Below are positions 1 through 64,000 of a stretch of DNA of 64,000 nucleotides, one piece after another. The notes beneath the pieces are model-generated. The model saw only the letters and a list, made by a program, of their open reading frames with translations. It was not told the DNA's origin and searched no databases. How positions within the stretch are numbered: the stretch's first letter is position 1; the number at the start of each line of letters is the position of its first letter. The translations under genes were made by a program, and so were the position numbers. This DNA comes from an uncultured Verrucomicrobia subdivision 3 bacterium (lineage in GTDB: Bacteria; Verrucomicrobiota; Verrucomicrobiia; Limisphaerales; UBA11358): assembly GCA_903865745.1 (NCBI GenBank), contig CAIPKV010000052.1, positions 1 to 64,000 of the forward strand, written 5' to 3'.

Positions 1-1509
1 GCCGATGCGCCGGTGGTTGAGCAATGGGGGATATTTGATGTGGCCTTCAATGGGCCGACCAATGGTAATCCTTTTTTGGAAGTTGACCTTGCTACTCGCT
101 TTGTGCGGGGCACTAACTCGGTCGAGGTGGCTGGGTTTTATGACGGTGACGGTATTTACCGTGTTCGTTTCATGCCGGAAACGCAAGGCGAGTGGCATTA
201 CGAAACTAAGAGCAACGTTCGCGCGTTGAGCGGTCAGATAGGCGTGTTCAACGTCGGTGCGCCGGCGGCTAATAATCATGGCAAGGTTCATGTGGCTAAC
301 ACCTTCCACTTTTCTTATGCCGATGGCACGCCGTTCCATGAACTCGGTACGACGAGTTACGGTTGGGCACATCAAGGTGACGCGCTGGAAGAACAGACCC
401 TCCGCACGCTAGCGACTGCCCCGTTCAATAAAATAAGGATGTGCGTCTTTCCGATGAGGAAAGACAAGCATGCGCAACATGATTCGGAATTGTATCCCTT
501 CGTAGGCAACCCACCCAACCACTGGGATTTCACCCGCTTCAATCCGCAGTATTTCCAGCACCTGGAAAAGCGTATTGGCCAGTTGCGCGATTTGGGTATT
601 GAAGCGGACGTGATCTTGTTTCATCCCTATGACAAAGGGCATTGGGGCTTCGACCGGATGGGTGCGGCCGCGGATGACCGTTACGTTCGCTATGTCGTCG
701 CACGTTTTGCAGCTTATCGCAATGTCTGGTGGTCGCTGGCCAACGAATATGACCTCATGCGCGAGAAAAATGAATCCGACTGGGATCGGATCTTTCAGCT
801 TATCCAACAGACCGATCCCTACACGCATCTGCGCTCCATTCATAACGCCATGACCATCTATAACAACAGCCTGCTCTGGGTAACTCACGCGAGTATTCAG
901 AATGGCTCGGCGGCTGAGGATGCGGGTCGTGCTGAACTTTATCGGGACGTGTGGCGCAAACCTGTGGTTTTCGATGAGGTAAAATATGAGGGCAACAGTC
1001 CTCGCCGCTGGGGCCAACTTTCGGCGGAGGAAATGGTACATCGCTTTTGGGAAGGGTTGGTGGCTGGAACTTATGTTGGCCACAGCGAGATTTTTCAAAA
1101 CCCGACCAACAATTGGATGGCGGATGGCGGCTTTTTACGCGGTCAAAGCGCTGCACATCTTACATTTCTGCGCCAGGTCATGGCCGACGGTCCGCGCGAT
1201 GGCATCGACCCAATTGATAAATGGCAATACCCTCAAATTGGCGGGCAGGCTGGCAGCTATTACCTGATATATTTTGGTAAGGAGCAGCCAACTAACTGGG
1301 TTTTCGAATTGCCAGCGCCCAGGTTGAGCGATGATTTGAAGTTTAAAGTTGAAATCCTCGACACGTGGAATGGAACCGTGACTCCCGTCGATGAGGTTTT
1401 TGTCACCAAGAAGAATACAGATTATACTTTTGCTGACGTGGATGGTCGGGGCCTTCAGCTTCCCGGTAAACCGTGGCTTGCACTAAGAATCCAGGGCTTG
1501 CCGCGCTGA
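1..1509 (+). CDS. DUF5060/DUF4038-type glycoside hydrolase, 5' end outside window
   Basis: The frame is open from base 1, so the gene begins upstream; the GTG at 13 is only the first possible start inside the window. The first ~75 residues form a DUF5060-like beta-sandwich ('VEQWGIFDVAF', 'RVRFMPETQGEW'). A TIM-barrel of the DUF4038 type follows, opening at 'YADGTPFHELGTTSYGW'. Likely acid/base Glu is in 'WWSLANEYD' (about residue 245 from base 13) and the likely nucleophile in 'VVFDEVKYEGN' (about 322). The end resembles DUF5605 ('VEILDTWNGTV'). These proteins are glycosidases acting on plant or algal polysaccharide, usually exported; the signal peptide would lie upstream and cannot be seen. 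Substrate is unknown. It converges on the S9 peptidase gene. Confidence 0.8.
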   Translation, partial: ADAPVVEQWGIFDVAFNGPTNGNPFLEVDLATRFVRGTNSVEVAGFYDGDGIYRVRFMPETQGEWHYETKSNVRALSGQIGVFNVGAPAANNHGKVHVANTFHFSYADGTPFHELGTTSYGWAHQGDALEEQTLRTLATAPFNKIRMCVFPMRKDKHAQHDSELYPFVGNPPNHWDFTRFNPQYFQHLEKRIGQLRDLGIEADVILFHPYDKGHWGFDRMGAAADDRYVRYVVARFAAYRNVWWSLANEYDLMREKNESDWDRIFQLIQQTDPYTHLRSIHNAMTIYNNSLLWVTHASIQNGSAAEDAGRAELYRDVWRKPVVFDEVKYEGNSPRRWGQLSAEEMVHRFWEGLVAGTYVGHSEIFQNPTNNWMADGGFLRGQSAAHLTFLRQVMADGPRDGIDPIDKWQYPQIGGQAGSYYLIYFGKEQPTNWVFELPAPRLSDDLKFKVEILDTWNGTVTPVDEVFVTKKNTDYTFADVDGRGLQLPGKPWLALRIQGLPR

Positions 1510-1613
1510 GCTTTTTAGATTGTCTTTTTTTGCCATAGCGAAATGGCTTATGTTACTGGACTTTTCTTAGCGAATTCAAATCTCCCCGCCCCGACCATTG
1601 TTATATTATGTTC

Positions 1614-3983
1614 TTACGGCGATGGGGAGTTACGGTTGCTAAGCAGATTATTCACGAGAAATTCCATCCGTCGACGACTGCCGTAGGGCGTTTCCGCCGA
1701 GCCGTGCCCTGCGCCAGTGACTACAACAAAGTCAAAATCTTTTCCGGCCTTTTCCAACGCATTGACTACCTGCATCGTCGAGGCAGGATCAACATTGTGG
1801 TCTAGTTCGCCAACCATAAGTAAGAGTTTACCCTTTAGTTTGTAGGCATCTTCGACATTGGAACTTTTAATGTAAGCATCATCCACCGGCCAGCCCAACC
1901 ACTGTTCGTTCCACCAAAGTTTGTCCATGCGGTTGTCGTGGCAGCCGCAGTCGGCGACGGCAACTTTGTAAAAATCATGGTAATCCAGCAGTGCGCGCAT
2001 CGCGTTTTGACCGCCGGCGGAGCCGCCGTAAATGCCGACCCTTGATAAATCCATCCACGGACGCGTTTTGGCGGCGGCTTTGATCCACGCAATGCGGTCG
2101 GGAAAGCCGGCATCCTGTAAATTCTTCCAGGACACCTCGTGAAATTTCTTGCCGCGATTATCCGTCCCCATGCCGTCGGACTGCACCACGATGAAACCCA
2201 GTTCTGAAATCTCGTGCTGTCGCAGCAGGCGTCCAAAACTTTCCGGCGCGAATGAATCCTGGGGGCCAGCATAGACCTCCTCGACTACGGGATATTTTTT
2301 TTTCGGATCAAAATTCGACGGCTTGATGATGACGCCGTAAATGTCGGTGACTCCATCGCGACCTTTCGCCACGAAACGTTCCGGCAGCGTCCAGCCGGAC
2401 TTGAGTAGATTTGAATCGTCGGCGCGTTCGAGTTCGCATACGAGTTGTCCGTTGTCACTACGACGCAGTTCGGTGACGGTTGGCAAATCTACACGGGAGT
2501 ATTTGGCGATGAAATACTTTCCGTCCGGGGAAAACTCTACGGTATGGTTGCCGTCACCTTGCGTGAGTTGTACAAAGCCGGATCCGTCAAAGTTTACGCG
2601 GCAGAGTTGTTTATGGTAAGGGTCTTCACCTGCGCGTACTCCGCCGGCTAGAAACCACACTTGCCGTTTCGCCGCGTCTACCTTGAGCACCTCCCACACA
2701 ACCCAGTCGCCGCGAGTGACTTGATTTTTCACAATACCAGTGGCGACATTGTAAAGCCACAGGTGCGCCCAGTCGTCTCGCTCGCTCATCCAAAGCAGTT
2801 CGCCGGAATCATCCAGCCATTCGCGCCAGGTTTTTGTTTCGTAATCAATGAACGTCTGGGTCCGCTCTTCGATAACTGTGCGCACCGTGCCGTTTTTCGA
2901 ATTCACGGCAAGAATGCGGTAAACCTGATGCCCTCGACGGTTGTAGTCGAAATAGAACTCATCGCTATGCGGGGACCAGCGCAAATTATTCAGTTCGCCA
3001 TCGGGTGTAAAGTTGTTGGTGAACAAGTCGTCGGCGATAACTATGGCGGTTCTGCTGGCGACGTTGATTAATACTGGTAAAACCTGCGGCAGCGCGTCGC
3101 CGGGTTTGAAATAATCATAGGTCTGTAGCTTCGGTTGGAGTTGATCGCGCGGCGACGATTCCACGATGGTCACGATGTGGCGCGGCACTTCGTGCACCGA
3201 TAGAACGACACATTTTTGCGAATCTGGCGACCATACGACTGGGCCGCGATAAGGATATTCCGAAGTCCCATTGGTCGTCAGAAATATTTTTTCGCCGGAT
3301 TTGGAAACGAGTACAGCGTTTTCATTCTCAAAGCCAACGGTATAATTGCCATCCGGCGATTCATCGGGATTTGGCTGGATTCTTGGCGATACCGGCACTC
3401 CGTCATTTTTTGGCAGGCCATCAATGTTTACCTCCAATACGTCAGGCGTCGCCTCAAAGTAACCGAATGGGTTGCCAGCTTGGTCTGTTACCAGCCAGAC
3501 GTGGCCGGCGTAGGTATGAAATTCCGAGGTTTGGCCCGGCCGCACCCGGCCATAGGGCTTGCGGTCGCCGCCTTCATCCACCCAGAAAATCTCTACCTCG
3601 CTGGCAGTTTTGTTTTCAAAACGGATGGTGGTCTCATCCCCGGTGTGACTCGTGTTTTTGGGGATGACTGTATTCTGCGAGGTGGTAGAAAGCCGTTCGT
3701 TTTTTGGCAGGCCAAGTTTTTCGGTAGAGCTGGCGCGTCGAATCGTTCCTGTATAAGCATCAACCAAAACGAATTCGTGAGTATCCGGTCCGATGTTAAC
3801 TCGATACCAGAAATGCCGGTTGTCCGGCAACCAATGCGGCGCGACGGCATCGCGAAAAACTTTTCCTGCCGTCCGCTGTCCCAGTGACAGGGCGCGGGAG
3901 TAATCCACCTCACCGCCCTCGCCAAACGTGGTTTGGGTGGCGAAAAGAACCGTTAGGCTGAGCAATATAAAAATCTTTTTCAC
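1614..3983 (-). CDS. Secreted prolyl oligopeptidase-family (S9, DPP IV-like) peptidase
   Basis: 789 residues, the usual length of bacterial DPP IV-like S9 peptidases. It starts with a signal peptide (MKKIFILLSLTVLFATQTTF), so it acts in the periplasm or outside. The first ~550 residues are a beta-propeller with WD-like/TolB-like repeats ('WSPDSQKCVVLS', 'RWSPHSDEFYFDY', 'FSPDGKYFIAKYS'). The C-terminal ~240 residues are the alpha/beta-hydrolase domain. The catalytic triad can be read: Ser in 'YGGSAGGQ' (~653), Asp in 'GELDHNVDP' (~728), His in 'GAGHGSAE' (~760). It should cleave short peptides, often after proline. Gene stands alone; the 220 bp upstream separate it from the divergent ECF sigma gene. 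Confidence 0.92.
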   Translation of the reverse strand: MKKIFILLSLTVLFATQTTFGEGGEVDYSRALSLGQRTAGKVFRDAVAPHWLPDNRHFWYRVNIGPDTHEFVLVDAYTGTIRRASSTEKLGLPKNERLSTTSQNTVIPKNTSHTGDETTIRFENKTASEVEIFWVDEGGDRKPYGRVRPGQTSEFHTYAGHVWLVTDQAGNPFGYFEATPDVLEVNIDGLPKNDGVPVSPRIQPNPDESPDGNYTVGFENENAVLVSKSGEKIFLTTNGTSEYPYRGPVVWSPDSQKCVVLSVHEVPRHIVTIVESSPRDQLQPKLQTYDYFKPGDALPQVLPVLINVASRTAIVIADDLFTNNFTPDGELNNLRWSPHSDEFYFDYNRRGHQVYRILAVNSKNGTVRTVIEERTQTFIDYETKTWREWLDDSGELLWMSERDDWAHLWLYNVATGIVKNQVTRGDWVVWEVLKVDAAKRQVWFLAGGVRAGEDPYHKQLCRVNFDGSGFVQLTQGDGNHTVEFSPDGKYFIAKYSRVDLPTVTELRRSDNGQLVCELERADDSNLLKSGWTLPERFVAKGRDGVTDIYGVIIKPSNFDPKKKYPVVEEVYAGPQDSFAPESFGRLLRQHEISELGFIVVQSDGMGTDNRGKKFHEVSWKNLQDAGFPDRIAWIKAAAKTRPWMDLSRVGIYGGSAGGQNAMRALLDYHDFYKVAVADCGCHDNRMDKLWWNEQWLGWPVDDAYIKSSNVEDAYKLKGKLLLMVGELDHNVDPASTMQVVNALEKAGKDFDFVVVTGAGHGSAETPYGSRRRMEFLVNNLLSNRNSPSP

Positions 3984-4202
3984 GGTTTATTTGAAGGCGT
4001 GTGAACTGACGGCCTTGATATAAAGCAAGCCAGTGACGGTGTCGAGTCGGCGACCTTGTTACACCGAGATTTAGGCCGAGCCATTTTTACAGAGCTGGGT
4101 TGGCATTGCGGAAAACTGAAGGGTCACACTGCTCAGGCTCAGCTGCCAATTTGCAACGTTGTCCGTCCGATTTTTTCATGTTAAGTTTAAAGACATTATT
4201 CC

Positions 4203-4760
4203 ATGAGTGACGTGACGCTGATATTGCAAGCCATGGGGCGCGGGGAAGAGCGGACCTTAGACGAACTGTTACCGTTGGTTTATGAGGAACTCCGTCACTT
4301 GGCGGCCGCCCGGATGGCTCAAGAATCTGCTGGCCATACCTTGCAGCCTACCGCGCTCGTTCATGAAGCCTGGATGCGGTTGGTCCGGGATGGCGACCGT
4401 ACTTGGAAAAACCGCGCCTACTTCTTTGGCGCGGCGGCGGAGGCGATGCGGCGCATCCTCATCGAAAGCGCCCGGCACAAGTCACGGCTAAAGTACGGTG
4501 GCGGCCAGGAACGGCTGAACATCGAAGATGTGGATCTAGCCGGCACGACGCCGGACGAAAAAGTACTGCTCATCAATGACGCCTTGGAACAGTTGGAGGC
4601 CGAGCATCCGGAACGGGCCAGGGTGGTCGTCCTCAAATATTTTGGTGGTTTGACCAACAAGGAGGTCGCCGAGTTGCTTGGCATCAGTGAACGGACGGTG
4701 GACCGCCATTGGGTTTGCGCCAAAGAATGGCTGTTCCGCAAGGTTCGTGCACAATTGTGA
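4203..4760 (+). CDS. ECF-family RNA polymerase sigma factor
   Basis: 185 residues, typical for ECF sigma factors of the PF07638/TIGR02999 type common in Verrucomicrobia, Planctomycetes and Acidobacteria. Region 2 is seen in 'LVYEELRHLAAARMAQE' and 'TALVHEAWMRLV', with 'FFGAAAEAMRRILIESARHK'. Region 4 is the helix-turn-helix in 'FGGLTNKEVAELLGISERTVDRHW'. It would direct RNA polymerase to its own promoter set. No anti-sigma gene is next to it. Instead a Ser/Thr kinase gene starts 48 bp downstream on the same strand, so the two are probably co-transcribed and the kinase may control the sigma factor. That link is inferred from position only. Confidence 0.93.
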   Translation: MSDVTLILQAMGRGEERTLDELLPLVYEELRHLAAARMAQESAGHTLQPTALVHEAWMRLVRDGDRTWKNRAYFFGAAAEAMRRILIESARHKSRLKYGGGQERLNIEDVDLAGTTPDEKVLLINDALEQLEAEHPERARVVVLKYFGGLTNKEVAELLGISERTVDRHWVCAKEWLFRKVRAQL

Positions 4761-4808
4761 TTCTTCGAAGAGTTTTTTTGGCGGAAATCACCTTCTATAA
4801 GCGCAGAT

Positions 4809-7055
4809 ATGAATAGAGCAATGATTGATGCCAGCATCCAACGGGCGGAAGATGTGTTCTGCGCCGCCCTCGAAATTAAGAATCCGGACGAACGTGAAGC
4901 TTTCCTGGAGAACGCTTGCGCCGGTGATTTAGATTTGCGCGCCCGGGTGGAAGCCATGTTGGATTCCCAGAAGGAGGTTGACCGTTTCTTTCTGGACAGT
5001 TTACCCGCCTTAAAGCCTACGGTTGAAGCCTGCCAGTCGGTGGCCGGTACGAATGATTTTGGCAAGAATCTTGAAGAGAGCCTGTCTGCCGATGAGGATT
5101 TGGGGAAGCGGATTGGCCCTTATAAATTGCTCCAGAAAATCGGCGAGGGCGGTTGTGGTGTGGTTTACATGGCCGAACAGGAAGCGCCGGTTCGCCGCCG
5201 CGTGGCGCTCAAGGTCATCAAGCTGGGCATGGACACCAAGAGTGTTATTGCCCGCTTTGAAGCCGAACGGCAGGCGCTCGCGATGATGGATCATCCGAAT
5301 ATCGCCCGTGTGCTCGACGCCGGGGCCACTGAATCCGGCCGGCCTTACTTCGTGATGGAACTGGTGCGGGGCATTAAAATCACGGCTTACTGCGATGAAA
5401 ACTGCCTGGACACCCGCCATCGTTTGGACTTGTTCATCCAGATTTGTCAGGCCATCCAGCACGCCCATCAGAAGGGGATTATTCACCGGGATATCAAGCC
5501 GTCGAATATTTTGGTGACCATGCAAGATGGGGTGCCGGTGCCGAAAGTGATTGATTTCGGCATTGCAAAGGCGACCGGCGGCGAGCGCTTGACTGACAAG
5601 ACAGTCTTCACTGCCTACGAACAATTTATTGGCACGCCGGCGTACATGAGTCCGGAGCAGGCCGAGATGAGTGCGTTGGATATTGATACGCGCAGCGATA
5701 TTTACAGTCTCGGCGTGCTGTTGTACGAGCTGTTAACCGGCAAGACACCGTTCGACCAGAAGGAATTGCTCGAGTCAGGCTTGGTTGAGATGCGGCGCAC
5801 GCTGCGTGAGCAGGAGCCGGTGCGGCCTTCGACTAAACTCAAGGATTTGCAACCGGATGAATTGACCCAGACTGCGGTTCATCGTCGGGTGGAACCGCCT
5901 AAACTCAAAATGCTTTTAAAAGGCGATCTGGACTGGATTGTCATGAAGGCGCTGGAGAAAGATCGCAACCGGCGCTACCAGACTGCCAACGGTCTGGGTC
6001 TGGATGTACAGCGCTATTTGAATAATGAGCCGGTCATAGCCCGCTCGCCGAGCCGGCTTTACCGTTTTCAAAAGCTCGTTCGCCGGAACAAAATCATTTT
6101 TGTGGCCGTGGGGGCCGTCAGTCTCACCCTGATTGCCGGTTTGGGCACCTCGACCTGGCTATTTCTTAAGGAACGTGAAGCCCGTCACGAAGCCCAGCGC
6201 GGTCGCGCGAATGAGGCGCTGCTTCGGCATCAGGCCGAGGCGCGCGAAAAGATTGCTCAAGCCGTGCTGCTCGTTGAGCAGAACCGGTTGGATGAAGCCG
6301 ACCAGCTCGTTAGCGGAATTCCATCCCCGGATACCGCCTTGGTTGGCGAAGCGGTCTTCCGACCTTTGGCGGATCGGTCTGCCGTGCAAGGCAACTGGCG
6401 GCGAGCGGCTGAATACCTGTCCGTCTTGGTGCAAGTGGACCAGTTCGAGCCCTCGGACATCTCCACGCTGGACCACACCAAATATGCGGCGGCCCTGGTT
6501 GAGCTAGGTGACCGTCAGTCTTATGAAGATTTTTGCCGTAAATCCATCAGCCAGTTTGCCAACTCCACAGATCCGGTCATTGCCGAGCGCACCTTTAAGA
6601 ATTGTCTTTTACTTCCGGTCGATGCCAGCCGGCTCGCTGCCTTGACGACTTTGGCCGATCTGGCTGCGAAATCCACCGCCGATGAGAATGCTTGGAAAAT
6701 TAATACCCGGATGCTCCAGTGGCGTTGTCTTTCGCTGGCTTTATTCGAATATCGCAGCGGCAATTATCACGGTGCGATTGACTGGGGCAACCGCAGTTTG
6801 GTCAATCACAGCACTTGCGAGGCGCGCGAGGCCTCGGTTTATGCCATTCTTGCCATGGCCTATCATCAGCTTGGCCAAACCGATAACGCGCGCGCCGAGT
6901 TGGCGCTGAGTCGTGATATGATTGACCATAAATTCAAGGCCGGGTTGGATGCGGGCGATGGCGCCCACGGATTTTGGTTTGACTGGATTTTGGGGCGAAT
7001 TCTCGAACGCGAAGCGATTGCCAACATCGAAAGCACTTCATCCTCGCCGAAATAA
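4809..7055 (+). CDS. Membrane-anchored Hanks-type Ser/Thr protein kinase with C-terminal helical repeat domain
   Basis: 748 residues. The kinase domain spans about residues 100-400: Gly-rich loop 'GEGGCGVVYMAE' (~111), catalytic Lys in 'VALKVIK', catalytic loop 'HRDIKPSN' (~225), 'DFGIAKA' metal loop and 'SPEQAE' P+1 loop. All key residues are present, so it should be active. The ~100 N-terminal residues hold a helical region that is often seen before these kinases. One membrane helix lies at ~427-450 ('IIFVAVGAVSLTLIAGL'), followed by charged helices and a TPR-like region ('YHGAIDWGNRSLV', 'AYHQLGQTDNARAELA'). This places the kinase in the cytoplasm and the C-terminal part on the other side. 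It sits directly after the ECF sigma gene. Targets are unknown. Confidence 0.92.
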   Translation: MNRAMIDASIQRAEDVFCAALEIKNPDEREAFLENACAGDLDLRARVEAMLDSQKEVDRFFLDSLPALKPTVEACQSVAGTNDFGKNLEESLSADEDLGKRIGPYKLLQKIGEGGCGVVYMAEQEAPVRRRVALKVIKLGMDTKSVIARFEAERQALAMMDHPNIARVLDAGATESGRPYFVMELVRGIKITAYCDENCLDTRHRLDLFIQICQAIQHAHQKGIIHRDIKPSNILVTMQDGVPVPKVIDFGIAKATGGERLTDKTVFTAYEQFIGTPAYMSPEQAEMSALDIDTRSDIYSLGVLLYELLTGKTPFDQKELLESGLVEMRRTLREQEPVRPSTKLKDLQPDELTQTAVHRRVEPPKLKMLLKGDLDWIVMKALEKDRNRRYQTANGLGLDVQRYLNNEPVIARSPSRLYRFQKLVRRNKIIFVAVGAVSLTLIAGLGTSTWLFLKEREARHEAQRGRANEALLRHQAEAREKIAQAVLLVEQNRLDEADQLVSGIPSPDTALVGEAVFRPLADRSAVQGNWRRAAEYLSVLVQVDQFEPSDISTLDHTKYAAALVELGDRQSYEDFCRKSISQFANSTDPVIAERTFKNCLLLPVDASRLAALTTLADLAAKSTADENAWKINTRMLQWRCLSLALFEYRSGNYHGAIDWGNRSLVNHSTCEAREASVYAILAMAYHQLGQTDNARAELALSRDMIDHKFKAGLDAGDGAHGFWFDWILGRILEREAIANIESTSSSPK

Positions 7056-7163
7056 TACGAATAATCGGCCATCCTTTCGTCCTCGGTCCTCTTCCCAGAA
7101 TAAATGGCGGAAATGGGGCAAGTTTATCGCATTATCTATTATAGAATCCCTTGTTGTTAATTT

Positions 7164-8006
7164 ATGCGCACCTCAAACGTTGACTTTAAGCCCAAAAACT
7201 GGCGGTTGAACCCTGCTTTTACTCTGATTGAACTGTTGGTCGTGATTGCCATTATCGCAATTCTTGCAGCCATGCTATTGCCGGCCTTGAGTAGTGCGAA
7301 GCAGAAAGCCATTCGGGCGCAATGCATGAGCAACGTCAGGCAGATTGAGATTGCAGCTAACATTTATGCCGGTGGCTTCAATGACAAGCTGCCCGTAATT
7401 CCTACCAGCCCGAACGTGCACTGGGCTTGGGATTTGCCTGATCCTGCCGCCCAAATCATGTTGAGTTCAGGCCTCACTAAAAAGGCTTTTTATGACCCGG
7501 GTACCTCACCTAGGTTTACAGATGTTCAAAATTGGCAAGGCGGTCCCGGAATACCGGCCATGGGGCAGAGCTCAACGCTTTGGAATTATGGTGTGACGGC
7601 CAATCCTCCTGCCACTACGGATACCCATATTGTCGGTTATGCGCTGGCGTTTTCCGGACCGGGTTGTGTGCTGATCAATACCAACCAAAATACAACGCTT
7701 CAGGCGGAAGTACCACCGGGTGGCACTTCAATCATCGGTGTATCAACCCGCGAACTAGTGACCTGTGCGATTCTTAGTTCCAGCGCAACTTTGCCGGGTT
7801 ACTCCAATCCGGGGAACAATTATTCATCCGTCGTTGGTTATTTTCAGCAGAATTATCAACCTTATGCCCACACCAGCCCGCATTTAATAAAAAATCTGCC
7901 CACGGGTGGTAATATTGGTTTTAAAGACGGTCATGTTGAATGGCGCCAGTTTAATGCCATGATTCCTCGGTCTGGTAGCGCCGGGGTTGCCTATTTTTGG
8001 TGGTAA
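7164..8006 (+). CDS. Type II secretion/type IV pilin-like protein (prepilin N-terminus)
   Basis: 280 residues. The N-terminal prepilin motif is '[19 protein letters not shown]', followed by '[13 protein letters not shown]', the form seen in the many pseudopilin-like proteins of Verrucomicrobia and Planctomycetes. Position -1 of the cleavage site is Ala where Gly is usual; Phe at +1 and Glu at +5 are kept, so processing by a prepilin peptidase is still plausible. The C-terminal part has the '[15 protein letters not shown]' signature found at the end of these proteins. They are thought to be cell-envelope proteins; the exact role of this abundant family is not settled. A strong hairpin terminator follows its stop codon. 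Confidence 0.88.
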
Positions 8007-8024
8007 TCTGATAATTTCTTTCCG

Positions 8025-8052
8025 GCGTCCAGCCTGCGGGCTGGACGCTTTT
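8025..8052 (+). terminator. Rho-independent terminator after the prepilin-like gene
   Basis: Perfect 10-bp stem (GCGTCCAGCC, 8025-8034, with GGCTGGACGC, 8039-8048), a 4-base loop and a TTTT run. It begins 19 bp after the stop codon at 8006 and separates the sigma/kinase/pilin block from the GH51 gene. Confidence 0.85.
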
Positions 8053-8123
8053 ACATTTTAAACCTTGCTGCCGTAATGGCCGCAGTAAAACGTTTTTCCA
8101 CCATCGAATTGCCAAGCTTAAAT

Positions 8124-10592
8124 ATGATTAAAAATCTGACTTCAAAATGCGTCGCCCTGGTGGTCGTCGTCGCCGCTGCCATTGCTTTCCCTGCCGCCGC
8201 CGTCAACGTAACGGTACAGGCAGATCAAGGCAAAGCCATCAGCCCCGACCTCTTCGGTATCTTCTTTGAGGACATCAATTATGCCGCCGATGGCGGTCTT
8301 TACGCCGAGCTCGTCCAGAACCGCTCCTTTGAATACTCCGCCGCCGACCACAAAGATTGGGATTCGCTGACGGCTTGGTCGTTGGTCACGCGTGATGGGG
8401 GTAGGGGATCGGTCGAAGTTGAGGCCAGTGAACCGCTCAATACCAACAATCCGCATTATGCGGTTGTGACCGCTGACTTAGGCGGTGGCAGCGTGGGGCT
8501 GATGAATTCCGGTTTCGACGGCATTCCGCTGAAAGCCGGCGACAAGTACGACGTATCTTTATTTGCCCGGCAGGAATCTGGCCAGGCGATGCCGCTGACG
8601 GTCCGGTTGGAAAGCAAGGACGGCACGGTATACAGCGAGACCAGTTTTCCCGCCCTGACGAAAAACTGGACAAAATACACCGCCACCCTTCAGCCCAGCG
8701 CTGTTGATTCCGATGCGCGCCTGGTGATTTTGACGACCGGCACCGGGACTTTCTACCTCGACACCGTCTCGCTCTTTCCCCAGCAGACGTTTCACAACCA
8801 TCCGAACGGCCTGCGCGCCGATCTCGCGCAGGTGATTGGCGATTTGCATCCGAAGTTTGTGCGCTTTCCCGGCGGCTGCCTGACTCATGGGTTTGGCTTA
8901 GGCAATATTTATCGCTGGAAGAACACCATCGGCCCGATTGAGCAGCGCAAAGAACAGTTCAATATCTGGCATTACCACCAGTCCGTTGGCCTGGGCTTCT
9001 TTGAATACTTCCAGTTCTGCGAAGACATCGGCGCGAAGCCGCTCCCCGTGCTGGCGGCGGGCGTCTGCTGCCAGAGTTCGCCCGGTGGCCAGCATGGCAT
9101 CCCCATGGCCCAGATGCCGCAATATGTGCAGGACGTTTTGGATTTGGTGGAATACGCCAATGGCCCGACCAATTCCACTTGGGGCGCGCAGCGGGCCGCC
9201 GCCGGTCATCCCGCCCCGTTCCATCTGGAATATCTTGGCATTGGCAATGAGGACGCCCAGACGCCGGAGTTCGGTGTCCGGTTCCAGATGATTTACGATG
9301 CCGTCAAGGCGAAGTATCCCAACATCACCGTCGTTGGCACAGTCGGGCCGGCGCCGGCGGGTGGCGATTTCGATGAAGGCTGGAAGTTTGCCAATTCGCT
9401 GGGCGTCGACATCGTGGACGAACATTATTATCAGAGTCCGAATTGGTTTCTCTCGAATCAATTTCGCTATGATTCCTACGATCGCGCCGCCACCAAGGTC
9501 TATGTCGGCGAATACGCTTCGTGGGGCAACTCGCTCTTCAACGCCCTGGCTGAGGCCGCCTACATGACCGCGTTGGAACGCAATGGCGATGTCGTGCGGA
9601 TGGCGTCGTACGCCCCGCTGCTTGGCAAAGAAAACCACATGCAATGGCAGCCCAACCTCATTTACTTCGACAATCAGAAGGTCAGTCCGTCCGTGAATTA
9701 TTATGTGCAGCAATTGTTCAGTGAGAATCAGGGCGATGTTTACCAGCCGACCACCGTTGCCAATGGCTCGCCGGGCAGTAACCACCGTGGTTTCCTATTG
9801 GGTACTTGGGATACGCAAGCGCAATTCTCGGAGGTGAAAGTAGTTAGTGGTTCGCAGACCTTGGTGGATGAGCCGCTAACTGTTGATACTAAAAACTGGA
9901 CGGCTGAATCCGGCAGTTGGGATGTGGCGAATGGTTTTTATACCCAAGGCGCCAACGGTGAACCCACCATTTCCCGGCTGACGACCACCATTGACCAGGC
10001 CAATTACACCCTGACGCTCCGGGCTCGGAAGACTGGAGGCCAGGAAGGTTTCCTCATTGGATTCGGCGCGACGGATGCCAACAATTATTATTGGTGGAAC
10101 CTCGGTGGCTGGGGCAATCATCAAGATGCCATAGAAAAAATCAGCAACGGCGCCAAGTCCACCCTCGGCAAGCCAGTGGACGGCAGTATTGATTTGAACC
10201 GCTGGTACGACATCAAAATCCAGGTCGCCGGTTCGCGCATCAAATGTTATCTCAACGGCGTCTTAATTCATGACCTCAGAGATGGCTCGTCAGGTGGTTT
10301 GCCGGACGGGTTGGCGACTTCCTGCGTCAAAGATTCCAAGACCGGCGACGTCATCGTCAAGGTCGTGAACGTGACCGATACCGCCAAATCGGTTGAACTC
10401 AATCTCGCCGGCCTTGGCCAAATCAATCCAGCGGCGACCAAAACCGTTTTGACCGGCAATCCCAAGGCTGAGGACACCTTTGATAATCCGCAGGCCATCC
10501 TCCCGCAAACGGCAGACCTCACCGTCGGCTCGAGCTTCGATTATGACGCTCCGGCGTCTTCCTTCACAGTAATCCGGATGAAAACCCGCTAA
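8124..10592 (+). CDS. Secreted GH51 alpha-L-arabinofuranosidase
   Basis: About 822 residues from the ATG at 8124. I prefer this start over an in-frame ATG at 8076 because it gives a clean signal peptide (MIKNLTSKCVALVVVVAAAI, then 'AFPAAAVNV'). The order is: a beta-sandwich/CBM4-9-like insert ('FEYSAADHKDWDSL' on), the GH51 TIM barrel, a DUF1080-like concanavalin module ('TAESGSWDVANGFYTQG' to 'KCYLNGVLIHDL'), and the closing GH51 beta-sandwich. Catalytic acid/base is Glu in 'LGIGNEDAQ' and nucleophile is Glu in 'VYVGEYASWG'. It should release terminal arabinofuranose from arabinoxylan or arabinan outside the cytoplasm. A second gene of the same design lies at 23112, beyond the giant beta-repeat gene. 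Confidence 0.9.
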   Translation: MIKNLTSKCVALVVVVAAAIAFPAAAVNVTVQADQGKAISPDLFGIFFEDINYAADGGLYAELVQNRSFEYSAADHKDWDSLTAWSLVTRDGGRGSVEVEASEPLNTNNPHYAVVTADLGGGSVGLMNSGFDGIPLKAGDKYDVSLFARQESGQAMPLTVRLESKDGTVYSETSFPALTKNWTKYTATLQPSAVDSDARLVILTTGTGTFYLDTVSLFPQQTFHNHPNGLRADLAQVIGDLHPKFVRFPGGCLTHGFGLGNIYRWKNTIGPIEQRKEQFNIWHYHQSVGLGFFEYFQFCEDIGAKPLPVLAAGVCCQSSPGGQHGIPMAQMPQYVQDVLDLVEYANGPTNSTWGAQRAAAGHPAPFHLEYLGIGNEDAQTPEFGVRFQMIYDAVKAKYPNITVVGTVGPAPAGGDFDEGWKFANSLGVDIVDEHYYQSPNWFLSNQFRYDSYDRAATKVYVGEYASWGNSLFNALAEAAYMTALERNGDVVRMASYAPLLGKENHMQWQPNLIYFDNQKVSPSVNYYVQQLFSENQGDVYQPTTVANGSPGSNHRGFLLGTWDTQAQFSEVKVVSGSQTLVDEPLTVDTKNWTAESGSWDVANGFYTQGANGEPTISRLTTTIDQANYTLTLRARKTGGQEGFLIGFGATDANNYYWWNLGGWGNHQDAIEKISNGAKSTLGKPVDGSIDLNRWYDIKIQVAGSRIKCYLNGVLIHDLRDGSSGGLPDGLATSCVKDSKTGDVIVKVVNVTDTAKSVELNLAGLGQINPAATKTVLTGNPKAEDTFDNPQAILPQTADLTVGSSFDYDAPASSFTVIRMKTR

Positions 10593-10719
10593 AGTCGTGG
10601 CACAGTCTGGGGTGATTTTCGCACCTGACTGGGTGCTCAAAGCCTGTTTTCCGGCTAACACAGCCAGCTACAATGGCTTGAACACATTTACCTTCCGCTA
10701 ACTGTTGTTTTTTATACAC

Positions 10720-10990
10720 GTACTGACGTCTATGGCTTATCCACAGACGTCTGTTTGTCACGCACAGACGTCTATAGCTCACCCACAGACGTCTGTTTGT
10801 CAGGCACGAACGTCTATAGCTCACCCACAGACGTCTGTTTGTCAGGCACGAACGTCTATGGCTGACGCACAGACGTCTGTACGCGAGACACAGACGTCTA
10901 TGGCTGACCCACGAACGTCTGTTTGTCTCGCACAAGCGTCTATGGGTGACCTACAGACGTCCTTTTGGTCCACAATGACGTCTTGATGAG
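10720..10990. repeat. 21-bp phase-locked array A (GACGTC-centred, 13 units)
   Basis: The pentamer ACGTC (once GCGTC) recurs at 10726, 10747, 10768 and then every 21 bp up to 10978: 13 units with no indel. Units alternate in two forms, ACGTCTATRGCT... and ACGTCTGTTTGTC..., giving a 42-bp higher order. Most units are centred on a palindrome, up to ACAGACGTCTGT at 10744-10755. Because 21 bp is seven codons, both strands show open frames with a 7-residue repeat; I regard these as a by-product. The array lies in the 920-bp gap between the GH51 gene and the giant gene. Confidence 0.9.
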
Positions 10991-11513
10991 CCGCCAACCC
11001 GCTCATCTTGGAGGGTCACGGAATCGGCTAAAGTGAACTACTGGCTTTAAACTGGTGGTCCTCAAACTGTCGTTGGCCATTTTAATTTATCTACCAGCCG
11101 ACGGCTTGACTTGGTTTTTTAAGGAATTCCGGACCCTTTTTGGCATGGCTGATTTGCTCAAAAAATATTTGGCGGAAATGGACAGCGAGATGTCGCACTA
11201 GTTCATGAAGCCATAGATATGATTTTTACGCCAGCATCAGCCGTGCGACATATTGTGACGTTTTGCTTAAAACGCCCCCGTTTGAAATCAATCTAAAGCG
11301 CTCGTTATTTCACCCGTGAACCCCTTTCAAATAGCTATCGCCAAAACCATCGCCTGGTTGGACGCTAACTTTGGCAGAGCGCTACAGCATCCAACGGTTG
11401 GATTGACAAACGTTACCCAGCTTCTTTGTCACGAAATTTAATTAGCAACCTTAACAAAACTGACTCCCCGAATCCCAAATTTAGTTCCCCACTCAACCCC
11501 AACCCCTAGTCTC
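10991..11513. other. Intergenic region upstream of the giant gene, no feature recognised
   Basis: About 520 bp between array A and the giant beta-repeat gene. I found no open frame of note, no tRNA-like structure, no convincing promoter boxes and no clear ribosome binding site before the ATG at 11514. The promoter of the giant gene probably lies here. Confidence 0.5.
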
Positions 11514-14500
11514 ATGAAAAACATCACCCGTCACCTCCTCACCACTGTCGTCGCCGGCTGCTCCTGGCTGGCGCTCTCAACCGTCTCCGTCTCGGCTGCC
11601 GGAACGGATACCTGGGTCGGCAACACCGACGCGAACTGGAACACGGCCGGCAACTGGACGACTGCTGGCGGCAGCACGCCGCCCGCCGCGGGTGATTCGC
11701 TGCTGTTTGGCTCGGCGGGCACCTCCGGCTCGACCTTGACCAATAATATTTCCAATCTGTCGCTGAACGGTATCACCCTGAATGGGCCGGGTGCGTTCAC
11801 CGTCAGTGGCAACGCCCTCACCTTGACGGGTGGCCTGACCAACGCTTCGACCGCCACGGAAGTTATCTCCGTGCTCTTGAGTGGCACGGGCGGCGTAGTG
11901 AATCCGGCGGGTACGGTGACGCTGGGCGGTGCGAATACCTACACCGGCAACACTGTTTTGGGTGACGGCACGGATGCCGCGGTTCTGAACCAGCCGGCGC
12001 CGACGGTTGGCGCAACCAATGTGGCGACCCCGGTTCTGTATCTGTCCTTTGACAAGGTTGCCGGCAAAACAGTCTTGAACGAAGGCAGTGGCGGGGCAGT
12101 GATGAACGGAGCGATAATGGGTACTGCTTCAATTGTCAGCGGCGGACGGCTGGGTGGAAATTGTTTGAGCGTTCCGGCACTCCTTAATTCTGGTTATGTC
12201 AAAATCAATAACCCGGTTGTGGCCATGACAGGCGCGGGTAGTTGGACGATTGGGATGTGGATCAAGACGTCAACTGCGGGAGCGGTCTATGCTTATCAAG
12301 GTGATGGAGGTTGGACCAGTGGCAACATGAGTTTTTATTTGAACGCTGGCAACACTACCTCGGGGACTCATGCCGGTGGTGTCAGTTACGCGCAGGGTTG
12401 GCAGACCGGTACAGCCGTCTGTAACGACGGCAACTGGCACTATGTGGTGATGACCCGTAATGGTTCCGCCACGGTTTTGTATGTGGACGGTAGTGTGGAT
12501 GCCTCGACCTCTAGTTGGGGTGCTGGCACGGGTGTTGGCAAGCAGTTGTGGATTGGTGCGAGCGGTGATAGCGCCGACGGTGCTGCCGGCTTGAATGGCT
12601 TGATTGATGAAGTTTCTGTTTATAACACTGCGTTGACCCTGACGCAGGTGCAATCACTTTATGCGGCGGGTACGCTCGAAGCGGGCACGATTTCGCCGGC
12701 TAGCTCGGTTTCGGTCGCCGCTGCTGCCACTTTGGATTTGTATGGTCGGGCACAGACGGTAGCTGGCTTAAGCGGTTCAGGCACGGTGGATTCGACGCTG
12801 GCCAGCGGCAAACCCGCTTTGATTGTCAACAACAGCACTACGAATGCTAGTGTCTTCAGTGGTGCTATCACCAACTCGGGTGCCACCAGTGCGCTTTCGC
12901 TCATCCAAGCGGGTACCAACAGTCTGACACTCAATGGCACGGCGGCCAATGGCTATACCGGCTCAACTATGGTTAATGGTGGCACACTCATTGAAGATTT
13001 TGCCAACGCCACTTCGGCTGCCAATCTCATTAGTAGCAGTTCGCCGCTTGTGCTCGGCGGCGGTACCCTGCAGGTCAAGCAGCAGAGTGCCATTACCACG
13101 TCGCAAACTTTTGCTGGCACCACAGTTTCTCCAGGTGCTTCGGTTGTTAACGGCACGCAGGTTGGCTCCGGGGCGGTGAATATTGCGCTCGGTGCCATCA
13201 CGCAAGTGCCCGGCGGCACGGTGGACTTCACTAATAATTCAACCGGCGCGACCACCACCACCACCAGTCCTATTGTCAACGGCATCCTTGGGGGTTGGGC
13301 GACGGTTGGAAATAACATTCCTTCCACGACATCGGGTGGTTGGGCGACCACCAATGGCAGCGGCCAAATCGTTCCATACGCGGGCTATACTACAGTTTCA
13401 GGCACTACTATATCTGCTGCGAGTGCTTCAACGCAGAACTGGATAACGGATGGTGGCACCCTTACAACCGGGGGGACTGTCAATTCGCTGATTGAGAGGG
13501 GCGGCACAGGCGATTTTATTGTCAACAACAGTATTACGCTGACCATTGCGAGCGGTGGTATTTTCATTGAGGGTGTAAACCAACGCTGGTTGGTGGCTGG
13601 TGGCAGCGCCAGCACTTTGAAATCAGGTCTGACGACGGGTGAAATGTACATTCATTCCGCCAATAATGCTTACAATGACTACGAAATCCGGCCGGTCATT
13701 GCCGACGGATCGGTTGCTACGACTGTTTATAAGGATGGTCCTGGGAATATCACGCTTGGTGGCTACGCCAAGACTTATTCGGGTGGTACGGTAGTCAATG
13801 GCGGTACGCTCCAACTTGCTCTCGGCGGTGCAACCGGTGTCATCCGTGGTACGCTGACCATTAATCCGGGCGCCACGGCTACCGCAACGGTTTTAGATGC
13901 AATCGGTTACACCACTGGAGTCACTGCCATCAACATCAATGGGGGTACATTTAATATTGGGGTTAACGCCAATAATGGTTTGTTGGCAACCGTGAATCTT
14001 ACTGGGGGGACTTTTAGTTCAACTGGCGGCGGGGCATTCAATTCAGCCGCTTTGGGGGTTAATTCATTGCCCAGTCCGATTACCTCTGTCTTCAGTGCCC
14101 CCTTCGCCATGCGCGGCGCCGGTTTGCCTATTAGTGTGGCTCAAGGCACTACAGCTAGTGGTATTGACCTCAACATTTCAGGCGCCATCGGCTATGGCTC
14201 GGGTGGCAGCGGTGGCATTACTAAAACCGGCGCGGGTACGCTAGAGCTTTCGGGTGCCAATACCTTCACGGGTAGCACCACCATCAATGCCGGGACCCTG
14301 TTCATCGGCGGTGGTGGCAAATTGGGTGGCGGAACTTATTCCGGTGCGATTGTTAACAACGGGATTCTGAACTACGGCAGCACGGCGGCACAAACCTTGT
14401 CCGGGGTCATTTCGGGAACAGGTCCGCTGATTGTGAGCGGTACCGGCATACCCGTGGTGACCGCCTCAAACACCTACACGGGTGGGACGGTCATTACTAA

Positions 14501-17500
14501 TGGCACTGAGTGGATTACGAGCGATGCCGCGTTAGGTGCGGTTCCGGGCAGTCCGGTGGTCAACCTAACCTTGAACGGCGGCACGTTGCACAACAACGTA
14601 TTGTCCGTCAACCTCGCCACCAACCGGACGATTTTACTCGGTCCGACGGGCGGTTATCTCGATTGCGGCTGGGGTGCAATCAATAACAATCCGAACACGA
14701 ATCTGACGGTCAATGGTTTGATCACCGGCACCGGCGGGTTGGGTATCAACTGGGATAACGGCAGCGTCGTCTTAAATGCGACCAACAATTATCAAGGACT
14801 AACCACCATTGGTGCGGCAGGCCCTGGTTATTATGCCGCTGCTGCGGCGAATCCGACCCTAGCCTTGGGCATTGACAACGCCTTGCCCTACGGGCCGAAC
14901 GCCAGCAATGTGGTGTTTGGAACCAGTGCGAACGCAAACTCCGTGCTCTTGAACCTGAACGGTCATAATCTCCAGATTAACGGTCTGTCGGGTAGCGCCA
15001 ATGCCATCATCAGCAACAGTGTGGCAGGCTCATACACCCTTACGTTTGGCAATAACAACGCCGGTGGCAATTATGCCGGTGTTATCGCTAACACCAATAG
15101 CACGCTGGCGCTGACCAAGATTGGCAGCGGCCTGCAGACACTCTCTGGAACCAACACCTACAATGGCAACACCACCATTTCCGGCGGCACGCTGGCACTG
15201 GGTGCGACGAGCTCGATTTCCAACTCGGCGAACATTTGGGTTGCCAGCGGAGCAATCTTTGATGTTTCGACGGTATCCGGGGGTTTTACGCTGGCCACTG
15301 GCCAGAACCTCTATGGTGGCGGCACGAACAATGGCCCCATCACAACGTCGGCTGCAGCAAACATCTATGCCGACGTGGGCGCTGGCTTTGCTACAAACAC
15401 CTTCAACAACAACCTGACCATTGCGGTCGGCTCAACCACTTACTTTAATCTGGGTACAAATTATAATGGAGCCAACGACTTCATCAGCATCAGCGGTAGC
15501 CTGGTGGACAACGGTTCGGTATCGATCAGCGCTCCGAGCACCTCGGCTAAACTAGCCACCAACAGCGATTATGTCCTGATGACAGCTGCCGGAGGTTTCT
15601 CGGGTTCGGTGTCGCCCACGCCGCTCTGGGGTGTCAAGCCGCTCAACTGGGCCAATTTCACGGTGATAACCAATGCTAACGGCGTCCTACTCCATTACAC
15701 GGCTTCTACTCCACCCATCATTGTTGCGGCCACAGCCAGCCCAACGCCGGTGACGCGTAATCAACACACTCTCATCACAGCCACGGTTGTTCAAGGTACC
15801 AGCTCTATAACGAATGCTACTCTGGATGCTAGCGTGTTTGGCCTGTCCGCGAGCATTCCGTTGGTGTTTGATTCGGCCTTAACGATTGGGCTGACCAACG
15901 TCTATACGAACAGCATTAGTATTCCGGCGAATACCGCCATCGGCGGCCCTTACGTTATGCCGGTCACGGTGGTTGATTCCGCGCCATTGACCGCTTCCGT
16001 GAACATTTCGCTGAACGTGGTGGCAACCAATCAGGTTTGGAACGGTGCCGGCCCAGATGCGAATACCGATGATAACACGAACTGGGTCAGCGGCGCGGCT
16101 CCCGGATACTTCGGTGATAGCATGGCTTTTGCCGGCAGTGTGAATACTAACCCGAACATGGATCAGAATTATACGGTGACCGGTTTGGCGTTCAGTAACA
16201 ATGCGGCTAGCTTCACCATCGGCGGGGGCAATACTTTGACCTTGTCCGGCAGCGGACCGATTGCCAACTATTCCACCAATACGCAGAATTTGAACATGAC
16301 CCTGGCGGATTCGGGAGGCGGTCTGACTGCCTCCGGCGTCGGCCCAATTGTACTGGGAACCACTGAAAGTTATACGGGTCCGACCACGGTAAGTTCAGGC
16401 ACTCTAAACGTCTCCAGTTCCGCCTCAGTGACTAGCACAGGCGTCACTACGGTGGGTAATACGGCCACTAACGCCGTACTAATCAACAATGGCGGAATGT
16501 CCCAACTCAAAATCAACGTCGGCACGGTGAGCAACGCGGTGGGTGCCATTTATCAAAATAGTTCCTACTTCTCGGAGAGTCAGGCTGGCGGTGCCACCGA
16601 CTTCCAGATTGGTAATGCCGCCGGTGCTTATGGCTACTTAAATGTCAGTGGCGGCACGGTAGGTACTTATGAACTCGGGATTGCTGGTGAATCGGGTGCC
16701 GGCAACGGCCTCGTGGATCTTTACGGCGGCACAATAAGTGACGGCGGCTGGCTGGTGATTTCACGCGTTACGGGGGCTTCGCCCCAAACCGGCGTCCTGA
16801 ATATTTTCGGAGGCACGCTTTACTATGGTAACACCGGCGGCGGCACTTTTGCCACCTGCTGGGGCAGTGGCCAAACCGCCGTCATCAACATCCTTGGCGG
16901 CTCAATCCAAAACAACTCTCTAACCACTTCCGGATTTAACTTGAACCAGAGTGGCAATGCTTCGAACACGGGCATTCTTAACCTGAATGGTGGCACCGCC
17001 CAAGCTTATAACGTGTTTGGTAGCTATGCTCAGTTAAACTTCAACGGTGGTACCTTGCAGCCGAGTGCAGCCAATGCGTCGTTTGTGACGGGCTTGGGTA
17101 GTGCGCGGATTTACAGCGGCGGCGCTACAATCAATGATAACGGCAATGCCATTACAATTAACCAGGCGCTGCTGGCTCCGACTGGCAATGGTGTCACCAC
17201 ACCCACCATTACTTCCGGTGGTGCGGGCTACGTTGCCCCGCCAATTGTCACCATCACGAATGGCGTGGGTGACACGACGGGCTCAGGGGCAACGGCGTTT
17301 GCTCAGATTGATAATTCCACCGGCAATATTACGAGCGGTCAGGTCACCAATATTATCATTACCTGCCCGGGTGTAAACTACTCGGTCACACCGACCTTCG
17401 TCTTGAGTGGTGGCGGGGCCAGCACACCAGCGGTAATCACTGGCAATGCCAACGCGGCCAATATCAGCGGCGGTCTGACCAAAACCGGAAGCACCACACT

Positions 17501-20500
17501 AACTTTAGGGGGCTCTAGCACCTATACCGGCAATACCGTTATCAATGGCGGCTCGCTCCAGTTGAGCGCGCCCGTGTTGCATCTGAGTTTTGATAATGTC
17601 AGTGGCGGCACGGTGATTAACCAGGGTAGCGGCGGCACGAATATGAATGGCACGCTAACGGGTACGGCCTCGATTGTTTCTGGCGGTCGCTTTGGCAATG
17701 CGTTGAGCATCCCGTCGGGTTTAGCGACCAATGCTTTTGTTTTGATTACTAATTCAGTCAACCCGCTTAATATCACGTCACCCAACAATAACTGGACGTT
17801 GGGGATGTGGCTTAAGACTTCTACAGCCGGTGGCGTCTATGCTTATCAGGGTTCTGGTGGCTGGAGCAGCGGTAACACCGAATTCTATCTGGAAAACGGG
17901 ACGGCGGGTGACGGGGCGGGAACGCATGCTGGCGGCGTCCGTTACGCTCAAGGCTGGCAATCAGGCACCAATGTAATTAATGATGGTAACTGGCACTTCG
18001 TTGTCATGACTTGTAATAATGGCACCAAGGCCCAGTATGTGGACGGTACCTTGGATTCGCTTGCTATCAACCAGTGGAATGGTGCCGGTAATGGCTCTGA
18101 AGTATGCATTGGTGGTACGCCGAGCGGCACTGCGGATAGCCAGATTGGCTTGAACGGTCTAATTGACGAAGTTTACATTTATAATCGCGCGCTGGGCCAG
18201 TCGGAGATTCAGCAGATATATAATAATAATAGTCCGCAGGTGCTGCCGACAAACACGCTGGTTAACGTGACATCCGGCACGTTGGATGCGGGTGGTCTTT
18301 CGCAACAGGTTGGGATGCTCACCGGATCAGGCAACGTCTTATTGGATGACAACACAGGCGCCTTGGGTGCATTGGTAGTAGGTAACGGTAGCACCAACAC
18401 CTTCAGTGGTGCCATCTCGGATACTTCTGGTGCGGGATCGCTCATCAAAGTTGGTACCGGCAAGCTGACGCTTTCCGGCGCGAACACTTATGGCGGCAGC
18501 ACAGTTATAAGCAACGGCACATTGGTCGTGAGTGGTTCCGTTGGTGCCGGCCCGGTGATTGTGGCCTCCGCTGGCACCTTGGGCGGCAGTGGCACGGTGA
18601 ATGGTTCAGTCACCGTCAGCGGTAATGTATCTCCTAGTGGCGAGGGCACATTTAGTTCACCCGGGACGACGCTCACCACGAGTAGTAATCTAACACTAGC
18701 CGCTGGCGGTATATGCAGTCTCGCGCTAAGTAGCAGTTACAACGGGGCAAATGATCAGATTATTGTAACCGGGGTCCTGACTAATAATAACCCCACTTAT
18801 ATCAGCGCTATTCACATCAGCGGTCCCAGCACGCTGGACCAGTCGGCCGACTATGTCCTGATTCAGACCTCTGGTGGGGTTGCGGGCACTTACTCATCCA
18901 CCGTGGTATGGGATGGGACCCCGCCGTCCAATGCCGCCAACTTCACCATCACTACCAACTCGAGCCAAGTGCTTTTGCACTATACGGCGACGACGCCGCC
19001 GACCGCGAGTATCTCGGCGGCACCCGCCACGGCATCTCGCAATCAGAGTGTCTTGGTAACGCTCAACGAGACCAATGGTAGTAGCGGCTACAGCAATGTG
19101 GTCCTAAATGCCAGTTCTATTGGCGCGGGCTACGTGACGCTGAATTTGAGTACTGGCAGCGGCGGCATCAATGTCTTCACCAACACAATCGCGGCCAGCG
19201 CCAGCACCTTGGCAACTACATACACTCTGGGGGCGATTGTGACAGACTCCAACGGCCTCACCGTTGGTGTGAGCTTTAGCTTGAATGTCGTGACTACGAA
19301 CGATGTGTGGAATGGTCTCGGTGCCGGCAATAATATTGCTGTTAACCTGAACTGGACCAATGGCGCTGCGCCGGGTTATGTCGGTGACAGTCTGGAATTT
19401 GCCGGCTCGACCCGGACTAGCCCGAACTTGGAAACCAATTACACTGTGACCGGTGTGACGTTTGATAATACGGCCAGCAATTTTAATATCGGCACGCTGA
19501 ACAGCAGTACGCTGGCTATTACAGCCAACGGCGTGGCCAACAACTCCGCCTACGCGCAGACCCTTAACGTGCCCGTCACCTTGAGTGCAGCGCAGACGCT
19601 CAACGCGGCCTCTGGTCCGTTGGCCTTAGGATCGAGCCTCACTAATGGCGGCTATCTGGTGACCGTCGCAGGTGTGTCTAACTCAACAGTCAATAGTATC
19701 AGCGGCGCCGGCGGGTTGACCAAGAATGGCGCTGGGATTCTAACCTTAAGTGGTGCGAGTACCTACACTGGCAACACAACAATCGGGGCGGGAACTCTCA
19801 ATCTCAGTGGTTCGCAGACGGGGGCTGGTGGACAGATGTTTGTGGGCAGCACCGCTGCCAATTCCGTGCTGCAAATCTCCGGCAGCCTGACCATGAGCAA
19901 CCTGATGGTTGGCAACGCCAGCGGCGCGGTTGGGGCTGTTTACCAGACCGGTGGTAGTGTGTCCGACGCCGTTGCAACAGCTTATGATAACAGCTGTATC
20001 GGAAACATCTTAGGCGCCTTTGGTTACTATTACGCAGGTGGGGGCACCTTTGCTTCGGCTGGTATTGCGGTCGGTGGCGAGCAGAATACTGCCAATATCA
20101 TAGTTCCTACCGGCGTGACCGGCGGTAATGGCATCCTGGATATTAATGGCAGCACAGTAAACGACAGTGGCTATCTCGTTATGTCCCGTGGTGCAACGAA
20201 TGAGACCGGCATTCTAAATGTATTCAACGGCACCCTGACATACGCTGGTGGCGGTATCGTCGCCAATTGGGGTTCCGGCAATCAGGTTTCCATCATTAAT
20301 ATTCTAGGTGGTGTCGTATCCAATACCGCGGCCGTTGGCTTCAACTTGAACCAGTCTGGCAACGTGACGAATACGGGCATTTTGAACTTGAACGGCGGCG
20401 TCGCCCGGGGAAATGTGGTGGCGGGCGCGCATGGTCAGGTCAATTTCAACGGCGGCACCTTGAAGGCCAGTGCGGCTAATGGGACATTCATGACGGGCTT

Positions 20501-23039
20501 AGGCGGTGCGCTGATTTACTCGAATGGCGCGACCATTGATAACAATGGCGTTGGCATCACCATCGGCCAGTCGCTGCAGGCTCCGGCCGGCTATGGCGTC
20601 AATTCAATCACCGTGGCGAGCGGCGGCTCGGGTTACATCGCCCCGCCCATTGTTAGCATCAGCGGTGGCGCCGGCACCGGTGCGACGGCGATTGCTCAAA
20701 TCAATCAAGCCACCGGCGTAGTCACGAACATTTTGGTGACCAGCGCTGGCAATAATTATCTCAGCTCCGATACGCTGACTGTCACCTTTGCCGGCGGCGG
20801 CGGCAGTGGTGCAGCGGCCAATGCCCCGGTGCTGGCGGCTAACGTCGGTGGCGGCTTGACCGTCAACGGTACGGGCTTGCTGACGCTCACTAGCACGAAC
20901 ACCTTTACTGGCCCGACCGTAATTAATGGCGGTACCATTCAGCTCTATAACGAGGCGGAGTTGGGAATAGTTCCCGGTTCGCCCGCGATAAACATAACCT
21001 TGAACGGCGGTGGTTTGTACAATAATAACTCCTCGCCCGTGTTCAGTGCCAACCGCACGATTTATCTTGGTACCAATGGCGGTTATCTCCAGGCTGGCTG
21101 GCAGCCGCAGGGCCGAACCTTTATCATCAACGGGTTGATTACTGGACCCGGTAGTCTGAACATCAACTGGGATGCATCGCCAATTTATTTAAACGCCACA
21201 AACACCTATCAGGGTGACACCACCATCGGCACGGCGTACGGAACCTACTATAATAACGTGGCCGCCAACCCGGTTCTGGCGTTGGGTATCGATAACGCCC
21301 TGCCTTACGGTACCAGCGCGGGCAATGTCGCGTTCGGAACCACCACAAATAACAATACGGCAACACTAAACCTAAACGGCCACAATGCACAAATCAATGG
21401 ATTGAATTCCACGGGCACCAATGCCATTGTTGATAACACGGTCGCCGGCACTACGAATGTATTGACGATTGGTAATAATAACCAAGGCGGCTTCTTTGCG
21501 GGTGTCATTCAGAACACCGGCGGTGTGATATCGCTCATCAAGACGGGTTCCGGCCTCCAGCAGCTCACCGGTACGGATAGCTATACTGGCAACACGACGG
21601 TCAATGGTGGTATTCTGGCCATTACCCAAGCCACGCTGGCCACGAACTCGACGGTCACGGTGGTCAGTGGGGCTAACTTCAGCCTGGGCTTCTCGACGAC
21701 CAATCAAGTGGCGTATCTGGTGCTGGGCGGAGTCAGCCAGGCGGCTGGCGTTTACAATAACGGCAACAGCAGCTTGATCTCGGGCTCAGGCAGCTTGCAG
21801 GTTCTGGTCGGTTCCTCTGGCTTAAGCACGAACGCCGATCTGACTTCGCTGGTCTTCAGCCCGAGTTTTGGCTTTGCGCCAGCGTTCTCGTCGAATGTGC
21901 TGACGGGCTACGCTGAAACGAATGCGTATCTGAGCACGCCGACGGTGACGGTCACGAATGCAGATCCGACAGCGACGAACACACTGATTGTCAACGGGGT
22001 TAACTTGGGGCAGTTAACCAATAGCATTGCGAGCCTCCCGCTGACCTTGGGCGTTGGCTCGACTAATGTGGTCCAGGTGCAAGTGGTCTCGCAAAGCGGC
22101 TCAGTAACCAATCTCTATGTGGTGAACGTGACCGAACAGGGACCGCCGCTGAGCACGAATGCCTATCTGACCTCATTGGTCTTTAGCCCGAGCTTGGGCT
22201 TTGCACCCGCATTCACCTCGAACATAATGACGGGCTATAATGAGACGAACGCCTATTTGAGCACGCCGACGGTGACGGTGACCAATGCGGATGCGACGGC
22301 GACGAACACGCTGATTGTGAATGGGATTAACTTGGGACAGTTGACCAACAGCATCGCCAGTGTACCGCTGACCTTGGGCGTTGGCTCGACCAACGTGGTC
22401 CAGGTGCAAGTGGTCTCGCAAAGCGGCTCAGTAACCAATCTCTATGTTGTGAACGTGACCGAACAGGGACCGCCGCTGAGCACGAATGCACTGTTGCTGT
22501 CGCTGGCTATCACGCCGGCCGGGACGTTGAATCCGACGTTTGCCTCTGGCACGTGGGTTTACAATGCGACCAACGCCTATACCAACAACCCGGTGACGGT
22601 GACGGCGACCAGCTCGAATGCGTTCGCGACGTTGCAGTTTAGCTTCAACGGAGGTGCGTATGGGGCGGTAGTAACGAACAACCTGACGTCTGGGTCAACC
22701 AGCTTGTTACTGAACCCACCGACTAACACGGTGGCGGTGCGAGTCGTCTCCCAAGACTTGTCACAGACGAACGTATACACGGTGAATGTGCTGTTGCAGC
22801 CTAGTCAGACAGTGCCGAAGCTGACGAACAACGTGAGCGCAGGGAACCTCAACTTGAGCTGGCCGGCGGATCATCTGGGCTACCGGTTGCTGGTGCAGAC
22901 GAACAACCTGAACAAGGGTGTGAGCAGTAACACGAACGACTGGGGCACGGTGGTTGGATCAACGTTAACTACGACGACGAATCTCCCAATCATCAAGGTG
23001 GGCGTAACGAACGAGTACTATCGCTTGGTATACCCTTAA
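11514..23039 (+). CDS. Giant secreted autotransporter-associated beta-strand repeat protein with two LamG and three cadherin-like domains
   Basis: 3,841 residues with a signal peptide (MKNITRHLLTTVVAGCSWLA, then 'LSTVSVSAAG'). The body is rich in Gly, Ala, Ser, Thr and Asn and carries about 14 copies of the PF12951-type motif, e.g. 'LELSGANTFTGSTTINAG', which fold as a beta-helix. Two LamG-type lectin-like domains are inserted ('PVLYLSFDKVAGKT' near residue 175, 'PVLHLSFDNVSGGT' near 2020). A long module starting 'NQVWNGAGPDAN' (~16036) recurs as 'NDVWNGLGAGNN' (~19300). Near the end are three cadherin-like (PF12733-type) units of 109 residues. It closes with a 'LNLSWPADHLGYRLLVQT...YYRLVYP' domain common at the end of secreted verrucomicrobial proteins. 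No autotransporter barrel or PEP-CTERM tail is visible, so how it is exported or anchored is unknown. Adhesion to or wrapping of glycan substrate is an inference. Confidence 0.9.
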   Translation: MKNITRHLLTTVVAGCSWLALSTVSVSAAGTDTWVGNTDANWNTAGNWTTAGGSTPPAAGDSLLFGSAGTSGSTLTNNISNLSLNGITLNGPGAFTVSGNALTLTGGLTNASTATEVISVLLSGTGGVVNPAGTVTLGGANTYTGNTVLGDGTDAAVLNQPAPTVGATNVATPVLYLSFDKVAGKTVLNEGSGGAVMNGAIMGTASIVSGGRLGGNCLSVPALLNSGYVKINNPVVAMTGAGSWTIGMWIKTSTAGAVYAYQGDGGWTSGNMSFYLNAGNTTSGTHAGGVSYAQGWQTGTAVCNDGNWHYVVMTRNGSATVLYVDGSVDASTSSWGAGTGVGKQLWIGASGDSADGAAGLNGLIDEVSVYNTALTLTQVQSLYAAGTLEAGTISPASSVSVAAAATLDLYGRAQTVAGLSGSGTVDSTLASGKPALIVNNSTTNASVFSGAITNSGATSALSLIQAGTNSLTLNGTAANGYTGSTMVNGGTLIEDFANATSAANLISSSSPLVLGGGTLQVKQQSAITTSQTFAGTTVSPGASVVNGTQVGSGAVNIALGAITQVPGGTVDFTNNSTGATTTTTSPIVNGILGGWATVGNNIPSTTSGGWATTNGSGQIVPYAGYTTVSGTTISAASASTQNWITDGGTLTTGGTVNSLIERGGTGDFIVNNSITLTIASGGIFIEGVNQRWLVAGGSASTLKSGLTTGEMYIHSANNAYNDYEIRPVIADGSVATTVYKDGPGNITLGGYAKTYSGGTVVNGGTLQLALGGATGVIRGTLTINPGATATATVLDAIGYTTGVTAININGGTFNIGVNANNGLLATVNLTGGTFSSTGGGAFNSAALGVNSLPSPITSVFSAPFAMRGAGLPISVAQGTTASGIDLNISGAIGYGSGGSGGITKTGAGTLELSGANTFTGSTTINAGTLFIGGGGKLGGGTYSGAIVNNGILNYGSTAAQTLSGVISGTGPLIVSGTGIPVVTASNTYTGGTVITNGTEWITSDAALGAVPGSPVVNLTLNGGTLHNNVLSVNLATNRTILLGPTGGYLDCGWGAINNNPNTNLTVNGLITGTGGLGINWDNGSVVLNATNNYQGLTTIGAAGPGYYAAAAANPTLALGIDNALPYGPNASNVVFGTSANANSVLLNLNGHNLQINGLSGSANAIISNSVAGSYTLTFGNNNAGGNYAGVIANTNSTLALTKIGSGLQTLSGTNTYNGNTTISGGTLALGATSSISNSANIWVASGAIFDVSTVSGGFTLATGQNLYGGGTNNGPITTSAAANIYADVGAGFATNTFNNNLTIAVGSTTYFNLGTNYNGANDFISISGSLVDNGSVSISAPSTSAKLATNSDYVLMTAAGGFSGSVSPTPLWGVKPLNWANFTVITNANGVLLHYTASTPPIIVAATASPTPVTRNQHTLITATVVQGTSSITNATLDASVFGLSASIPLVFDSALTIGLTNVYTNSISIPANTAIGGPYVMPVTVVDSAPLTASVNISLNVVATNQVWNGAGPDANTDDNTNWVSGAAPGYFGDSMAFAGSVNTNPNMDQNYTVTGLAFSNNAASFTIGGGNTLTLSGSGPIANYSTNTQNLNMTLADSGGGLTASGVGPIVLGTTESYTGPTTVSSGTLNVSSSASVTSTGVTTVGNTATNAVLINNGGMSQLKINVGTVSNAVGAIYQNSSYFSESQAGGATDFQIGNAAGAYGYLNVSGGTVGTYELGIAGESGAGNGLVDLYGGTISDGGWLVISRVTGASPQTGVLNIFGGTLYYGNTGGGTFATCWGSGQTAVINILGGSIQNNSLTTSGFNLNQSGNASNTGILNLNGGTAQAYNVFGSYAQLNFNGGTLQPSAANASFVTGLGSARIYSGGATINDNGNAITINQALLAPTGNGVTTPTITSGGAGYVAPPIVTITNGVGDTTGSGATAFAQIDNSTGNITSGQVTNIIITCPGVNYSVTPTFVLSGGGASTPAVITGNANAANISGGLTKTGSTTLTLGGSSTYTGNTVINGGSLQLSAPVLHLSFDNVSGGTVINQGSGGTNMNGTLTGTASIVSGGRFGNALSIPSGLATNAFVLITNSVNPLNITSPNNNWTLGMWLKTSTAGGVYAYQGSGGWSSGNTEFYLENGTAGDGAGTHAGGVRYAQGWQSGTNVINDGNWHFVVMTCNNGTKAQYVDGTLDSLAINQWNGAGNGSEVCIGGTPSGTADSQIGLNGLIDEVYIYNRALGQSEIQQIYNNNSPQVLPTNTLVNVTSGTLDAGGLSQQVGMLTGSGNVLLDDNTGALGALVVGNGSTNTFSGAISDTSGAGSLIKVGTGKLTLSGANTYGGSTVISNGTLVVSGSVGAGPVIVASAGTLGGSGTVNGSVTVSGNVSPSGEGTFSSPGTTLTTSSNLTLAAGGICSLALSSSYNGANDQIIVTGVLTNNNPTYISAIHISGPSTLDQSADYVLIQTSGGVAGTYSSTVVWDGTPPSNAANFTITTNSSQVLLHYTATTPPTASISAAPATASRNQSVLVTLNETNGSSGYSNVVLNASSIGAGYVTLNLSTGSGGINVFTNTIAASASTLATTYTLGAIVTDSNGLTVGVSFSLNVVTTNDVWNGLGAGNNIAVNLNWTNGAAPGYVGDSLEFAGSTRTSPNLETNYTVTGVTFDNTASNFNIGTLNSSTLAITANGVANNSAYAQTLNVPVTLSAAQTLNAASGPLALGSSLTNGGYLVTVAGVSNSTVNSISGAGGLTKNGAGILTLSGASTYTGNTTIGAGTLNLSGSQTGAGGQMFVGSTAANSVLQISGSLTMSNLMVGNASGAVGAVYQTGGSVSDAVATAYDNSCIGNILGAFGYYYAGGGTFASAGIAVGGEQNTANIIVPTGVTGGNGILDINGSTVNDSGYLVMSRGATNETGILNVFNGTLTYAGGGIVANWGSGNQVSIINILGGVVSNTAAVGFNLNQSGNVTNTGILNLNGGVARGNVVAGAHGQVNFNGGTLKASAANGTFMTGLGGALIYSNGATIDNNGVGITIGQSLQAPAGYGVNSITVASGGSGYIAPPIVSISGGAGTGATAIAQINQATGVVTNILVTSAGNNYLSSDTLTVTFAGGGGSGAAANAPVLAANVGGGLTVNGTGLLTLTSTNTFTGPTVINGGTIQLYNEAELGIVPGSPAINITLNGGGLYNNNSSPVFSANRTIYLGTNGGYLQAGWQPQGRTFIINGLITGPGSLNINWDASPIYLNATNTYQGDTTIGTAYGTYYNNVAANPVLALGIDNALPYGTSAGNVAFGTTTNNNTATLNLNGHNAQINGLNSTGTNAIVDNTVAGTTNVLTIGNNNQGGFFAGVIQNTGGVISLIKTGSGLQQLTGTDSYTGNTTVNGGILAITQATLATNSTVTVVSGANFSLGFSTTNQVAYLVLGGVSQAAGVYNNGNSSLISGSGSLQVLVGSSGLSTNADLTSLVFSPSFGFAPAFSSNVLTGYAETNAYLSTPTVTVTNADPTATNTLIVNGVNLGQLTNSIASLPLTLGVGSTNVVQVQVVSQSGSVTNLYVVNVTEQGPPLSTNAYLTSLVFSPSLGFAPAFTSNIMTGYNETNAYLSTPTVTVTNADATATNTLIVNGINLGQLTNSIASVPLTLGVGSTNVVQVQVVSQSGSVTNLYVVNVTEQGPPLSTNALLLSLAITPAGTLNPTFASGTWVYNATNAYTNNPVTVTATSSNAFATLQFSFNGGAYGAVVTNNLTSGSTSLLLNPPTNTVAVRVVSQDLSQTNVYTVNVLLQPSQTVPKLTNNVSAGNLNLSWPADHLGYRLLVQTNNLNKGVSSNTNDWGTVVGSTLTTTTNLPIIKVGVTNEYYRLVYP
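21825..22478 (+). repeat. Tandem 327-bp duplication of a cadherin-like domain
   Basis: The sequence AGCACGAA recurs at 21825, 22152 and 22479, a step of exactly 327 bp (109 codons). Units one and two are almost identical in DNA, for example through the stretch encoding 'VVQVQVVSQSGSVTNLYVVN', so this duplication is recent. A third, diverged unit ('LSTNALLLSLAITPAG') follows. Confidence 0.9.
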
Positions 23040-23063
23040 GTATTCGTAGATTGAATAAACGTG

Positions 23064-23099
23064 ACGGGGCGGCGGAATGATTTCGCCGCCCCGTTTCAT
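23064..23099 (+). terminator. Hairpin terminator after the giant gene
   Basis: Perfect 11-bp GC-rich stem (ACGGGGCGGCG, 23064-23074, with CGCCGCCCCGT, 23084-23094), a 9-base loop and a short T-rich tail, 24 bp after the stop codon at 23039. An in-frame GTG at 23061 of the next gene abuts this hairpin, which argues against it as a start. Confidence 0.8.
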
Positions 23100-23111
23100 C
23101 AGTCGCTATCT

Positions 23112-26100
23112 ATGATGATCTCTGCAACCATTCGCCGCAATTGGCTCCTGCTGGCGGTTCTACTTTCCGCTAAGTGGGCCCAGGCACAATCTGCGGCTAC
23201 GGTCACCATTCAGGCCAGTCAGCCGGGTGCGGTGGTCAGCTCCAACCTGTTCGGCATTTTCTTTGAGGAGATTAACTTTGCCGGCGACGGTGGCGTTTAT
23301 GCCGAGATGTTGCGTAACCGGGCGTTCAATAATTCAGCCAACCCCGATTTCTGGACGCTAGTCACTACCGGTACTGCGGCCGGGACGATGGCTGTGGACT
23401 ATTCGCAGCCGCTTAACACGAACAAGCCTGGCTCGCTCAATCTCACCATGACCGCCGGTACCGGCAGTGTCGGCGCGGCCAACTCCGGCTACTGGGGTCT
23501 GTCACTTCAGGCGGGCGCGACTTACAACTTCAGTTTTTATGCCCAAGGTTCAAACAGTTACGCCAGCCCCGTCATTGTCCAGTTGCAGAATTCCACCGGT
23601 AGCACGGTCTATGCGCAGACCAACTTCGGTGGATTGACCGCCAGCTGGCAGAAGTTCACCGCCTCGTTAGTGTCCAGCGGCACGGATACGAATGCGCGAA
23701 TTGTATTAAGTATCACCAACGCGGGCACCGTGTGGGTGGACGAAGTATCCTTGTTCCCCCAGGCAACGTTTTTCAGCCGGACCAATGGCTTGCGCTCCGA
23801 TTTGGGTAATTTGCTCGCTGCCCTGCATCCCTCGTTCATGCGCTATCCGGGTGGTAACTTCATCGAGTCTAATAACCTGACCAACTCAGTCCGGTGGAAG
23901 AAAACCATTGGCGATACCGCGCTCCGCCCGGGGCACTACAACGATTCCTGGGGTTACTGGTCGACCGACGGGTTCGGCCTGCCGGAGTATCTCCAGTTTT
24001 GCGAGGACATGGGCATGACCCCCCTTTACGATATCAATGCCGGGCTGGCGCTTGGTTATAATGGCAGCACTAACAACACGGTTCCCCTCAATCAGATGGG
24101 GCCATGGGTCCAGGATGCGGTTGATTTGATCTCTTATTGCAACGACCCCATCAGCACGACGTGGGGCGCGCAGCGCGCGGCCAATGGCCATCCTGCGCCG
24201 TTCAATTTGCAGTATCTCGAAATCGGTAATGAGAATGGCGGCTCCTATCTCGATGCCCGCTACACCTTGTTCTACGACGCCATCAAGGCGCAATACCCCA
24301 ACATCCACTTGATCGCCGCCGGTGGTAACTGGAGTGGCGGCCCTCCGACAAGCCGACCGGTGGAGATTGCGGATGAACATTATTACTCCAGCCCTAGCAC
24401 CTTCATCTCTTACGCGACCAAGTATGACAGTTATAGCCGGAGCGGTCACAAGGTGTTTGTGGGCGAATACGCCGTCACGACCGGTTTTGGCACTTATGGG
24501 AACCTCTCGGCCGCACTCGGGGAAGCCGCTTTCATGACCGGGATGGAACGTAATTCCGACCTGGTTCAACTGGCTTCCTATGCGCCGCTATTCGCAAATG
24601 TGAACGGCATCCAGTGGCATCCTGACCTCATTTACTACGACAGTTCGCGCGGGGTGTTCGGCACGCCCTCCTATTACGTCCAGGAACTGTTCGGCCAAAA
24701 CCGGGGTAACACCGTGCTCCCGACGTCCGTAGTGATTACCACCAATTCGAGCAATCCCGTGGTTCAGGGTACCATTGGTCTGGGCTCATGGAACACTTCC
24801 GTCCAATACACCAATATCGTGGTTACCAGCAACGGGGTGACGCTCTATCAAAGTGACTTCGTCAACCAAGGCACTAATGGCTGGAATGTCTTCAACGGCA
24901 CTTGGAACACCAACAACGGTACCTATCAACAGTCGGCGCAGATTACGGATTGCTACACCACCTACCTCAACAATGGCAGCACGAATTGGGCGAACTACAC
25001 CATCAGCCTGCAGGCGCGCAAGACCGGCGGGGCGGAGGGCTTTCTCATCATGTTCAACGTGCTCGACAATAATAACTTCACTTGGTGGAACATCGGTGGC
25101 TGGAGCGATACCTTGGACGCCATCGAACAGACGGTGGCTGGGAACAAGACTACCTATGCGCAGGTCTCGCAAACCATCGCGTCCAACGTCTGGTATTACA
25201 TCCGCATTGTTGTAAACGGCGCGAATGCCCAGTGTTATATCGGCACCAGCGCGGCGCAGGCTGCGACTAACCTCGTACAAAACGTCACCTTGCCCAGCTT
25301 GACGAGCGGGCTGCTGGTGTCGTCCACTTACGCCAATGCCGCCGGTCAGGTGATTGTCAAGGCGGTCAATCCTTACAGCACACCGCTGTCCACGACCTTT
25401 AATGTCAATGGCGTTAACGCCATTGCGCCTAATGCCACGCTCATTCAACTCACCTCCGGCAGCGCCTCGGACGAGAACTCCCTGGCCGCGCCAACCTTTG
25501 TCTTTCCCGTCACCAACACCATTGCCAGCTCCGGCACCAACTTCACCGTCACGCTGCCGGCCAATTCGCTCTCCATCCTCCGGCTTAGTGCCAGCGGCAT
25601 CAACACCTATACGAACCTGACGCTGACGCTTACCTCGCCCATCTCCATCGGTCAGACCGTGGCCTCCACCGTGCTGGGGCAGTTAGCGGGTAATTGGGTG
25701 AACCTTACCGCCAATACCAACCACGCCCTCGTCTGGTCCTCGGCCAATACGAACGTGGCCACCGTGGATATCAATGGCAATGTCACCGGCGCCGGTGCAG
25801 GTATCACCAGTATCATCGCCACCTATACCAGCCTCGGTCTCACTGCCACGCAGACCGTGCAAGTGGCCGCAGTGCCGGCCACGCTGGTGCATCGGTACAG
25901 TTTTAGCGAGACCTCGGGCACGAGCACCGCTGATTCCGTGGGTGGCTCCGCGTGGAATGGCACGCTGCCGCGCGGGGGCACTTTCAATGGCTCCGGCCAG
26001 CTCCTGCTCGCGTCCAACCTCCAGCAATATGTCCAGTTACCTGCGGGTATCTTGAGCACTTACACGGCGGTGACGATTGATGCGTGGGCCAGCTTTGGTC

Positions 26101-26750
26101 CGCTGCCCGGCGCCTGTTTTTTCTTCGGCTTCGGCAACATCAGCGGGGCCAGTGGACAGCAATACATCTTCGCCCAGCCGGCGAATGGCCGGATTGCCAT
26201 CAGCGCCAGCAACTATTCCGGTGAACAGAATACTTCCCCCAATCCTTCCGGCAATTGGAGCGGCCAGACCAATCTCCATGTCACCGCCGTCTTCGATCCG
26301 CCGCATGGTTACCTCGCGCTCTACACGAATGGCGTGCTCGCAGCCATCAACACGGCCATCACGGTTCCCTTTACCTCGGTAAACGACGTCTACAGCTACA
26401 TCGGGCGGTCCCTGTATAGTCCTGACTCCTATTACAGCGTCAGCCTGGATGAGTTCCGCATCTACAATGGTCCGTTGAGCGCCGCCGCAGTAGCCGCCTC
26501 GCAGGCGCTGGGGCCGGGTCAGGTATTAATCCCGGCGAGTCCGGTCATCACTCTGGCTTCAAGCGGTGGCAGCGGCTTGACGCTATCCTGGCCGCTGACC
26601 TCAACGGATTTCGCGGTCATGACGTCCACGAATCTGGCAGGGGGCGGTTGGACGCCGGTGGCCGTCACCCCGCAAATAGTCGGTGGCCATTGGCAAGTGG
26701 TATTGCCCACCGCCGGCAACGTGCAACAGTACTATCGGTTGCAGAAGTGA
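23112..26750 (+). CDS. Secreted multi-domain GH51 alpha-L-arabinofuranosidase with Big2 and LamG domains
   Basis: About 1,212 residues from the ATG at 23112, chosen because it lies after the hairpin and gives a good signal peptide ('RRNWLLLAVLLSAKWAQAQS'). Order: beta-sandwich/CBM-like insert, GH51 TIM barrel, DUF1080-like module ('FNGTWNTNNGTYQQSA' on), GH51 C-terminal sandwich, a Big2 immunoglobulin-like domain ('VWSSANTNVATVDINGN'), a LamG domain ('LVHRYSFSETSGTS' to 'SLDEFRIYNGPLS') and the closing 'LTLSWPLTSTDF...YYRLQK' domain. Catalytic acid/base is Glu in 'IGNENGG' and nucleophile is Glu in 'VFVGEYAV'. It should remove arabinofuranose side chains; the extra domains suggest glycan or surface binding. 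It shares its core plan with the GH51 at 8124 but the two are clearly diverged. Confidence 0.9.
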   Translation: MMISATIRRNWLLLAVLLSAKWAQAQSAATVTIQASQPGAVVSSNLFGIFFEEINFAGDGGVYAEMLRNRAFNNSANPDFWTLVTTGTAAGTMAVDYSQPLNTNKPGSLNLTMTAGTGSVGAANSGYWGLSLQAGATYNFSFYAQGSNSYASPVIVQLQNSTGSTVYAQTNFGGLTASWQKFTASLVSSGTDTNARIVLSITNAGTVWVDEVSLFPQATFFSRTNGLRSDLGNLLAALHPSFMRYPGGNFIESNNLTNSVRWKKTIGDTALRPGHYNDSWGYWSTDGFGLPEYLQFCEDMGMTPLYDINAGLALGYNGSTNNTVPLNQMGPWVQDAVDLISYCNDPISTTWGAQRAANGHPAPFNLQYLEIGNENGGSYLDARYTLFYDAIKAQYPNIHLIAAGGNWSGGPPTSRPVEIADEHYYSSPSTFISYATKYDSYSRSGHKVFVGEYAVTTGFGTYGNLSAALGEAAFMTGMERNSDLVQLASYAPLFANVNGIQWHPDLIYYDSSRGVFGTPSYYVQELFGQNRGNTVLPTSVVITTNSSNPVVQGTIGLGSWNTSVQYTNIVVTSNGVTLYQSDFVNQGTNGWNVFNGTWNTNNGTYQQSAQITDCYTTYLNNGSTNWANYTISLQARKTGGAEGFLIMFNVLDNNNFTWWNIGGWSDTLDAIEQTVAGNKTTYAQVSQTIASNVWYYIRIVVNGANAQCYIGTSAAQAATNLVQNVTLPSLTSGLLVSSTYANAAGQVIVKAVNPYSTPLSTTFNVNGVNAIAPNATLIQLTSGSASDENSLAAPTFVFPVTNTIASSGTNFTVTLPANSLSILRLSASGINTYTNLTLTLTSPISIGQTVASTVLGQLAGNWVNLTANTNHALVWSSANTNVATVDINGNVTGAGAGITSIIATYTSLGLTATQTVQVAAVPATLVHRYSFSETSGTSTADSVGGSAWNGTLPRGGTFNGSGQLLLASNLQQYVQLPAGILSTYTAVTIDAWASFGPLPGACFFFGFGNISGASGQQYIFAQPANGRIAISASNYSGEQNTSPNPSGNWSGQTNLHVTAVFDPPHGYLALYTNGVLAAINTAITVPFTSVNDVYSYIGRSLYSPDSYYSVSLDEFRIYNGPLSAAAVAASQALGPGQVLIPASPVITLASSGGSGLTLSWPLTSTDFAVMTSTNLAGGGWTPVAVTPQIVGGHWQVVLPTAGNVQQYYRLQK

Positions 26751-27257
26751 CGTGACACACCTTGCTGAGAAGAATCTGTAAATAATTTCCAGGTTGCTGT
26801 AAATTAGGCTGCCAAACGATTTTTTTTAAAGGATAGGGTGGATCAAAGGGAGCTGATTCGCTTAACGCGAAATAAGCAAAACTATCAGACGTCTATTCTG
26901 TATAATTTTTTCCCCTTGCCGCTCCCATTGATGGAAGGGTAGAGGTTAGGGATTAATTTTATGTGGATTTCCTTCGACTCTCAACTCATAAATCCCTCAA
27001 CGCGGCTAGTTGCCGTCAGCAAAACCAAAAAAGAGATCGATTAATCCGGCGCGTTCCATTTTTTGGTCGTCTAGCGATAAGCTTCGACATCACCACGAAG
27101 CTTATCGCGATGACCACGAAGCTTGTCGCGGAGGTCAAAAAGTGCTGAAAAGTTTATTGAAAGGGGACAGTTCGGGTCGAAATAGCCTAAAAGTATCGTA
27201 ATATTGTTAATGACGGTGCTTCCCCGACTTTCTGATTTCAAACTTAGAATTCAAAAA
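26751..27257. other. AT-rich intergenic region between convergent genes
   Basis: About 500 bp between the 3' ends of the GH51 gene and the HA-domain gene. It holds the inverted/direct repeat described at 27074 and a single copy of the array-A core, CAGACGTCTAT, at 26886-26896. Just before the HA gene, 27243-27275 is made of AATTC/AATTA-rich short repeats. I see no gene. Confidence 0.6.
27074..27137. repeat. Inverted and 21-bp direct repeat around AAGCTT (locus E)
   Basis: GCGATAAGCTTCG (27074-27086) and CGAAGCTTATCGC (27096-27108) form a perfect 13-bp inverted repeat with a 9-base loop. The right arm starts a 21-bp unit (27096-27116) that is repeated once, diverged, at 27117-27137 (CGAAGCTTGTCGC...). 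The region lies between two convergent genes. It lacks a T run, so a simple terminator role is not obvious. Confidence 0.8.
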
Positions 27258-27764
27258 TTACAATTCACAATTAAATAAGTGCGCCGAGGTCGTAGTTTTT
27301 TCGATTCTACCCCAAGCTTGTCGGCCGGGATAGGCCCAGGTGAATCCAAACGCTTCCAGCCGTTGCTGGCGATCTGGTCGCAACTGACCCATTCTTTTTA
27401 GAATGCGCTGTTTTTTTACCCATAGACTCAAATTAGACGGTCCGCCGAACAATTTGAAGTGTCCCTTGGCGCGGAAATGGGTCACTAACCGTTCAAAATT
27501 GCGATTCCAAACCGCATCGGAATAATTGACGGGCTGGTTTCGCGAGAAAACCAAACCGGCTAGTCGCTGCCAGTGCTCCGGCGTCATCCGGTGCTGCCGG
27601 AAATCTTCGCACTGCATCTGCACCCAATGGTTTAGGCGGTAGCCGGGCAGGGGATTGAAATGACCATGCTGCCGATAAAACTTAGCGAGTTCCCGGAAAC
27701 GCAACTCCCAACGACCGTACTTGCGGGTGCGTTTGGGTGACTTGGCGGAGGCTGTCATGGCCAA
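27258..27764 (-). CDS. Stand-alone helicase-associated (HA) domain protein
   Basis: 168 residues with two copies of the helicase-associated domain (PF03457-type): 'WELRFRELAKFYRQHGHF...LNHWVQMQ...LAGLVF' (~20-90) and 'WNRNFERLVTHFRAKGHF...LSLWVKKQR...LEAFGFTW' (~95-155). The pattern of W, F, GHF, W-V and G-L/F spacing is clear. These small helical domains normally follow the core of DEAD/DEAH helicases and are thought to bind nucleic acid. Here no helicase core is present in the gene or near it. The basic N-terminus (MAMTASAKSPKRTRKYGR) would suit DNA or RNA binding. Function unknown. Confidence 0.8.
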   Translation of the reverse strand: MAMTASAKSPKRTRKYGRWELRFRELAKFYRQHGHFNPLPGYRLNHWVQMQCEDFRQHRMTPEHWQRLAGLVFSRNQPVNYSDAVWNRNFERLVTHFRAKGHFKLFGGPSNLSLWVKKQRILKRMGQLRPDRQQRLEAFGFTWAYPGRQAWGRIEKTTTSAHLFNCEL

Positions 27765-27900
27765 CAGTATTGCTGGCGACGCGGGCGCGGCTCGCCTTCT
27801 TTTGTCATTTAGGGGGCGTCCGTTGGCGGGTTATCCGGTCGATTTAGACACGAATTTCATGGATAATCATGAAATCCCTGAGCCGATGGGCAATTGTTTT

Positions 27901-27927
27901 TACCGCGAAATACACGAAATACGCGAA
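27901..27927. repeat. Dispersed 27-bp repeat, copy 1
   Basis: The 27 bases here (TACCGCGAAATACACGAAAT then ACGCGAA) match 25 of 27 with 32679-32705. Both copies are intergenic and within 150 bp of a gene's 3' end. Confidence 0.75.
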
Positions 27928-27997
27928 GCCGGACAGTCCCTGCCATCTCTAAACCTTTAACTCCTAACTCCAAACCGCATGTAAAAAAGGCCGCAAT

Positions 27998-28609
27998 TTA
28001 TTGCTGATCCTCGTGGATGGAACTCAAGCGGGCGTAAGCGGCTTTGGATTCCATGATGAGCGCCTTGAAACGCCATTCGGCACCGGGTTCGAGCAGGGCC
28101 TGATAGTCTTTCGCCAGCCCAATCGGCTGGTCTTGCTTGTCGAACAGGTTTAATTCCAGGCGCACTCCATAGCGTCGTTCGGCGCCCAGATTTCGGACTT
28201 TGCCCGTGGCATACACCAGCGAACTGCCGGGGGTCTTTTCCAGTTTGATGGCGGAGATGCCGAAATCGTTGGTCTGGGTTTCGTACTTCGGCTTCGCCGG
28301 GACCATCGTGGCGGGAGCAGGGGCGGGAATGCTTGTGACTTGAGTCGCCGGAACTGGTTGGGTGACGAAGTGAAACTGTTTTAAGCACAAAACCAGCGTC
28401 GGAATGAATACGAGCAGGCTGACGGCAACGGCAATAATCAGTTTTATTTGAGGGGAAAGGCCGGTCGTGGTGGGCGTTTGACTTGAAAGTAGCGGCGTTG
28501 ACTGCTGGCAATGCGGGCATTCGATGGTTTGGCCAGCGGCGACGGCGGGGAATTCCAGATGACCACCGCAGGCTTGGCATTCGCCCTTTACAAAGTTGTC
28601 AGTGGACAT
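27998..28609 (-). CDS. Zinc-ribbon membrane protein of unknown function
   Basis: 203 residues. The N-terminus has a zinc ribbon with two pairs of cysteines ('GECQACGGHLEF' and 'IECPHCQQ'). One membrane helix follows at ~55-78 ('LIIAVAVSLLVFIPTLVLCL'). After a Pro/Ala/Thr-rich linker comes a beta-rich domain of ~100 residues ('NDFGISAIKLEKTPGSSLVY') resembling the FxLYD-type domains that end 'EWRFKALI'. The layout suggests a cytoplasmic zinc ribbon with an external beta domain. I cannot name the family with certainty. It is divergent from the DUF1501 gene. Confidence 0.7.
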   Translation of the reverse strand: MSTDNFVKGECQACGGHLEFPAVAAGQTIECPHCQQSTPLLSSQTPTTTGLSPQIKLIIAVAVSLLVFIPTLVLCLKQFHFVTQPVPATQVTSIPAPAPATMVPAKPKYETQTNDFGISAIKLEKTPGSSLVYATGKVRNLGAERRYGVRLELNLFDKQDQPIGLAKDYQALLEPGAEWRFKALIMESKAAYARLSSIHEDQQ

Positions 28610-28681
28610 TGATTAGAATGGGTGCGACAAAATATACGAAACCACTAGCTGCAACCGAGCGTCGTAATCATTACTAACCTT

Positions 28682-30106
28682 ATGAATCAGGACGATAAAT
28701 TCAAGTCGGAACACACCGTTCGCCTGGAAGATCATTTTCTCACCCGCCGCCAGTTCCTGCAGCGGGCCGGCATGGGCTTCGGTGCGCTCAGTCTCGCGGC
28801 CATGTTTGGCAATGACCTTTTCGCCCCGCTGGCCCACGCCATGGAAGCCGAGCCGACGTTGCTCCCTAAAACGCCGCCGCTGCCGGCCAAGGCCAAGCAT
28901 GTGGTGCATATCTTTGCGCAGGGCGCGCCGTCGCACGTGGATACGTGGGACCCCAAGCCGATGTTGAATAAAATGGATGGGCAAGAAATCCCCGGCATGA
29001 ATGGCGTGGCGATGGGGTCGCCCTTCACGTTCTCCAAAAAGGGGAAGTCCGGGTTGGAGATGAGCGAAGTTTTCCCGCAACTCGGTGAGGTGGCGGATGA
29101 TTTGTGCGTGATCCGCTCAATGTACACGGACATTCCGGCGCATGAAGTGGCGACGATCATGATGAATACCGGGTCGCGCTTGGTGCGGCCGAGTGTTGGG
29201 TCCTGGGTGCTTTATGGGCTCGGCTCAGAGAATCAGAATATGCCGGGGTACATTTCGTTGCGACCCGGTGGCGCGCCGCCGGGGGGTACGGCGAACTGGC
29301 AATCGGCTTTTTTGCCGGGCATTTATCAAGGCGTCAGCATCAATACGAAGGTGCCCACGCTAAACATGTTGATTGAGAATATCCGCAACCCGGTCACGCC
29401 GCTGGCCGAGCAGCGCCGTCAGCTCGACCTGGTGCACAAGCTGAACGAGATTCACAGTCAGGATTTGCAGAAGGATGCGCAGCTCGAGGCGCGCCTGGAG
29501 GCCTATGAGATGGCGTTCAAGATGCAGACGGAGGCGACGGACGCCTTTGATTTAAACAAGGAACCGGTGGCCATGCGTGAATTGTACGGGCGCAGTGCAC
29601 AAGGAAATCAGTTACTTATCGCGCGACGGCTCATCGAGCGCGGGGTGCGTTTCGTGCAGGTATGGGCCGGCGGCTGGGACCATCATCAGGATTTGGAAGA
29701 GCGCCTGCCGGAACGCGCCAAGGATATTGACCAGCCGCTGGCGGCCTTTATCAAGGATTTGAAGCAGCGCGGATTGTTTGACGAGACGCTCATTGTTTGG
29801 GGCGGCGAATTTGGTCGCAAGCCGACGCGCGACCGCAACGGCGGCGAGAATCCCGGACGCGATCATAATTCCAAGGCCTTTACCACTGTGCTTGCCGGTG
29901 GCGGCGTGCGTGGCGGCATGACCTATGGCAAAACGGATGATTTCGGGGCGGCCTCGGTCGAGAACAAGGTGCACGTGCATGACTTGCACGCGACCATGCT
30001 GGCGCTGCTGGGCTTCGACCATAAGAAGCTAACGTACCGCTATAACGGCCGCGATTTCCGCCTGACGGAAACGTCCGGGGAAGTCATCAAGGCAGTCATG
30101 GCTTGA
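28682..30106 (+). CDS. DUF1501 protein with Tat signal (sulfatase-like fold)
   Basis: 474 residues. A twin-arginine signal is visible ('TRRQFLQRAGMGFGALSLAA'). The rest is a typical DUF1501 domain ('HVVHIFAQGAPSHVDTWDPK', 'HEVATIMMNTGSRLVRPSVG', 'GGEFGRKPTRD', 'HDLHATMLALLGFD'), a family related to alkaline phosphatase/sulfatase folds and abundant in Planctomycetes and Verrucomicrobia. It overlaps or abuts the DUF1549/DUF1553 gene, the usual partner, so the two form an operon. They are thought to act together in the periplasm on an unidentified substrate; the biochemical role is not established. Confidence 0.93.
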   Translation: MNQDDKFKSEHTVRLEDHFLTRRQFLQRAGMGFGALSLAAMFGNDLFAPLAHAMEAEPTLLPKTPPLPAKAKHVVHIFAQGAPSHVDTWDPKPMLNKMDGQEIPGMNGVAMGSPFTFSKKGKSGLEMSEVFPQLGEVADDLCVIRSMYTDIPAHEVATIMMNTGSRLVRPSVGSWVLYGLGSENQNMPGYISLRPGGAPPGGTANWQSAFLPGIYQGVSINTKVPTLNMLIENIRNPVTPLAEQRRQLDLVHKLNEIHSQDLQKDAQLEARLEAYEMAFKMQTEATDAFDLNKEPVAMRELYGRSAQGNQLLIARRLIERGVRFVQVWAGGWDHHQDLEERLPERAKDIDQPLAAFIKDLKQRGLFDETLIVWGGEFGRKPTRDRNGGENPGRDHNSKAFTTVLAGGGVRGGMTYGKTDDFGAASVENKVHVHDLHATMLALLGFDHKKLTYRYNGRDFRLTETSGEVIKAVMA

Positions 30107-30124
30107 ACGACATGAGGCTGTTTA

Positions 30125-30218
30125 ACGCAAAGGCGCAAAGACCTAAAGACGCCCGGCCAGAGCGGCGGGAAATGAACTTTGTGGAGGTTAAATGGATAGC
30201 GCCTCGGCGTCTTAGCGT
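30125..30218. repeat. Imperfect inverted repeat at the start of the DUF1549/DUF1553 gene
   Basis: ACGCAAAGGCGCAAAG (30125-30140) pairs with CTCGGCGTCTTAGCGT (30203-30218), matching at 12 of 16 positions. The 'acgcaaaggcgcaaag' string resembles short inverted repeats often found between genes of environmental bacteria. It lies over the start region of the downstream gene and may have altered its N-terminus. Confidence 0.55.
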
Positions 30219-32658
30219 ATTCGAGTTAATTTTCCATTGGGTGGTGCTAGCTGGCGCGATGATTGGTTCGATCGCTGGTGCGGCTGATTTGACTCAGGCG
30301 CAGACAGACTTCTTTGAGAATAAGATTCGCCCCATCCTTATCGACCATTGTTATAAGTGTCACAGCACCCTTGCGGAAAAGGTTAAGGGCGGCCTGCTGC
30401 TCGACAGCCGTGAGGCGTTGCTTAAGGGCGGCGATACCGGCAAAGCCATTGTTCCCGGCGATCCCGAAGCGAGTTTGCTCATCAAGGCCGTGCGCTATGG
30501 CGACCCGGACTTGCAGATGCCCAAGGATAAGAAGCTCGATGACGACCAGATAGCGGCCCTCGTTGCCTGGGTAAAGATGGGTGCGCCGGATCCGCGCAGT
30601 GCCACTGCCGACCAACGGAAGTGGACTGATGACAAGACGAATCATTGGGCCTGGCAACCGATCAAGCGCGTGGCGATTCCGGAGGTGAGCGACCCGGATT
30701 GGTGTCAAACACCCGTGGATAACTTCATCCTGGCGAAGCTGGACGAGAACGGGCTTAAACCTAATCCGCCCGCTGACCGGCGCACGCTCATCCGTCGCGC
30801 ATCCTTCGATCTCATCGGTCTGCCGCCCACGCCGGAAGAAGTGCAGGCGTTCGTCGATGACACGTCGCCGAACGCTTTTGCGAAGGTGGTGGACCGGCTG
30901 CTGGCCTCGCCGCATTATGGCGAGCGCTGGGGACGGCATTGGCTGGATGTGGCACGTTACAGCGATACCAAGGGCATGCCGCGTCGCAACAATGAGGATA
31001 CCCTTAATCCATTTGCATGGACTTACCGCGACTATGTCATTCGCAGTTTTAATCAGGACAAGCCTTATAACCGGTTTATCCTCGAACAAATTGCCGCTGA
31101 CCGGCTGACCACCTCACAGTCGAATCCGCAGAATCTGGCTGCGCTCGGATTCCTCACCGTCGGCGACCATTTCATGGGAATGCAGAACGATATTCTCAAC
31201 GACCGCATTGATGTGGTGTGTAAAGGGTTTCTGGGCCTGACCGTGACGTGCGCACGGTGTCACGACCATAAGTTCGATCCCATACCGCAGAAGGATTATT
31301 ATTCGTTGCGCGGTATCTTTGATAGTTGTGCTGAGCCAAAAGTATTGCCAATTATTGCCCGCTACACCAACACGCCAGCCCTTGATGATTATGTGCGCCA
31401 GCGCGAGAAGCTAACCACCACCTTGGCCGCGCTCGAAGCCAGTTTGCCGTATATTCGCAAGACCGCTCAAACCGAGGAAGATAAGCGGAAAGCCATCAAA
31501 ATGGCGCAAGAGCAGATGCGGCAGACGGAGCATCAACTGGCGGAACTTGATTTTACCAACACCGCGTCGCCACCCCGGGCGATGGTACTGGAAGACAAAG
31601 TGCGTGGTCATGATTCACCTGTATTCATACGCGGCGAGGCAGGTAATCAGGGCGAACTGGTGCCGCGCCGGTTCCTGCAACTGTTGTCGCCGCCGTACCG
31701 CACTATCTTCACTAATGGCAGCGGCCGGCTCGAACTCGCCCTCGGCATCGCCAGCCCCAGCAACCCGCTCACGCCGCGCGTGATGGTCAACCGCATCTGG
31801 CAGCATCATTTTGGCCTTGGTTTCGTGCCCACGCCGGATGATTTCGGCATGATGTCGGACCCGCCCAGCCATCCGGAGTTGCTGGATTATCTGGCGATGA
31901 ACTTCATGACCAATGGCTGGAGTATCAAAAAGATGCATCGGCTCATCATGCTCTCGAGCACTTATCAGGAAAGCAGCGCCAACAACCCGCGTTATGCCCA
32001 GACCGATCCCGGCAACCGGCTTCTCTGGCGCGCCAATATCCGGCGGCTCGAATACGAACCGCTGCGCGATTCGCTGCTGGCCATTGGCGGGCTGCTGGAT
32101 CCCACCGTTTATGGTCGGCCCGTGGATTTGCGGGTCCATCCGGAATCCACCCGGCGGACCATCTATGATTTCATTGATCGCGCGAACATCCCGGACACGC
32201 TCGTCAATTTCGACTTTGCCACGCCAGATATGGTCACGGGCATCCGGCATCAAACCACCGTGCCGCAGCAGGCGTTGTTTCTCATGAACAGTCCGATTGT
32301 CATTGAGCTGGCCCGGCGATTGGTGGCGACGCCCGATTTTGTGGCTACTGATGATGCGAACGAGCGGTTGAAATTTCTCTATGAACGGATTTATCAGCGC
32401 CCCCCGAGCGATGATGAGGTCGCGCTGGGTTTGGAGTTTGTGAATGAAATTCCGATTGCGGGCGAAGTGCCACCGCCGTTGCCAGGCACAGGTGACAAGT
32501 TTTTTAAGGGTGACAAAGGCCTTAAGGGCAAGAAGGGCCTCAAGGGTGGTAATAATTATGTGAACTGGCCACCACTGAAGAACCGTGCACCGCTGACTTC
32601 GTGGGAGGAATACGCCCAGGCCTTGCTACAGGCCAATGAGACCTACTTCGTAAATTAA
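30172..32658 (+). CDS. PSD1-type protein: cytochrome c-like domain + DUF1549 + DUF1553
   Basis: About 828 residues from the ATG at 30172. In-frame starts at 30103 (TTG, overlapping the DUF1501 stop) and 30112 (ATG) are possible, but 30172 places the hydrophobic segment ('VFELIFHWVVLAGAMIGSIA') as a signal peptide. The heme-binding motif is 'CYKCHS' (CxxCH), in a PSC-type cytochrome domain. DUF1549 follows ('NFILAKLDENGLKPNPPADR', 'GERWGRHWLDVARYSDT', and a further cysteine pair in 'CARCHDHKFDPI'), then DUF1553 ('PRVMVNRIWQHHFG', 'SIKKMHRLIMLSSTYQESS'). It is the standard partner of DUF1501. A Lys/Gly-rich insert of simple repeats (~32500-32550, 'KGDKGLKGKKGLKGG') near the C-terminus is unusual. 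Confidence 0.92.
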   Translation: MNFVEVKWIAPRRLSVFELIFHWVVLAGAMIGSIAGAADLTQAQTDFFENKIRPILIDHCYKCHSTLAEKVKGGLLLDSREALLKGGDTGKAIVPGDPEASLLIKAVRYGDPDLQMPKDKKLDDDQIAALVAWVKMGAPDPRSATADQRKWTDDKTNHWAWQPIKRVAIPEVSDPDWCQTPVDNFILAKLDENGLKPNPPADRRTLIRRASFDLIGLPPTPEEVQAFVDDTSPNAFAKVVDRLLASPHYGERWGRHWLDVARYSDTKGMPRRNNEDTLNPFAWTYRDYVIRSFNQDKPYNRFILEQIAADRLTTSQSNPQNLAALGFLTVGDHFMGMQNDILNDRIDVVCKGFLGLTVTCARCHDHKFDPIPQKDYYSLRGIFDSCAEPKVLPIIARYTNTPALDDYVRQREKLTTTLAALEASLPYIRKTAQTEEDKRKAIKMAQEQMRQTEHQLAELDFTNTASPPRAMVLEDKVRGHDSPVFIRGEAGNQGELVPRRFLQLLSPPYRTIFTNGSGRLELALGIASPSNPLTPRVMVNRIWQHHFGLGFVPTPDDFGMMSDPPSHPELLDYLAMNFMTNGWSIKKMHRLIMLSSTYQESSANNPRYAQTDPGNRLLWRANIRRLEYEPLRDSLLAIGGLLDPTVYGRPVDLRVHPESTRRTIYDFIDRANIPDTLVNFDFATPDMVTGIRHQTTVPQQALFLMNSPIVIELARRLVATPDFVATDDANERLKFLYERIYQRPPSDDEVALGLEFVNEIPIAGEVPPPLPGTGDKFFKGDKGLKGKKGLKGGNNYVNWPPLKNRAPLTSWEEYAQALLQANETYFVN

Positions 32659-32678
32659 GCGCAGGGGGCCGGGATACT

Positions 32679-32705
32679 TACCGCAAACTACACGAAATAC
32701 GCGAA
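32679..32705. repeat. Dispersed 27-bp repeat, copy 2
   Basis: Differs at two of 27 positions from 27901-27927. It begins 20 bp after the stop codon of the DUF1549/DUF1553 gene. Confidence 0.75.
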
Positions 32706-32804
32706 CAGGAAAAGGTCAGAGGTAGTTTTCCTGATTAACTTCGGTTTGATACTGGCAGTGATGCCATGGATTCCGATTAAGCTGCCGTGGTGAGTGGTCT
32801 AAAA

Positions 32805-33165
32805 CCCTTTTGGTTTGTTGAAAAACCCGTTTGCTTTGGTCCAACTCAACGTTGTTCTGGACCAACTCACCGTTGCGCTGGAGCAGGTGGTGAGCTTTTG
32901 AGACAGCACCCGTTGTGACCGACTGGAAACAGCCTTGCGCTGGGGCATCTCACCGTTGCGATGGAGTAAAACACCGTTGTTATGGCCCAACTCAAAGTTG
33001 TTCTGAAGCATCTCACGGTTGGTCTGAACGGGTATGCATGTGCTACGGAAGAAACACCGTTGTTCTGGAGCAACACACCGTTGCTTTGGACCAATTCACT
33101 GTTGTGATACGACAAAACACCTTTGTGATGGGCCAAAACAAAGTCTTGATGGAGCGATAAACGGG
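32805..33165. repeat. 21-bp degenerate array B (GTTG-N8-CAAC dyads, about 16 units)
   Basis: TTG anchors fall at 32831, 32852, 32873, then 32956, 32977, 32998, 33019, then 33060, 33081, 33102, 33123, stepping 21 bp inside each block. Between the blocks the phase slips by one base or so. The typical unit reads CACCGTTGTTCTGGACCAAC plus T, and its core GTTG-N8-CAAC is a dyad. It fills the gap between the DUF1549/DUF1553 gene and a decayed gene. Both strands show long open frames that only reflect the seven-codon period. Confidence 0.82.
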
Positions 33166-33378
33166 GTAAAATTGTCTTGCAACACCGCATTCGGGCCGTC
33201 GCCGTTCCGCTTTGGGACGAAATCTGTTCTAAAAATGCCAATCCATTTTGCCTAACAGCCACCTCGAAACCTCAAATACTCAAATTCCATCACTCAACTC
33301 GCAGCTTCAATTTCCTGCTGACAACTCAAAACTGTATAAACAACGCGATGATGGCAGCCAGACTGAATCAAAGGTACG

Positions 33379-33864
33379 TTGAAACTCAAGGCGCAGGAGT
33401 TCATTGATGCCGAAACCGATTGCCAGGACGGCACCACCACGGACACCCAACACAAAAAAACCGTGAAGGCGGCTTTGCTCGTCATGGCCGATGAAGCGGC
33501 GGATGCGGTGGAGAAACTGGCGGCGGGCAATGTGGAAATCCTGACGGCTTCTGGATTCCATCTCACCAGTACCGGTGGCGTGAGTCCCACACCCGTGGGC
33601 ACGGCGGCCATCGCGTCGTTTGCGAATGAAGTGACCACGAAGATTCGCTTGAACCTAACCATCACCGGCAACGTGCGGGCGGTCATTGTGGAACGCCTGA
33701 ACGCAGACGGCACTTGGACCAAGGTGGGCGTGTACACTGACCTGAATGATGTGGTGGTGGAGAAGCTCACCCCGGGTTCATCAAACACCTTCCGCGTTTG
33801 CGGGATGGCGGCGGGCAACCAGACCAGCGAATACAGCGTACCGATGACCGGCTTCTGCACCTAG
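33379..33864 (+). CDS. Probable 5'-truncated fibronectin type III-like protein
   Basis: 161 residues from a TTG. No signal peptide. The first ~60 residues are helical ('KKTVKAALLVMADEAADAVEKLAAGN'), the rest looks like a single beta domain of the fn3 type ('RAVIVERLNADGTWTKVGVY', 'KLTPGSSNTFRVCGMAAGN'). Related short verrucomicrobial proteins carry a longer N-terminal helical part; an ATG at 33348 opens a different frame ('MMAARLNQRY') that fits the start of such a protein, which suggests a deletion or frameshift near 33380. It may be a decayed gene. A strong terminator at 33907 still follows it. Confidence 0.5.
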   Translation: MKLKAQEFIDAETDCQDGTTTDTQHKKTVKAALLVMADEAADAVEKLAAGNVEILTASGFHLTSTGGVSPTPVGTAAIASFANEVTTKIRLNLTITGNVRAVIVERLNADGTWTKVGVYTDLNDVVVEKLTPGSSNTFRVCGMAAGNQTSEYSVPMTGFCT

Positions 33865-33875
33865 ACGGGTGAAGA

Positions 33876-33896
33876 GTTGACGGTTGAGCGTTGAGA
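33876..33896. repeat. 7-bp mini-repeat (GTTGAnn x3)
   Basis: GTTGACG, GTTGAGC, GTTGAGA in direct succession just after the stop codon at 33864. Confidence 0.7.
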
Positions 33897-33906
33897 GCTA
33901 ATCAGT

Positions 33907-33940
33907 GGCGCAGGCAAAGGCCTGCGCCGTTTTGGTTTTT
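33907..33940 (+). terminator. Rho-independent terminator after the fn3-like gene
   Basis: Perfect 9-bp stem (GGCGCAGGC, 33907-33915, with GCCTGCGCC, 33920-33928), loop AAAG, then GTTTTGGTTTTT. Confidence 0.85.
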
Positions 33941-34127
33941 AATGGCTGCTTGGAGGGTCGGCTGAATTTTAACAATCCAAATGAGCCAGGCGAAGCCACA
34001 TAAGCTTTTTGAAGCGTTTATTTATTTGAATTTATCGTTTCAAAGATTTAGTAATGTTACCCAGCAACTTTTGACCTCATCATTTCTGAGCTCAAGCTAG
34101 GAGCTAAAACCACAAACAGTAGTATCA

Positions 34128-34241
34128 ATGAAAACCAACCTCGCGCTGGCTTTGCTGGCGCTCACAGCCCTCAACTCTCAACTCGCAAACTCCTTTGCAC
34201 AAAGCACCGCCTTTACTTATCAAGGCCGGTTGAAGTCATGA
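34128..34241 (+). pseudogene. Remnant of a secreted protein: signal peptide plus 'FTYQGRL'
   Basis: 37 codons: a signal peptide (MKTNLALALLALTALNSQLA) followed by 'STAFTYQGRLKS' and a stop. In verrucomicrobial secreted proteins this signal/'FTYQGRL' start leads into a long domain; here it is cut short. Its TGA overlaps the ATG of the HEAT-repeat gene (34238), so the break point lies exactly at the next gene. The signal region itself contains a 7-bp repeat (CTCAACT twice, about 34165-34180). Confidence 0.6.
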
Positions 34242-36307
34242 CCCGCATCGCGCTCTGGCTGGCGCAGCACCAGCTCAAATCCAAGACACCCGCCAAGCGG
34301 TTGAAGGCGCTGGCGAGCTTGCGCACCATCATCAATGACACGGTCGTTGCCCTCGACGACAATATTACCATTGCGCTGCTCAAGCATGTGCTGACGGATC
34401 CCGACATTGTGGTTCGTCAGGAGGCAGCCATCATTCTCGCCGACTTGCGCGATGCACGGACGGTGCCGGTCTTCATCCGCGCTTTGAATGATGCCAGCGA
34501 AACAGTGCAGGAAACCGCCATCGCCGCGCTTAAGCGGTTCAACGATCCGTCGGCCATCGCCGCGCTGAAACCAAAGCTGACCAATGGCTCGCCCATCATC
34601 CAATGGCGGGCGGCGCAGGCGCTCTACGCTTTGGGCTGGCGACCCATCGCGGCGGCGGAACACATTGATTATCATATTGCCACCGGCGAGCTGGAGCGTT
34701 TGGCCGGTTACGGCACGGAGGTGGTGAATCCCCTGGTAAAAATGATGCAAACGGCCAAATTGGAGGTCAAGGTGACGGCCACCAATATCCTGGGCGAGAT
34801 CAGTGATCCGGTGGTGTTCAAGCCGTTGCAGAATTTGTTGCGCGATCCGGAGCCGTCCGTGCGCAGTGCGGCGATTTGCGCTTTGGAAAAGTCAGGCTGC
34901 CGCGACGCGTTGCCAGCGCTGGTGTCGTCATTGCGGGATAATTCGCGCGCTGTCCGTCTGGCCGCCGCGCAGGTGCTCGGCACGCTGGGCAACCTGTCAA
35001 CGGTGGAACCACTCATCCGGCTGGTGGATGACTCGGACTGGGAGGTGCGCCGGGCCGCGGTGCAATCGCTCGGCAAACTGGGTGATGCCCGGGCGTTTCC
35101 GACGGTGGCCAAGCGGCTGGATGACAAGGAGCAGGAAGTGCGTGAGGTCGCTGCCGATGCCATGGGCCGCGTGGGCAACGATAGCATTGTGGAAAAGATG
35201 GTGATGACGATGGTGGATGCGAACAGCGGGGTGCGCCAGGCGGCCGCGCGAGCCTTGGCCAAGATTTATCCACGCTGGGAAAATTCTGAGCGCGTGCAGA
35301 AGCTGCTACCGGAACTGCAGAGCGCCCTGCAGCATCAGGACCCCAGCGTGCAACGGGCGGCGGCGAATCTGGTCAGGCGCGTCGGTCACACGCACGCGGG
35401 CGGGGTGGGGCTGGCGTTTAATCCCAGTGAACAAGTGGCCTCGCCGATTGCGGCGACGCTGCGGTATTTGTTGACCGATGCCGACCCGGCAGTGCGCGTG
35501 GCAGCGGTTGAGACCATCGGCCAGATGTTTTTGGTAGAATGCGCGGAACCGTTGAAAGCGTTACTGACGGATGTTGACCCCGGGGTAAGGCTCGCGGCGC
35601 AAGGGGCGCTGGCTAAACTGACCGAAGCGGAGACGGACGCCAGTGCCGGCGAAATGGCTCCAGTGATTTCGAGTGCGGTGGAAGATGTGCTGATTTGTTC
35701 CTCGTTTGGTGAAGTGTTGCATGATCGCAACTGCCGGCATCTGGCCGACTGGCTAAAAGTGTTGGAATTTATCCTACCGCAGGCGGCCCAGTTGGGTGGA
35801 TTAATGCGGCTCGGCATCTTTCAGCGAGTCCTTATTCATACCAGCGGCGCTCGCGTGGTGGTTCTCACCGTACCGGAAGGCAGCGTGATGTTGCGCGTGA
35901 AAAATGATTATCCCGTCGTGCCGCTGACGAGCGGGGTCATGGTGGATGAGGCGATGAAAGCAGCCGCCACGCAATGGTTGCTCAAGCTGCCGGCGGAGCG
36001 CGGCGTGCTGCTCCGTTGTTTGCGCTTTCCCGACCAGACCATTGTTAGCGATGTAGATTCGCGCGACCTCACATCGGCGGCGTTGGAAGAGGCTTATCGC
36101 GCGGCGGCAGATACCTTCCAATGGTTGCTGGCCCGGCAAATTCCCTCCCTGCGACTCGAGTGGAGCTACGACCGGACCTCGCTGCATTGTGTGCGGCGCG
36201 TGGACAAGACAATCTTGGGCGCCATGGTATCCGCCAAGCCGGGCGAGGTGAATTTGGCCGGTTTGGAAAGGCAATTGACGGAATTTATATCGCTGGCGGC
36301 GGCTTGA
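34238..36307 (+). CDS. HEAT-repeat (PBS-lyase type) protein with unassigned C-terminal domain
   Basis: 689 residues, no signal peptide. Residues ~1-470 are a run of HEAT repeats ('DPDIVVRQEAAIILADLRDA', 'DPEPSVRSAAICALEKSG', 'DSDWEVRRAAVQSLGKLGDA', 'DPAVRVAAVETIGQM'), a helical solenoid for protein contacts. From ~485 the sequence changes to a mixed alpha/beta region with two similar halves ('LGIFQRVLIHTSGARVVVLT' and a later part ending 'CVRRVDKTILGAMV'), which might be roadblock-like but I cannot assign it. The start codon overlaps the stop of the 37-codon remnant, so its own promoter or leader may have been taken from that broken gene. Cytoplasmic scaffold is the likely role. Confidence 0.8.
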   Translation: MTRIALWLAQHQLKSKTPAKRLKALASLRTIINDTVVALDDNITIALLKHVLTDPDIVVRQEAAIILADLRDARTVPVFIRALNDASETVQETAIAALKRFNDPSAIAALKPKLTNGSPIIQWRAAQALYALGWRPIAAAEHIDYHIATGELERLAGYGTEVVNPLVKMMQTAKLEVKVTATNILGEISDPVVFKPLQNLLRDPEPSVRSAAICALEKSGCRDALPALVSSLRDNSRAVRLAAAQVLGTLGNLSTVEPLIRLVDDSDWEVRRAAVQSLGKLGDARAFPTVAKRLDDKEQEVREVAADAMGRVGNDSIVEKMVMTMVDANSGVRQAAARALAKIYPRWENSERVQKLLPELQSALQHQDPSVQRAAANLVRRVGHTHAGGVGLAFNPSEQVASPIAATLRYLLTDADPAVRVAAVETIGQMFLVECAEPLKALLTDVDPGVRLAAQGALAKLTEAETDASAGEMAPVISSAVEDVLICSSFGEVLHDRNCRHLADWLKVLEFILPQAAQLGGLMRLGIFQRVLIHTSGARVVVLTVPEGSVMLRVKNDYPVVPLTSGVMVDEAMKAAATQWLLKLPAERGVLLRCLRFPDQTIVSDVDSRDLTSAALEEAYRAAADTFQWLLARQIPSLRLEWSYDRTSLHCVRRVDKTILGAMVSAKPGEVNLAGLERQLTEFISLAAA

Positions 36308-36392
36308 AGCGTATGTGTCATTTAGCTTATTCACTGGTTTGTAACCAGACACACCTTGCGCCGTCCGGCATGGGGCGGCATCATTATCCCTA

Positions 36393-37430
36393 ATGAAACA
36401 TTTGAACGTCATTGCCCGTATTCTTTGCCTCATCATCGCCCAAGCCAGCCTCGCGCACGCAGGCGATTACAAGATTGTTAAAACCGCCCAATTCATGGGC
36501 ACGGGTGGCATTGACTATGTCTATGCGGATAACGACAACCGCCGGCTCTACGTGGCGCGTGGCAATCAGGTGTTGGTTTTTGATGAGGACACCTTTCAAT
36601 CCGTTGGTTCCATCACGAACACCCGCGCCCGAGGCGAGGCCGTTGATCCAGTTTCGAACCATGGTTTTTGTAGCAGTAGCCCCATCGTCATGTGGGATGC
36701 GAAGACCCTCGCGCCGATTAAGACAATACCCGTGCAGGGTCGTCCAGATGGAATCATCTTTGAACCACTGACGGAACGGATTTATGTCTTAAGCCATAGT
36801 GAGCCGAATGTGACCGTGCTGGATGGCAAAGACGGAGCGGTGGTCGGCACGATTGATCTCGGTGGTGGCCCCGAAGAAGCGCGGAGTGATAGTCAGGGCC
36901 ATGTTTATATAAACCTCGAAGACAAGGACAGTATTGCCGTCGTGGACGTGCACACACTTAAGGTCACGGCCAGGTATGACATTAGCAGCAAAGGCGGCGG
37001 GCCGGGTGGACTCGGCCTAGATGTGAAGAATCATATTCTATTTGCCATGTGCCATGACCCGGCCACGTGTGTGGTGGTGAACGCCGACACCGGCAAGATT
37101 CTCACGTCTCTGCCTACTGGCAAGGGCTCGGATGGTGGCGGCTTTAATCCGGCCACGATGGAGGCTTTCAGTTCGCAGGGCGACGGCACCTTGACGATTA
37201 TTAAGGAAAACAGCCCGACAGATTTCGCAGTCGAACAGACGGTGACCACTAAGCCGCGCGCCAAGACGAGTACGCTGGATACCAAGAATAATCAAATCAT
37301 CTTAATCACCGTCGAGCGCCCGACAGTAAATCCAGTCACGGCCACCAATGCTGTTGCGGGCATATCGGCTCCCGTTGCCAAGCATTACCAAGGCCCGGGG
37401 ATGCTGGACATCATTGCCGTGGGCAAGTGA
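36393..37430 (+). CDS. Secreted YVTN/YncE-family beta-propeller protein
   Basis: 345 residues with a signal peptide (MKHLNVIARILCLIIAQASL, then 'AHAG'). The body has propeller blades of the YVTN/YncE type ('YVYADNDNRRLYVARGNQVL', 'TERIYVLSHSEPNVTVLDGK', 'HVYINLEDKDSIAVVDVHTL', 'HILFAMCHDPATCVVVNADT'). Such proteins act in the periplasm as binding or structural modules; no enzyme residues are evident. It ends 11 bp from the convergent GAF gene. Confidence 0.85.
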   Translation: MKHLNVIARILCLIIAQASLAHAGDYKIVKTAQFMGTGGIDYVYADNDNRRLYVARGNQVLVFDEDTFQSVGSITNTRARGEAVDPVSNHGFCSSSPIVMWDAKTLAPIKTIPVQGRPDGIIFEPLTERIYVLSHSEPNVTVLDGKDGAVVGTIDLGGGPEEARSDSQGHVYINLEDKDSIAVVDVHTLKVTARYDISSKGGGPGGLGLDVKNHILFAMCHDPATCVVVNADTGKILTSLPTGKGSDGGGFNPATMEAFSSQGDGTLTIIKENSPTDFAVEQTVTTKPRAKTSTLDTKNNQIILITVERPTVNPVTATNAVAGISAPVAKHYQGPGMLDIIAVGK

Positions 37431-37441
37431 GGCGCCCAGGT

Positions 37442-38143
37442 TCAACTGCGCTTGGGTTGTGATGGGTTCTTGGAAAATTCCTCCGCACACTTGGGGCACA
37501 TGCCGTGGGTGAAGGTCGCATCGGTGTGTTGCTTGAGAAAGGTTTCGACCTGCTGCCAGTAGCCCTGGTCATTCCTGATTTGTTTGCACCAACTGCACAT
37601 GGGCAGCATACCGGAAAGCGCTTTGACGTTGGCCATCGCCTCGGCCAGTTCAGCGGAGACGCGGCGCAGCTCGAGGTTTTTCATGACCAGCCCGGCCAGC
37701 CGCTTGAGCGCAGCCTTTTGTTCCGGACTCAGCTGGCGGGGTGTCCGATCGATAATGCAAATGGAGCCCAAGGCCTGACCATTGGGCGTGACCAGTGGTG
37801 CCCCGGCATAAAAGCGGATATGTGGCTCGCCAGTAACCAGCGGATTATCCAGAAACCGGGTGTCATTCGTGGCATCCGCCACTTCCATGACACCGGTTTG
37901 GAGAATGGTATGCGCGCAGAAGGCGTGTTCGCGCGGGGTGGCAAACTTGGTTAAACCAATCTGGGACTTGAACCATTGCCGCTCAACATCAATCAGGGAG
38001 ATGGCGGCGATGGGCGTTCCGCAAATGTGCGCGGCCAAGGCTACGACGTCGTCGTAAACCTCTTCCGGCGCGGTGTCGAGAATACGATAGCTGTTGAGCG
38101 CGGCAATCCGGGCGGCTTCGTTTTCGGGAATGGGGTACGCCAT
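37442..38143 (-). CDS. GAF-domain sensor with C-terminal CxxC...CxxC motif
   Basis: About 233 residues from the ATG at 38143 ('MAYPIPENEAARIAAL'); a start at 38185 would add 14 residues that are not typical. The GAF domain spans ~20-165 ('RILDTAPEEVYDDVVALAA', 'PIAAISLIDVERQWFKS', 'PLVTPNGQALGSICIID'). A short helix leads to 'CSWCKQIRNDQGYWQQVE...HGMCPKC', a cysteine motif often found after GAF, PAS or receiver domains in bacteria that probably binds a metal. No output domain is present, so it probably senses a small molecule or redox state and signals by protein contact. Confidence 0.85.
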   Translation of the reverse strand: MAYPIPENEAARIAALNSYRILDTAPEEVYDDVVALAAHICGTPIAAISLIDVERQWFKSQIGLTKFATPREHAFCAHTILQTGVMEVADATNDTRFLDNPLVTGEPHIRFYAGAPLVTPNGQALGSICIIDRTPRQLSPEQKAALKRLAGLVMKNLELRRVSAELAEAMANVKALSGMLPMCSWCKQIRNDQGYWQQVETFLKQHTDATFTHGMCPKCAEEFSKNPSQPKRS

Positions 38144-38292
38144 GGCATAAGTGTCGGGGCAACGCTCGCGGAATGCAATTTTCAAATGGGCCGCCCATCC
38201 CCTTGGCGACGCTCCATTATAAGGAGCCGGTCAAATTTCCTTTTCTTCACTCGGTTTGCCGTTATCCTGTAGCGCTCTTGACTTATTGACTA

Positions 38293-40083
38293 ATGGACAG
38301 CGCACACATACGCAATTTCAGCATCATCGCCCACATTGACCACGGCAAGACCACGCTCTCCGACCGTTTGCTGCACATGACCGGCACCATTGCCACGCGC
38401 GATATGTCCGATCAGTTACTCGACGCGATGGATCTGGAACGCGAACGCGGCATCACCATCAAGGCGCATCCGGTCACCATGCTTTACAAGGCTCGCAACG
38501 GCGAGACCTACGAACTGAACCTCATCGACACGCCCGGACACGTGGATTTCGCCTACGAAGTCTCCCGCAGCTTGAGCGCGTGCGAAGGCGCACTGCTGGT
38601 CATCGATGCCGCGCAAGGCGTCGAGGCGCAGACGGTGGCCAACTATCATCTCGCGGCCAAGCTCAACCTCACCATCATTCCCGTCATCAACAAGATTGAC
38701 CTCGGCCACGCAAATGTGCCGCAGGCCAAGCAGCAGCTCGAAGATGTGCTGGCGATTCCCAGCGAATGGGCCATTCCGTGCAGTGCCAAGCAGGGCATTG
38801 GCATTGAAGACATTCTCGAAGCCATCGTCGCGCGCGTGCCGCCGCCCAAGCCCACCGGTGAACCCAGCTTGCAGGCGCTCGCCTTCGATTCCTATTTTGA
38901 TACCTACAAGGGTGTCGTCACCCACGTGCGCGTCTTCAACGGCGAATTGAAAGCTGGCCAGCAGGTGAAGCTCCTGCACTCAGGCAAGAACGTCGAGGTC
39001 AAGGAAGTCGGCAGCTTTAATCCCAAGCCTTATCTCCGCGAGAAGCTGGAAGTCGGCGAGACCGGTTACTTCACGGCGAACATCAAGTCCGCCGCCGAGG
39101 TCAAGATGGGCGATACCATCACCGACGCGCGCAATCCCTCATCCGTGTTGCCGGGGTTCAAAGAGATTCATCCGATGGTGTTCAGCGGCATCTATCCCAT
39201 CAACACCGCCGACTACGAGCAGTTGAAGCAGTCCATGGGCAAGTTGAAGTTGAATGACTCCGCCTTCGTCTATTCGTCCGAAACCTCCGTCGCCCTCGGG
39301 TTCGGCTTCCGCTGTGGCTTCCTTGGCTTGCTCCACTTGGAGATCGTCCAGGAACGGCTGCGCCGCGAGTACGACATGGACATCATCGCCACCTATCCGA
39401 GCGTGGTGTACAAAGTGTATCTGTCCGACGGCACCATGAAGGAGATTGATAACCCGGCCTTCATGCCCGACGTGACCTACATCGCCAAGATTGAGGAGCC
39501 GATGGTCAAGGCCTTTGTCATCTGCCCGAACGAGAACATCGGCGACATGATGGCCCTCATCTCTGAGAAGCGCGGCAATGTGGACCACACCGAGACCCTC
39601 GATTCGCGCCGCGTCATGCTCACCAGCCTGATTCCGTTGAACGAGATCCTCATTGATTTCCATGACCGCATCAAGAGCATCACCCGCGGATTCGGCTCCA
39701 TGGATTACGAGCCGGATGAATACATGGAATCCGACATGGTGAAGCTCGACATGCTCGTGAACACCGAGCCCATGGACGCCTTCTCCTGCATCGTGCATCG
39801 CACCAAGGCCGAAGGCCGCGGTCGCGCCCTTGCCGAGAAGCTCAAGGAAGTCATCCCGCGCCAGCAGTTTCAGGTGAAGATTCAAGCCGCCATCGGTGGC
39901 AAGATTGTGGCGTCCGAAGTCATCAGCGCCTTCCGCAAAGACGTGACCGCGAAATGTTACGGCGGCGACGTCTCCCGAAAACGCAAGCTGCTCGAGAAGC
40001 AGAAAGAAGGTAAAAAGCGCATGAAATCCATCGGCAACGTCAACATCCCGCAAGAAGCCTTCATCGAAGTGCTCAAAGCGTGA
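38293..40083 (+). CDS. lepA: Elongation factor 4 (LepA GTPase)
   Basis: 596 residues, the normal length. GTPase motifs: 'AHIDHGKTTLSDRLL' (G1), 'RGITIKA' (G2), 'DTPGHVDF' (G3), 'NKIDL' (G4). The LepA-specific C-terminal domain ends 'KCYGGDVSRKRKLLEKQKEG' and 'MKSIGNVNIPQEAFIEVLK', a signature of the family. It binds ribosomes in the cytoplasm and helps elongation under stress. No strong ribosome binding site is seen before the ATG. A small membrane protein gene follows after 13 bp. Confidence 0.97.
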   Translation: MDSAHIRNFSIIAHIDHGKTTLSDRLLHMTGTIATRDMSDQLLDAMDLERERGITIKAHPVTMLYKARNGETYELNLIDTPGHVDFAYEVSRSLSACEGALLVIDAAQGVEAQTVANYHLAAKLNLTIIPVINKIDLGHANVPQAKQQLEDVLAIPSEWAIPCSAKQGIGIEDILEAIVARVPPPKPTGEPSLQALAFDSYFDTYKGVVTHVRVFNGELKAGQQVKLLHSGKNVEVKEVGSFNPKPYLREKLEVGETGYFTANIKSAAEVKMGDTITDARNPSSVLPGFKEIHPMVFSGIYPINTADYEQLKQSMGKLKLNDSAFVYSSETSVALGFGFRCGFLGLLHLEIVQERLRREYDMDIIATYPSVVYKVYLSDGTMKEIDNPAFMPDVTYIAKIEEPMVKAFVICPNENIGDMMALISEKRGNVDHTETLDSRRVMLTSLIPLNEILIDFHDRIKSITRGFGSMDYEPDEYMESDMVKLDMLVNTEPMDAFSCIVHRTKAEGRGRALAEKLKEVIPRQQFQVKIQAAIGGKIVASEVISAFRKDVTAKCYGGDVSRKRKLLEKQKEGKKRMKSIGNVNIPQEAFIEVLKA

Positions 40084-40096
40084 ACCAATCTATATT

Positions 40097-40294
40097 GTGA
40101 CAAAAAACATCTGGTATCGCGTGTTGGGATTCATCATGGTGCCGCTGGGCCTGTTCCTGACCGTAATGGCTCTTGCCGCGCAGGGCAAGCCGGGACATGG
40201 CATCCCGTGGCTCAAGCTCGGGCCAGTGGGATTGATGCTTATTATCGGCGGCATCGGTCTGCTGTTCCTGCCCAACAAGATCAAGTTCAAGTAA
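40097..40294 (+). CDS. Small two-helix membrane protein
   Basis: 65 residues from a GTG 13 bp after lepA. Two hydrophobic segments ('VLGFIMVPLGLFLTVMALAA' and 'GPVGLMLIIGGIGLLFL') are joined by a short loop with 'GKPGHGIPWLK'; it ends with basic residues ('NKIKFK'). It is not a family I recognise. Spacing and strand suggest co-transcription with lepA. Confidence 0.6.
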   Translation: MTKNIWYRVLGFIMVPLGLFLTVMALAAQGKPGHGIPWLKLGPVGLMLIIGGIGLLFLPNKIKFK

Positions 40295-40512
40295 GCCGGC
40301 CCGCCGGTGCTTGACCAGGTTTACGTCGCAGATTGATGGATACGGCCAGGGTGGCGCGGAGCCACTAGTCTTCTCCCTATGCCGGGAAAGCGTCACGTGA
40401 TTTAAACGGATTCTTCCAATGCCTCTCTTCTGATGTTTATGATTGCAGGTAAAACCACCCCAGACCCAACATGGTGGTCTGTCTCTGGCAATGTGCCTGT
40501 GTTTTTGTAAAC

Positions 40513-42495
40513 ATGCTTAGTTTTAATGATTTTATGAGATCGGCGAACGTTATTGGGCTTTTTTTAGGGCTTTCAATTGGAGCTGCCGTTGCCCAAACGA
40601 ATGCGCCGCAATCGAAGGTCATCGAATTAAATCCCGCTGCGGGTGGGCGGTTGTTCGAAGGGGTTGGCGCAGTCAGTGCCGGTGCATCGTCGCGGTTACT
40701 GATCGAATATCCGGAGAAACAACGGCGCGAAGTGCTGGATTATCTATTCAAGCCGAACTTTGGTGCGGGCTTTCAGCATTTGAAAGTTGAGATTGGTGGC
40801 GAAGTAAACTCCACCGACGGTATCGAACTCACCCATATGCGTTCGCGTGAGGACGAGAATTACCAGCGCGGCTACGAGTGGTGGCTCATGGAGGAGGCCA
40901 AGCGCCGAAATGACGATGTTATCCTCGACTGTCTTGCATGGGGTGCGCCGGGCTGGATTGGCGATGGCCAATATTATTCGCAGGACATGGCGGACTACGT
41001 TGTGAAATTTCTGCAAGGCGCAAAAAAAATTCATCACTTGGATATCGCTTACACCGGCATTTGGAACGAGACGTCGCACAACTCGAATTGGATCAAACTC
41101 CTCCGACGTAAGCTCGATGCAGCTGGATTGCCGAAGGTTGGCATTGTGGCTGCGGATGATTACGACCGTGATGGTTGGAAAATTGTCGATGATATGAAAA
41201 CGGATGCCGAGCTTCGTGCGGCCGTGGCTTACGTGGGCGTGCATTATCGCGATTCAAAAAGTCCGGCAGCGGCGCAGAATATCGGCTGTCCACTCTGGTC
41301 AAGTGAGGACGGTCCGTGGCGTGGCGACTGGAACGGCGCGACGCGACTTGCGCGGACCATTAATCGCAATTATGTCATTGGTAAATTCACCAAGACCGAA
41401 ATTTGGAGTCCGGTAACGTCCTACTACGATTCGCTACCATTGCCCGGTTCCGGCGTGATGCGTGCCAACGAGCCGTGGTCTGGCCATTACGAAGTTCAGC
41501 CGGCGGTCTGGGCCGTGGCGCACACCACTCAATTCGCTTCACCCGGCTGGCGTTATCTTGATTCAGCATGCCAGATAATCAACGGCGGCAGTGTCGTTGC
41601 GTTGGAATCGCCTAATGGTAAAAACTATAGTCTGATTATCGAAACAATGGATGCCAAGTCGCCCCAGACGCTTGAATTTCAAATCACAAATCTGCCAAAT
41701 AAAACCCTGCTTGTCTGGCGTACCTCCAAAGAAATACAATTTGAAGAGCTGGCTGAAATCCATCCCATCATGGGGAAATTTTCGCTGACGGTTGAGCCGG
41801 AGTGTATTTACTCGCTCACTACCATGAGCGGTCAGCGTAAGGGGCAGCATACGCCGCCAGCTTCGAACGTTTTGTCATTTCCCTACACGGATGATTTCTC
41901 GAGCTACAAACCCAGCGATTCGCCTCGATTGTTTTCAGATCAGGCTGGTGTATTTGAAGTTCATAAGCGTCCCGATGGCCCCGGCAATGTTCTCAGTGAA
42001 GTGCTCCGCCAGAACGGCATCCCCTGGCATAGTCATGTTGTCTCGAATCCGGAAACCGTTTTGGGCGACCTCAATTGGAAGGATTACTCTGTGCGCGTCG
42101 ATGCACGGATTCCAACCAACGGCTATGCTCAATTGCTCGGTCGGGTAACACTCGTTCCGCAAAATGACAAGCTGCCCAACGGGTATGCTTTCAAGATTAC
42201 CGGCACGGGCGACTGGGAACTGCGCGCTATTCACACCACCGTTGGCCCAAAACCTTGGGATTTTAAAACTACCGGCGATACCGGCACCCCGCTGGCGCAG
42301 GGCACTGTTAAATCATCAACGAACTCGTGGCATCAGCTTGAACTCGGCTTTAACGGCGACAGGATTTCTGTAACTGCGGATCGGGAGATATTGACTGAGG
42401 TCCATGATGCCTCACATACCCATGGTCAAGCTGGCTTGGGCTGCGACTGGTCGGGTGCGGACTTTGCCCACTTTTCTATTCAACCTTTTAAATAA
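40513..42495 (+). CDS. Secreted GH59 galactocerebrosidase-like beta-galactosidase
   Basis: About 660 residues. Three in-frame starts are possible (40471, 40513, 40534); the last two give a good signal peptide ('RSANVIGLFLGLSIGAAVAQ'). The GH59 TIM barrel is clear: 'FEGVGAVSAGASSRLL', 'HLKVEIGGEVNSTDG', 'DCLAWGAPGWIG'. Acid/base Glu is in 'TGIWNETSHN' and nucleophile Glu in 'LWSSEDGPW', about 79 residues apart, close to the spacing in animal galactocerebrosidase. A beta-sandwich and a C-terminal concanavalin-like domain ('YSVRVDARIPTNGYAQLLG') follow, again as in the animal enzyme. Bacterial members act on beta-galactosides; whether this one takes galactolipids is not known. The GH38-like gene follows after 30 bp. 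Confidence 0.9.
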   Translation: MLSFNDFMRSANVIGLFLGLSIGAAVAQTNAPQSKVIELNPAAGGRLFEGVGAVSAGASSRLLIEYPEKQRREVLDYLFKPNFGAGFQHLKVEIGGEVNSTDGIELTHMRSREDENYQRGYEWWLMEEAKRRNDDVILDCLAWGAPGWIGDGQYYSQDMADYVVKFLQGAKKIHHLDIAYTGIWNETSHNSNWIKLLRRKLDAAGLPKVGIVAADDYDRDGWKIVDDMKTDAELRAAVAYVGVHYRDSKSPAAAQNIGCPLWSSEDGPWRGDWNGATRLARTINRNYVIGKFTKTEIWSPVTSYYDSLPLPGSGVMRANEPWSGHYEVQPAVWAVAHTTQFASPGWRYLDSACQIINGGSVVALESPNGKNYSLIIETMDAKSPQTLEFQITNLPNKTLLVWRTSKEIQFEELAEIHPIMGKFSLTVEPECIYSLTTMSGQRKGQHTPPASNVLSFPYTDDFSSYKPSDSPRLFSDQAGVFEVHKRPDGPGNVLSEVLRQNGIPWHSHVVSNPETVLGDLNWKDYSVRVDARIPTNGYAQLLGRVTLVPQNDKLPNGYAFKITGTGDWELRAIHTTVGPKPWDFKTTGDTGTPLAQGTVKSSTNSWHQLELGFNGDRISVTADREILTEVHDASHTHGQAGLGCDWSGADFAHFSIQPFK

Positions 42496-42525
42496 CAACC
42501 GTCTGAAATAATCTTACTTTATCGT

Positions 42526-45500
42526 ATGAAACAATTGCTGAAAGCGATCGCGTTCGTCCTATTTCTGGGCGGCTATCAAAATACATTTGCCCAAACCGGT
42601 TCAGCTGCTAATACACCCATTCAACCGCAGTCTGATGGGGTATTACAACTCGATGCCCGAGCCGCAATTATTCACGGTCAGACCGCGCAGTTGATGCCGG
42701 GCACTCCGCCCGCCATCGGTTACTGGACGGATGTTTCCGATTATCTTTCCTGGCCGCTGGTGTTCAGTCAGTCGGGGAAATATGTCGTCGAACTGTATTA
42801 TGCCTGCGCCCCCGGTTCCGAACGGACCTTGTTTGAAATCGAGGTCGGCGGCCAATCCCTGGTCTCCCGGATTATGGCGGACACCGGCTCCTGGTATGAC
42901 TATCAAGTCTTCAATCTTGGTGAATTGCTAGTGACCAATACCAATTCGGAAACCCTTACCATCAAGCCTAAACAAAAACCTGGATCGGCGGTTATGAACC
43001 TCGCCTGGCTGCGGTTCATCCCGGTTAACGATTATTCCAACTATCTCGCGTGCACGGCCGCCGAGCATAAAATCATTCCCGCAAAATTGCCCGCGCAGGT
43101 TTTTGTCGTGCCCAACTTTCATCCGGCGAGCTGCGGTTGGCTGGCTAACTGGTCGGTCGAGCGGAATTACTGTGCTAATTCCTACCTGAATCATCTCGAC
43201 CGCGTGCGCGATGACACGAATTACAACTTTGTACTTTCCGAATGCAATAACCTGATTGCGATTCAGAATTTCCAGCCGGACCGGTTTGCCAAATTAAAAC
43301 AGCGCGTTAGGGAAGGGCGGGTTGAGTTGGTCAATGCCTTCTTTCTCGAACCTACGATTAATCTCTCCGGCGGCGAAGCGCTCGCCAAAATGGGCATTGA
43401 AGGTCTTCGCTGGCAGCAGCAGGTCATGGGGGTGCGGCCCCGTTATTGCTGGGCGATTGACACCTGCGGCGTCCACGCGCAGATGCCGCAGATTTGCGAT
43501 TTGCTTGGGCTCGATGCGCTGATTTACACGCGGTGCAATCGCTCGGGTAAAACCGTCTTTTGGTCCGAGTCACCGGATGGCTCCCGCATCCTGACGCTCG
43601 TGCCAGGTCATTACTCCGAGGATTTGGGCGGGACTTATGGGGCCAAGCAACCGCTCACCCCAGCCCAATTGCAGAAAGCTGCCAAGGCCATATCCAGTAA
43701 GCTGCCTTCGACCCCGGCGGGCGCGCCGGTTTTGATTCTCGGAGGGCAGGGGGATTATGCGCTCGCGCCGGCGCGGCCCGAGAATCCGACCGAGTTTCTC
43801 GATTCATGGAAAAAGTTCCGGCCAGACTGCGAGATTCATTATACCGGCCTTTCGCCTTATGTGGACGCGCTGCAGCCCGGCATTAAATCCGGCAAACTTG
43901 AGTTGCCGACCGTTCGCACCGGCACGGGCTACACCTTCGATTCTTTCTGGATAGAGAATCCACTCGTCAAGGCGTGGTACCGTCGCGATGAACACGCGCT
44001 GCAATCCGCTGAGATATTGGCGACCATCGCCAGTCTCAAGAGCGACTTTGCGTATCCGGTTGAGCCGCTGTATCACGCCTGGCTGCAAATGCTGCTTAAC
44101 ATGGATCGAAACACCCTGTGGGGTAGTGCGGGCGGGATGGTGTTCGACCATGAAACTTCCTGGTGCGCCCAGGACCGTTTTGAATGGGTGGAAAAACAAA
44201 GTGCCGCCACACTGGAAACCGCCGCGCAAAAACTGGCGGGCGCTGGCAATGCCCTTTCTCTGTTTAATCCGGCTAACTGGCAACGCACTGACCCGATGCG
44301 TTTGAAGTTGCCAGTTAATACGAGTATCGCCGGTGTGACCGGTGAAGCCGTTGGCGACGGCACCATCCTATGCCAGATACCCGTTCCGGCCATGGGGATT
44401 ATCGGCGAGCAGTTAAGCCTGGGTTCGGTGTCTATGCCCAATCCCATCCCGTTGCCCGACACCATTGAAACGAAATTCTATTCCGCCAAGATGGATCCGG
44501 TGACCGGCGCGCTGGTCAGTTTGAAAACCAAACCGTCGGGCCGCGAAATGCTCGGCGGCCCGGCCAACGTCATTGTGGCTGAGAAGCATCATGTTACTGG
44601 CAGTTGGGAGCCGGGCGACTTCACTGACCCGCGTCCGCAGCGTCAGCGGCTGGCCAGCTCCAGCGATTTTAAAGCGAATATCGTCGTAACCGAAGGCCCG
44701 GTGGCTATCACGGTGAAAGCTGATGGTGAATTTGTGGGGGGCGGCCAGCTCAAGCGCGTCACCCGTTTTTACAAAAATTCACCGCGCATCGAGTTTGAAA
44801 CCGAGCTGAACGACATACCGAACCGGACCGTGGTTGTAGCCGAATTCCCGCTGGCCCAGGCGCCAGCCGAAAGCCGACGCGGCATCCCGTTCGGATTCTC
44901 GCGCGACGACCGCACGATTTCCGGGATTGTCCCCGCCATCCGCTGGACCGATTACGCCACGCCGGGGCAGGGCGGGGTGGCGCTGCTGGATCGTGGTGTG
45001 CCTGGACGTGAACTTGATGGGAGCATCCCCATCATTTATCTGCTCAATGCGGAGGCTAAATACTATGGCTACACCAATGCCTGGTTGAGCGGCAACGGCC
45101 AGCACCGCTTCGAATACGCGCTGGTCGCGCATGACGCCGATTGGACCAATGCGCGCATTCCGCAGCTCGCGTGGGAATATAATAGCCCCGTGACCGTATC
45201 CGCCCATTGCCAGCCCAGCCCGGCCCTGTCCTTTGTGCAAACTTCTGATAACCTGATTGTCGAAGCCATGCGCCGGGATGGTGCGGACATCGAACTGCGG
45301 CTGGTGGAAGCCTTCGGAATCGCGGGCACCGCTGCAGTGAAATTAAATCTGCCGCATACCACCGCTGCCTTGACCGATTTAACGGGTGGCCACGCGCAAC
45401 CATTGCCTGACGGACCGGATTACCAATTCCCCGTCAAACCGCAGCAAATCGTAACCCTGCGCTTCCGCACCGCCGAGCCGGTGGCCGAAATCAAGCCGCT

Positions 45501-45594
45501 GCTGGCGTGGGATGAACTGGTGCCCGCCGCCAAGCGGGCGGCCTTGCACGAATATCTGCCGGACAAAAAAGGTCATCCGCCGCTCGGGAAATAG
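42526..45594 (+). CDS. GH38-like alpha-mannosidase-fold protein with altered metal site
   Basis: 1,022 residues with a signal peptide (MKQLLKAIAFVLFLGGYQNT, then 'FAQ'). After a CBM-like sandwich (~30-165) comes a GH38 N-terminal domain. The nucleophile Asp is kept in 'CWAIDTCGVHAQMPQI' (D312; family pattern W-x-I-D-x-x-G). The first metal motif, normally H-x-H-x-D-x-G-W, reads 'NFHPASCGW' (H199 kept, the Asp replaced). The second, normally QHHD...GT, reads 'NMDRNTLWGS' (526-534), with no His. So two zinc ligands appear lost. The C-terminal part has the GH38 beta-sandwich ('RVTRFYKNSPRIEFETELND'). It may have a changed metal, a new substrate or no hydrolase activity. Likely an operon with the GH59 gene. 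Confidence 0.82.
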   Translation: MKQLLKAIAFVLFLGGYQNTFAQTGSAANTPIQPQSDGVLQLDARAAIIHGQTAQLMPGTPPAIGYWTDVSDYLSWPLVFSQSGKYVVELYYACAPGSERTLFEIEVGGQSLVSRIMADTGSWYDYQVFNLGELLVTNTNSETLTIKPKQKPGSAVMNLAWLRFIPVNDYSNYLACTAAEHKIIPAKLPAQVFVVPNFHPASCGWLANWSVERNYCANSYLNHLDRVRDDTNYNFVLSECNNLIAIQNFQPDRFAKLKQRVREGRVELVNAFFLEPTINLSGGEALAKMGIEGLRWQQQVMGVRPRYCWAIDTCGVHAQMPQICDLLGLDALIYTRCNRSGKTVFWSESPDGSRILTLVPGHYSEDLGGTYGAKQPLTPAQLQKAAKAISSKLPSTPAGAPVLILGGQGDYALAPARPENPTEFLDSWKKFRPDCEIHYTGLSPYVDALQPGIKSGKLELPTVRTGTGYTFDSFWIENPLVKAWYRRDEHALQSAEILATIASLKSDFAYPVEPLYHAWLQMLLNMDRNTLWGSAGGMVFDHETSWCAQDRFEWVEKQSAATLETAAQKLAGAGNALSLFNPANWQRTDPMRLKLPVNTSIAGVTGEAVGDGTILCQIPVPAMGIIGEQLSLGSVSMPNPIPLPDTIETKFYSAKMDPVTGALVSLKTKPSGREMLGGPANVIVAEKHHVTGSWEPGDFTDPRPQRQRLASSSDFKANIVVTEGPVAITVKADGEFVGGGQLKRVTRFYKNSPRIEFETELNDIPNRTVVVAEFPLAQAPAESRRGIPFGFSRDDRTISGIVPAIRWTDYATPGQGGVALLDRGVPGRELDGSIPIIYLLNAEAKYYGYTNAWLSGNGQHRFEYALVAHDADWTNARIPQLAWEYNSPVTVSAHCQPSPALSFVQTSDNLIVEAMRRDGADIELRLVEAFGIAGTAAVKLNLPHTTAALTDLTGGHAQPLPDGPDYQFPVKPQQIVTLRFRTAEPVAEIKPLLAWDELVPAAKRAALHEYLPDKKGHPPLGK

Positions 45595-45631
45595 TAAACC
45601 ACCTGCTCAGTCAGTCATTATCATGATATTG

Positions 45632-46735
45632 TTACCAAACTTCCACGGGACCTTTAGGCACGGGGATATGTGTGCGCTGGATTGAATCGGGTTCGCGCAT
45701 GAAGGACGCCACGAGCGGGGCTTGTTGAAATCGGGGCAGCAGTTCACCGTGGTCATCCAAAAATTGCTGCCGCCAGCGGATGTAGTTTTCCAGAATCTCG
45801 TGAAATTGCGCGTGGGAATGGACCTGCACCACCTGTTTGTTGAATTCATGGCACGGGCCAAACCGCTTGGCATACCATGGAGCAATCTTGCGAAACATCC
45901 GGCAGCCGAGTTCCTCGCCAAACACTTCTACCATCAAGTCCAGATGCCGGCACATAACGCGGACGCGCTCGGAGAAAATGGGTTCAGGCGATAGCTCACC
46001 CGTTTGTAGCAGATGCAAAGTCCGTTTGAATATCCACGGGTCGTAGAACGCGCCGCGCCCGACGCTCACGCCGGCGCAGCCGGTTTCAGCCAGCATCATC
46101 TTCGCGGCTTGCGGGGTTACGACATCGCCATTGCCAATGACGGGAATGTTTTTCACGGCTTGAACAACTTTGCGGATGCCCGCGAGATTCACCGTGCCGC
46201 CAAAACCTTGTTCGCGGGTCCGGCCATGCACGAAAATTGCCGCGACACCGGCGTCTTCCAATGCGCGGGCTAAATCCGGTGCGGTCAAATTATCATCGTC
46301 CCAGCCCAGGCGCATTTTAGCCGTCACGGGAATCTTCACGGCCTTAACCATGCCGCGCACGAGAGCGGCGGTCTTGTCGAGCTCGGTCATCATCGCCGAG
46401 CCGCCCCCAATCTTAACGACCTTTTTTACCGGGCAGCCCATGTTAATATCCACCGCCACCGCGCCATGCGCTTCGACGACGAGTGCGGCATCGCGCATTT
46501 CTTCCGCCACCGAGCCGAAGAGTTGCACGGCCAGCGGCGAATCAGCCGGTCGCGTCTCAATGAGCTTGAAGGCCTTTTCCCGTTTTTCCAAAAGCGATCG
46601 GGCGTTGACGAGGTCGGTCGTGCACAAGCCAACGCCCCCGACCTCGCGCACGACGAGGCGGAAGGGCAGGTTGGTGTAGCCCGCCAACGGCGAGAGAAAC
46701 AGGTTTGACGACAACGTGAGCGGACCGATTTGCAC
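45632..46735 (-). CDS. dus: tRNA-dihydrouridine synthase (DusB-like)
   Basis: 367 residues from a GTG at 46735. FMN-dependent TIM barrel: 'LSPLAGYTNLPFRLVVREVG', catalytic Cys in 'DINMGCPVKKVV', 'KMRLGWDD' and 'VHGRTREQGFGG', 'GNGDVVTPQAAKMML', 'GVSVGRGAFYDPWIF'. It reduces uridines in tRNA to dihydrouridine in the cytoplasm. The catalytic Cys sits where expected. The C-terminal ~100 residues are the tRNA-binding helical domain. It is divergent from ftsH, with 46 bp between the start codons. Confidence 0.93.
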   Translation of the reverse strand: MQIGPLTLSSNLFLSPLAGYTNLPFRLVVREVGGVGLCTTDLVNARSLLEKREKAFKLIETRPADSPLAVQLFGSVAEEMRDAALVVEAHGAVAVDINMGCPVKKVVKIGGGSAMMTELDKTAALVRGMVKAVKIPVTAKMRLGWDDDNLTAPDLARALEDAGVAAIFVHGRTREQGFGGTVNLAGIRKVVQAVKNIPVIGNGDVVTPQAAKMMLAETGCAGVSVGRGAFYDPWIFKRTLHLLQTGELSPEPIFSERVRVMCRHLDLMVEVFGEELGCRMFRKIAPWYAKRFGPCHEFNKQVVQVHSHAQFHEILENYIRWRQQFLDDHGELLPRFQQAPLVASFMREPDSIQRTHIPVPKGPVEVW

Positions 46736-46766
46736 CGGGTTAGCTTAGGCCAAAGTCACGCGTTGC

Positions 46767-46775
46767 GGAAGGCGG
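46767..46775 (+). promoter_or_regulatory. Shine-Dalgarno site deciding the ftsH start
   Basis: GGAAGGCGG ends 6 bp before the GTG at 46782. The next start, ATG at 46803, has no such site, so the GTG is preferred. Such sites are rare elsewhere in this window. Confidence 0.6.
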
Positions 46776-46781
46776 AATGCT

Positions 46782-48839
46782 GTGTTAGCCTTCAAGACAA
46801 CAATGCCAGACGATAATTCCAAAATGAAGGACAACGGCGGTAAGAAAAAATTACCCGGTGGCGGTTTTAACAAAAATCAAACGTTCACGCTCCTGGCGTG
46901 GGCCGCGATTATTGCGCTAACCGTTGGATTATTTACCATTCGCAACCACATCAGCACGCCCACGGCGGTGCTGTCTCAGGCGGACTTTCTGAACAAGTTC
47001 ACGTCGAACCAGATTGCGACGGCCACCATCAATTTAAACAACCCGTCCTCTTCGTTGATGCCGGTTGAAGGCGAATACTTGGAAATCAAGGACGGCAAAT
47101 CCATCCGAGTGCCGTTCGTCACGCCGAAGGCTTATTTCTCCCCGGCCCGCCTCGACCAGCTTTTTGCTTCGGGCACCGTCGAGCCCAGTGCCACGAATGC
47201 CGCGGTGATGAACCTCGTTTGGGGTGTCGCTCCGTTTTTGATTTTGGGCCTGCTGTTCTGGTTTTTCTTCATTCGCCAGATTAAGGCGGCGGGCAAGGGT
47301 GCTTTGAGCTTTGGCAAGAGCAAGGCGCGGATGCTTGCGAAGGATCGCAACAAAACGACGTTCAAGGATGTCGCTGGCGTGGAGGAAGCGATGGAAGAAG
47401 TTTCCGAGCTCGTCGAATTCTTAAAAGATCCGAAGAAGTTTCAACGGCTCGGTGGCCGCATCCCGAAAGGTGTCTTGATGATTGGGCCGCCTGGTACTGG
47501 CAAAACGTTGCTCGCCAAGGCGATTGCCGGCGAAGCGGACGCGGCGTTCTTTAGTATCAGTGGTTCGGACTTTGTTGAAATGTTTGTCGGCGTTGGCGCG
47601 AGCCGTGTGCGCGATATGTTTGAGCAGGCGCGCAAGAGCACACCCTGTCTTATCTTCATTGATGAAATCGACGCCGTAGGTCGCAGTCGTGGGCACGGCC
47701 TCGGTGGTGGCAATGACGAGCGTGAGCAAACCTTGAACGCGCTCCTCGTCGAGATGGACGGCTTCGACACGCAGGAAGGCATCATCATTATTGCGGCGAC
47801 GAACCGGCCCGACGTGCTGGATCCCGCGCTGCTGCGGCCCGGTCGCTTCGACCGCCAGGTCACGGTCAACTTGCCTGACGTGCGCGGTCGCGAGGCGATT
47901 CTGAAAGTACACGCCAAGAACGTGAAACTCGCGCCGAATGTGGATTTGTCCATCATCGCGCGTGGCACCCCGGGTTATTCTGGTGCGGAACTGGCAAACC
48001 TCTTAAACGAAGCCGCCTTGCTCGCCGCGCGCACCGGTAAGAAATCCATCGAGCAACCGGAGTTGGAAGAAGCCCGCGATAAAGTTCGCTGGGGCCGTGA
48101 ACGCCGCAGCATGGCGATGAGCGACGAAGAAAAACGCGCCACCGCGTGGCACGAAGCGGGTCATGCGCTGGTCAGTGTGCTCCTCAAGCACACGCATCCG
48201 TTGCACAAGGTTACCATTATTCCGCGCGGCCGGGCGCTCGGCGTAACCATGTCGCTGCCCAAGGAAGACATGTTGAACATGCGGCGCAAGCAGGCCATTG
48301 ACACGATTATCATGACGATGGCCGGTCGTATCGCCGAGGAATATGTCACCGACGATATTTCCAGCGGCGCGGCCATGGACATCCAGCAGGCAACTTCGCT
48401 GGCCAAGGCGATGGTCATGCACTGGGGCATGAGTGAGAAGCTGGGCAACGTGCTTTACGGAGAGGCGCAGGAATATGTTTTCCTCGGACGCGACATGATG
48501 CGCACGAAGGAATATAGCGAATCCACCGCGCAAGATATTGATGCCGAGGTAAAGCGCATCGTGGATGGTGCCTTTCAGACGGCTAAGAAACTCATCGAAG
48601 ACAATCGCGACAAGCTGGAGCTGGTCGCCAACGGCTTGCTCGAGTACGAAACCCTCGATGGCGAACAAGTCGCGGAGATTGTCCGCTCCGGCACGTTTAC
48701 GCCGCCTCCGAAGCCGCCATCGAATATGACGCCGATGATGGGTGCGCCCGCAGGCACGCCGTTGCCGGAGAATCCGCCCAAGCCCGTGCCGCCGAAACTG
48801 CCCGGCCTGGGCACGCCCGCACCGCTTCCGGCGAGCTAA
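46782..48839 (+). CDS. ftsH: ATP-dependent membrane zinc metalloprotease FtsH
   Basis: 685 residues. Two membrane helices (~43-62 '[17 protein letters not shown]' and ~145-165 '[13 protein letters not shown]') flank a periplasmic domain. AAA+ part: Walker A 'GPPGTGKT' (~235), Walker B '[10 protein letters not shown]', second region of homology '[20 protein letters not shown]'. The zinc site is 'HEAGHALVS' (~457). It unfolds and degrades membrane and some soluble proteins. The Pro-rich C-terminus ('[12 protein letters not shown]' to end) is longer than in many FtsH proteins. The GTG start has a ribosome binding site. It is the first gene of a same-strand run with DUF309 and TIGR01777 genes. 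Confidence 0.97.
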
Positions 48840-48895
48840 AGGGGTTGCAATCCAGCCGGCGCTGGCATTCGGGCGAACTTACTTAACCTGAAATC

Positions 48896-49315
48896 GTGAG
48901 CCACAAGAGTGCCCGCATCGCCGCGATGATTGAGTCCTTTGAGGGACGTGAACTGGCGGCGCATTACCTCGGCTATTTCGATTGCTTCAACCGCCAACTC
49001 TTCTACGAGGCCCATGATGTCCTCGAGGATTTGTGGCTGCTCGACCGGCGCGGTCCCAATGGCAATTTCTATAAGGGCCTGATCCAACTGGCCGGGGCGT
49101 TTGTGCATCTCCAAAAGAAACGGCTCCGTCCGTCCGCTGCGCTGTTCAAGCTCGCGTCCGCAAACTTCGATAAATATCCCTCGCCGCACGAACGATTGAA
49201 CCTGGCCGCGGTGCAACAGCTCATTGCCGGCTGGCTGTGGCAGTTGGAAAAGGAGGGTTTTCTCGTGAACCCGCTTTCCGCCGTGAACGTTCCGCAACTC
49301 GCCTTGCAACCTTGA
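48896..49315 (+). CDS. DUF309 protein
   Basis: 139 residues from a GTG. The DUF309 signature is clear: 'FNRQLFYEAHDVLEDLWLLD' followed by 'FYKGLIQLAGAFVHLQKKR' and 'GALFKLA'-like helix ('AALFKLASANFDKYP'). The family is a small all-helical protein with conserved His and Glu/Asp in the 'YEAHDVLEDLW' helix; its role is not known. It lies 7 bp before the TIGR01777 gene and is likely co-transcribed. Confidence 0.88.
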   Translation: MSHKSARIAAMIESFEGRELAAHYLGYFDCFNRQLFYEAHDVLEDLWLLDRRGPNGNFYKGLIQLAGAFVHLQKKRLRPSAALFKLASANFDKYPSPHERLNLAAVQQLIAGWLWQLEKEGFLVNPLSAVNVPQLALQP

Positions 49316-49322
49316 GCCAGCC

Positions 49323-50258
49323 ATGAATCAAAAACGCATCGTCATCGCCGGGGGCAGCGGATTCATTGGCCGGGCGCTCGCCCGTGAATTTGCCGCGCAG
49401 GGCTTTGAGATCGTCATCCTCACGCGCACCCCGCGCAAACGCACCGATGACATGCGTGAAGTTGCCTGGGATGGAAAAAACCTTGGCGAGTGGGCGGCCA
49501 CCCTCGACGGCGCGGAAGCCGTCATCAATCTCACGGGCAAAAACATCAACTGCCCGCACACGCCGGAAAACGTGCGCGACCTCATCGCGTCCCGCGTGGA
49601 TTCTGTGAACGCCCTCGCCGCCGCGCTGGCGCAGGTCCAGACGCCGCCGCGCGTCTGGGTGCAGGCCAGCGCCATCGGTTATTATGGCGACACCGGCGCG
49701 GTGGCTTGCGATGAGCATGCCCGGGCCGGTTCCGACACCCTTTCGGAAATTTGCTGGCAATGGGAATCGGCGTTCGAGGCCGCCCGGGTTCCCTCCACCC
49801 GCAAGGTTGCGTTGCGCATAGGTTTTGTGCTCGGGCGCGATGGCGGCGCGCTGCCGGTCTTGAGCAAGCTCGCGGAATGGTTTCTCGGCGGCGCGGTTGG
49901 CAGCGGGCGCCAATACATCAGTTGGATTCATCTGGCTGATTTGGTGCGGATGTTTGTGGCCGTCGTGACGCGGGACAAGCTCGTCGGCACCTTCAATGCC
50001 GTCGCCCCGGGCGCGGTGACCAACGGTGAATTCATGAGCGAACTACGCCGCGCGCTCCAACGGCCCTGGAGCCCGTCGGTGCCGGAATTTGCGGTAAGAC
50101 TCGGCGCGCGGTTCATGAAATCCGAGCCGACCCTGGCGCTGACCGGTCAGCATTGTGTGCCCGGTAAGTTTATGGAGATTGAATTCCAGTACCGGTTTCC
50201 CCAACTGCGGGCAGCGCTGGAAAATCTGGTTCCGATTCGAAACCGCCGAATCCGCTGA
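49323..50258 (+). CDS. TIGR01777-family NAD(P)-dependent epimerase (SDR39U1-like)
   Basis: 311 residues. Rossmann nucleotide motif at the N-terminus ('RIVIAGGSGFIGRALAREF'), 'EAVINLTGKNIN', 'VWVQASAIGYYGDTG' and 'ISWIHLADLVRMFV' are the hallmarks of the TIGR01777 extended SDR group. The C-terminal DUF1731-like part reads 'AVRLGARFMKSEPTLALTGQ'. Length is normal. The substrate of these proteins is not known. Some members are linked with cell division, which fits only loosely with ftsH upstream. Confidence 0.9.
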   Translation: MNQKRIVIAGGSGFIGRALAREFAAQGFEIVILTRTPRKRTDDMREVAWDGKNLGEWAATLDGAEAVINLTGKNINCPHTPENVRDLIASRVDSVNALAAALAQVQTPPRVWVQASAIGYYGDTGAVACDEHARAGSDTLSEICWQWESAFEAARVPSTRKVALRIGFVLGRDGGALPVLSKLAEWFLGGAVGSGRQYISWIHLADLVRMFVAVVTRDKLVGTFNAVAPGAVTNGEFMSELRRALQRPWSPSVPEFAVRLGARFMKSEPTLALTGQHCVPGKFMEIEFQYRFPQLRAALENLVPIRNRRIR

Positions 50259-50339
50259 TGAGTGTGGAATGACTTTAGGTTACCGTGCGCAAGTAAACCT
50301 TGGCCTGGGAGGAGAGTCGGATGGGTTTTTGCCTTCGTA

Positions 50340-50410
50340 GCGGCGTCTCGGCAGAGCGCCGCAAACATCCCACCTTATTTTTAGATGGCGGCGCTCTACC
50401 GAGACGCCGC
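50340..50410. repeat. REP/MITE-like element with 23-bp inverted arms
   Basis: Left arm 50340-50362 (GCGGCGTCTCGGCAGAGCGC...) and right arm 50388-50410 are reverse complements at 22 of 23 positions, with a 25-base loop. It has no T run. It lies between the 3' end of the epimerase gene and array C. The size and high symmetry fit a REP-type element. Confidence 0.75.
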
Positions 50411-50587
50411 CACGCTGCTTTATCAACGAACCGCTTAGCCACTTACCTTGCCCAGACTCGACTCTAGGTCATCAATAACTGTTCAATTATCTTCCCGCCT
50501 GCCCAAAACATCGTTGGCGCGCCATTTTTGATGGGTTTTGGCCGGTTTGACCCCATTTACCCCCGGCCAAAGGTCATCCACAACCCA

Positions 50588-50777
50588 CATTTGCCAATCC
50601 ATGAGGGGCATTTGCCGATCAACGGACCCCCATTTGCCGGTCCAGAAGAGGCATTTGCCCGTCCACGACTCACGTTTGCCTGTCCACGGAGGGCATTAGC
50701 CCGTCCATAACCCACATCAGCCGGTCCACGACCTCCATTAGCCGGTTCACGAATGGCATCAGGAGGACTCAAACGCC
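50588..50777. repeat. 21-bp degenerate array C (CATTTGCC units)
   Basis: CATTTGCC or a variant starts at 50588, 50609, 50631, 50652, 50673, 50694, 50715, 50736 and 50757: nine units, with one 22-bp step and otherwise 21-bp steps. The unit core is CATTTGCCGGTCCACGA followed by four variable bases. Some units extend to the palindrome GGCATTTGCC. It sits between two convergent genes (epimerase and FAD/Fe-S dehydrogenase), so it is not in a promoter region for either. Confidence 0.85.
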
Positions 50778-50830
50778 CGATGGAACAACTAAATTGGGGT
50801 AAAACCGTTCAACTGCGGTGAAGCCGTCGC

Positions 50831-53710
50831 TTAACCCAGCGCCTCGGCAATGACTTCGGCCATGTGGCGGGTGCGGACGGGTATGAGATGCTTGACCTGA
50901 TGCCGGCAACTCGTGCCGGAGACCACGGTGGTGGTGCCGTAGGGTTGCCGTTTGATTTGTTCCACCATCGGCCCGGCAATTTTGAGGGACAGGTCGTACT
51001 TGGATTCCATCATGCCGAAGGTACCGGCCATCCCGCAGCAGCCGGTTTCCAGCAGAACTGCCGTGCGACCGGGCAGCCGGGCGGCGAGCCGTTGCATGGC
51101 GGCCGGTTCGACCAGCGCCTTGGCATGGCAATGCACATGGATGGCAATGCGCTCTTCCTGCATCGCAAATTTGATGGCGTCCGGTTCGCGTTCGAGGAGC
51201 TGGCCGATAAAATCTTCAAACAAAAAGCTGCGCGCCGCAATTTCGCCGGCCCCTGGCAGGTTCAATTCACGGTAATCTTCGGCGAACATGGAGTAGCACG
51301 ACGGCTCGAGAAAAATAATCGGCGCAGTGCCGGCGGTGGCGGCGAGCAGGGCCAGGTTATGTTCGCCCAGTTTTTCCGCTTCAGCCAGATTGCCGACGCT
51401 GAACGCCGCCCGACCGCAGCATTTACGTTTCGTGAGCAGCGTCACGTCGAATCCGGCGGCCTCGAGCACGGCCACGGCGGCCTTGCCAATGTGCGGTTCG
51501 TGATAGCGCACAAAGGTGTCGTCCCACAAAATCACGCTGCCGCGATGGGGCAGGGCGTGGTTATGATGTTTGGCAAACCAATGATCAAAACGTTGCCGCG
51601 CGAATTCGGGCAGGGTCCGTTCGCCCGCGAAGCCGAACATTCTACCGAGGACATGCCGCACCGAACGCGAACGCAAAATGAAATTGGCGACGCCCGGCAG
51701 GATGCAGCCGGTGCGCCCGAGCAAATCGACGGAGCTGGCGAGCCGCTGAAACTTCGTGAGGTGCGTTCGTTGGGTGCGCGCATGGAGCAGCTCGGACTTG
51801 AGCAGCGGGAGGTTGACGTTGGACGGACATTCGCTGACGCAGGCGCGGCAGGAGAGACAGTTGCTTAGCGCGTATTCCAATTCCTCATTCAGCAGCGGGT
51901 CGCCAATCCCACGCTGCTCCAGCGCGGCGCGAATGAGATTGGCCCGACCGCGCGTGGACATGCCTTCATCACCGGTCGCGATGTAGGTGGGACACATCGT
52001 GGGCACCTGCTTGGTGCAGCCGCCGCAGCCGTTGCACTGTTCGAGATTAGCGATGAAGGATTCGTCGCGCGCGGCAAAGGCGAGCTTGGGTTCGAAGGGC
52101 AGAATGAGGCTGCGGTCCGCGCTCTGGCGCAAGTGCTGGTCAATCTTAAACCGCCCGTCGCCGAGGATTTTGCCCGGATTGAAAAGATTGTTGGGGTCGA
52201 AGGCAGATTTGATTTCGCGCATCACGCGGTAGAGCTCTACGCCAACCTGTTCCTTCAAATATTCCGTGCGCGCGATGCCCACGCCGTGTTCCGCCGCGAG
52301 CGAACCTTTGAACTGTGCTACTAACGTCGCGACTTCGTCAGCGATTTGCCGGAACTTTTTAAGGTCTTCGTAGTCGTGCAGATTCAGGACGGGGCGGACG
52401 TGTAGCAAGCCTGCCGCCGCGTGACCATAAAACGAGGCCTCGACGCCGGCGCGCTGCATGAGCTCCTGAAGGGCGCCGACATATTTCGGCAGATCGCGCG
52501 GCAACACCGCCGTGTCCTCAATGAAGCAGGCGGGCTTGGCGTCTCCCTTGCGGCTGGTGAGCAGCGAGAGTCCGGCCTTGCGCATCGCCCAGACGAGGTC
52601 GCGTTCGCGGCCGGTCTTCAAGATGAGCCGGTGGCGGCCAATCTTTAGCTTGGCGAGTTCGGCCAGCTTGGCTTTCGACTCCGTAAAAAACTCCACGAGC
52701 AAAATGCTTTCGCAAGGCTGGGTATCGAGATGCAACAGGTCGCGCACGGCCTGAAATTCGCGCTGCCCGCGCGTCTGGTCGAACAGCGGCCGGTCAATGT
52801 GTTCGATGGCCGCCGGCGACAAGGGCAGGATTTCCTGCGCGGCCAGCATGGCTTCGGCAACGGAATCGAAAAAGACCAGCCCGACGCCGCGATCGGTTGG
52901 CAGCGGCACGAGATTCAGTTGCGCCGAAAAGATTCCCGCCAGCGTGCCTTCGCTGCCGCACAGGATGGGAATGAGATTGCCCGGCTGGGCCACCGCACGC
53001 GCGAGGCCGTAGCCCGGCCAGCGCTTCAAAAGGCCCGCCGGAAATTGTTCGGCGATGAGCATCCCGTTCAGCGATAACAAATCCTCCACGATAGTTCGCT
53101 GGCGGCGCAGTGTTTCCAGATGCTGGCCGATGCGGGTGATTTTGCCATCGGCCAGAATGATTTCAATTTCGCGGACGTGCTGGCCGGTCGTGCCATAAAC
53201 CGGCGTGTAGGCACCCGAAGAATCATTGGCAATCATGCCGCCGAGCGTGGCGCGGGAGCTGGTGGCCACGTCCGGACCGAAACAGAGGCCGTACGGTTTG
53301 AGAAAGGTATTGAGTTGATCCAGCACCACGCCCGCGCCAACGCGCACGGTGGCAGTGTCCTTGTCGAAATCCCAGATGACGCGGTTGTGACGCGCGAAGT
53401 CGATGACCAACCCGTCACCGAGCGCGCCGCCGGAAAGTCCGGTGCCACCGCCGCGCGGCGTCACCGAAATACCCGCTGAAAGCGCCGCCTGAATGACGTG
53501 CGCTGCGTGGGCGGAGGTTTTCGGAAACGCGACGGCGGCAGGAACAATCTGATAGGGGGAGGCATCGGTCGCAAAGAGCTGGCGGGTGCGATTGTCGAAC
53601 GCGACCTCGCAGTTCGCGGCGTTGAGCGCGGCCATCTGTTGCGTGGAAAGCACGAGCAACAAGCTATCGGCGTGACAGCCGGCTGGCAATCGCATTAACT
53701 CATCGCCCAT
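50831..53710 (-). CDS. FAD-binding and Fe-S-binding oxidoreductase (GlcD/D-lactate dehydrogenase type)
   Basis: About 959 residues from the ATG at 53710; a frame extension to 53839 exists but would run into the opposite SIS gene. The N-terminal half is the FAD-binding PCMH domain ('VTPRGGGTGLSGGALGDGLV', 'GGMIANDSSG', 'CGSEGTLAGIF') with its C-terminal oxidase domain ('AEHGVGIARTEYL'). The second half holds two 4Fe-4S clusters ('CNGCGGCTKQVPTMCP', 'CLSCRACVSECP') and two CCG-type domains ('KRKCCGRAAF', 'ETGCCGMAGTFG'). This is the fused FAD/Fe-S form of D-2-hydroxyacid dehydrogenases. It should oxidise D-lactate or a related hydroxyacid and pass electrons to the membrane chain. Its start codon overlaps that of the divergent SIS gene. 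Confidence 0.92.
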   Translation of the reverse strand: MGDELMRLPAGCHADSLLLVLSTQQMAALNAANCEVAFDNRTRQLFATDASPYQIVPAAVAFPKTSAHAAHVIQAALSAGISVTPRGGGTGLSGGALGDGLVIDFARHNRVIWDFDKDTATVRVGAGVVLDQLNTFLKPYGLCFGPDVATSSRATLGGMIANDSSGAYTPVYGTTGQHVREIEIILADGKITRIGQHLETLRRQRTIVEDLLSLNGMLIAEQFPAGLLKRWPGYGLARAVAQPGNLIPILCGSEGTLAGIFSAQLNLVPLPTDRGVGLVFFDSVAEAMLAAQEILPLSPAAIEHIDRPLFDQTRGQREFQAVRDLLHLDTQPCESILLVEFFTESKAKLAELAKLKIGRHRLILKTGRERDLVWAMRKAGLSLLTSRKGDAKPACFIEDTAVLPRDLPKYVGALQELMQRAGVEASFYGHAAAGLLHVRPVLNLHDYEDLKKFRQIADEVATLVAQFKGSLAAEHGVGIARTEYLKEQVGVELYRVMREIKSAFDPNNLFNPGKILGDGRFKIDQHLRQSADRSLILPFEPKLAFAARDESFIANLEQCNGCGGCTKQVPTMCPTYIATGDEGMSTRGRANLIRAALEQRGIGDPLLNEELEYALSNCLSCRACVSECPSNVNLPLLKSELLHARTQRTHLTKFQRLASSVDLLGRTGCILPGVANFILRSRSVRHVLGRMFGFAGERTLPEFARQRFDHWFAKHHNHALPHRGSVILWDDTFVRYHEPHIGKAAVAVLEAAGFDVTLLTKRKCCGRAAFSVGNLAEAEKLGEHNLALLAATAGTAPIIFLEPSCYSMFAEDYRELNLPGAGEIAARSFLFEDFIGQLLEREPDAIKFAMQEERIAIHVHCHAKALVEPAAMQRLAARLPGRTAVLLETGCCGMAGTFGMMESKYDLSLKIAGPMVEQIKRQPYGTTTVVSGTSCRHQVKHLIPVRTRHMAEVIAEALG

Positions 53711-55481
53711 GAGCGCCAGTTCCCAACGACGTTCCGAAGAATTCCTGAAGCTCAGCGGCCAGTTCAAACTCGGCGCGCTGGTCACCGAAGCGTCGCATCC
53801 GATTACGGCGAACCTGAGCGAGGTGGCGAAACAGGACATTGCCGCCGCGCTGGATTTGTTGTTTCAAGCGGATGGCGATGTCGTGACCAAATTCCGCGAG
53901 TTTGCTGCGTCGGGCCGCGCAGAGCAGATTGCGGCGAAGATGGTTGATGCCATTAAGGGCGGCGGGAAAATTTTTTTCACCGGGTGCGGCTCAACGGGAC
54001 GGTTGAGCATTCTGTTGGACGCTATCTGGCGCGACTATTGGCGGAATAATCCGGAGTTCGCAAACCGCACCTTCAGTGTGATGGCGGGGGGCGATTACGC
54101 GCTGATCAAATCGGTCGAGGGGTTTGAGGATTTCACCGCGTTCGGGGAGAAGCAGATTGCTGATTTGGGTGTGTCGTCGAAGGATGTGGTCTTTGCCATC
54201 ACCGAAGGTGGCGAAACGTCGTTCGTGATCGGCACTGCGTGGGCCGGCGTCAAGGCGGGCGCGAAGGTGTATTTCGTTTACAACAATCCCGACGACATTT
54301 TGTGTGAACATGTCCAGCGCAGTCGCGAGGTGATTCAAGATGCGCGCTTCGAGAAGATTAATCTCACCACCGGGCCAATGAGTATCACCGGCTCGACGCG
54401 GATGCAGGCCACATCCATTCAGCTCTGCGTGATGCTGACGGTCTTGGAGATGGCTGCGCGGGAGTTGAGTGGGCAGAAAGCCGACGGAGTTGCCAAAGAA
54501 TTTCTCGCGCAACTGGAAACGCTGCACGCTAATTTGCGCGCGCCCGAGTTTCTAGTGTCACTGGCGCAGCTAGTCGCGTTGGAAGAGTCGGTTTATCGCG
54601 GTGGCGGGAAGAACAATTATTTTGCCGACCATTTTGGCGCCGATGTGTTGACGGATACGACGGAGCGGTCGCCAACGTATTGCACGCCGCCGTTCCGCAA
54701 GTTCGACGATACTGCGGCGACGGAATCGTGGGCGTACCTATTTGTTCCCGAGTCCGACGCGGCCTCGGCCTGGGGCAGCATCTTGAAACGTCAGCCGCGC
54801 TGCGTTGAGTGGAGTGACGCGGAAATCTGCGACTTGGTGAGCGAAGACCGGTTCCCGCGCACACAGGAAATCATCCGCAAGATTAGTGCGGCGGAATTGC
54901 TGCGGTTTCGCATTGGCATGGATGGGTTGAAGGCGCGACCACTAGGCAAAGGTGATTCGGCGATTGCCGTCCTGAGCCAGTCCGAAGCCTCCGGTTTAAG
55001 TTCGTTAGGAAATTATTTCAATTCGCAGCTTGAGACAGCGCGACAAGCTGGCGCGCAGACAGCCTTGATATGTTTTGGCAGTGATCCACTCATAATTCAA
55101 AACTCAAAATTCAAAACTGCTTTCATCCCCCTGTCTCATTCGGACTTTCTGCTCGGTGGTGTGACCCGCGTGGCCGTGAAGTTGGTGATGAACGCCCTCT
55201 CCACCTGCACCATGGTGCGACTAGGGCGCGTGCTGGGTAATTACATGGTGTGGGTTGTGCCGAGTAATTTGAAGCTGATTGACCGCGCCACGCGTTACAT
55301 TTCCAAACTGACGGGTTGGTCTTATGAGGCGGCGAATGCATTGCTCTTTGAGATTATCGAATACGTCGAGCCGCGCATGAAATCGGACCAGGCGTATCCG
55401 CCCGTCGTCGGCATGGCGGTGGTGCGGGTGAAAAACCATCTGACCAACGAGGCGGCGGAAAGCTTTTTACAGGCACAGTAA
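53709..55481 (+). CDS. Double-SIS-domain protein related to MurQ and glucokinase regulatory protein
   Basis: 590 residues. First SIS domain: 'KIFFTGCGSTGRLSILLDA' (~87), 'VVFAITEGGETSFVIG', and the MurQ-like 'SITGSTRMQATSIQL' (~225). A second SIS-like half follows ('LGKGDSAIAVLSQSEASG', 'GGVTRVAVKLVMNALSTCTM'). MurQ etherases have a single SIS domain of about 300 residues; this two-domain length resembles animal glucokinase regulatory protein. It may be a sugar-phosphate-binding regulator or an etherase; residues alone do not decide. A 7-bp AT-rich repeat (55097-55118) lies in frame in the second half and encodes 'QNSKFKT'. frr follows after 22 bp. Confidence 0.82.
   Translation: MSASSQRRSEEFLKLSGQFKLGALVTEASHPITANLSEVAKQDIAAALDLLFQADGDVVTKFREFAASGRAEQIAAKMVDAIKGGGKIFFTGCGSTGRLSILLDAIWRDYWRNNPEFANRTFSVMAGGDYALIKSVEGFEDFTAFGEKQIADLGVSSKDVVFAITEGGETSFVIGTAWAGVKAGAKVYFVYNNPDDILCEHVQRSREVIQDARFEKINLTTGPMSITGSTRMQATSIQLCVMLTVLEMAARELSGQKADGVAKEFLAQLETLHANLRAPEFLVSLAQLVALEESVYRGGGKNNYFADHFGADVLTDTTERSPTYCTPPFRKFDDTAATESWAYLFVPESDAASAWGSILKRQPRCVEWSDAEICDLVSEDRFPRTQEIIRKISAAELLRFRIGMDGLKARPLGKGDSAIAVLSQSEASGLSSLGNYFNSQLETARQAGAQTALICFGSDPLIIQNSKFKTAFIPLSHSDFLLGGVTRVAVKLVMNALSTCTMVRLGRVLGNYMVWVVPSNLKLIDRATRYISKLTGWSYEAANALLFEIIEYVEPRMKSDQAYPPVVGMAVVRVKNHLTNEAAESFLQAQ
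55097..55118. repeat. 7-bp mini-repeat inside the double-SIS gene
   Basis: TCAAAAC, TCAAAAT, TCAAAAC in succession, in frame and without breaking the gene. The same type of repeat is found between genes nearby. Confidence 0.75.
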
Positions 55482-55503
55482 ACTCAGGTAGGCTGGTTGA
55501 ACT

Positions 55504-56064
55504 ATGACACTCGATGATATTCTTTTAGAGGCCGAAGACAAAATGCTCAAGACCGAGCAAGCGGTTGCCAATGATTTTGCCGGCGTCCGCACGGGCAAGG
55601 CCTCGCCTAGCCTGGTGGAAAATATTCAGGCGGAAGTTTACGGCTCGATGATGCGTATCCGCGAACTGGCGAACATCACCACGCCGGAGCCGCGCATGCT
55701 CGTCATCACGCCATGGGACGTAGCCTCGCTCCAGCCGATTGAGAAGGCGATCCAGAAAGCCAATCTAGGCCTTTCGCCGGTGGTGCAAGGCAAGTTTCTG
55801 CGCCTCTCTTTTCCTGAACTGAGCACCGAACGCCGTCAGGAATTCGTAAAGCTCATCAAGAAAATGTCCGAGGACGGGCGCGTGGCTATCCGTCACCATC
55901 GTCGCGACGCGATGGACTTGTTCAAGAAGCACGCACACGACAGCGGCATTACCGAGGACGCCAAAAAACAAGCGGAGAAAGATTTGCAAAAGCTTACCGA
56001 TGACTACATCGCCAAGATTGACGCGCACGTCGTCCACAAGGAAAAGGAAATCATGACGGTGTGA
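55504..56064 (+). CDS. frr: Ribosome recycling factor
   Basis: 186 residues, the standard length. Family features: 'FAGVRTGKASPSLVENIQAE', 'ANITTPEPRMLVITPWD', 'AIQKANLGLSPVVQGKFLRL', 'RRQEFVKLIKKMSEDGRVAI' and the C-terminal long helix ('KDLQKLTDDYIAKIDAHVVH'). It splits post-termination ribosomes together with EF-G. The common neighbours tsf and pyrH are absent here; it follows the double-SIS gene by 22 bp. A bidirectional terminator lies downstream. Confidence 0.96.
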   Translation: MTLDDILLEAEDKMLKTEQAVANDFAGVRTGKASPSLVENIQAEVYGSMMRIRELANITTPEPRMLVITPWDVASLQPIEKAIQKANLGLSPVVQGKFLRLSFPELSTERRQEFVKLIKKMSEDGRVAIRHHRRDAMDLFKKHAHDSGITEDAKKQAEKDLQKLTDDYIAKIDAHVVHKEKEIMTV

Positions 56065-56067
56065 GGA

Positions 56068-56100
56068 GATTTACGATTGCCGATTTGCGATTTACGAATG
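56068..56100. repeat. 7-bp mini-repeat (GATTTRC-type x4)
   Basis: GATTTAC, GATTGCC, GATTTGC, GATTTAC and a partial GAATG, directly after the frr stop codon. Confidence 0.75.
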
Positions 56101-56132
56101 AAAAACCACTGCGGGAAACCGTGGTGGTTTTT
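56101..56132. terminator. Bidirectional terminator between frr and the FtsB-like gene
   Basis: AAAAACCAC (56101-56109) pairs with GTGGTTTTT (56124-56132), with an inner CGG/CCG pair. A-runs and T-runs flank the stem on the two sides, so it can serve both convergent genes. Confidence 0.8.
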
Positions 56133-56449
56133 TATTTAGAAGCGCTGGCGGAGTTGGTTTCAAAGCGGATGACCGTTTCATCTGGCTTAGCATAGCCGAG
56201 CTTTTCGCGGGCGAGACGCTCGACGGCCGCAGGGTCGTTGCGAAGTTCGTCGATGTCGGCACGCAGCTGTCGCGAAAGCGTCTCTTGCTTTTCTATCTCG
56301 GCATCCAGCCGTAGGATTTCACGACGCATCCGTTCGTTTTGTTCAATCGGCTTCTGGTAGGCCAGGCAGATAAACACGAGCACCGCCAGCGCCAGGAGGG
56401 CGACGACTGCCTGCGACAGCTTGCTCCAAATACCAAGATCAACTTTCAC
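56132..56449 (-). CDS. FtsB/DivIC-like septum formation initiator protein
   Basis: 105 residues. One N-terminal membrane helix ('LSQAVVALLALAVLVFICLA') is followed by a coiled coil ('RMRREILRLDAEIEKQETLS') and the short 'LARE KLGYAKPDE' segment typical of the FtsB/DivIC family (motif 'ERLAREKLGYAKPDETVI'). It would join the cell-division complex at the septum. The size is normal. No division partner genes lie next to it. Confidence 0.85.
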   Translation of the reverse strand: MKVDLGIWSKLSQAVVALLALAVLVFICLAYQKPIEQNERMRREILRLDAEIEKQETLSRQLRADIDELRNDPAAVERLAREKLGYAKPDETVIRFETNSASASK

Positions 56450-56533
56450 GCGCCAAGTTTAACGGCGCGTGGGCCGTCAGTGAAAGCGGATTTTACTGAC
56501 AACCGACAAGGGACGGATTAAATTTGCTCTTCG

Positions 56534-57169
56534 ATGTTCAAGGTTTTCTTTCTGATTTTCGAACCGGGCGTGGCTTGGGATCGGATTGCCCAGGCACGAC
56601 GCGGGTATGCTTTCATCTTGAGCTGGTATTTGTTGCCAATGATTTTGCTACAGGCTGCCGCCGAGGGATGGAGCATGGAGCGCTGGGGCAAGTGGCAGCC
56701 TAGGTTTCAGCGGTCAATGGATTTTTCCCGGCATGACATAATCGTTTTCGAAACGATTCAAGCCGTGCTGTTGCTGGCCATGATTCTACTATCCGCCCAG
56801 ATACTCTTGGTTGTTAGTCGCACCTTTCAGACTTTCCAGAAACAATGCCACTATCTCGATGCGTTTACGACGGTAGCCTACAGTTTCAGCCCGCTGTTAT
56901 GGTTACGGTTGCTGGACGCCAGCCCGACCTTTAGCCCGTGGGTTTCCTGGGGCATCGGCATCATCCTCACTATTTGGGTGCTTTACCAAGGAATCCCGCG
57001 AGTCATGAAGCCCGACCCGACCCACGCCTTTGGATTATATTTAGCCGGCATCTTTGTAATGGTGCTCACTTCGGCGCTCGCTCGGGTGCCGACAGCATTA
57101 TACCTACTGGGTGAAGTGAACTTCCGTAATTCCTGGCTAACCCATAAGTTCCCGAGCCTGTTCCAATGA
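56534..57169 (+). CDS. Yip1-family multi-pass membrane protein
   Basis: 211 residues with about five membrane helices ('FILSWYLLPMILLQAAAEGW', 'IQAVLLLAMILLSAQILLVV', 'TTVAYSFSPLLWLRLLDA', 'WVSWGIGIILTIWVLYQGI', 'LYLAGIFVMVLTSALARVP'). The N-terminus ('FEPGVAWDRIAQARRGY') and the 'AYSFSPLLWLRLLD' helix fit bacterial Yip1-like proteins. Function unknown. Its stop overlaps the start of the next small gene (ATGA), so the two are translationally coupled, and mnmE follows. Confidence 0.75.
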   Translation: MFKVFFLIFEPGVAWDRIAQARRGYAFILSWYLLPMILLQAAAEGWSMERWGKWQPRFQRSMDFSRHDIIVFETIQAVLLLAMILLSAQILLVVSRTFQTFQKQCHYLDAFTTVAYSFSPLLWLRLLDASPTFSPWVSWGIGIILTIWVLYQGIPRVMKPDPTHAFGLYLAGIFVMVLTSALARVPTALYLLGEVNFRNSWLTHKFPSLFQ

Positions 57170-57423
57170 ATTCATCCATCGAATCACAACTGCTCGACGT
57201 TCTGACATCTTTGGATGAAGCGGTGAAAACCATGGCGACTGCTAATCCCAAACCAAATCTCCTGCAGCTCTTTTCAAAGATTGACGGACTCGCCAAGCAA
57301 TTGCCGCCGGGAGCCGACCCGACGTTGCTTCATTATCTGCACAAGAAAAGCTACGAGAAGGCGCGGTTGTATTTGCAAGGGCGCGACGCAGAAAATCAAG
57401 TGGGTAACTGCCGGCACGTTTGA
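57166..57423 (+). CDS. Small hypothetical protein, coupled to the Yip1-like gene
   Basis: 85 residues; the ATG overlaps the stop of the upstream gene by 4 bp. It is mostly helical and soluble ('LLDVLTSLDEAVKTMATANP', 'LFSKIDGLAKQLPPGADPTL', 'LHYLHKKSYEKARLYLQGRD'), ending 'CRHV'. I do not recognise the family. The same pattern, a small helical protein before mnmE, suggests a conserved gene but this is not tested. Confidence 0.65.
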   Translation: MNSSIESQLLDVLTSLDEAVKTMATANPKPNLLQLFSKIDGLAKQLPPGADPTLLHYLHKKSYEKARLYLQGRDAENQVGNCRHV

Positions 57424-57445
57424 GTTTACCGGTCGTAAATCCAAA

Positions 57446-58828
57446 ATGTTTCTCGAAGACACCATTGTCGCCATTGCCACGCCACTCGGCGAAGGCGGAC
57501 TCGCCGTCGTCCGCATCTCCGGCACTAATGCGTTTGCCATTGCTGACAAATGTTTTCAACCAATTGGCAAAAGTTCGCTAAACCCCTCCGCCGCGCCGAC
57601 GCACACCATCCAGTTTGGCAAGATTGTTCGCGACGAAAAGGTCATCGACGAAGTCCTCCTCGCCGTCTTGCGCGCGCCGCGTACGTTCACGCGCGAGGAT
57701 ACCGTCGAGATTTCCTGCCACGGTGGATTGCTCCCGGCCAAGCTGGTGCTCGACACGGTGCTCGCTGCCGGGGCACGCATGGCCGAGCCCGGCGAATTCA
57801 CGAAGCGCGCCTTTCTTAATGGCCGTATTGACCTCGCGCAAGCCGAGGCCGTGGCGGATTTGATTCATTCGCGCACGGAACTCGCGCTGACCGCCGCCAA
57901 CGAACAGCTCGCCGGCAAACTTTCCCAGCGTATCAATCAATTGCGCGATGATTTGATGCTCACGCTCGCGCATGTCGAGGCGCACATTGATTTTCCGGAT
58001 GAAGATATTTCGCCGGATACGAAAGAGAACCTCTTGCAACGCCTGGAAAGCGGTATCGCCTTCATGGACGAACTGCTCCGCACCGCGAACGAAGGGCAGA
58101 TTCTCCGGCGCGGTATCCGGGCGGCCATCATCGGCCGACCGAATGCGGGCAAATCGAGTTTGCTCAACCAATTGCTCGGCCATGACCGCGCCATTGTTTC
58201 GCCGATTGCTGGCACCACGCGCGATACGATTGAAGAAACTGCGAACATTCGTGGCCTGCCGGTAATCTTCATTGATACGGCCGGGTTGCGCGAGGCGGGC
58301 GACGAGATTGAGCTAGAAGGCATTCGGCGCAGCCGCGCCACGCTCGCGTCAGCGGAATTTATATTACACGTCCTCGACGCCAGCGAACCGCTGACGGAAG
58401 CAGATAAAAACTATCTGACCGAGTTCGCCGACAAGAAAAGGATTTTGATCCTCAACAAAAGCGATCTGCCCAAGCAGTTGGAACTCCCGCCGCAACTCAA
58501 CTCTCAACCCTCAACCCTCATAACTATTTCCAGTCTGAGCGGGCAGGGGATTGAGGCGTTGAAGGATGCGATTAAGAATCTAGTCTGGGCGGGCGAGATT
58601 AAGGCCGAGATGTTGCAGGTCACCATCAACTCGCGCCATCAGGACGCGCTGAACCGCGCCCGTTTCTCGGCGCGACTTGCCACCGATGCGTTGCGCGACG
58701 ACGTCACGCTGGAACTGGTGGCGATGGATTTGCGGCTGGCCGCCAACGCCGTCGGCGAAATCGTGGGCAAGACCACTACGGAAGATTTGCTCGACTCCAT
58801 CTTCAGCGCGTTCTGCATCGGGAAGTGA
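57446..58828 (+). CDS. mnmE: tRNA modification GTPase MnmE
   Basis: 460 residues from the ATG at 57446 ('MFLEDTIVAIATPLGEGGLA'), the family's normal start; the frame is open upstream but that part overlaps the previous gene. N-terminal folate-binding domain, then the G domain inserted in helices: 'IGRPNAGKSSLLN' (G1, ~229), 'DTAGLREAGD' (G3), 'NKSDLPK' (G4). The C-terminal 'AFCIGK' is the conserved CxGK end. With MnmG it modifies the wobble uridine of some tRNAs. A 7-bp repeat (58493-58521) encodes 'LNSQPST' between G4 and G5, a loop position that tolerates insertion. Confidence 0.96.
   Translation: MFLEDTIVAIATPLGEGGLAVVRISGTNAFAIADKCFQPIGKSSLNPSAAPTHTIQFGKIVRDEKVIDEVLLAVLRAPRTFTREDTVEISCHGGLLPAKLVLDTVLAAGARMAEPGEFTKRAFLNGRIDLAQAEAVADLIHSRTELALTAANEQLAGKLSQRINQLRDDLMLTLAHVEAHIDFPDEDISPDTKENLLQRLESGIAFMDELLRTANEGQILRRGIRAAIIGRPNAGKSSLLNQLLGHDRAIVSPIAGTTRDTIEETANIRGLPVIFIDTAGLREAGDEIELEGIRRSRATLASAEFILHVLDASEPLTEADKNYLTEFADKKRILILNKSDLPKQLELPPQLNSQPSTLITISSLSGQGIEALKDAIKNLVWAGEIKAEMLQVTINSRHQDALNRARFSARLATDALRDDVTLELVAMDLRLAANAVGEIVGKTTTEDLLDSIFSAFCIGK
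58493..58521. repeat. 7-bp mini-repeat inside mnmE
   Basis: CAACTCT, CAACCCT, CAACCCT, preceded by CAACT. In frame, between the G4 and G5 motifs. Confidence 0.75.
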
Positions 58829-58843
58829 GGCGACGCTCTTGGT

Positions 58844-59149
58844 TTAGCACCACTGCTTGCCGATTCCGTCAATTCCGCTGCGTTTCAAATCGTCTGGTGT
58901 CATACAAGGGTGCAGTTGAACATCCGCTTCAAACGTCAGAAACCACGGCTCGGCCAACGCGGGAATTTTCGTTGCATCCGGAAGATCTACTACCAGCAAG
59001 GCGCTCCGATGGCCATGGTGATCCGTGAAATAAACCGCCTCAGGTTTGATTGCGTCAAGGATTTTGCCGATTTTCGCGCCGACGGTGCCGTCTTTCACAG
59101 CGGCGTTAAAAATGTGATGGGGGATGGTGACGGTCATTAGCATTCTCAT
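58844..59149 (-). CDS. Small conserved alpha/beta protein (DUF3303-like)
   Basis: 101 residues. Ferredoxin-like alpha/beta pattern: 'MTVTIPHHIFNAAVKDG', 'ILDAIKPEAVYFTDHHGHRS', 'ALLVVDLPDATKIPALAEPW' and 'DVQLHPCMTPDDLKRSG'. I have seen similar ~100-residue bacterial proteins, some grouped with DUF3303-type domains; I am not certain of the assignment and no function is known. It converges on mnmE, 16 bp away. Confidence 0.6.
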   Translation of the reverse strand: MRMLMTVTIPHHIFNAAVKDGTVGAKIGKILDAIKPEAVYFTDHHGHRSALLVVDLPDATKIPALAEPWFLTFEADVQLHPCMTPDDLKRSGIDGIGKQWC

Positions 59150-59364
59150 GATGATTCCTTGGATTTGGTTTCGTTAAATAACTCAAAGATAAAGGACGAG
59201 GCGGGTCGCCGTCTATCCCGTTTCAGACGTTTTAAGAGTGGGTAGACCATTAAATATTGTACAGCCGCTATTTTATGGCGAGTTCTATCCCAGAGAGATG
59301 GTCAATTTTCGACACTTGGAGGTCCGTTTCGACGCTTTACATCTAAAAGTACTGTTTTTTGTCG

Positions 59365-59763
59365 TTTGGTGGTCATTTTGGTCGATTCAAGTGGTTGCTA
59401 ACCGCGTTAAGTTGGCAATTTACCGCGTTCAGTTGCCAACTAAGCGTCTTCAGTAGCCAGCTAAGCACGTTCATTGTCATGCTAATTGCGTTTAGCAGCG
59501 TGCTAAACAGGTTTAGCACGACGCTGAACGGCTTTATTTGCGTGCTGAACGGGTTTAGCTGGCAACTAAATGCTTTCAGTCGCGTGCTAACGACCCCCAG
59601 CGTCGTGCTGAAAGTCTTCAGTCGCTTGCCAACCGTGTTCATTTGGCAACTGAACGCGGTAAATTTCCAACTAAACGTTCTCACTTAGCAACAAAACACG
59701 TTTACCCGCGCGGTAAAGGACTTAAGTTGGCAAGTATATGCGTTCAGTACTGGGAAACTTTGC
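59365..59763. repeat. 21-bp phase-locked array D (TTYAG-N7-CTRAA dyads, 19 units)
   Basis: Units start at 59365, 59386, 59407 and then every 21 bp to 59743: 19 units with no indel. Most follow a 17-bp dyad TTYAG-N7-CTRAA plus four spacer bases. Examples: TTTAGCAGCGTGCTAAA (59491), TTTAGCACGACGCTGAA (59512), TTTAGCTGGCAACTAAA (59554). The unit at 59701 reads TTTAC-N7-GTAAA, i.e. both arms changed together. I count the right arm CTRA in 12 of the first 14 full units after 59386 or close variants of it. Both strands are open with a Leu/Phe/Ser heptad, as expected from a symmetric seven-codon unit. It lies between the GH116-like gene's 3' end and the start of the small protein gene. Confidence 0.9.
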
Positions 59764-59873
59764 GCTTTTAAACAATTCTAAACTGAGCCTTCAAGTTTTC
59801 TTGCCCCCACGTTTACTAAGAGCTCGGAGATGACCATGACGATTAAATATTTCTGTTTATGATTATCTGATTA

Positions 59874-62477
59874 CTAGGCAAGGCTGACTTCCAGTTTCTC
59901 TCCGGTAGAAATAATCACCGACTTTTCAAAGGTTAGGAGTACCCGCTGATCATTTCGAGTTAAGCGGGTGTTAATAGATTGTCCAGCGTGCTGAACCTTT
60001 GCTGAAGTTGCCGATTCGCTGGCCAGTGCGATGGTGTTCAATTCCAAGTTGCCCCAATGCACAGAAATTTCCGCCGTTAGATTTCGACCTTCCAGCTTTT
60101 GTGCATAACTGCCCCACCCTTCCGCACTCGTGAACGCGCACTTGAAATTCTCCGGCGTCAGTCGCGGCGCAAATCCGATGTGCTGTTTCGGTCCGTGATA
60201 TTCAAAGCCGCACGCCGCGAGATAAACGCCATAGCTCGCCATGCTGCGGGCATAATGATCGCCGCACTCGACTTCGTTCCACGGATTGCGGCGCGACGCG
60301 TGGTAGCGGTCGTGTACCGCGCGCGTCACGGCGAGACCTTCCATCACCATGCCTTCCCAGATCATGTGGCCGGCCACCTGATGCTCGAACCCATTCATAC
60401 ACTCATCAAAATAACCCGCCGCCCATTCCGCGCCTTTGCCTTTGGCTTGAGCGTAATCCCAGTCGCGGCGGGGGAATGTACACATCAACAGGCCGGCCTC
60501 CCCGGGCATGGCATACCAGCGCCCGGGTTTATAGACTTCGCGATACGGTCCGACATCCGGCGAAAAGTTGTAACGCCAGAGCGATTTCAGCGCCTTTACA
60601 GTTTCCGGCTTCGGTAACACGCGTGGCAGTCCAACTTGAAATGCCCAACTCTGTCCGAATACCTGATCAATCTCACAGCCCGTGCCGGAGTTGATGGAGT
60701 CTAGATGCCTCGGGTCAACCTGGTTGATGAAATAATCGCCGTCGAAAAGCTGCTCCACCAGATTTTTCCGGCCCGTCGCCAAAATGCTCTGGCATTGCGC
60801 GGCAAAATCCGTGTCGCCCATTTCATCCGCCATCACCGCCGCGCCAGCGAGCGACGCGAGATAAAGTCCGCTCAGCCACGCGACTTTTCCAAACCAATCC
60901 GTGTCGAGCGTGTTGTGCTGATTGCTTTCGATGAGGCCATCGCCGTCGGCGTCCTTCTTGATGAGCCACTGCGTCGCGAGTTTGATTTTTGGCCAGTTGC
61001 GTTTGAGAAATGCGTCATCCAAACACATCTGGTGTTCGCGCAAAGCGCGAAGGATTGTTCCCGCCTGCGCGTCAATCGCTGGAATGCTGTTACGCTCGGC
61101 GCGGAACTTGATCGCACCGTCCGGCTTCTGTGCGATGCCAAAGTCCACGCGCTCGCGCGTGTTGCGTTCAAGGTCGGGAAACAGCCGCGCGATGGCATGG
61201 GCGTAGTGATAAACGTGGCCGCACGTCCCTGCGCAGCAGCCGACGCCTTCCCAGCCGTAGAAGCGGCCGTTCGCAAAACGGAAACACGTCGAGGTCGCAA
61301 GGATGGACGCGTTCAGCATCGTGCGGTCAAGAAACCAGAACGGCAGCGTGGAATCATACCAAGTGTCCCGCCAGAGTTTTGTCTGCGATTCGAGCCGTGA
61401 AACATTTTTTGTAACGTATTCCGCGATCGCCTGCGCCGATGGAAATTTCGTCGCGTAAAAACGTCCGCAGTTGTTGAAGCCTTCCTTGATGGAAAGATTC
61501 GGAAAATGCCACGCGAGAACGAACGTCACCGTTTTCGATTCCCCGGCAGCGAGTTTCAGCTTGCGCCCGAGCGAGCCGAAAAGTTTTTCCGCGAAGGAAA
61601 CTTTTTTATCGCCACTGTTGTTATCCGCACCGCCGAGCAATGCCAACGCCAGCGTGCCGAAGTCAGCCAATTTTTCGAGAGACGCGGACTCTTTCGGGTC
61701 GGCGGGAGTTGCGGTCTTTGCTTCAGGCGCAGCCTCGGCACTGCAAACCAGCAGCGCCGCGCCGTGCGATTTCGCGATACGGTTGATCAGCAGACCATCG
61801 CGCTTGCGGTTGAACAGGCACACGCCATTTTCCAGTTCGCCAATGAGCGTGGCCTCAACGGGAGCGGAGGAAGTGTTATGCAGCGTGAATTGAAAAATCG
61901 TCGCAGGCAGGCTGGAGTCGTCCGTGTTCAGCGGGATGAAGGGCGAGAATGCTTCCAACTTCACCGTGAGCGGCACGGCCGGGTCAGAGTAATTGACGAT
62001 GCCCACCGGATACTCGCCGCGAAAAGTGATTTCAGAAATACCATCGCGGTCGAGGGGAATTATTTTATCGCCAAGCTTGAGCGAAAATTTTTGTGTGAGC
62101 GGTGCGGCGGGCGTGAGCGGTTTGGCGTAATGCTCCGCGCCGGTCTTGATGAATTGGTTGAAAATATCCCAATGCCACAGCCGACCATCGCCGCCGAGAT
62201 ACAACTGGCCCGCGCCAATGCCGCCAATAGGCATGCCGACGAACTTGAGTTCATTGCCGCGAAGAACTTCCGGTGTGCCGCGCTCGAAAAGAGATTTCAC
62301 CCAGTCCGGAGAAAGTTTTTTGTCGGCGGGTACTAAATGGTCAAAATCCGCGCGTGTGAACGGCCCCGCCATGGCTGGCAACCGGGAGAAAGCCAGTCCG
62401 AGTGCGGTTACGGCGGAGACCTTGAGGAAATCACGGCGAGCCCATTGGTTTTTAGAAAAATTAGATAGCGGTTTCAT
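59874..62477 (-). CDS. Tat-exported GH116-like glycosidase (non-lysosomal glucosylceramidase family)
   Basis: 867 residues with a Tat signal ('ARRDFLKVSAVTALGLAFSR'). The N-terminal beta domain ('LKFVGMPIGGIGAGQLYLGG', 'RLWHWDIFNQF') and the C-terminal (alpha/alpha)6 domain ('DADGDGLIESNQHNTLDTDW', 'GQSWAFQVGLPRVLP', 'NPWNEVECGDHYARSMASYG') are those of GH116. The conserved acid/base Asp can be placed in 'TLDTDWFG'. The stretch where human GBA2 has its nucleophile (E-Y-R-M-Y-N-T) reads instead 'EGVGCCAGTCGHVYHYAHA', with three cysteines. It likely acts outside the cytoplasm on beta-glucosides or xylosides; substrate not shown. A sulfatase gene lies just upstream on the same strand. Confidence 0.85.
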   Translation of the reverse strand: MKPLSNFSKNQWARRDFLKVSAVTALGLAFSRLPAMAGPFTRADFDHLVPADKKLSPDWVKSLFERGTPEVLRGNELKFVGMPIGGIGAGQLYLGGDGRLWHWDIFNQFIKTGAEHYAKPLTPAAPLTQKFSLKLGDKIIPLDRDGISEITFRGEYPVGIVNYSDPAVPLTVKLEAFSPFIPLNTDDSSLPATIFQFTLHNTSSAPVEATLIGELENGVCLFNRKRDGLLINRIAKSHGAALLVCSAEAAPEAKTATPADPKESASLEKLADFGTLALALLGGADNNSGDKKVSFAEKLFGSLGRKLKLAAGESKTVTFVLAWHFPNLSIKEGFNNCGRFYATKFPSAQAIAEYVTKNVSRLESQTKLWRDTWYDSTLPFWFLDRTMLNASILATSTCFRFANGRFYGWEGVGCCAGTCGHVYHYAHAIARLFPDLERNTRERVDFGIAQKPDGAIKFRAERNSIPAIDAQAGTILRALREHQMCLDDAFLKRNWPKIKLATQWLIKKDADGDGLIESNQHNTLDTDWFGKVAWLSGLYLASLAGAAVMADEMGDTDFAAQCQSILATGRKNLVEQLFDGDYFINQVDPRHLDSINSGTGCEIDQVFGQSWAFQVGLPRVLPKPETVKALKSLWRYNFSPDVGPYREVYKPGRWYAMPGEAGLLMCTFPRRDWDYAQAKGKGAEWAAGYFDECMNGFEHQVAGHMIWEGMVMEGLAVTRAVHDRYHASRRNPWNEVECGDHYARSMASYGVYLAACGFEYHGPKQHIGFAPRLTPENFKCAFTSAEGWGSYAQKLEGRNLTAEISVHWGNLELNTIALASESATSAKVQHAGQSINTRLTRNDQRVLLTFEKSVIISTGEKLEVSLA

Positions 62478-62549
62478 GTTCAGGTAACTTTTGAATTATT
62501 TTGTAACAAAAACTAATGGCTTTGTGGGGTTAAAGGAACTGTTGTTGAG

Positions 62550-64000
62550 CTAGTCAATAGTTCCCTGGCTTTTCCACCAAGTGGGGTCCGGTTGCCAGGT
62601 TGGATTCAGAAATTCGGCGTGTTGTTTTTCGAGGTGTTCTTTTTGTTTCAATGCAGCTTTATGCTGCTGTTCGGCCCAGGTTGGTTTGTAATCGGGGTTC
62701 GGAGCTGGAAATTTAGCGTCGGTGGACTTCAGCCAGGCCTGTAATTGCGACCATAGGTCACTAGTGCGTTTAGTTTCAATCACAGCCAGATCGTGCTGCT
62801 CGCCAATGTCGGCGGCCAAATTGTAAAGTTCGTTGCGGCCGTCTTCCCAGTAATGAATGAGCTTCCAGTCGCCTGAACGTATGATGGAAGAAGGTTCGCC
62901 ACCTTGATTGCCATAGTGGGGGTAATGCCAGAAAAGCGGACGAGGTGGGACACTGCCGCCTTTTAGCAGAGGCACGAGGCTTATACCATCAATGGTGTGC
63001 TTCGGCGGGGAGTTCACGCCGGCAAGTTCCAGCAGGGTTGGAAAAAAATCAATGCCAATGACGGGTGTGTCACAAATGCTTTCCGGAAGCGTGACGCCGG
63101 GTGCGCGGATGTAAATTGGCACGCGAATGCCACCCTCCCATTGACGTCCCTTGCCGCCGCGATAAGGTAGTTGGGAAGAGCTAAAACTATCGCCCGAAAC
63201 CACGCCGCCATTATCGCTGGTGAAAACTATAATGGTATTGGTGGTGAGGCCGAGTTCATCAATTCTTTTAAGGACGCGGCCAACGGCATTATCCATTTCA
63301 TCAATCAGTCCGGCGTAAATTGGATTATCTTGCACCAAGCGGACAGGCAGGGTGCGGTCAATTTTAAAACGCTCTTTTGGCGCTGGTTTAGTGGATGCCT
63401 TCGCACGATATTTTTCCCAGAGCGGCTTGGTGGTTTCAATCGGGCCATGTACCGCATAAAACGCGAGATAGGCCAGAAATGGGCCGTTGGTATTTTTTTC
63501 AATGAACGAAATGGTTTCGTCGGCGAGACGTTGGGTCAGCGATTGCCCGCGGGGGCCGCTGGGAAGATTTGGATTAATCCACGGCGCGTAGTAACCACCC
63601 TCTGGTCCGCCTGCTTCCCAGCCGCCGATGTTGACGTCGAAGCCCCGGTCTTCCGGCCAGGCACCCTTGCTGCCCAAATGCCACTTGCCGGCAAAAAAAG
63701 TTTTGTAACCGGCGTTTTTGAGCGCAGCTGCCAAGGTGGTTTGCTCGGCCGGCAAATTTTTAACATAATCTGGCACCAGTAATTTAGTCTTACGCTGGCT
63801 CGCAAATTCTTTGCCCGTCTTTGCCCCAAGATAATCCGTAATGCCGTGGCGGGTTGGATATTGGCCGAGTAGAATGCTGGCGCGCGATGGACTACACACA
63901 GAACAGGCAGCGTATCCCTGCGTGAAACGCATCCCGCTGCGAGCGAAAGAATCGATATTCGGTGTCTCGTAAAACTGACTACCCTCCACCCCTACATCCT
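62550..64000 (-). CDS. Sulfatase (formylglycine type), 5' end outside window
   Basis: The frame stays open to the window edge ('DVGVEGSQFYETPNIDSFAR'), so the gene starts beyond base 64000; a GTG at 63989 is not the true start. The activation motif is C-x-P-S-R in 'ACSVCSPSRASILLGQYPTR', where Cys becomes formylglycine. Other family parts: 'GKWHLGSKGAWP', 'VFTSDNGG' (metal ligands), 'RGGKGRQWEGGIRVP', 'DFFPTLLELAG', 'LIHYWEDGRNELYNLAADIG'. It hydrolyses sulfate esters, probably on glycans. It lies 72 bp upstream of the GH116-like gene on the same strand, so the two are likely co-transcribed and may act on one sulfated substrate. Confidence 0.93.
   Translation of the reverse strand, partial: DVGVEGSQFYETPNIDSFARSGMRFTQGYAACSVCSPSRASILLGQYPTRHGITDYLGAKTGKEFASQRKTKLLVPDYVKNLPAEQTTLAAALKNAGYKTFFAGKWHLGSKGAWPEDRGFDVNIGGWEAGGPEGGYYAPWINPNLPSGPRGQSLTQRLADETISFIEKNTNGPFLAYLAFYAVHGPIETTKPLWEKYRAKASTKPAPKERFKIDRTLPVRLVQDNPIYAGLIDEMDNAVGRVLKRIDELGLTTNTIIVFTSDNGGVVSGDSFSSSQLPYRGGKGRQWEGGIRVPIYIRAPGVTLPESICDTPVIGIDFFPTLLELAGVNSPPKHTIDGISLVPLLKGGSVPPRPLFWHYPHYGNQGGEPSSIIRSGDWKLIHYWEDGRNELYNLAADIGEQHDLAVIETKRTSDLWSQLQAWLKSTDAKFPAPNPDYKPTWAEQQHKAALKQKEHLEKQHAEFLNPTWQPDPTWWKSQGTID

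What the first reader, a model, noticed from the sequence alone, without database searches (positions are those of the whole stretch)
10720..59763. Four intergenic arrays with a shared 21-bp period but different consensus sequences
Arrays at 10720-10990, 32805-33165, 50588-50777 and 59365-59763 (and a short version at 27074-27137) all use a 21-bp step. Their cores differ: GACGTC, GTTG-N8-CAAC, CATTTGCC and TTYAG-N7-CTRAA. The shared feature is the period, not the sequence. 21 bp is two DNA turns, so each core would face the same side of the helix. Two loci lie between convergent genes, so a plain promoter operator does not explain them all. Candidate roles: binding platforms for architectural proteins, structured RNAs, or a class of elements that spreads by a period-preserving process. 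I know of no described family with this behaviour. This is my main candidate for an undescribed system.
Basis: partly seen in the sequence, partly recalled or inferred. Interest (0 to 1): 0.8.

Follow-up and report, generated by a model that had tools for sequence, protein, structure and literature searches.

The report
Phased palindrome arrays between bacterial genes
An uncultured Verrucomicrobiota genome carries dozens of non-coding arrays between its genes that repeat every 21 base pairs and are mostly built of palindromes, yet nearly every array uses its own sequence; this looks like an undescribed class of DNA element in which spacing and symmetry are kept while sequence drifts.

Summary
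In 1.07 Mb sampled from the window's genome, 47 loci repeat at 21 bp, 4 at 22 bp and at most 2 at any other lag from 8 to 99 that is not a multiple of these (one of the 47 is a heptamer repeat). The arrays are intergenic and non-coding, with no clear gene-orientation bias. A unit is a palindrome of about 12 bp plus a spacer, and half-unit words recur in both orientations at twice the chance rate. Register survives about 40% divergence between units; homologous arrays differ by whole units. Arrays are missing from orthologous gaps of relatives. Period-21 arrays occur in 16 genomes (12 of the genus), 12 of them with clear symmetry. Coding, reverse transcriptase, REP-transposase copy number, Rfam and whole-array hairpin selection were tested and not supported. 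Best reading: a dispersed palindromic satellite whose two-turn spacing and symmetry are held by something acting on duplex DNA, probably a symmetric protein; that last step is inferred. Seven literature searches found no description.

The parts
10720..10990 (.). Array 1: about 11-14 units of 21 bp, core ACAGACGTCTGT; alternating A/B units give a stronger 42-bp period
   Evidence: related to L090:11130-11367 (74%)
10700..10723 (.). Left boundary sequence of array 1, shared with the paralogous array on L090 (C52, about 75 kb) although the right flanks differ
   Evidence: alignment win10660-L090
27074..27137 (.). Short array of about 3 units; its right end and flank are related to the boundary of the array at L004:4717-4965
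32805..33165 (.). Array 2: degenerate 21-bp array with CAAC/GTTG arms, 1-bp register slips, weak dyad; left out of the trimmed-array tests
50577..50777 (.). Array 3: about 8-9 units, CATTTGCCGGTCCACGACC type, weak dyad, in a convergent gap; the orthologous gap is shorter and has no array in four relatives; left out of the trimmed-array tests
59365..59763 (.). Array 4: about 17 units, GTTTAGC/GCTAAAC arms, in a convergent gap; related arrays at G000 C13 and C15, weak matches at C59 and C79; no match in 48 congeners

Best explanation
The arrays are members of one class of dispersed, non-coding palindromic satellite elements. Each is a chain of half-modules of about one DNA turn in alternating orientation, so that a dyad recurs every 21 bp, two turns of B-DNA. 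SHOWN: fixed period, dyad symmetry in most arrays, register kept through heavy substitution, length differences of whole units, words shared in both orientations within an array, array-specific sequence, paralogous copies at other intergenic sites, absence from orthologous gaps of relatives, period-21 arrays in other families of the class. INFERRED: (1) copying between half-modules is blind to orientation, which homogenises each array and lets it drift to its own consensus; (2) period and symmetry are held by a factor acting on duplex DNA that reads two-turn spacing and two-fold symmetry more than base sequence, most likely a dimeric DNA-binding protein that lines up along one face of the helix. 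The protein, and the benefit to cell or element, are not identified.
For: Period: 47 loci at lag 21, 4 at 22, otherwise at most 2. Symmetry: best of 21 axes scores 0.29-0.63 and about 0.5 in most long arrays, mean of the other axes 0.20-0.28, second best 0.28-0.46; 35 of 43 long arrays reach 0.40 (filter). Palindrome of about 12 bp; in 33 even-centred arrays the central pair is complementary in 0.38 and the next in 0.54 of cases (chance about 0.25; axis chosen by this score), which does not suit unit-level hairpin loops. Register constant in 34 of 41 arrays though adjacent units are 61% identical. Whole-unit gaps only (21, 21, 21, 42, 126) inside homologous arrays. Half-unit 6-mers shared on opposite strands 1091 against 547 expected, on the same strand 2000 against 1011; 23 of 37 arrays with inverted z>2. 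Intergenic. Absent from orthologous gaps. Period-21 arrays elsewhere.
Against: No candidate protein was found or searched for systematically. One protein does not easily bind dozens of different palindromes; base preferences averaged over 21 even-centred arrays show no strong shared motif. Orientation-blind copying plus drift could give symmetry without any binding. Eight of 43 long arrays, window arrays 2 and 3 among them, do not reach 0.40 symmetry. The 22-bp arrays show that 21 is not absolute. Arrays 2 and 3 and the L071/L092/L107 family carry 1-bp slips. MFE is lower than column-shuffled controls on trimmed arrays (mean z -1.95), which a pairing-based role would also predict. Arrays were found by autocorrelation, so arrays with frequent slips would be under-detected.
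Confidence: 0.45

Rival explanations
1. Neutral or selfish satellite: palindromic units favour slippage and foldback (template-switch) copying, which homogenises arrays in both orientations; no host function and no dedicated binding protein.
For: Orientation-blind word sharing; interior units more alike than end units (0.60 against 0.54-0.56); whole-unit length differences; lineage-specific richness: about 44 per Mb in G000 against 2 palindromic arrays in about 796 kb of congeners not chosen for arrays (0 in 222 kb; 2 in 309 kb; 0 in 265 kb without contig C39); no clear position bias.
Against: No slippage mechanism known to me gives one period so sharply (47, 4, 0 for 21, 22, 20); no non-21 gaps seen inside homologous arrays despite 12-36% divergence of the aligned stretches, flanks included. 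Whether short arrays are missing is unclear: 42-bp windows at 69% identity give again 47 loci, but 14 of the 58 looser loci are under 230 bp.
Confidence: 0.3
2. RNA or single-strand structure: transcripts or single-stranded DNA of the arrays fold through word complementarity (local hairpins, a long hairpin, or multivalent pairing).
For: MFE z about -7 against dinucleotide shuffles (24 arrays, untrimmed); on 37 trimmed arrays -1.95 against column shuffles and -4.46 against column permutations that break the dyad; words and their complements are over-shared.
Against: Almost no within-unit covariation (0.543 against 0.534, combined z 2.1); the mirror-unit signal shrinks after edge trimming (mean z 1.24; 0.37 best centre with combined z 2.2, 0.20 mid centre); unit order hardly matters to MFE (z -0.41); no sense-strand preference (10 of 16); no Rfam match in the window; 21 fits B-DNA (10.5 per turn) better than A-form RNA (11 per turn; recalled).
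Confidence: 0.13
3. REP/BIME-like elements mobilised by a Y1 (RAYT) transposase.
For: Intergenic, palindromic, species-specific; G000 has two Y1_Tnp matches, one at C16:16134-16472 about 1 kb from the array at C16:17435-17733.
Against: No shared tag or consensus; Y1_Tnp copy number in G000 (2) is not raised among 49 congeners, 44 of which have matches; REPs are tens of bp as singles or spaced doublets (PMC3116915, PMC8266576, passages), not arrays at an exact 21 bp with per-locus sequence.
Confidence: 0.06
4. Operator or iteron-like arrays, each bound by a different specific protein (regulators, or decoys for phage or plasmid initiators).
For: Half-site geometry and two-turn spacing resemble operator and iteron arrays (recalled).
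Against: Would need dozens of proteins; array 4 has no phage match and array 1 no plasmid match; two exact-pattern viral scans gave five contigs, one with a coding heptad array and four with short matches.
Confidence: 0.05
5. Coding heptad repeats (7 codons = 21 bp).
For: 21 is 7 codons; a viral contig does have such a coding array (L291); 27 of 41 arrays have at least one open frame, 1.10 per array against 0.73 expected after column shuffling.
Against: 14 of 41 arrays have no open frame in any of six frames; stops 920 against 968 expected, a small deficit.
Confidence: 0.01

Closest known systems
REP / BIME / REPIN elements
   Same: Intergenic, palindromic, many copies per genome, species-specific, sometimes in tandem clusters
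   Different: Shared sequence family with a GTAG or CGTC tag and a RAYT partner; here sequence differs per array, the period is 21 bp and no copy-number link to Y1_Tnp was seen (PMC3733652, PMC8266576 passages)
CRISPR arrays
   Same: Regular palindromic repeats separated by more variable stretches
   Different: CRISPR repeats are 24-48 bp with regularly sized unique spacers (PMC3733652 passage); here the whole unit is 21 bp and palindromes vary between arrays
Plasmid or phage iterons and partition-site repeats (recalled)
   Same: Repeated sites about two helical turns apart
   Different: One consensus per replicon beside its own initiator or adaptor gene; here dozens of consensuses on the chromosome in ordinary intergenic gaps
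Bacterial minisatellites / VNTR (recalled)
   Same: Tandem repeats that change by whole units and homogenise
   Different: Periods are normally diverse; here one period dominates and most arrays are dyad-symmetric
Lobosphaera mitochondrial palindromes (LIMP)
   Same: Species-specific palindromic repeats of a single genome
   Different: Stem-loop palindromes of an alga's mitochondrion, discussed there as RNA-processing sites (PMC4524435, passages seen)

Membership tests
REP / BIME | Common palindromic sequence with GTAG or CGTC tag | tested here: not met
   Consensus strings of the arrays share no tag by inspection; no strong shared base preference around the dyad in 21 even-centred arrays
REP / BIME | Associated Y1 (RAYT) transposase | tested here: inconclusive
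   Two Y1_Tnp matches in G000, not raised against congeners; one lies about 1 kb from an array
CRISPR | Repeat of 24-48 bp with unique spacers | tested here: not met
   Whole unit of 21 bp
CRISPR | Adjacent cas genes | not tested
   No cas search was made
Iteron array | Adjacent replication initiator or partition gene | tested here: inconclusive
   Arrays 3 and 4 were scanned on both sides: epimerase, FAD oxidase, MnmE and a weak amylase-like match; genes beside the arrays outside the window were not annotated
Ordinary minisatellites | Periods not specific; no common architecture (recalled) | tested here: not met
   47 at 21, 4 at 22, otherwise at most 2 per lag; dyad symmetry in most
Coding heptad repeats | Open reading frame through the array | tested here: not met
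   14 of 41 arrays closed in all six frames; stops 920 against 968 expected; 27 of 41 have an open frame
Known structured RNA | Match to an Rfam family | tested here: not met
   0 matches in the window at gathering scores; other arrays not searched
Reverse-transcriptase-made arrays (DGR, retron-like) | Reverse transcriptase in the genome | tested here: not met
   0 RVT_1 matches in G000, a 97% complete MAG

The most novel reading that the evidence does not exclude
A chromosomal element class in which geometry is inherited and sequence is a free label: about 160 arrays per genome (extrapolated) share two-turn spacing and two-fold symmetry, recognised by one structure-reading factor, while each array's private sequence gives its locus a unique address. 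Such labelled platforms could organise the chromosome, for instance by letting identical arrays on sister or homologous chromosomes find each other.
Probability: 0.15. Interest if true: 0.95.

Novelty: categorically new. Interest (0 to 1): 0.8.

Why it matters
Repeats are normally defined by sequence. Here the shared property is a period and a symmetry, with sequence free to drift, so sequence-based repeat finders would see dozens of unrelated minisatellites and miss the class. If a factor holds the period, it would be a DNA-binding system that reads geometry rather than a motif. If no factor exists, a mutational process with a 21-bp ruler needs explaining. Both can be tested by simple scans and footprints.

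Tried and rejected
Whole-array hairpin: one search gave mean z 1.24 against unit-order shuffles, but untrimmed array ends caused most of it; on trimmed cores the signal was 0.37 (best centre, combined z 2.2) and 0.20 (mid centre). One search's local covariation (0.512 against 0.486) had the same flaw; the clean value is 0.543 against 0.534. One search's column-shuffle z (-2.5) was also untrimmed; the clean value is -1.95. The trimmed tests used 37 of 41 long arrays; the four dropped for weak symmetry or too few units were window arrays 2 and 3, L084:14033 and L090:2538.

An earlier count said register is intact in 37 of 41 arrays; recounting one search gives 34 of 41, with two of the other seven shifted only in an end window. 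The same entry calls G043 the closest relative; one search does not bear that out (FtsH fragments of 74, 95 and 93%; G005 89%, G014 88% and G009 87% over the full length).

Integron attC idea from GCCTAAC near one family: the motif is rarer than expected (32 against about 130) and pairing was almost absent. Universal boundary motif: k-mer enrichment in 74 flanks was dominated by one family. Y1 transposase or reverse transcriptase expansion in G000: not seen. Viral source: two exact-pattern scans gave five contigs; one is a coding heptad array, the others short matches whose coding state was not checked. Clean insertion boundaries with target duplications could not be read from two orthologous gaps because the gaps differ wholesale. 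One search failed on an N and was rerun.
Full report
OBSERVATION. The four arrays and the short fifth one are in the sequence as described. In the window, only lags 21, 42, 63 and one locus at 46 give 189-bp stretches with autocorrelation of 0.46 or more among lags 10-69. The window is contig 52 of an unnamed 3.63 Mb, 97% complete metagenome-assembled genome, G000 (contig length). Named relatives are MAGs titled mostly Verrucomicrobia subdivision 3, Limisphaerales or Verrucomicrobia; several isolate names suggest lakes and bogs, but the habitat of G000 itself is not known to me.

I took 20 stretches and 40 more, making with the window 61 pieces and 1,068,292 bases, about 29% of the genome. At 147-bp windows and threshold 0.5 there are 47 loci at lag 21, 4 at lag 22, and at most 2 at any other lag from 8 to 99 apart from multiples of these two. 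One of the 47 (L002) is a heptamer simple repeat. A looser setting gives 58 loci, 14 of them under 230 bp. With 42-bp windows at 69% identity the count is again 47, so well-conserved short arrays are few; degenerate short ones would be missed. The 37 trimmed long arrays have 9-23 units, median 13, after a filter that required at least 250 bp and 8 units. If the sample is typical the genome has about 160 arrays (extrapolation).

SYMMETRY. Folding arrays at 21 bp shows a palindromic core and a more variable spacer: for example GGGACRTCCC, CGGGGTATACCCCG, GGAACAGGTTCC, AAACCAGCTGGTTT, CCGTACAGGACCCTGTACGG. The best of 21 axes scores 0.29-0.63, about 0.5 in most long arrays, against 0.20-0.28 for the mean of the others and 0.28-0.46 for the second best; being a maximum of 21 it is somewhat inflated. 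Of 43 long arrays besides L002, 35 pass 0.40 (filter). In 42 arrays that passed 0.38 (38 of G000, 4 of other genomes), 33 have the chosen axis between two bases, with pairing highest 1.5-5.5 bp from it. The central pair is complementary in 0.38 and the next in 0.54 of cases (chance about 0.25), which does not suit hairpin loops.

WHAT IS CONSERVED. In 41 long arrays, register is constant along the array in 34; two more shift only in an end window; five, including window arrays 2 and 3, show an internal slip. Yet neighbouring units in 37 trimmed arrays are only 61% identical. Seven pairs of homologous arrays were aligned: inside the arrays the gaps are 21, 21, 21, 42 and 126 bp, and the other gaps (1-14 bp) fall in or next to flanks (positions judged by eye). 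Adjacent-but-one units are slightly more alike than adjacent ones (0.631 against 0.608); array 1 alternates two unit types.

WORDS IN BOTH ORIENTATIONS. Cutting each unit at the axis gives two half-units. Exact 6-mers shared between a left half and the reverse complement of a right half occur 1091 times against 547 expected after column shuffling; shared in the same orientation, 2000 against 1011. The ratios are equal (1.99, 1.98); 23 of 37 arrays exceed z=2 for inverted sharing and 27 for direct sharing. Of the window arrays, 1 (inverted z 2.6) and 4 (z 1.3) were in this test; 2 and 3 were not. So half-units appear in either orientation with equal excess. Palindromy is a property of the array's word set more than of pairing partners: within-unit covariation is nearly absent (0.543 against 0.534, combined z 2.1) and mirror-unit covariation is weak (combined z 2.2 for the best centre). 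Two earlier, stronger-looking results came from untrimmed array ends and are withdrawn.

CONTEXT. With a crude gene caller (508 genes, 62% coding, so some genes were missed), 36 of 43 long arrays lie in a called intergenic gap (80-bp tolerance); of the other seven, six lie near piece ends and one (L089:3589-3918) overlaps a called gene end. Orientation is 19 tandem, 10 divergent, 7 convergent against 107, 34, 32 for gaps of 300 bp or more. Array edges are somewhat nearer to 5' gene ends (median 197 bp, n=36) than to 3' ends (313 bp, n=32), not tested against a null. Arrays are non-coding: 14 of 41 have no open frame and stops are only slightly below expectation (920 against 968); open frames are somewhat in excess (1.10 against 0.73 per array). 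Sense and antisense strands fold better about equally often (10 of 16 for sense). No Rfam family matches the window.

DISPERSAL AND TURNOVER. BLAST of arrays with flanks shows families: L003, L099, L079, L016 and L004 share flanking DNA but fall into two arm types (CATCC/GGATG in two, GTAC in three), so arms were replaced in concert. Array 4 has related arrays on C13 and C15 and weak matches on C59 and C79 of G000 and no match in 48 congeners. The orthologous gap of array 3 is 118, 154, 213 and 468 bp in four relatives against about 700 in G000, and no lag-21 array was found in those loci; two further relatives aligned only over wider gaps. One array (L090:2538-2857) faces a longer gap in G009 (1600 against 813 bp) in which no lag-21 array was found. 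Two other arrays (L099:10017, L108:6239) face shorter, array-free gaps in G043 (426 against 1537 and 580 against 2121 bp). Gain in the G000 lineage is the simpler reading for array 3; loss elsewhere is not excluded. In stretches of congeners not chosen for arrays I found 0 in about 222 kb of 14 genomes, 2 in about 309 kb of five (G005 and G014; one weak and one coding-like lag-21 stretch in G009 not counted), and 0 in about 265 kb of G043 (without contig C39; one weak lag-21 stretch that reads like coding DNA not counted). That is 2 in about 796 kb against about 44 per Mb in G000.

DISTRIBUTION. Arrays of the same build were met in G005, G014, G017 and G043. A search with the G043 array hit 10 of 49 congeners, G043 included, and one further genome, G085 of another family, among 320 of the order. 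A search with a G017 array hit G026 of another family, 1 of 196. A class-wide search with a G026 array hit 8 of 384. Reading these loci, lag 21 or 42 is the strongest lag in G043, G017, G002, G014, G026, G054, G003, G045, G013, G085, G015, G007, G408 and G115, and in two further arrays of G000; G344 and G579 are weak (0.48), G624 shows none, and G405 was not read. With G005 and G000 this makes 16 genomes, 12 of the genus and 4 of other families, one of them (G408) outside the order. Symmetry reaches 0.40 in 12 of the 16; G054, G045, G015 and G115 score 0.36-0.39. These hits were chosen by similarity to 21-bp queries, so their period is not independent evidence, and coding was not tested in them. 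Many share TTTCCC-N6-GGGAAA-like arms, which also appear in G000 arrays (L016, L073, and in part L310), so one sequence family may be old. In the 80 named loci (1.35 Mb around one gene) no palindromic 21-bp array was seen: of six lag-21 hits, four were displayed (two heptamer repeats, two not palindromic arrays by eye), and two lag-21 and two lag-22 hits were not examined.

MECHANISM. Something holds spacing to two B-DNA turns, allows almost any sequence, and leaves words in both orientations. I favour orientation-blind copying between half-units within an array, plus a constraint on duplex DNA, most simply a symmetric protein that sits every two turns on one face. The copying step is suggested but could also be selection for matching half-sites; the protein step is inference. 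The main rival is a neutral or selfish satellite with the same copying and no protein; the sharp period and the lack of small gaps speak against it, not decisively. RNA or single-strand structure keeps some support (MFE z -1.95 against column shuffles) but lacks covariation and strand preference. REP transposase and reverse transcriptase are not expanded in G000 (2 and 0 matches), though one Y1 gene lies about 1 kb from an array.

LITERATURE. Seven searches of the open PMC library found no description of such arrays (listings read). I read passages, not whole texts, of PMC4210602, PMC4524435, PMC3116915, PMC3733652 and PMC8266576. PMC3733652 reports GTAG-type REPs in the Verrucomicrobium O. 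terrae, a different kind of repeat. Subscription papers and preprints were not searchable.

VERDICT. Real, genome-wide, not random, not filed under any known family tested. Function unknown; the mechanism above is my best inference.

Noticed in passing
L010:11870-12241, L080:14385-14772, L094:17792-18120, L103:9607-9992: Four loci with a 22-bp instead of a 21-bp period and similar palindromic words (e.g. ACCCAAGAGGGGTCTTGGGT); L094 and L103 are near copies.
   Followed up: partly
G000:C16:16134-16472 and L016:17435-17733: One of only two Y1 transposase matches in the genome lies about 1 kb from a 21-bp array.
   Followed up: no
L079:12503-12535 and short matches in many congeners: A dispersed motif (TTCGCGTATTTCGGGTATTTCGCGG-like) beside one array family; 33 of 49 genus genomes match the query somewhere, mostly at this motif.
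   Followed up: no
11514-23039: A 3841-aa open frame with 327-bp internal repeats (21825-22603) downstream of array 1, between two arabinofuranosidase-like genes.
   Followed up: no
L291:534-1481 (IMG/VR contig): A viral contig codes a heptad-repeat protein whose 21-bp DNA unit contains the palindrome GAGACGTCTC, so coding 21-bp arrays with a palindrome also exist.
   Followed up: partly
L003, L004, L016, L079, L099: Five arrays share flanks but have two different types of palindromic arms, a natural case of concerted arm replacement inside one element.
   Followed up: partly

Follow-up and report, generated by a model that had tools for sequence, protein, structure and literature searches.

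Array D, situated in the window—the whole analysed stretch of 64,000 nucleotides, G000:C52:1-64000—belongs to a genome-wide class of mostly non-coding tandem arrays, whose units follow each other at a nearly invariant step of 21 bp and keep their phase, about half of the arrays being built of dyad-symmetric units. Leaders recur in front of families of these arrays, and among the paralogues of array D the half-sites switch in a mirrored way. It is quite possible, although the reading is put forward with caution, that array D offers a non-coding row of docking sites, forming a cooperative DNA-binding platform; the binding, the dimeric state of the protein and the cooperativity are what we infer from this anatomy. 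The source genome (3.63 Mb in 87 contigs) comes from a freshwater representative of Verrucomicrobia, its nearest named relatives being metagenome-assembled genomes of the uncultured Verrucomicrobia subdivision 3 (Limisphaerales/Pedosphaerales). The features concerned are collected in Table 1.

Table 1 Features of the window and of the source genome; positions refer to the window unless a contig is given
Feature	Position	Strand	Remarks
Leader of array A	10613..10724	+	Common to C79:90637, C52:75130, C28:53547 and C85:62611
Array A	10725..10976	.	21-bp class; box ACAGACGTCTGT with 9-bp intervals; 42-bp superperiod
3841-aa ORF	11514..23039		Internal 327-bp repeats (21825-22603)
Array B	32823..33158	.	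21-bp class; units weakly conserved
Array C	50577..50765	.	21-bp class; non-palindromic box
Small hypothetical ORF	58844..59149	-	One side of array D; mnmE beyond the ORF
Leader of array D	59299..59385	+	Strand as read towards the array; ~70-81% identity to the leaders of C13, C49 and C79
Array D	59386..59742	.	17 units of exactly 21 bp each; dyad TTYAG-N7-CTRAA centred on unit position 9
35-bp segment of array D	59405..59439	+	Inverted repeat partner at 59643-59677, 94% identity
Inverted copy of 59405-59439	59643..59677	-	Internal inverted duplication in array D
Unit with TTTAC...GTAAA	59701..59721	.	Half-site the same as the box in the paralogues C79 and C59
Last unit of array D	59743..59763	.	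Partial or decayed
GH116 glycosidase gene	59874..62477	-	Other side of array D
cas1	C59:48767-49435		Within 1 kb of a 66-bp CRISPR-like array; the only cas1 match in the source genome

Anatomy of array D

Array D is intergenic, and no cognate Rep/Par gene was recognised among its neighbours, i.e. mnmE, the hypothetical ORF and the GH116 gene. The initial annotation had counted 19 units in phase from 59365; the 21-bp step stood up to analysis, but the first unit did not, the row at 59365 (TTTGGTGGTCATTTTGGTCGA) fitting poorly and forming a part of the flanking leader region, which leaves 17 good units and the partial one at 59743. The self-match of the array (59386-59763) reaches 0.543 at lag 21 and 0.545 at lag 42, the best-lag maximum over 500 dinucleotide shuffles being 0.347. 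The units have only a few positions in common—T2, A4, T14 and A16 are the most conserved—and a constant repeat is absent. The dyad already described for them is borne out, since its score of 0.542 exceeds 299 of 300 column permutations (mean 0.418; 1/300 as high), with dinucleotide shuffles giving at most 0.384; besides the axis in the unit, a second one lies at position 19.5.

Paralogous arrays and mirrored switching of boxes

Array flanks in the source genome cluster into families that keep the same orientation relative to the array. Array D has at least five paralogous arrays there, which keep its layout; four of them have its leader, which recurs at C13, C49, C79 and C85:38972, with a weaker match at C15. 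The half-site is TTTAG in D, C13 and C15, TTTTG in C49, TTTAC in C79 and in the leaderless C59, and TTTGC in C85:38972. Positions 4-5 thus read AG, TG, AC or GC according to the array and are mirrored at 13-14 in most units, the commonest left-arm dinucleotide of each leader-bearing array being the complement of that of the right arm. Outside the half-sites four pairs of arrays are collinear unit by unit, as judged from permutations that scored as high for D-C13 (0/5000), D-C49 (1/5000), C13-C49 (25/5000) and C79-C13 (0/5000), which indicates that a box can change in place and not by re-amplification. It should be noted that C85:38972 has no clear register with array D; switching in place is thus demonstrated for a part of the pairs only. 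The best paralogue, C13, is 80% identical to array D with no gap in 293 aligned bases, and only small, largely compensating gaps separate C59 from C79 and A from C52b; one unit of C59 is 20 bp long.

Concerning array A, two box variants alternate in it with 9-bp intervals that recur between its units. The boxes behind its leader are ACAGACGTCTGT in array A itself and at C79:90637, ACTGACGTC at C52:75130, and AAGCTCCCGCTT at C28:53547 and C85:62611. The last two arrays (L252:1322-1500 and L253:1550-1760) carry the constant 12-bp AAGCTCCCGCTT in every full unit, with variable 9-bp intervals, and are the same at the leader-distal end, with a difference of a single whole unit close to the leader; as a paralogous pair they look superficially CRISPR-like. 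The intervals of the A family recur also between arrays, and many have a common TGAC/TCAC core. A third leader, found at L036:2570 and L265:10430, carries GTAAATGGCTT and GTAAACGTCTG.

A genome-wide class of 21-bp arrays

The self-match scan covered 864 kb of the source genome, i.e. the window, 20 stretches partly placed around pattern hits and 20 more, one of which covers an already known array; all counts thus rest on sampled stretches. The fundamental period is 21 in 43 of the 58 strongly self-similar loci, and 20, 22 and 41 in one locus each, the remainder having mostly short periods or the period 66, the latter representing one array counted five times. The second 20 stretches alone yielded 18 21-bp arrays in 400 kb, which would correspond to ~160 arrays per genome, an approximate number because some of them are probably coding (L048, L049, L060). 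They are non-coding rows of ~8-18 boxes each, with few coding exceptions among the ~160. Their phase is strict, 374 of the 394 scorable inner units being exactly in place, and the unit consensus is nearly always different among 46 arrays. About half (22/46) are palindromic with a score of at least 0.57 (95% quantile of the null 0.58); the non-palindromic ones keep the 21-bp step, for example with the direct box GTAAATGGCTT at L036:2570. A/T content has its peak at 10.5 bp in D, C13, C15, C59 and C79, a feature that is not universal among the arrays. Neighbours of the other 21-bp arrays were mapped as ORFs only, and the position of an array relative to genes is not uniform.

Young homogeneous 21-bp arrays were seen at L273:2461-2586 in the source genome and at L130:19002-19106 and L131:19863-19967 in the congener G017; the latter two reach contig ends, and assemblies may therefore break in such arrays, leading to their undercounting. 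A near-perfect long hairpin (window 50335-50420; GCGGCGTCTCGGCAGAGCGCCGC...GCGGCGCTCTACCGAGACGCCGC) shares the intergenic region with array C.

Distribution among relatives

Arrays of the D type are absent from 39 relatives, in which at most three isolated, chance-like matches were found. The flanks of array D are only half syntenic there, because the GH116 gene does not adjoin mnmE. The 48 congeners examined lack the inner parts of the leaders, except for short matches; the matches outside the source genome lie mostly at the outer end and correspond to a generic repeat (leader of array A) and to a terminator-like hairpin beside the C49/C79 leader. Sparse 21-bp arrays occur in the congeners G013 (the TTTCGACGCGTCGAAA type), G017 and G014/L149, and non-coding ones are rare in the ~1.27 Mb examined around mnmE in 80 genomes; the source genome is thus strongly enriched in them. 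Insertion boundaries were sought at array C and at C52:66567 by comparison with G013 and G009, whose sequences are too diverged for placement.

Palindromic arrays with a period of 41-42 bp were found in two relatives (G029 and L175). Such arrays, equivalent to four turns, were observed in other members of the order at L071:13913-14240, L135:11190-11517 and 16132-16330, and L175:15170-15430, some of them alternating two palindromes.

Covariation and symmetry

Unit 59701 does read TTTAC...GTAAA, as had been reported, and had been taken as a compensatory change. Array D shows no excess of arm covariation over shuffled units: the arm pairs 1-17 to 5-13 give z from -1.4 to +0.4 against shuffled partners, with just a weak tendency in the inner pairs 6-12 and 7-11 (z 1.4). 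This unit, one of a kind in array D, is consequently unremarkable in statistical terms, and compensation within the array, as a specific argument, fails its test in array D. Selection on symmetry and spacing, proposed on the same occasion, finds its support elsewhere, namely in the near-invariant step among ~45 mostly unrelated arrays and in the half-sites mirrored between arrays.

With the 22 palindromic arrays pooled and all pairs used, 1429 Watson-Crick pairs were counted about the unit axis against 1378.8 expected (z 3.5), the controls giving z 0.4 for the linker axis and -2.5 to +2.1 for shifted registers of the unit axis. Covariation within units across these arrays is thus weak, and kinship among units can inflate it. 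A value of z 6.7, obtained for pairs that were already well paired, was discarded as selection-biased in favour of the unselected z 3.5. In that same restricted, well-paired set the G-T, A-C and other mismatches are equally depleted with no strand asymmetry, which is unlike an RNA helix.

Alternative explanations

Satellite DNA is the main rival of the docking-site reading, followed by structured RNA, guide arrays and coding repeats. According to it, a selfish or neutral two-turn-ruler activity duplicates 21-bp units, modules bearing a leader spread by recombination and the units decay, the partial symmetry originating from hairpin-templated correction of quasi-palindromes. The young arrays of identical units (L273; L130/L131 in G017), the modules duplicated to many loci with gains and losses of whole units, and the very different array numbers between congeners all agree with such an origin, and the weak covariation within units is the trace expected of template correction. 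Neutral slippage, on the other hand, would not yield a single unit length for unrelated sequences, and a satellite sits uneasily with phase retained in strongly diverged arrays, with boxes conserved while intervals diverge (C28, C85), and with half-site changes that are array-wide and mirror-symmetric in collinear arrays. We regard it as rather unlikely, if a serious contender.

Sponge RNAs of the CsrB/RsmZ type consist of ~18 imperfect short repeats in ~360 nt with a GGA motif in the loops. Array D resembles them in the number of its imperfect short repeats (~18) and in length (~360 nt), but differs by the exact 21-bp step, the lack of an apparent GGA loop motif and of strand asymmetry, and by having no Rfam match, none being found in the whole window. 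More generally, the array could be transcribed, from its leader or from a neighbouring gene, into tandem hairpins acting as a sponge, stabiliser or terminator. The predicted fold of array D is indeed far beyond that of shuffles, but on both strands equally (z -8.3 and -7.3), and while the C79 module lies between a gene end and a terminator-like hairpin, which is common to C49 too, many non-palindromic arrays have the same step, long hairpins are not in excess over unit permutations, and G-T mismatches are tolerated no better than A-C. A structured transcript thus appears improbable. A single giant hairpin, considered from the predicted fold of array D, was rejected, its global pairing being 52.5 against 50.8 (sd 3.5) in unit-order permutations.

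The possibility of guide-RNA-like arrays, CRISPR- or TIGR-like, with locus-specific 12-bp repeats and 9-bp spacers, is raised by C28 and C85, which combine constant boxes of 12 bp with 9-bp intervals that vary and with a leader, and whose agreement at the leader-distal end gives way to differences close to the leader. TIGR arrays have two alternating, locus-specific repeats of 8-12 nt, unique 9-nt spacers and a repeat unit of 36 nt (PMC12045711); they are processed to 36-nt RNA and associated with a Nop-domain (Tas) protein. Array D shows no such alternation. Arrays A, C28 and C85 are like them in alternating short, locus-specific repeats with 9-bp intervals, but unlike them in the unit of 21 nt instead of 36 nt and in intervals that are not unique; since the A-family intervals recur between arrays and many share the TGAC/TCAC core, they are not free guides. 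A Nop-domain protein (PF01798) had no match in the source genome with a search that detected the archaeal positive controls, although a very divergent domain could be missed by it. With CRISPR arrays there are in common the leader, the tandem palindromic units and the gain or loss of whole units, yet 21-bp units are too short, and in array D it is the arms that are conserved, not whole repeats. A CRISPR identity of array D was rejected, its units sharing few positions, where CRISPR repeats are nearly identical and alternate with unique spacers, and the only cas1 gene being near a separate 66-bp array. The latter, an ordinary-looking CRISPR array of at least 28 copies, was observed at L264:13928-15877 (G000:C59 ~45.9-47.9 kb). 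A guide function is, all in all, very improbable.

Least credible of all is a coding heptad repeat F-S-x-x-L-N-x, possibly decayed. Most of array D is covered by open frames (109 aa on +, 103 aa on -), and unit positions 3, 6, 12, 15 and 18 show Y/R degeneracy, but a palindromic unit of 21 bp can by itself keep both strands open. TTG is the only start of the + frame, which meets a TAG stop inside the array, the 20-bp unit of the paralogue C59 shifts the frame, and substitutions between D and C13 are just mildly commoner at third positions (25/97 vs 17/98 and 17/98); neither a conserved start site nor strong purifying selection on codons was seen.

Comparison with known arrays

Plasmid iterons and partition-site arrays, such as RepA iterons, sopC, ParR and omega repeat sites, are tandem, helically phased, often palindromic and bound cooperatively. 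The 21-bp arrays are like them in their tandem sites at a helical step and their whole-unit periodicity. They are unlike them in occupying ~160 chromosomal loci with array-specific boxes, in half-sites switching between paralogues, and in that a cognate gene beside the arrays was not recognised.

REP/BIME elements are dispersed intergenic palindromes, clustered and present in hundreds of copies (PMC3733652, PMC2817692). The 21-bp arrays share the dispersed, intergenic, palindromic and clustered character, but differ by the exact step and the box that is nearly private to each array; no GTAG/CGTC tag of REP/BIME is apparent in the array D consensus, and the 46 arrays are not one palindrome family. 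The REP-associated tyrosine transposase (Y1_Tnp) is not expanded, its two copies in the source genome, against 0-9 in 23 relatives, being fewer than in most relatives in which few or no arrays were seen.

Proposed mechanism and significance

Neither a protein that binds the 21-bp arrays examined nor an association with a gene or a cognate neighbour was found, so that the mechanism beyond the sequence anatomy is one that we infer. In the docking-site reading, each 21-bp unit would be one symmetric site, with a half-site of about TTTAGC and its mirror, for a two-fold symmetric DNA-binding protein, one dimer being accommodated per two helical turns. The sites would lie on one face of the helix, given that the step equals two turns of B-DNA. 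This two-turn step, present in both palindromic and non-palindromic boxes and approximately doubled in some relatives, speaks for a reader that contacts double-stranded DNA on one face of the helix. The conserved and oriented leader of ~90-150 bp suggests a site of nucleation, from which the array might fill cooperatively to give a nucleoprotein cluster or short filament. The mirrored, array-wide changes of 1-2 base pairs per half-site fit altered recognition by a symmetric dimer, and the boxes may diverge between arrays by such concerted switching as the specificity of the protein changes. It should be pointed out here that serving dozens of boxes at ~160 loci would call for either many specificities or one very flexible reader, and that a dimer can explain only a part, because about half of the arrays are non-palindromic. 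The role would most likely be chromosome organisation, partition-like tethering or silencing.

Taken as a class, the ~160 arrays, many of the leader-plus-array type, could conceivably represent a nucleoprotein scaffold with many specificities, hitherto undescribed, whose role would be to organise the chromosome or to mediate conflicts among elements, a view to which we would give only guarded credence. The part of the literature that was searched contains no description of such arrays. If real, they would be a class of dispersed DNA elements with constant spacing and variable recognition sequence, the reverse of most repeat families. Arrays with the same leader and switched boxes would then be natural experiments, in which a DNA-binding protein co-evolves with ~15 sites at once. 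In an abundant and poorly cultured phylum, the arrays might represent a further, new level at which the chromosome is organised; should they turn out to be selfish, a ruler of 21 bp for duplicating DNA in tandem would still be new.
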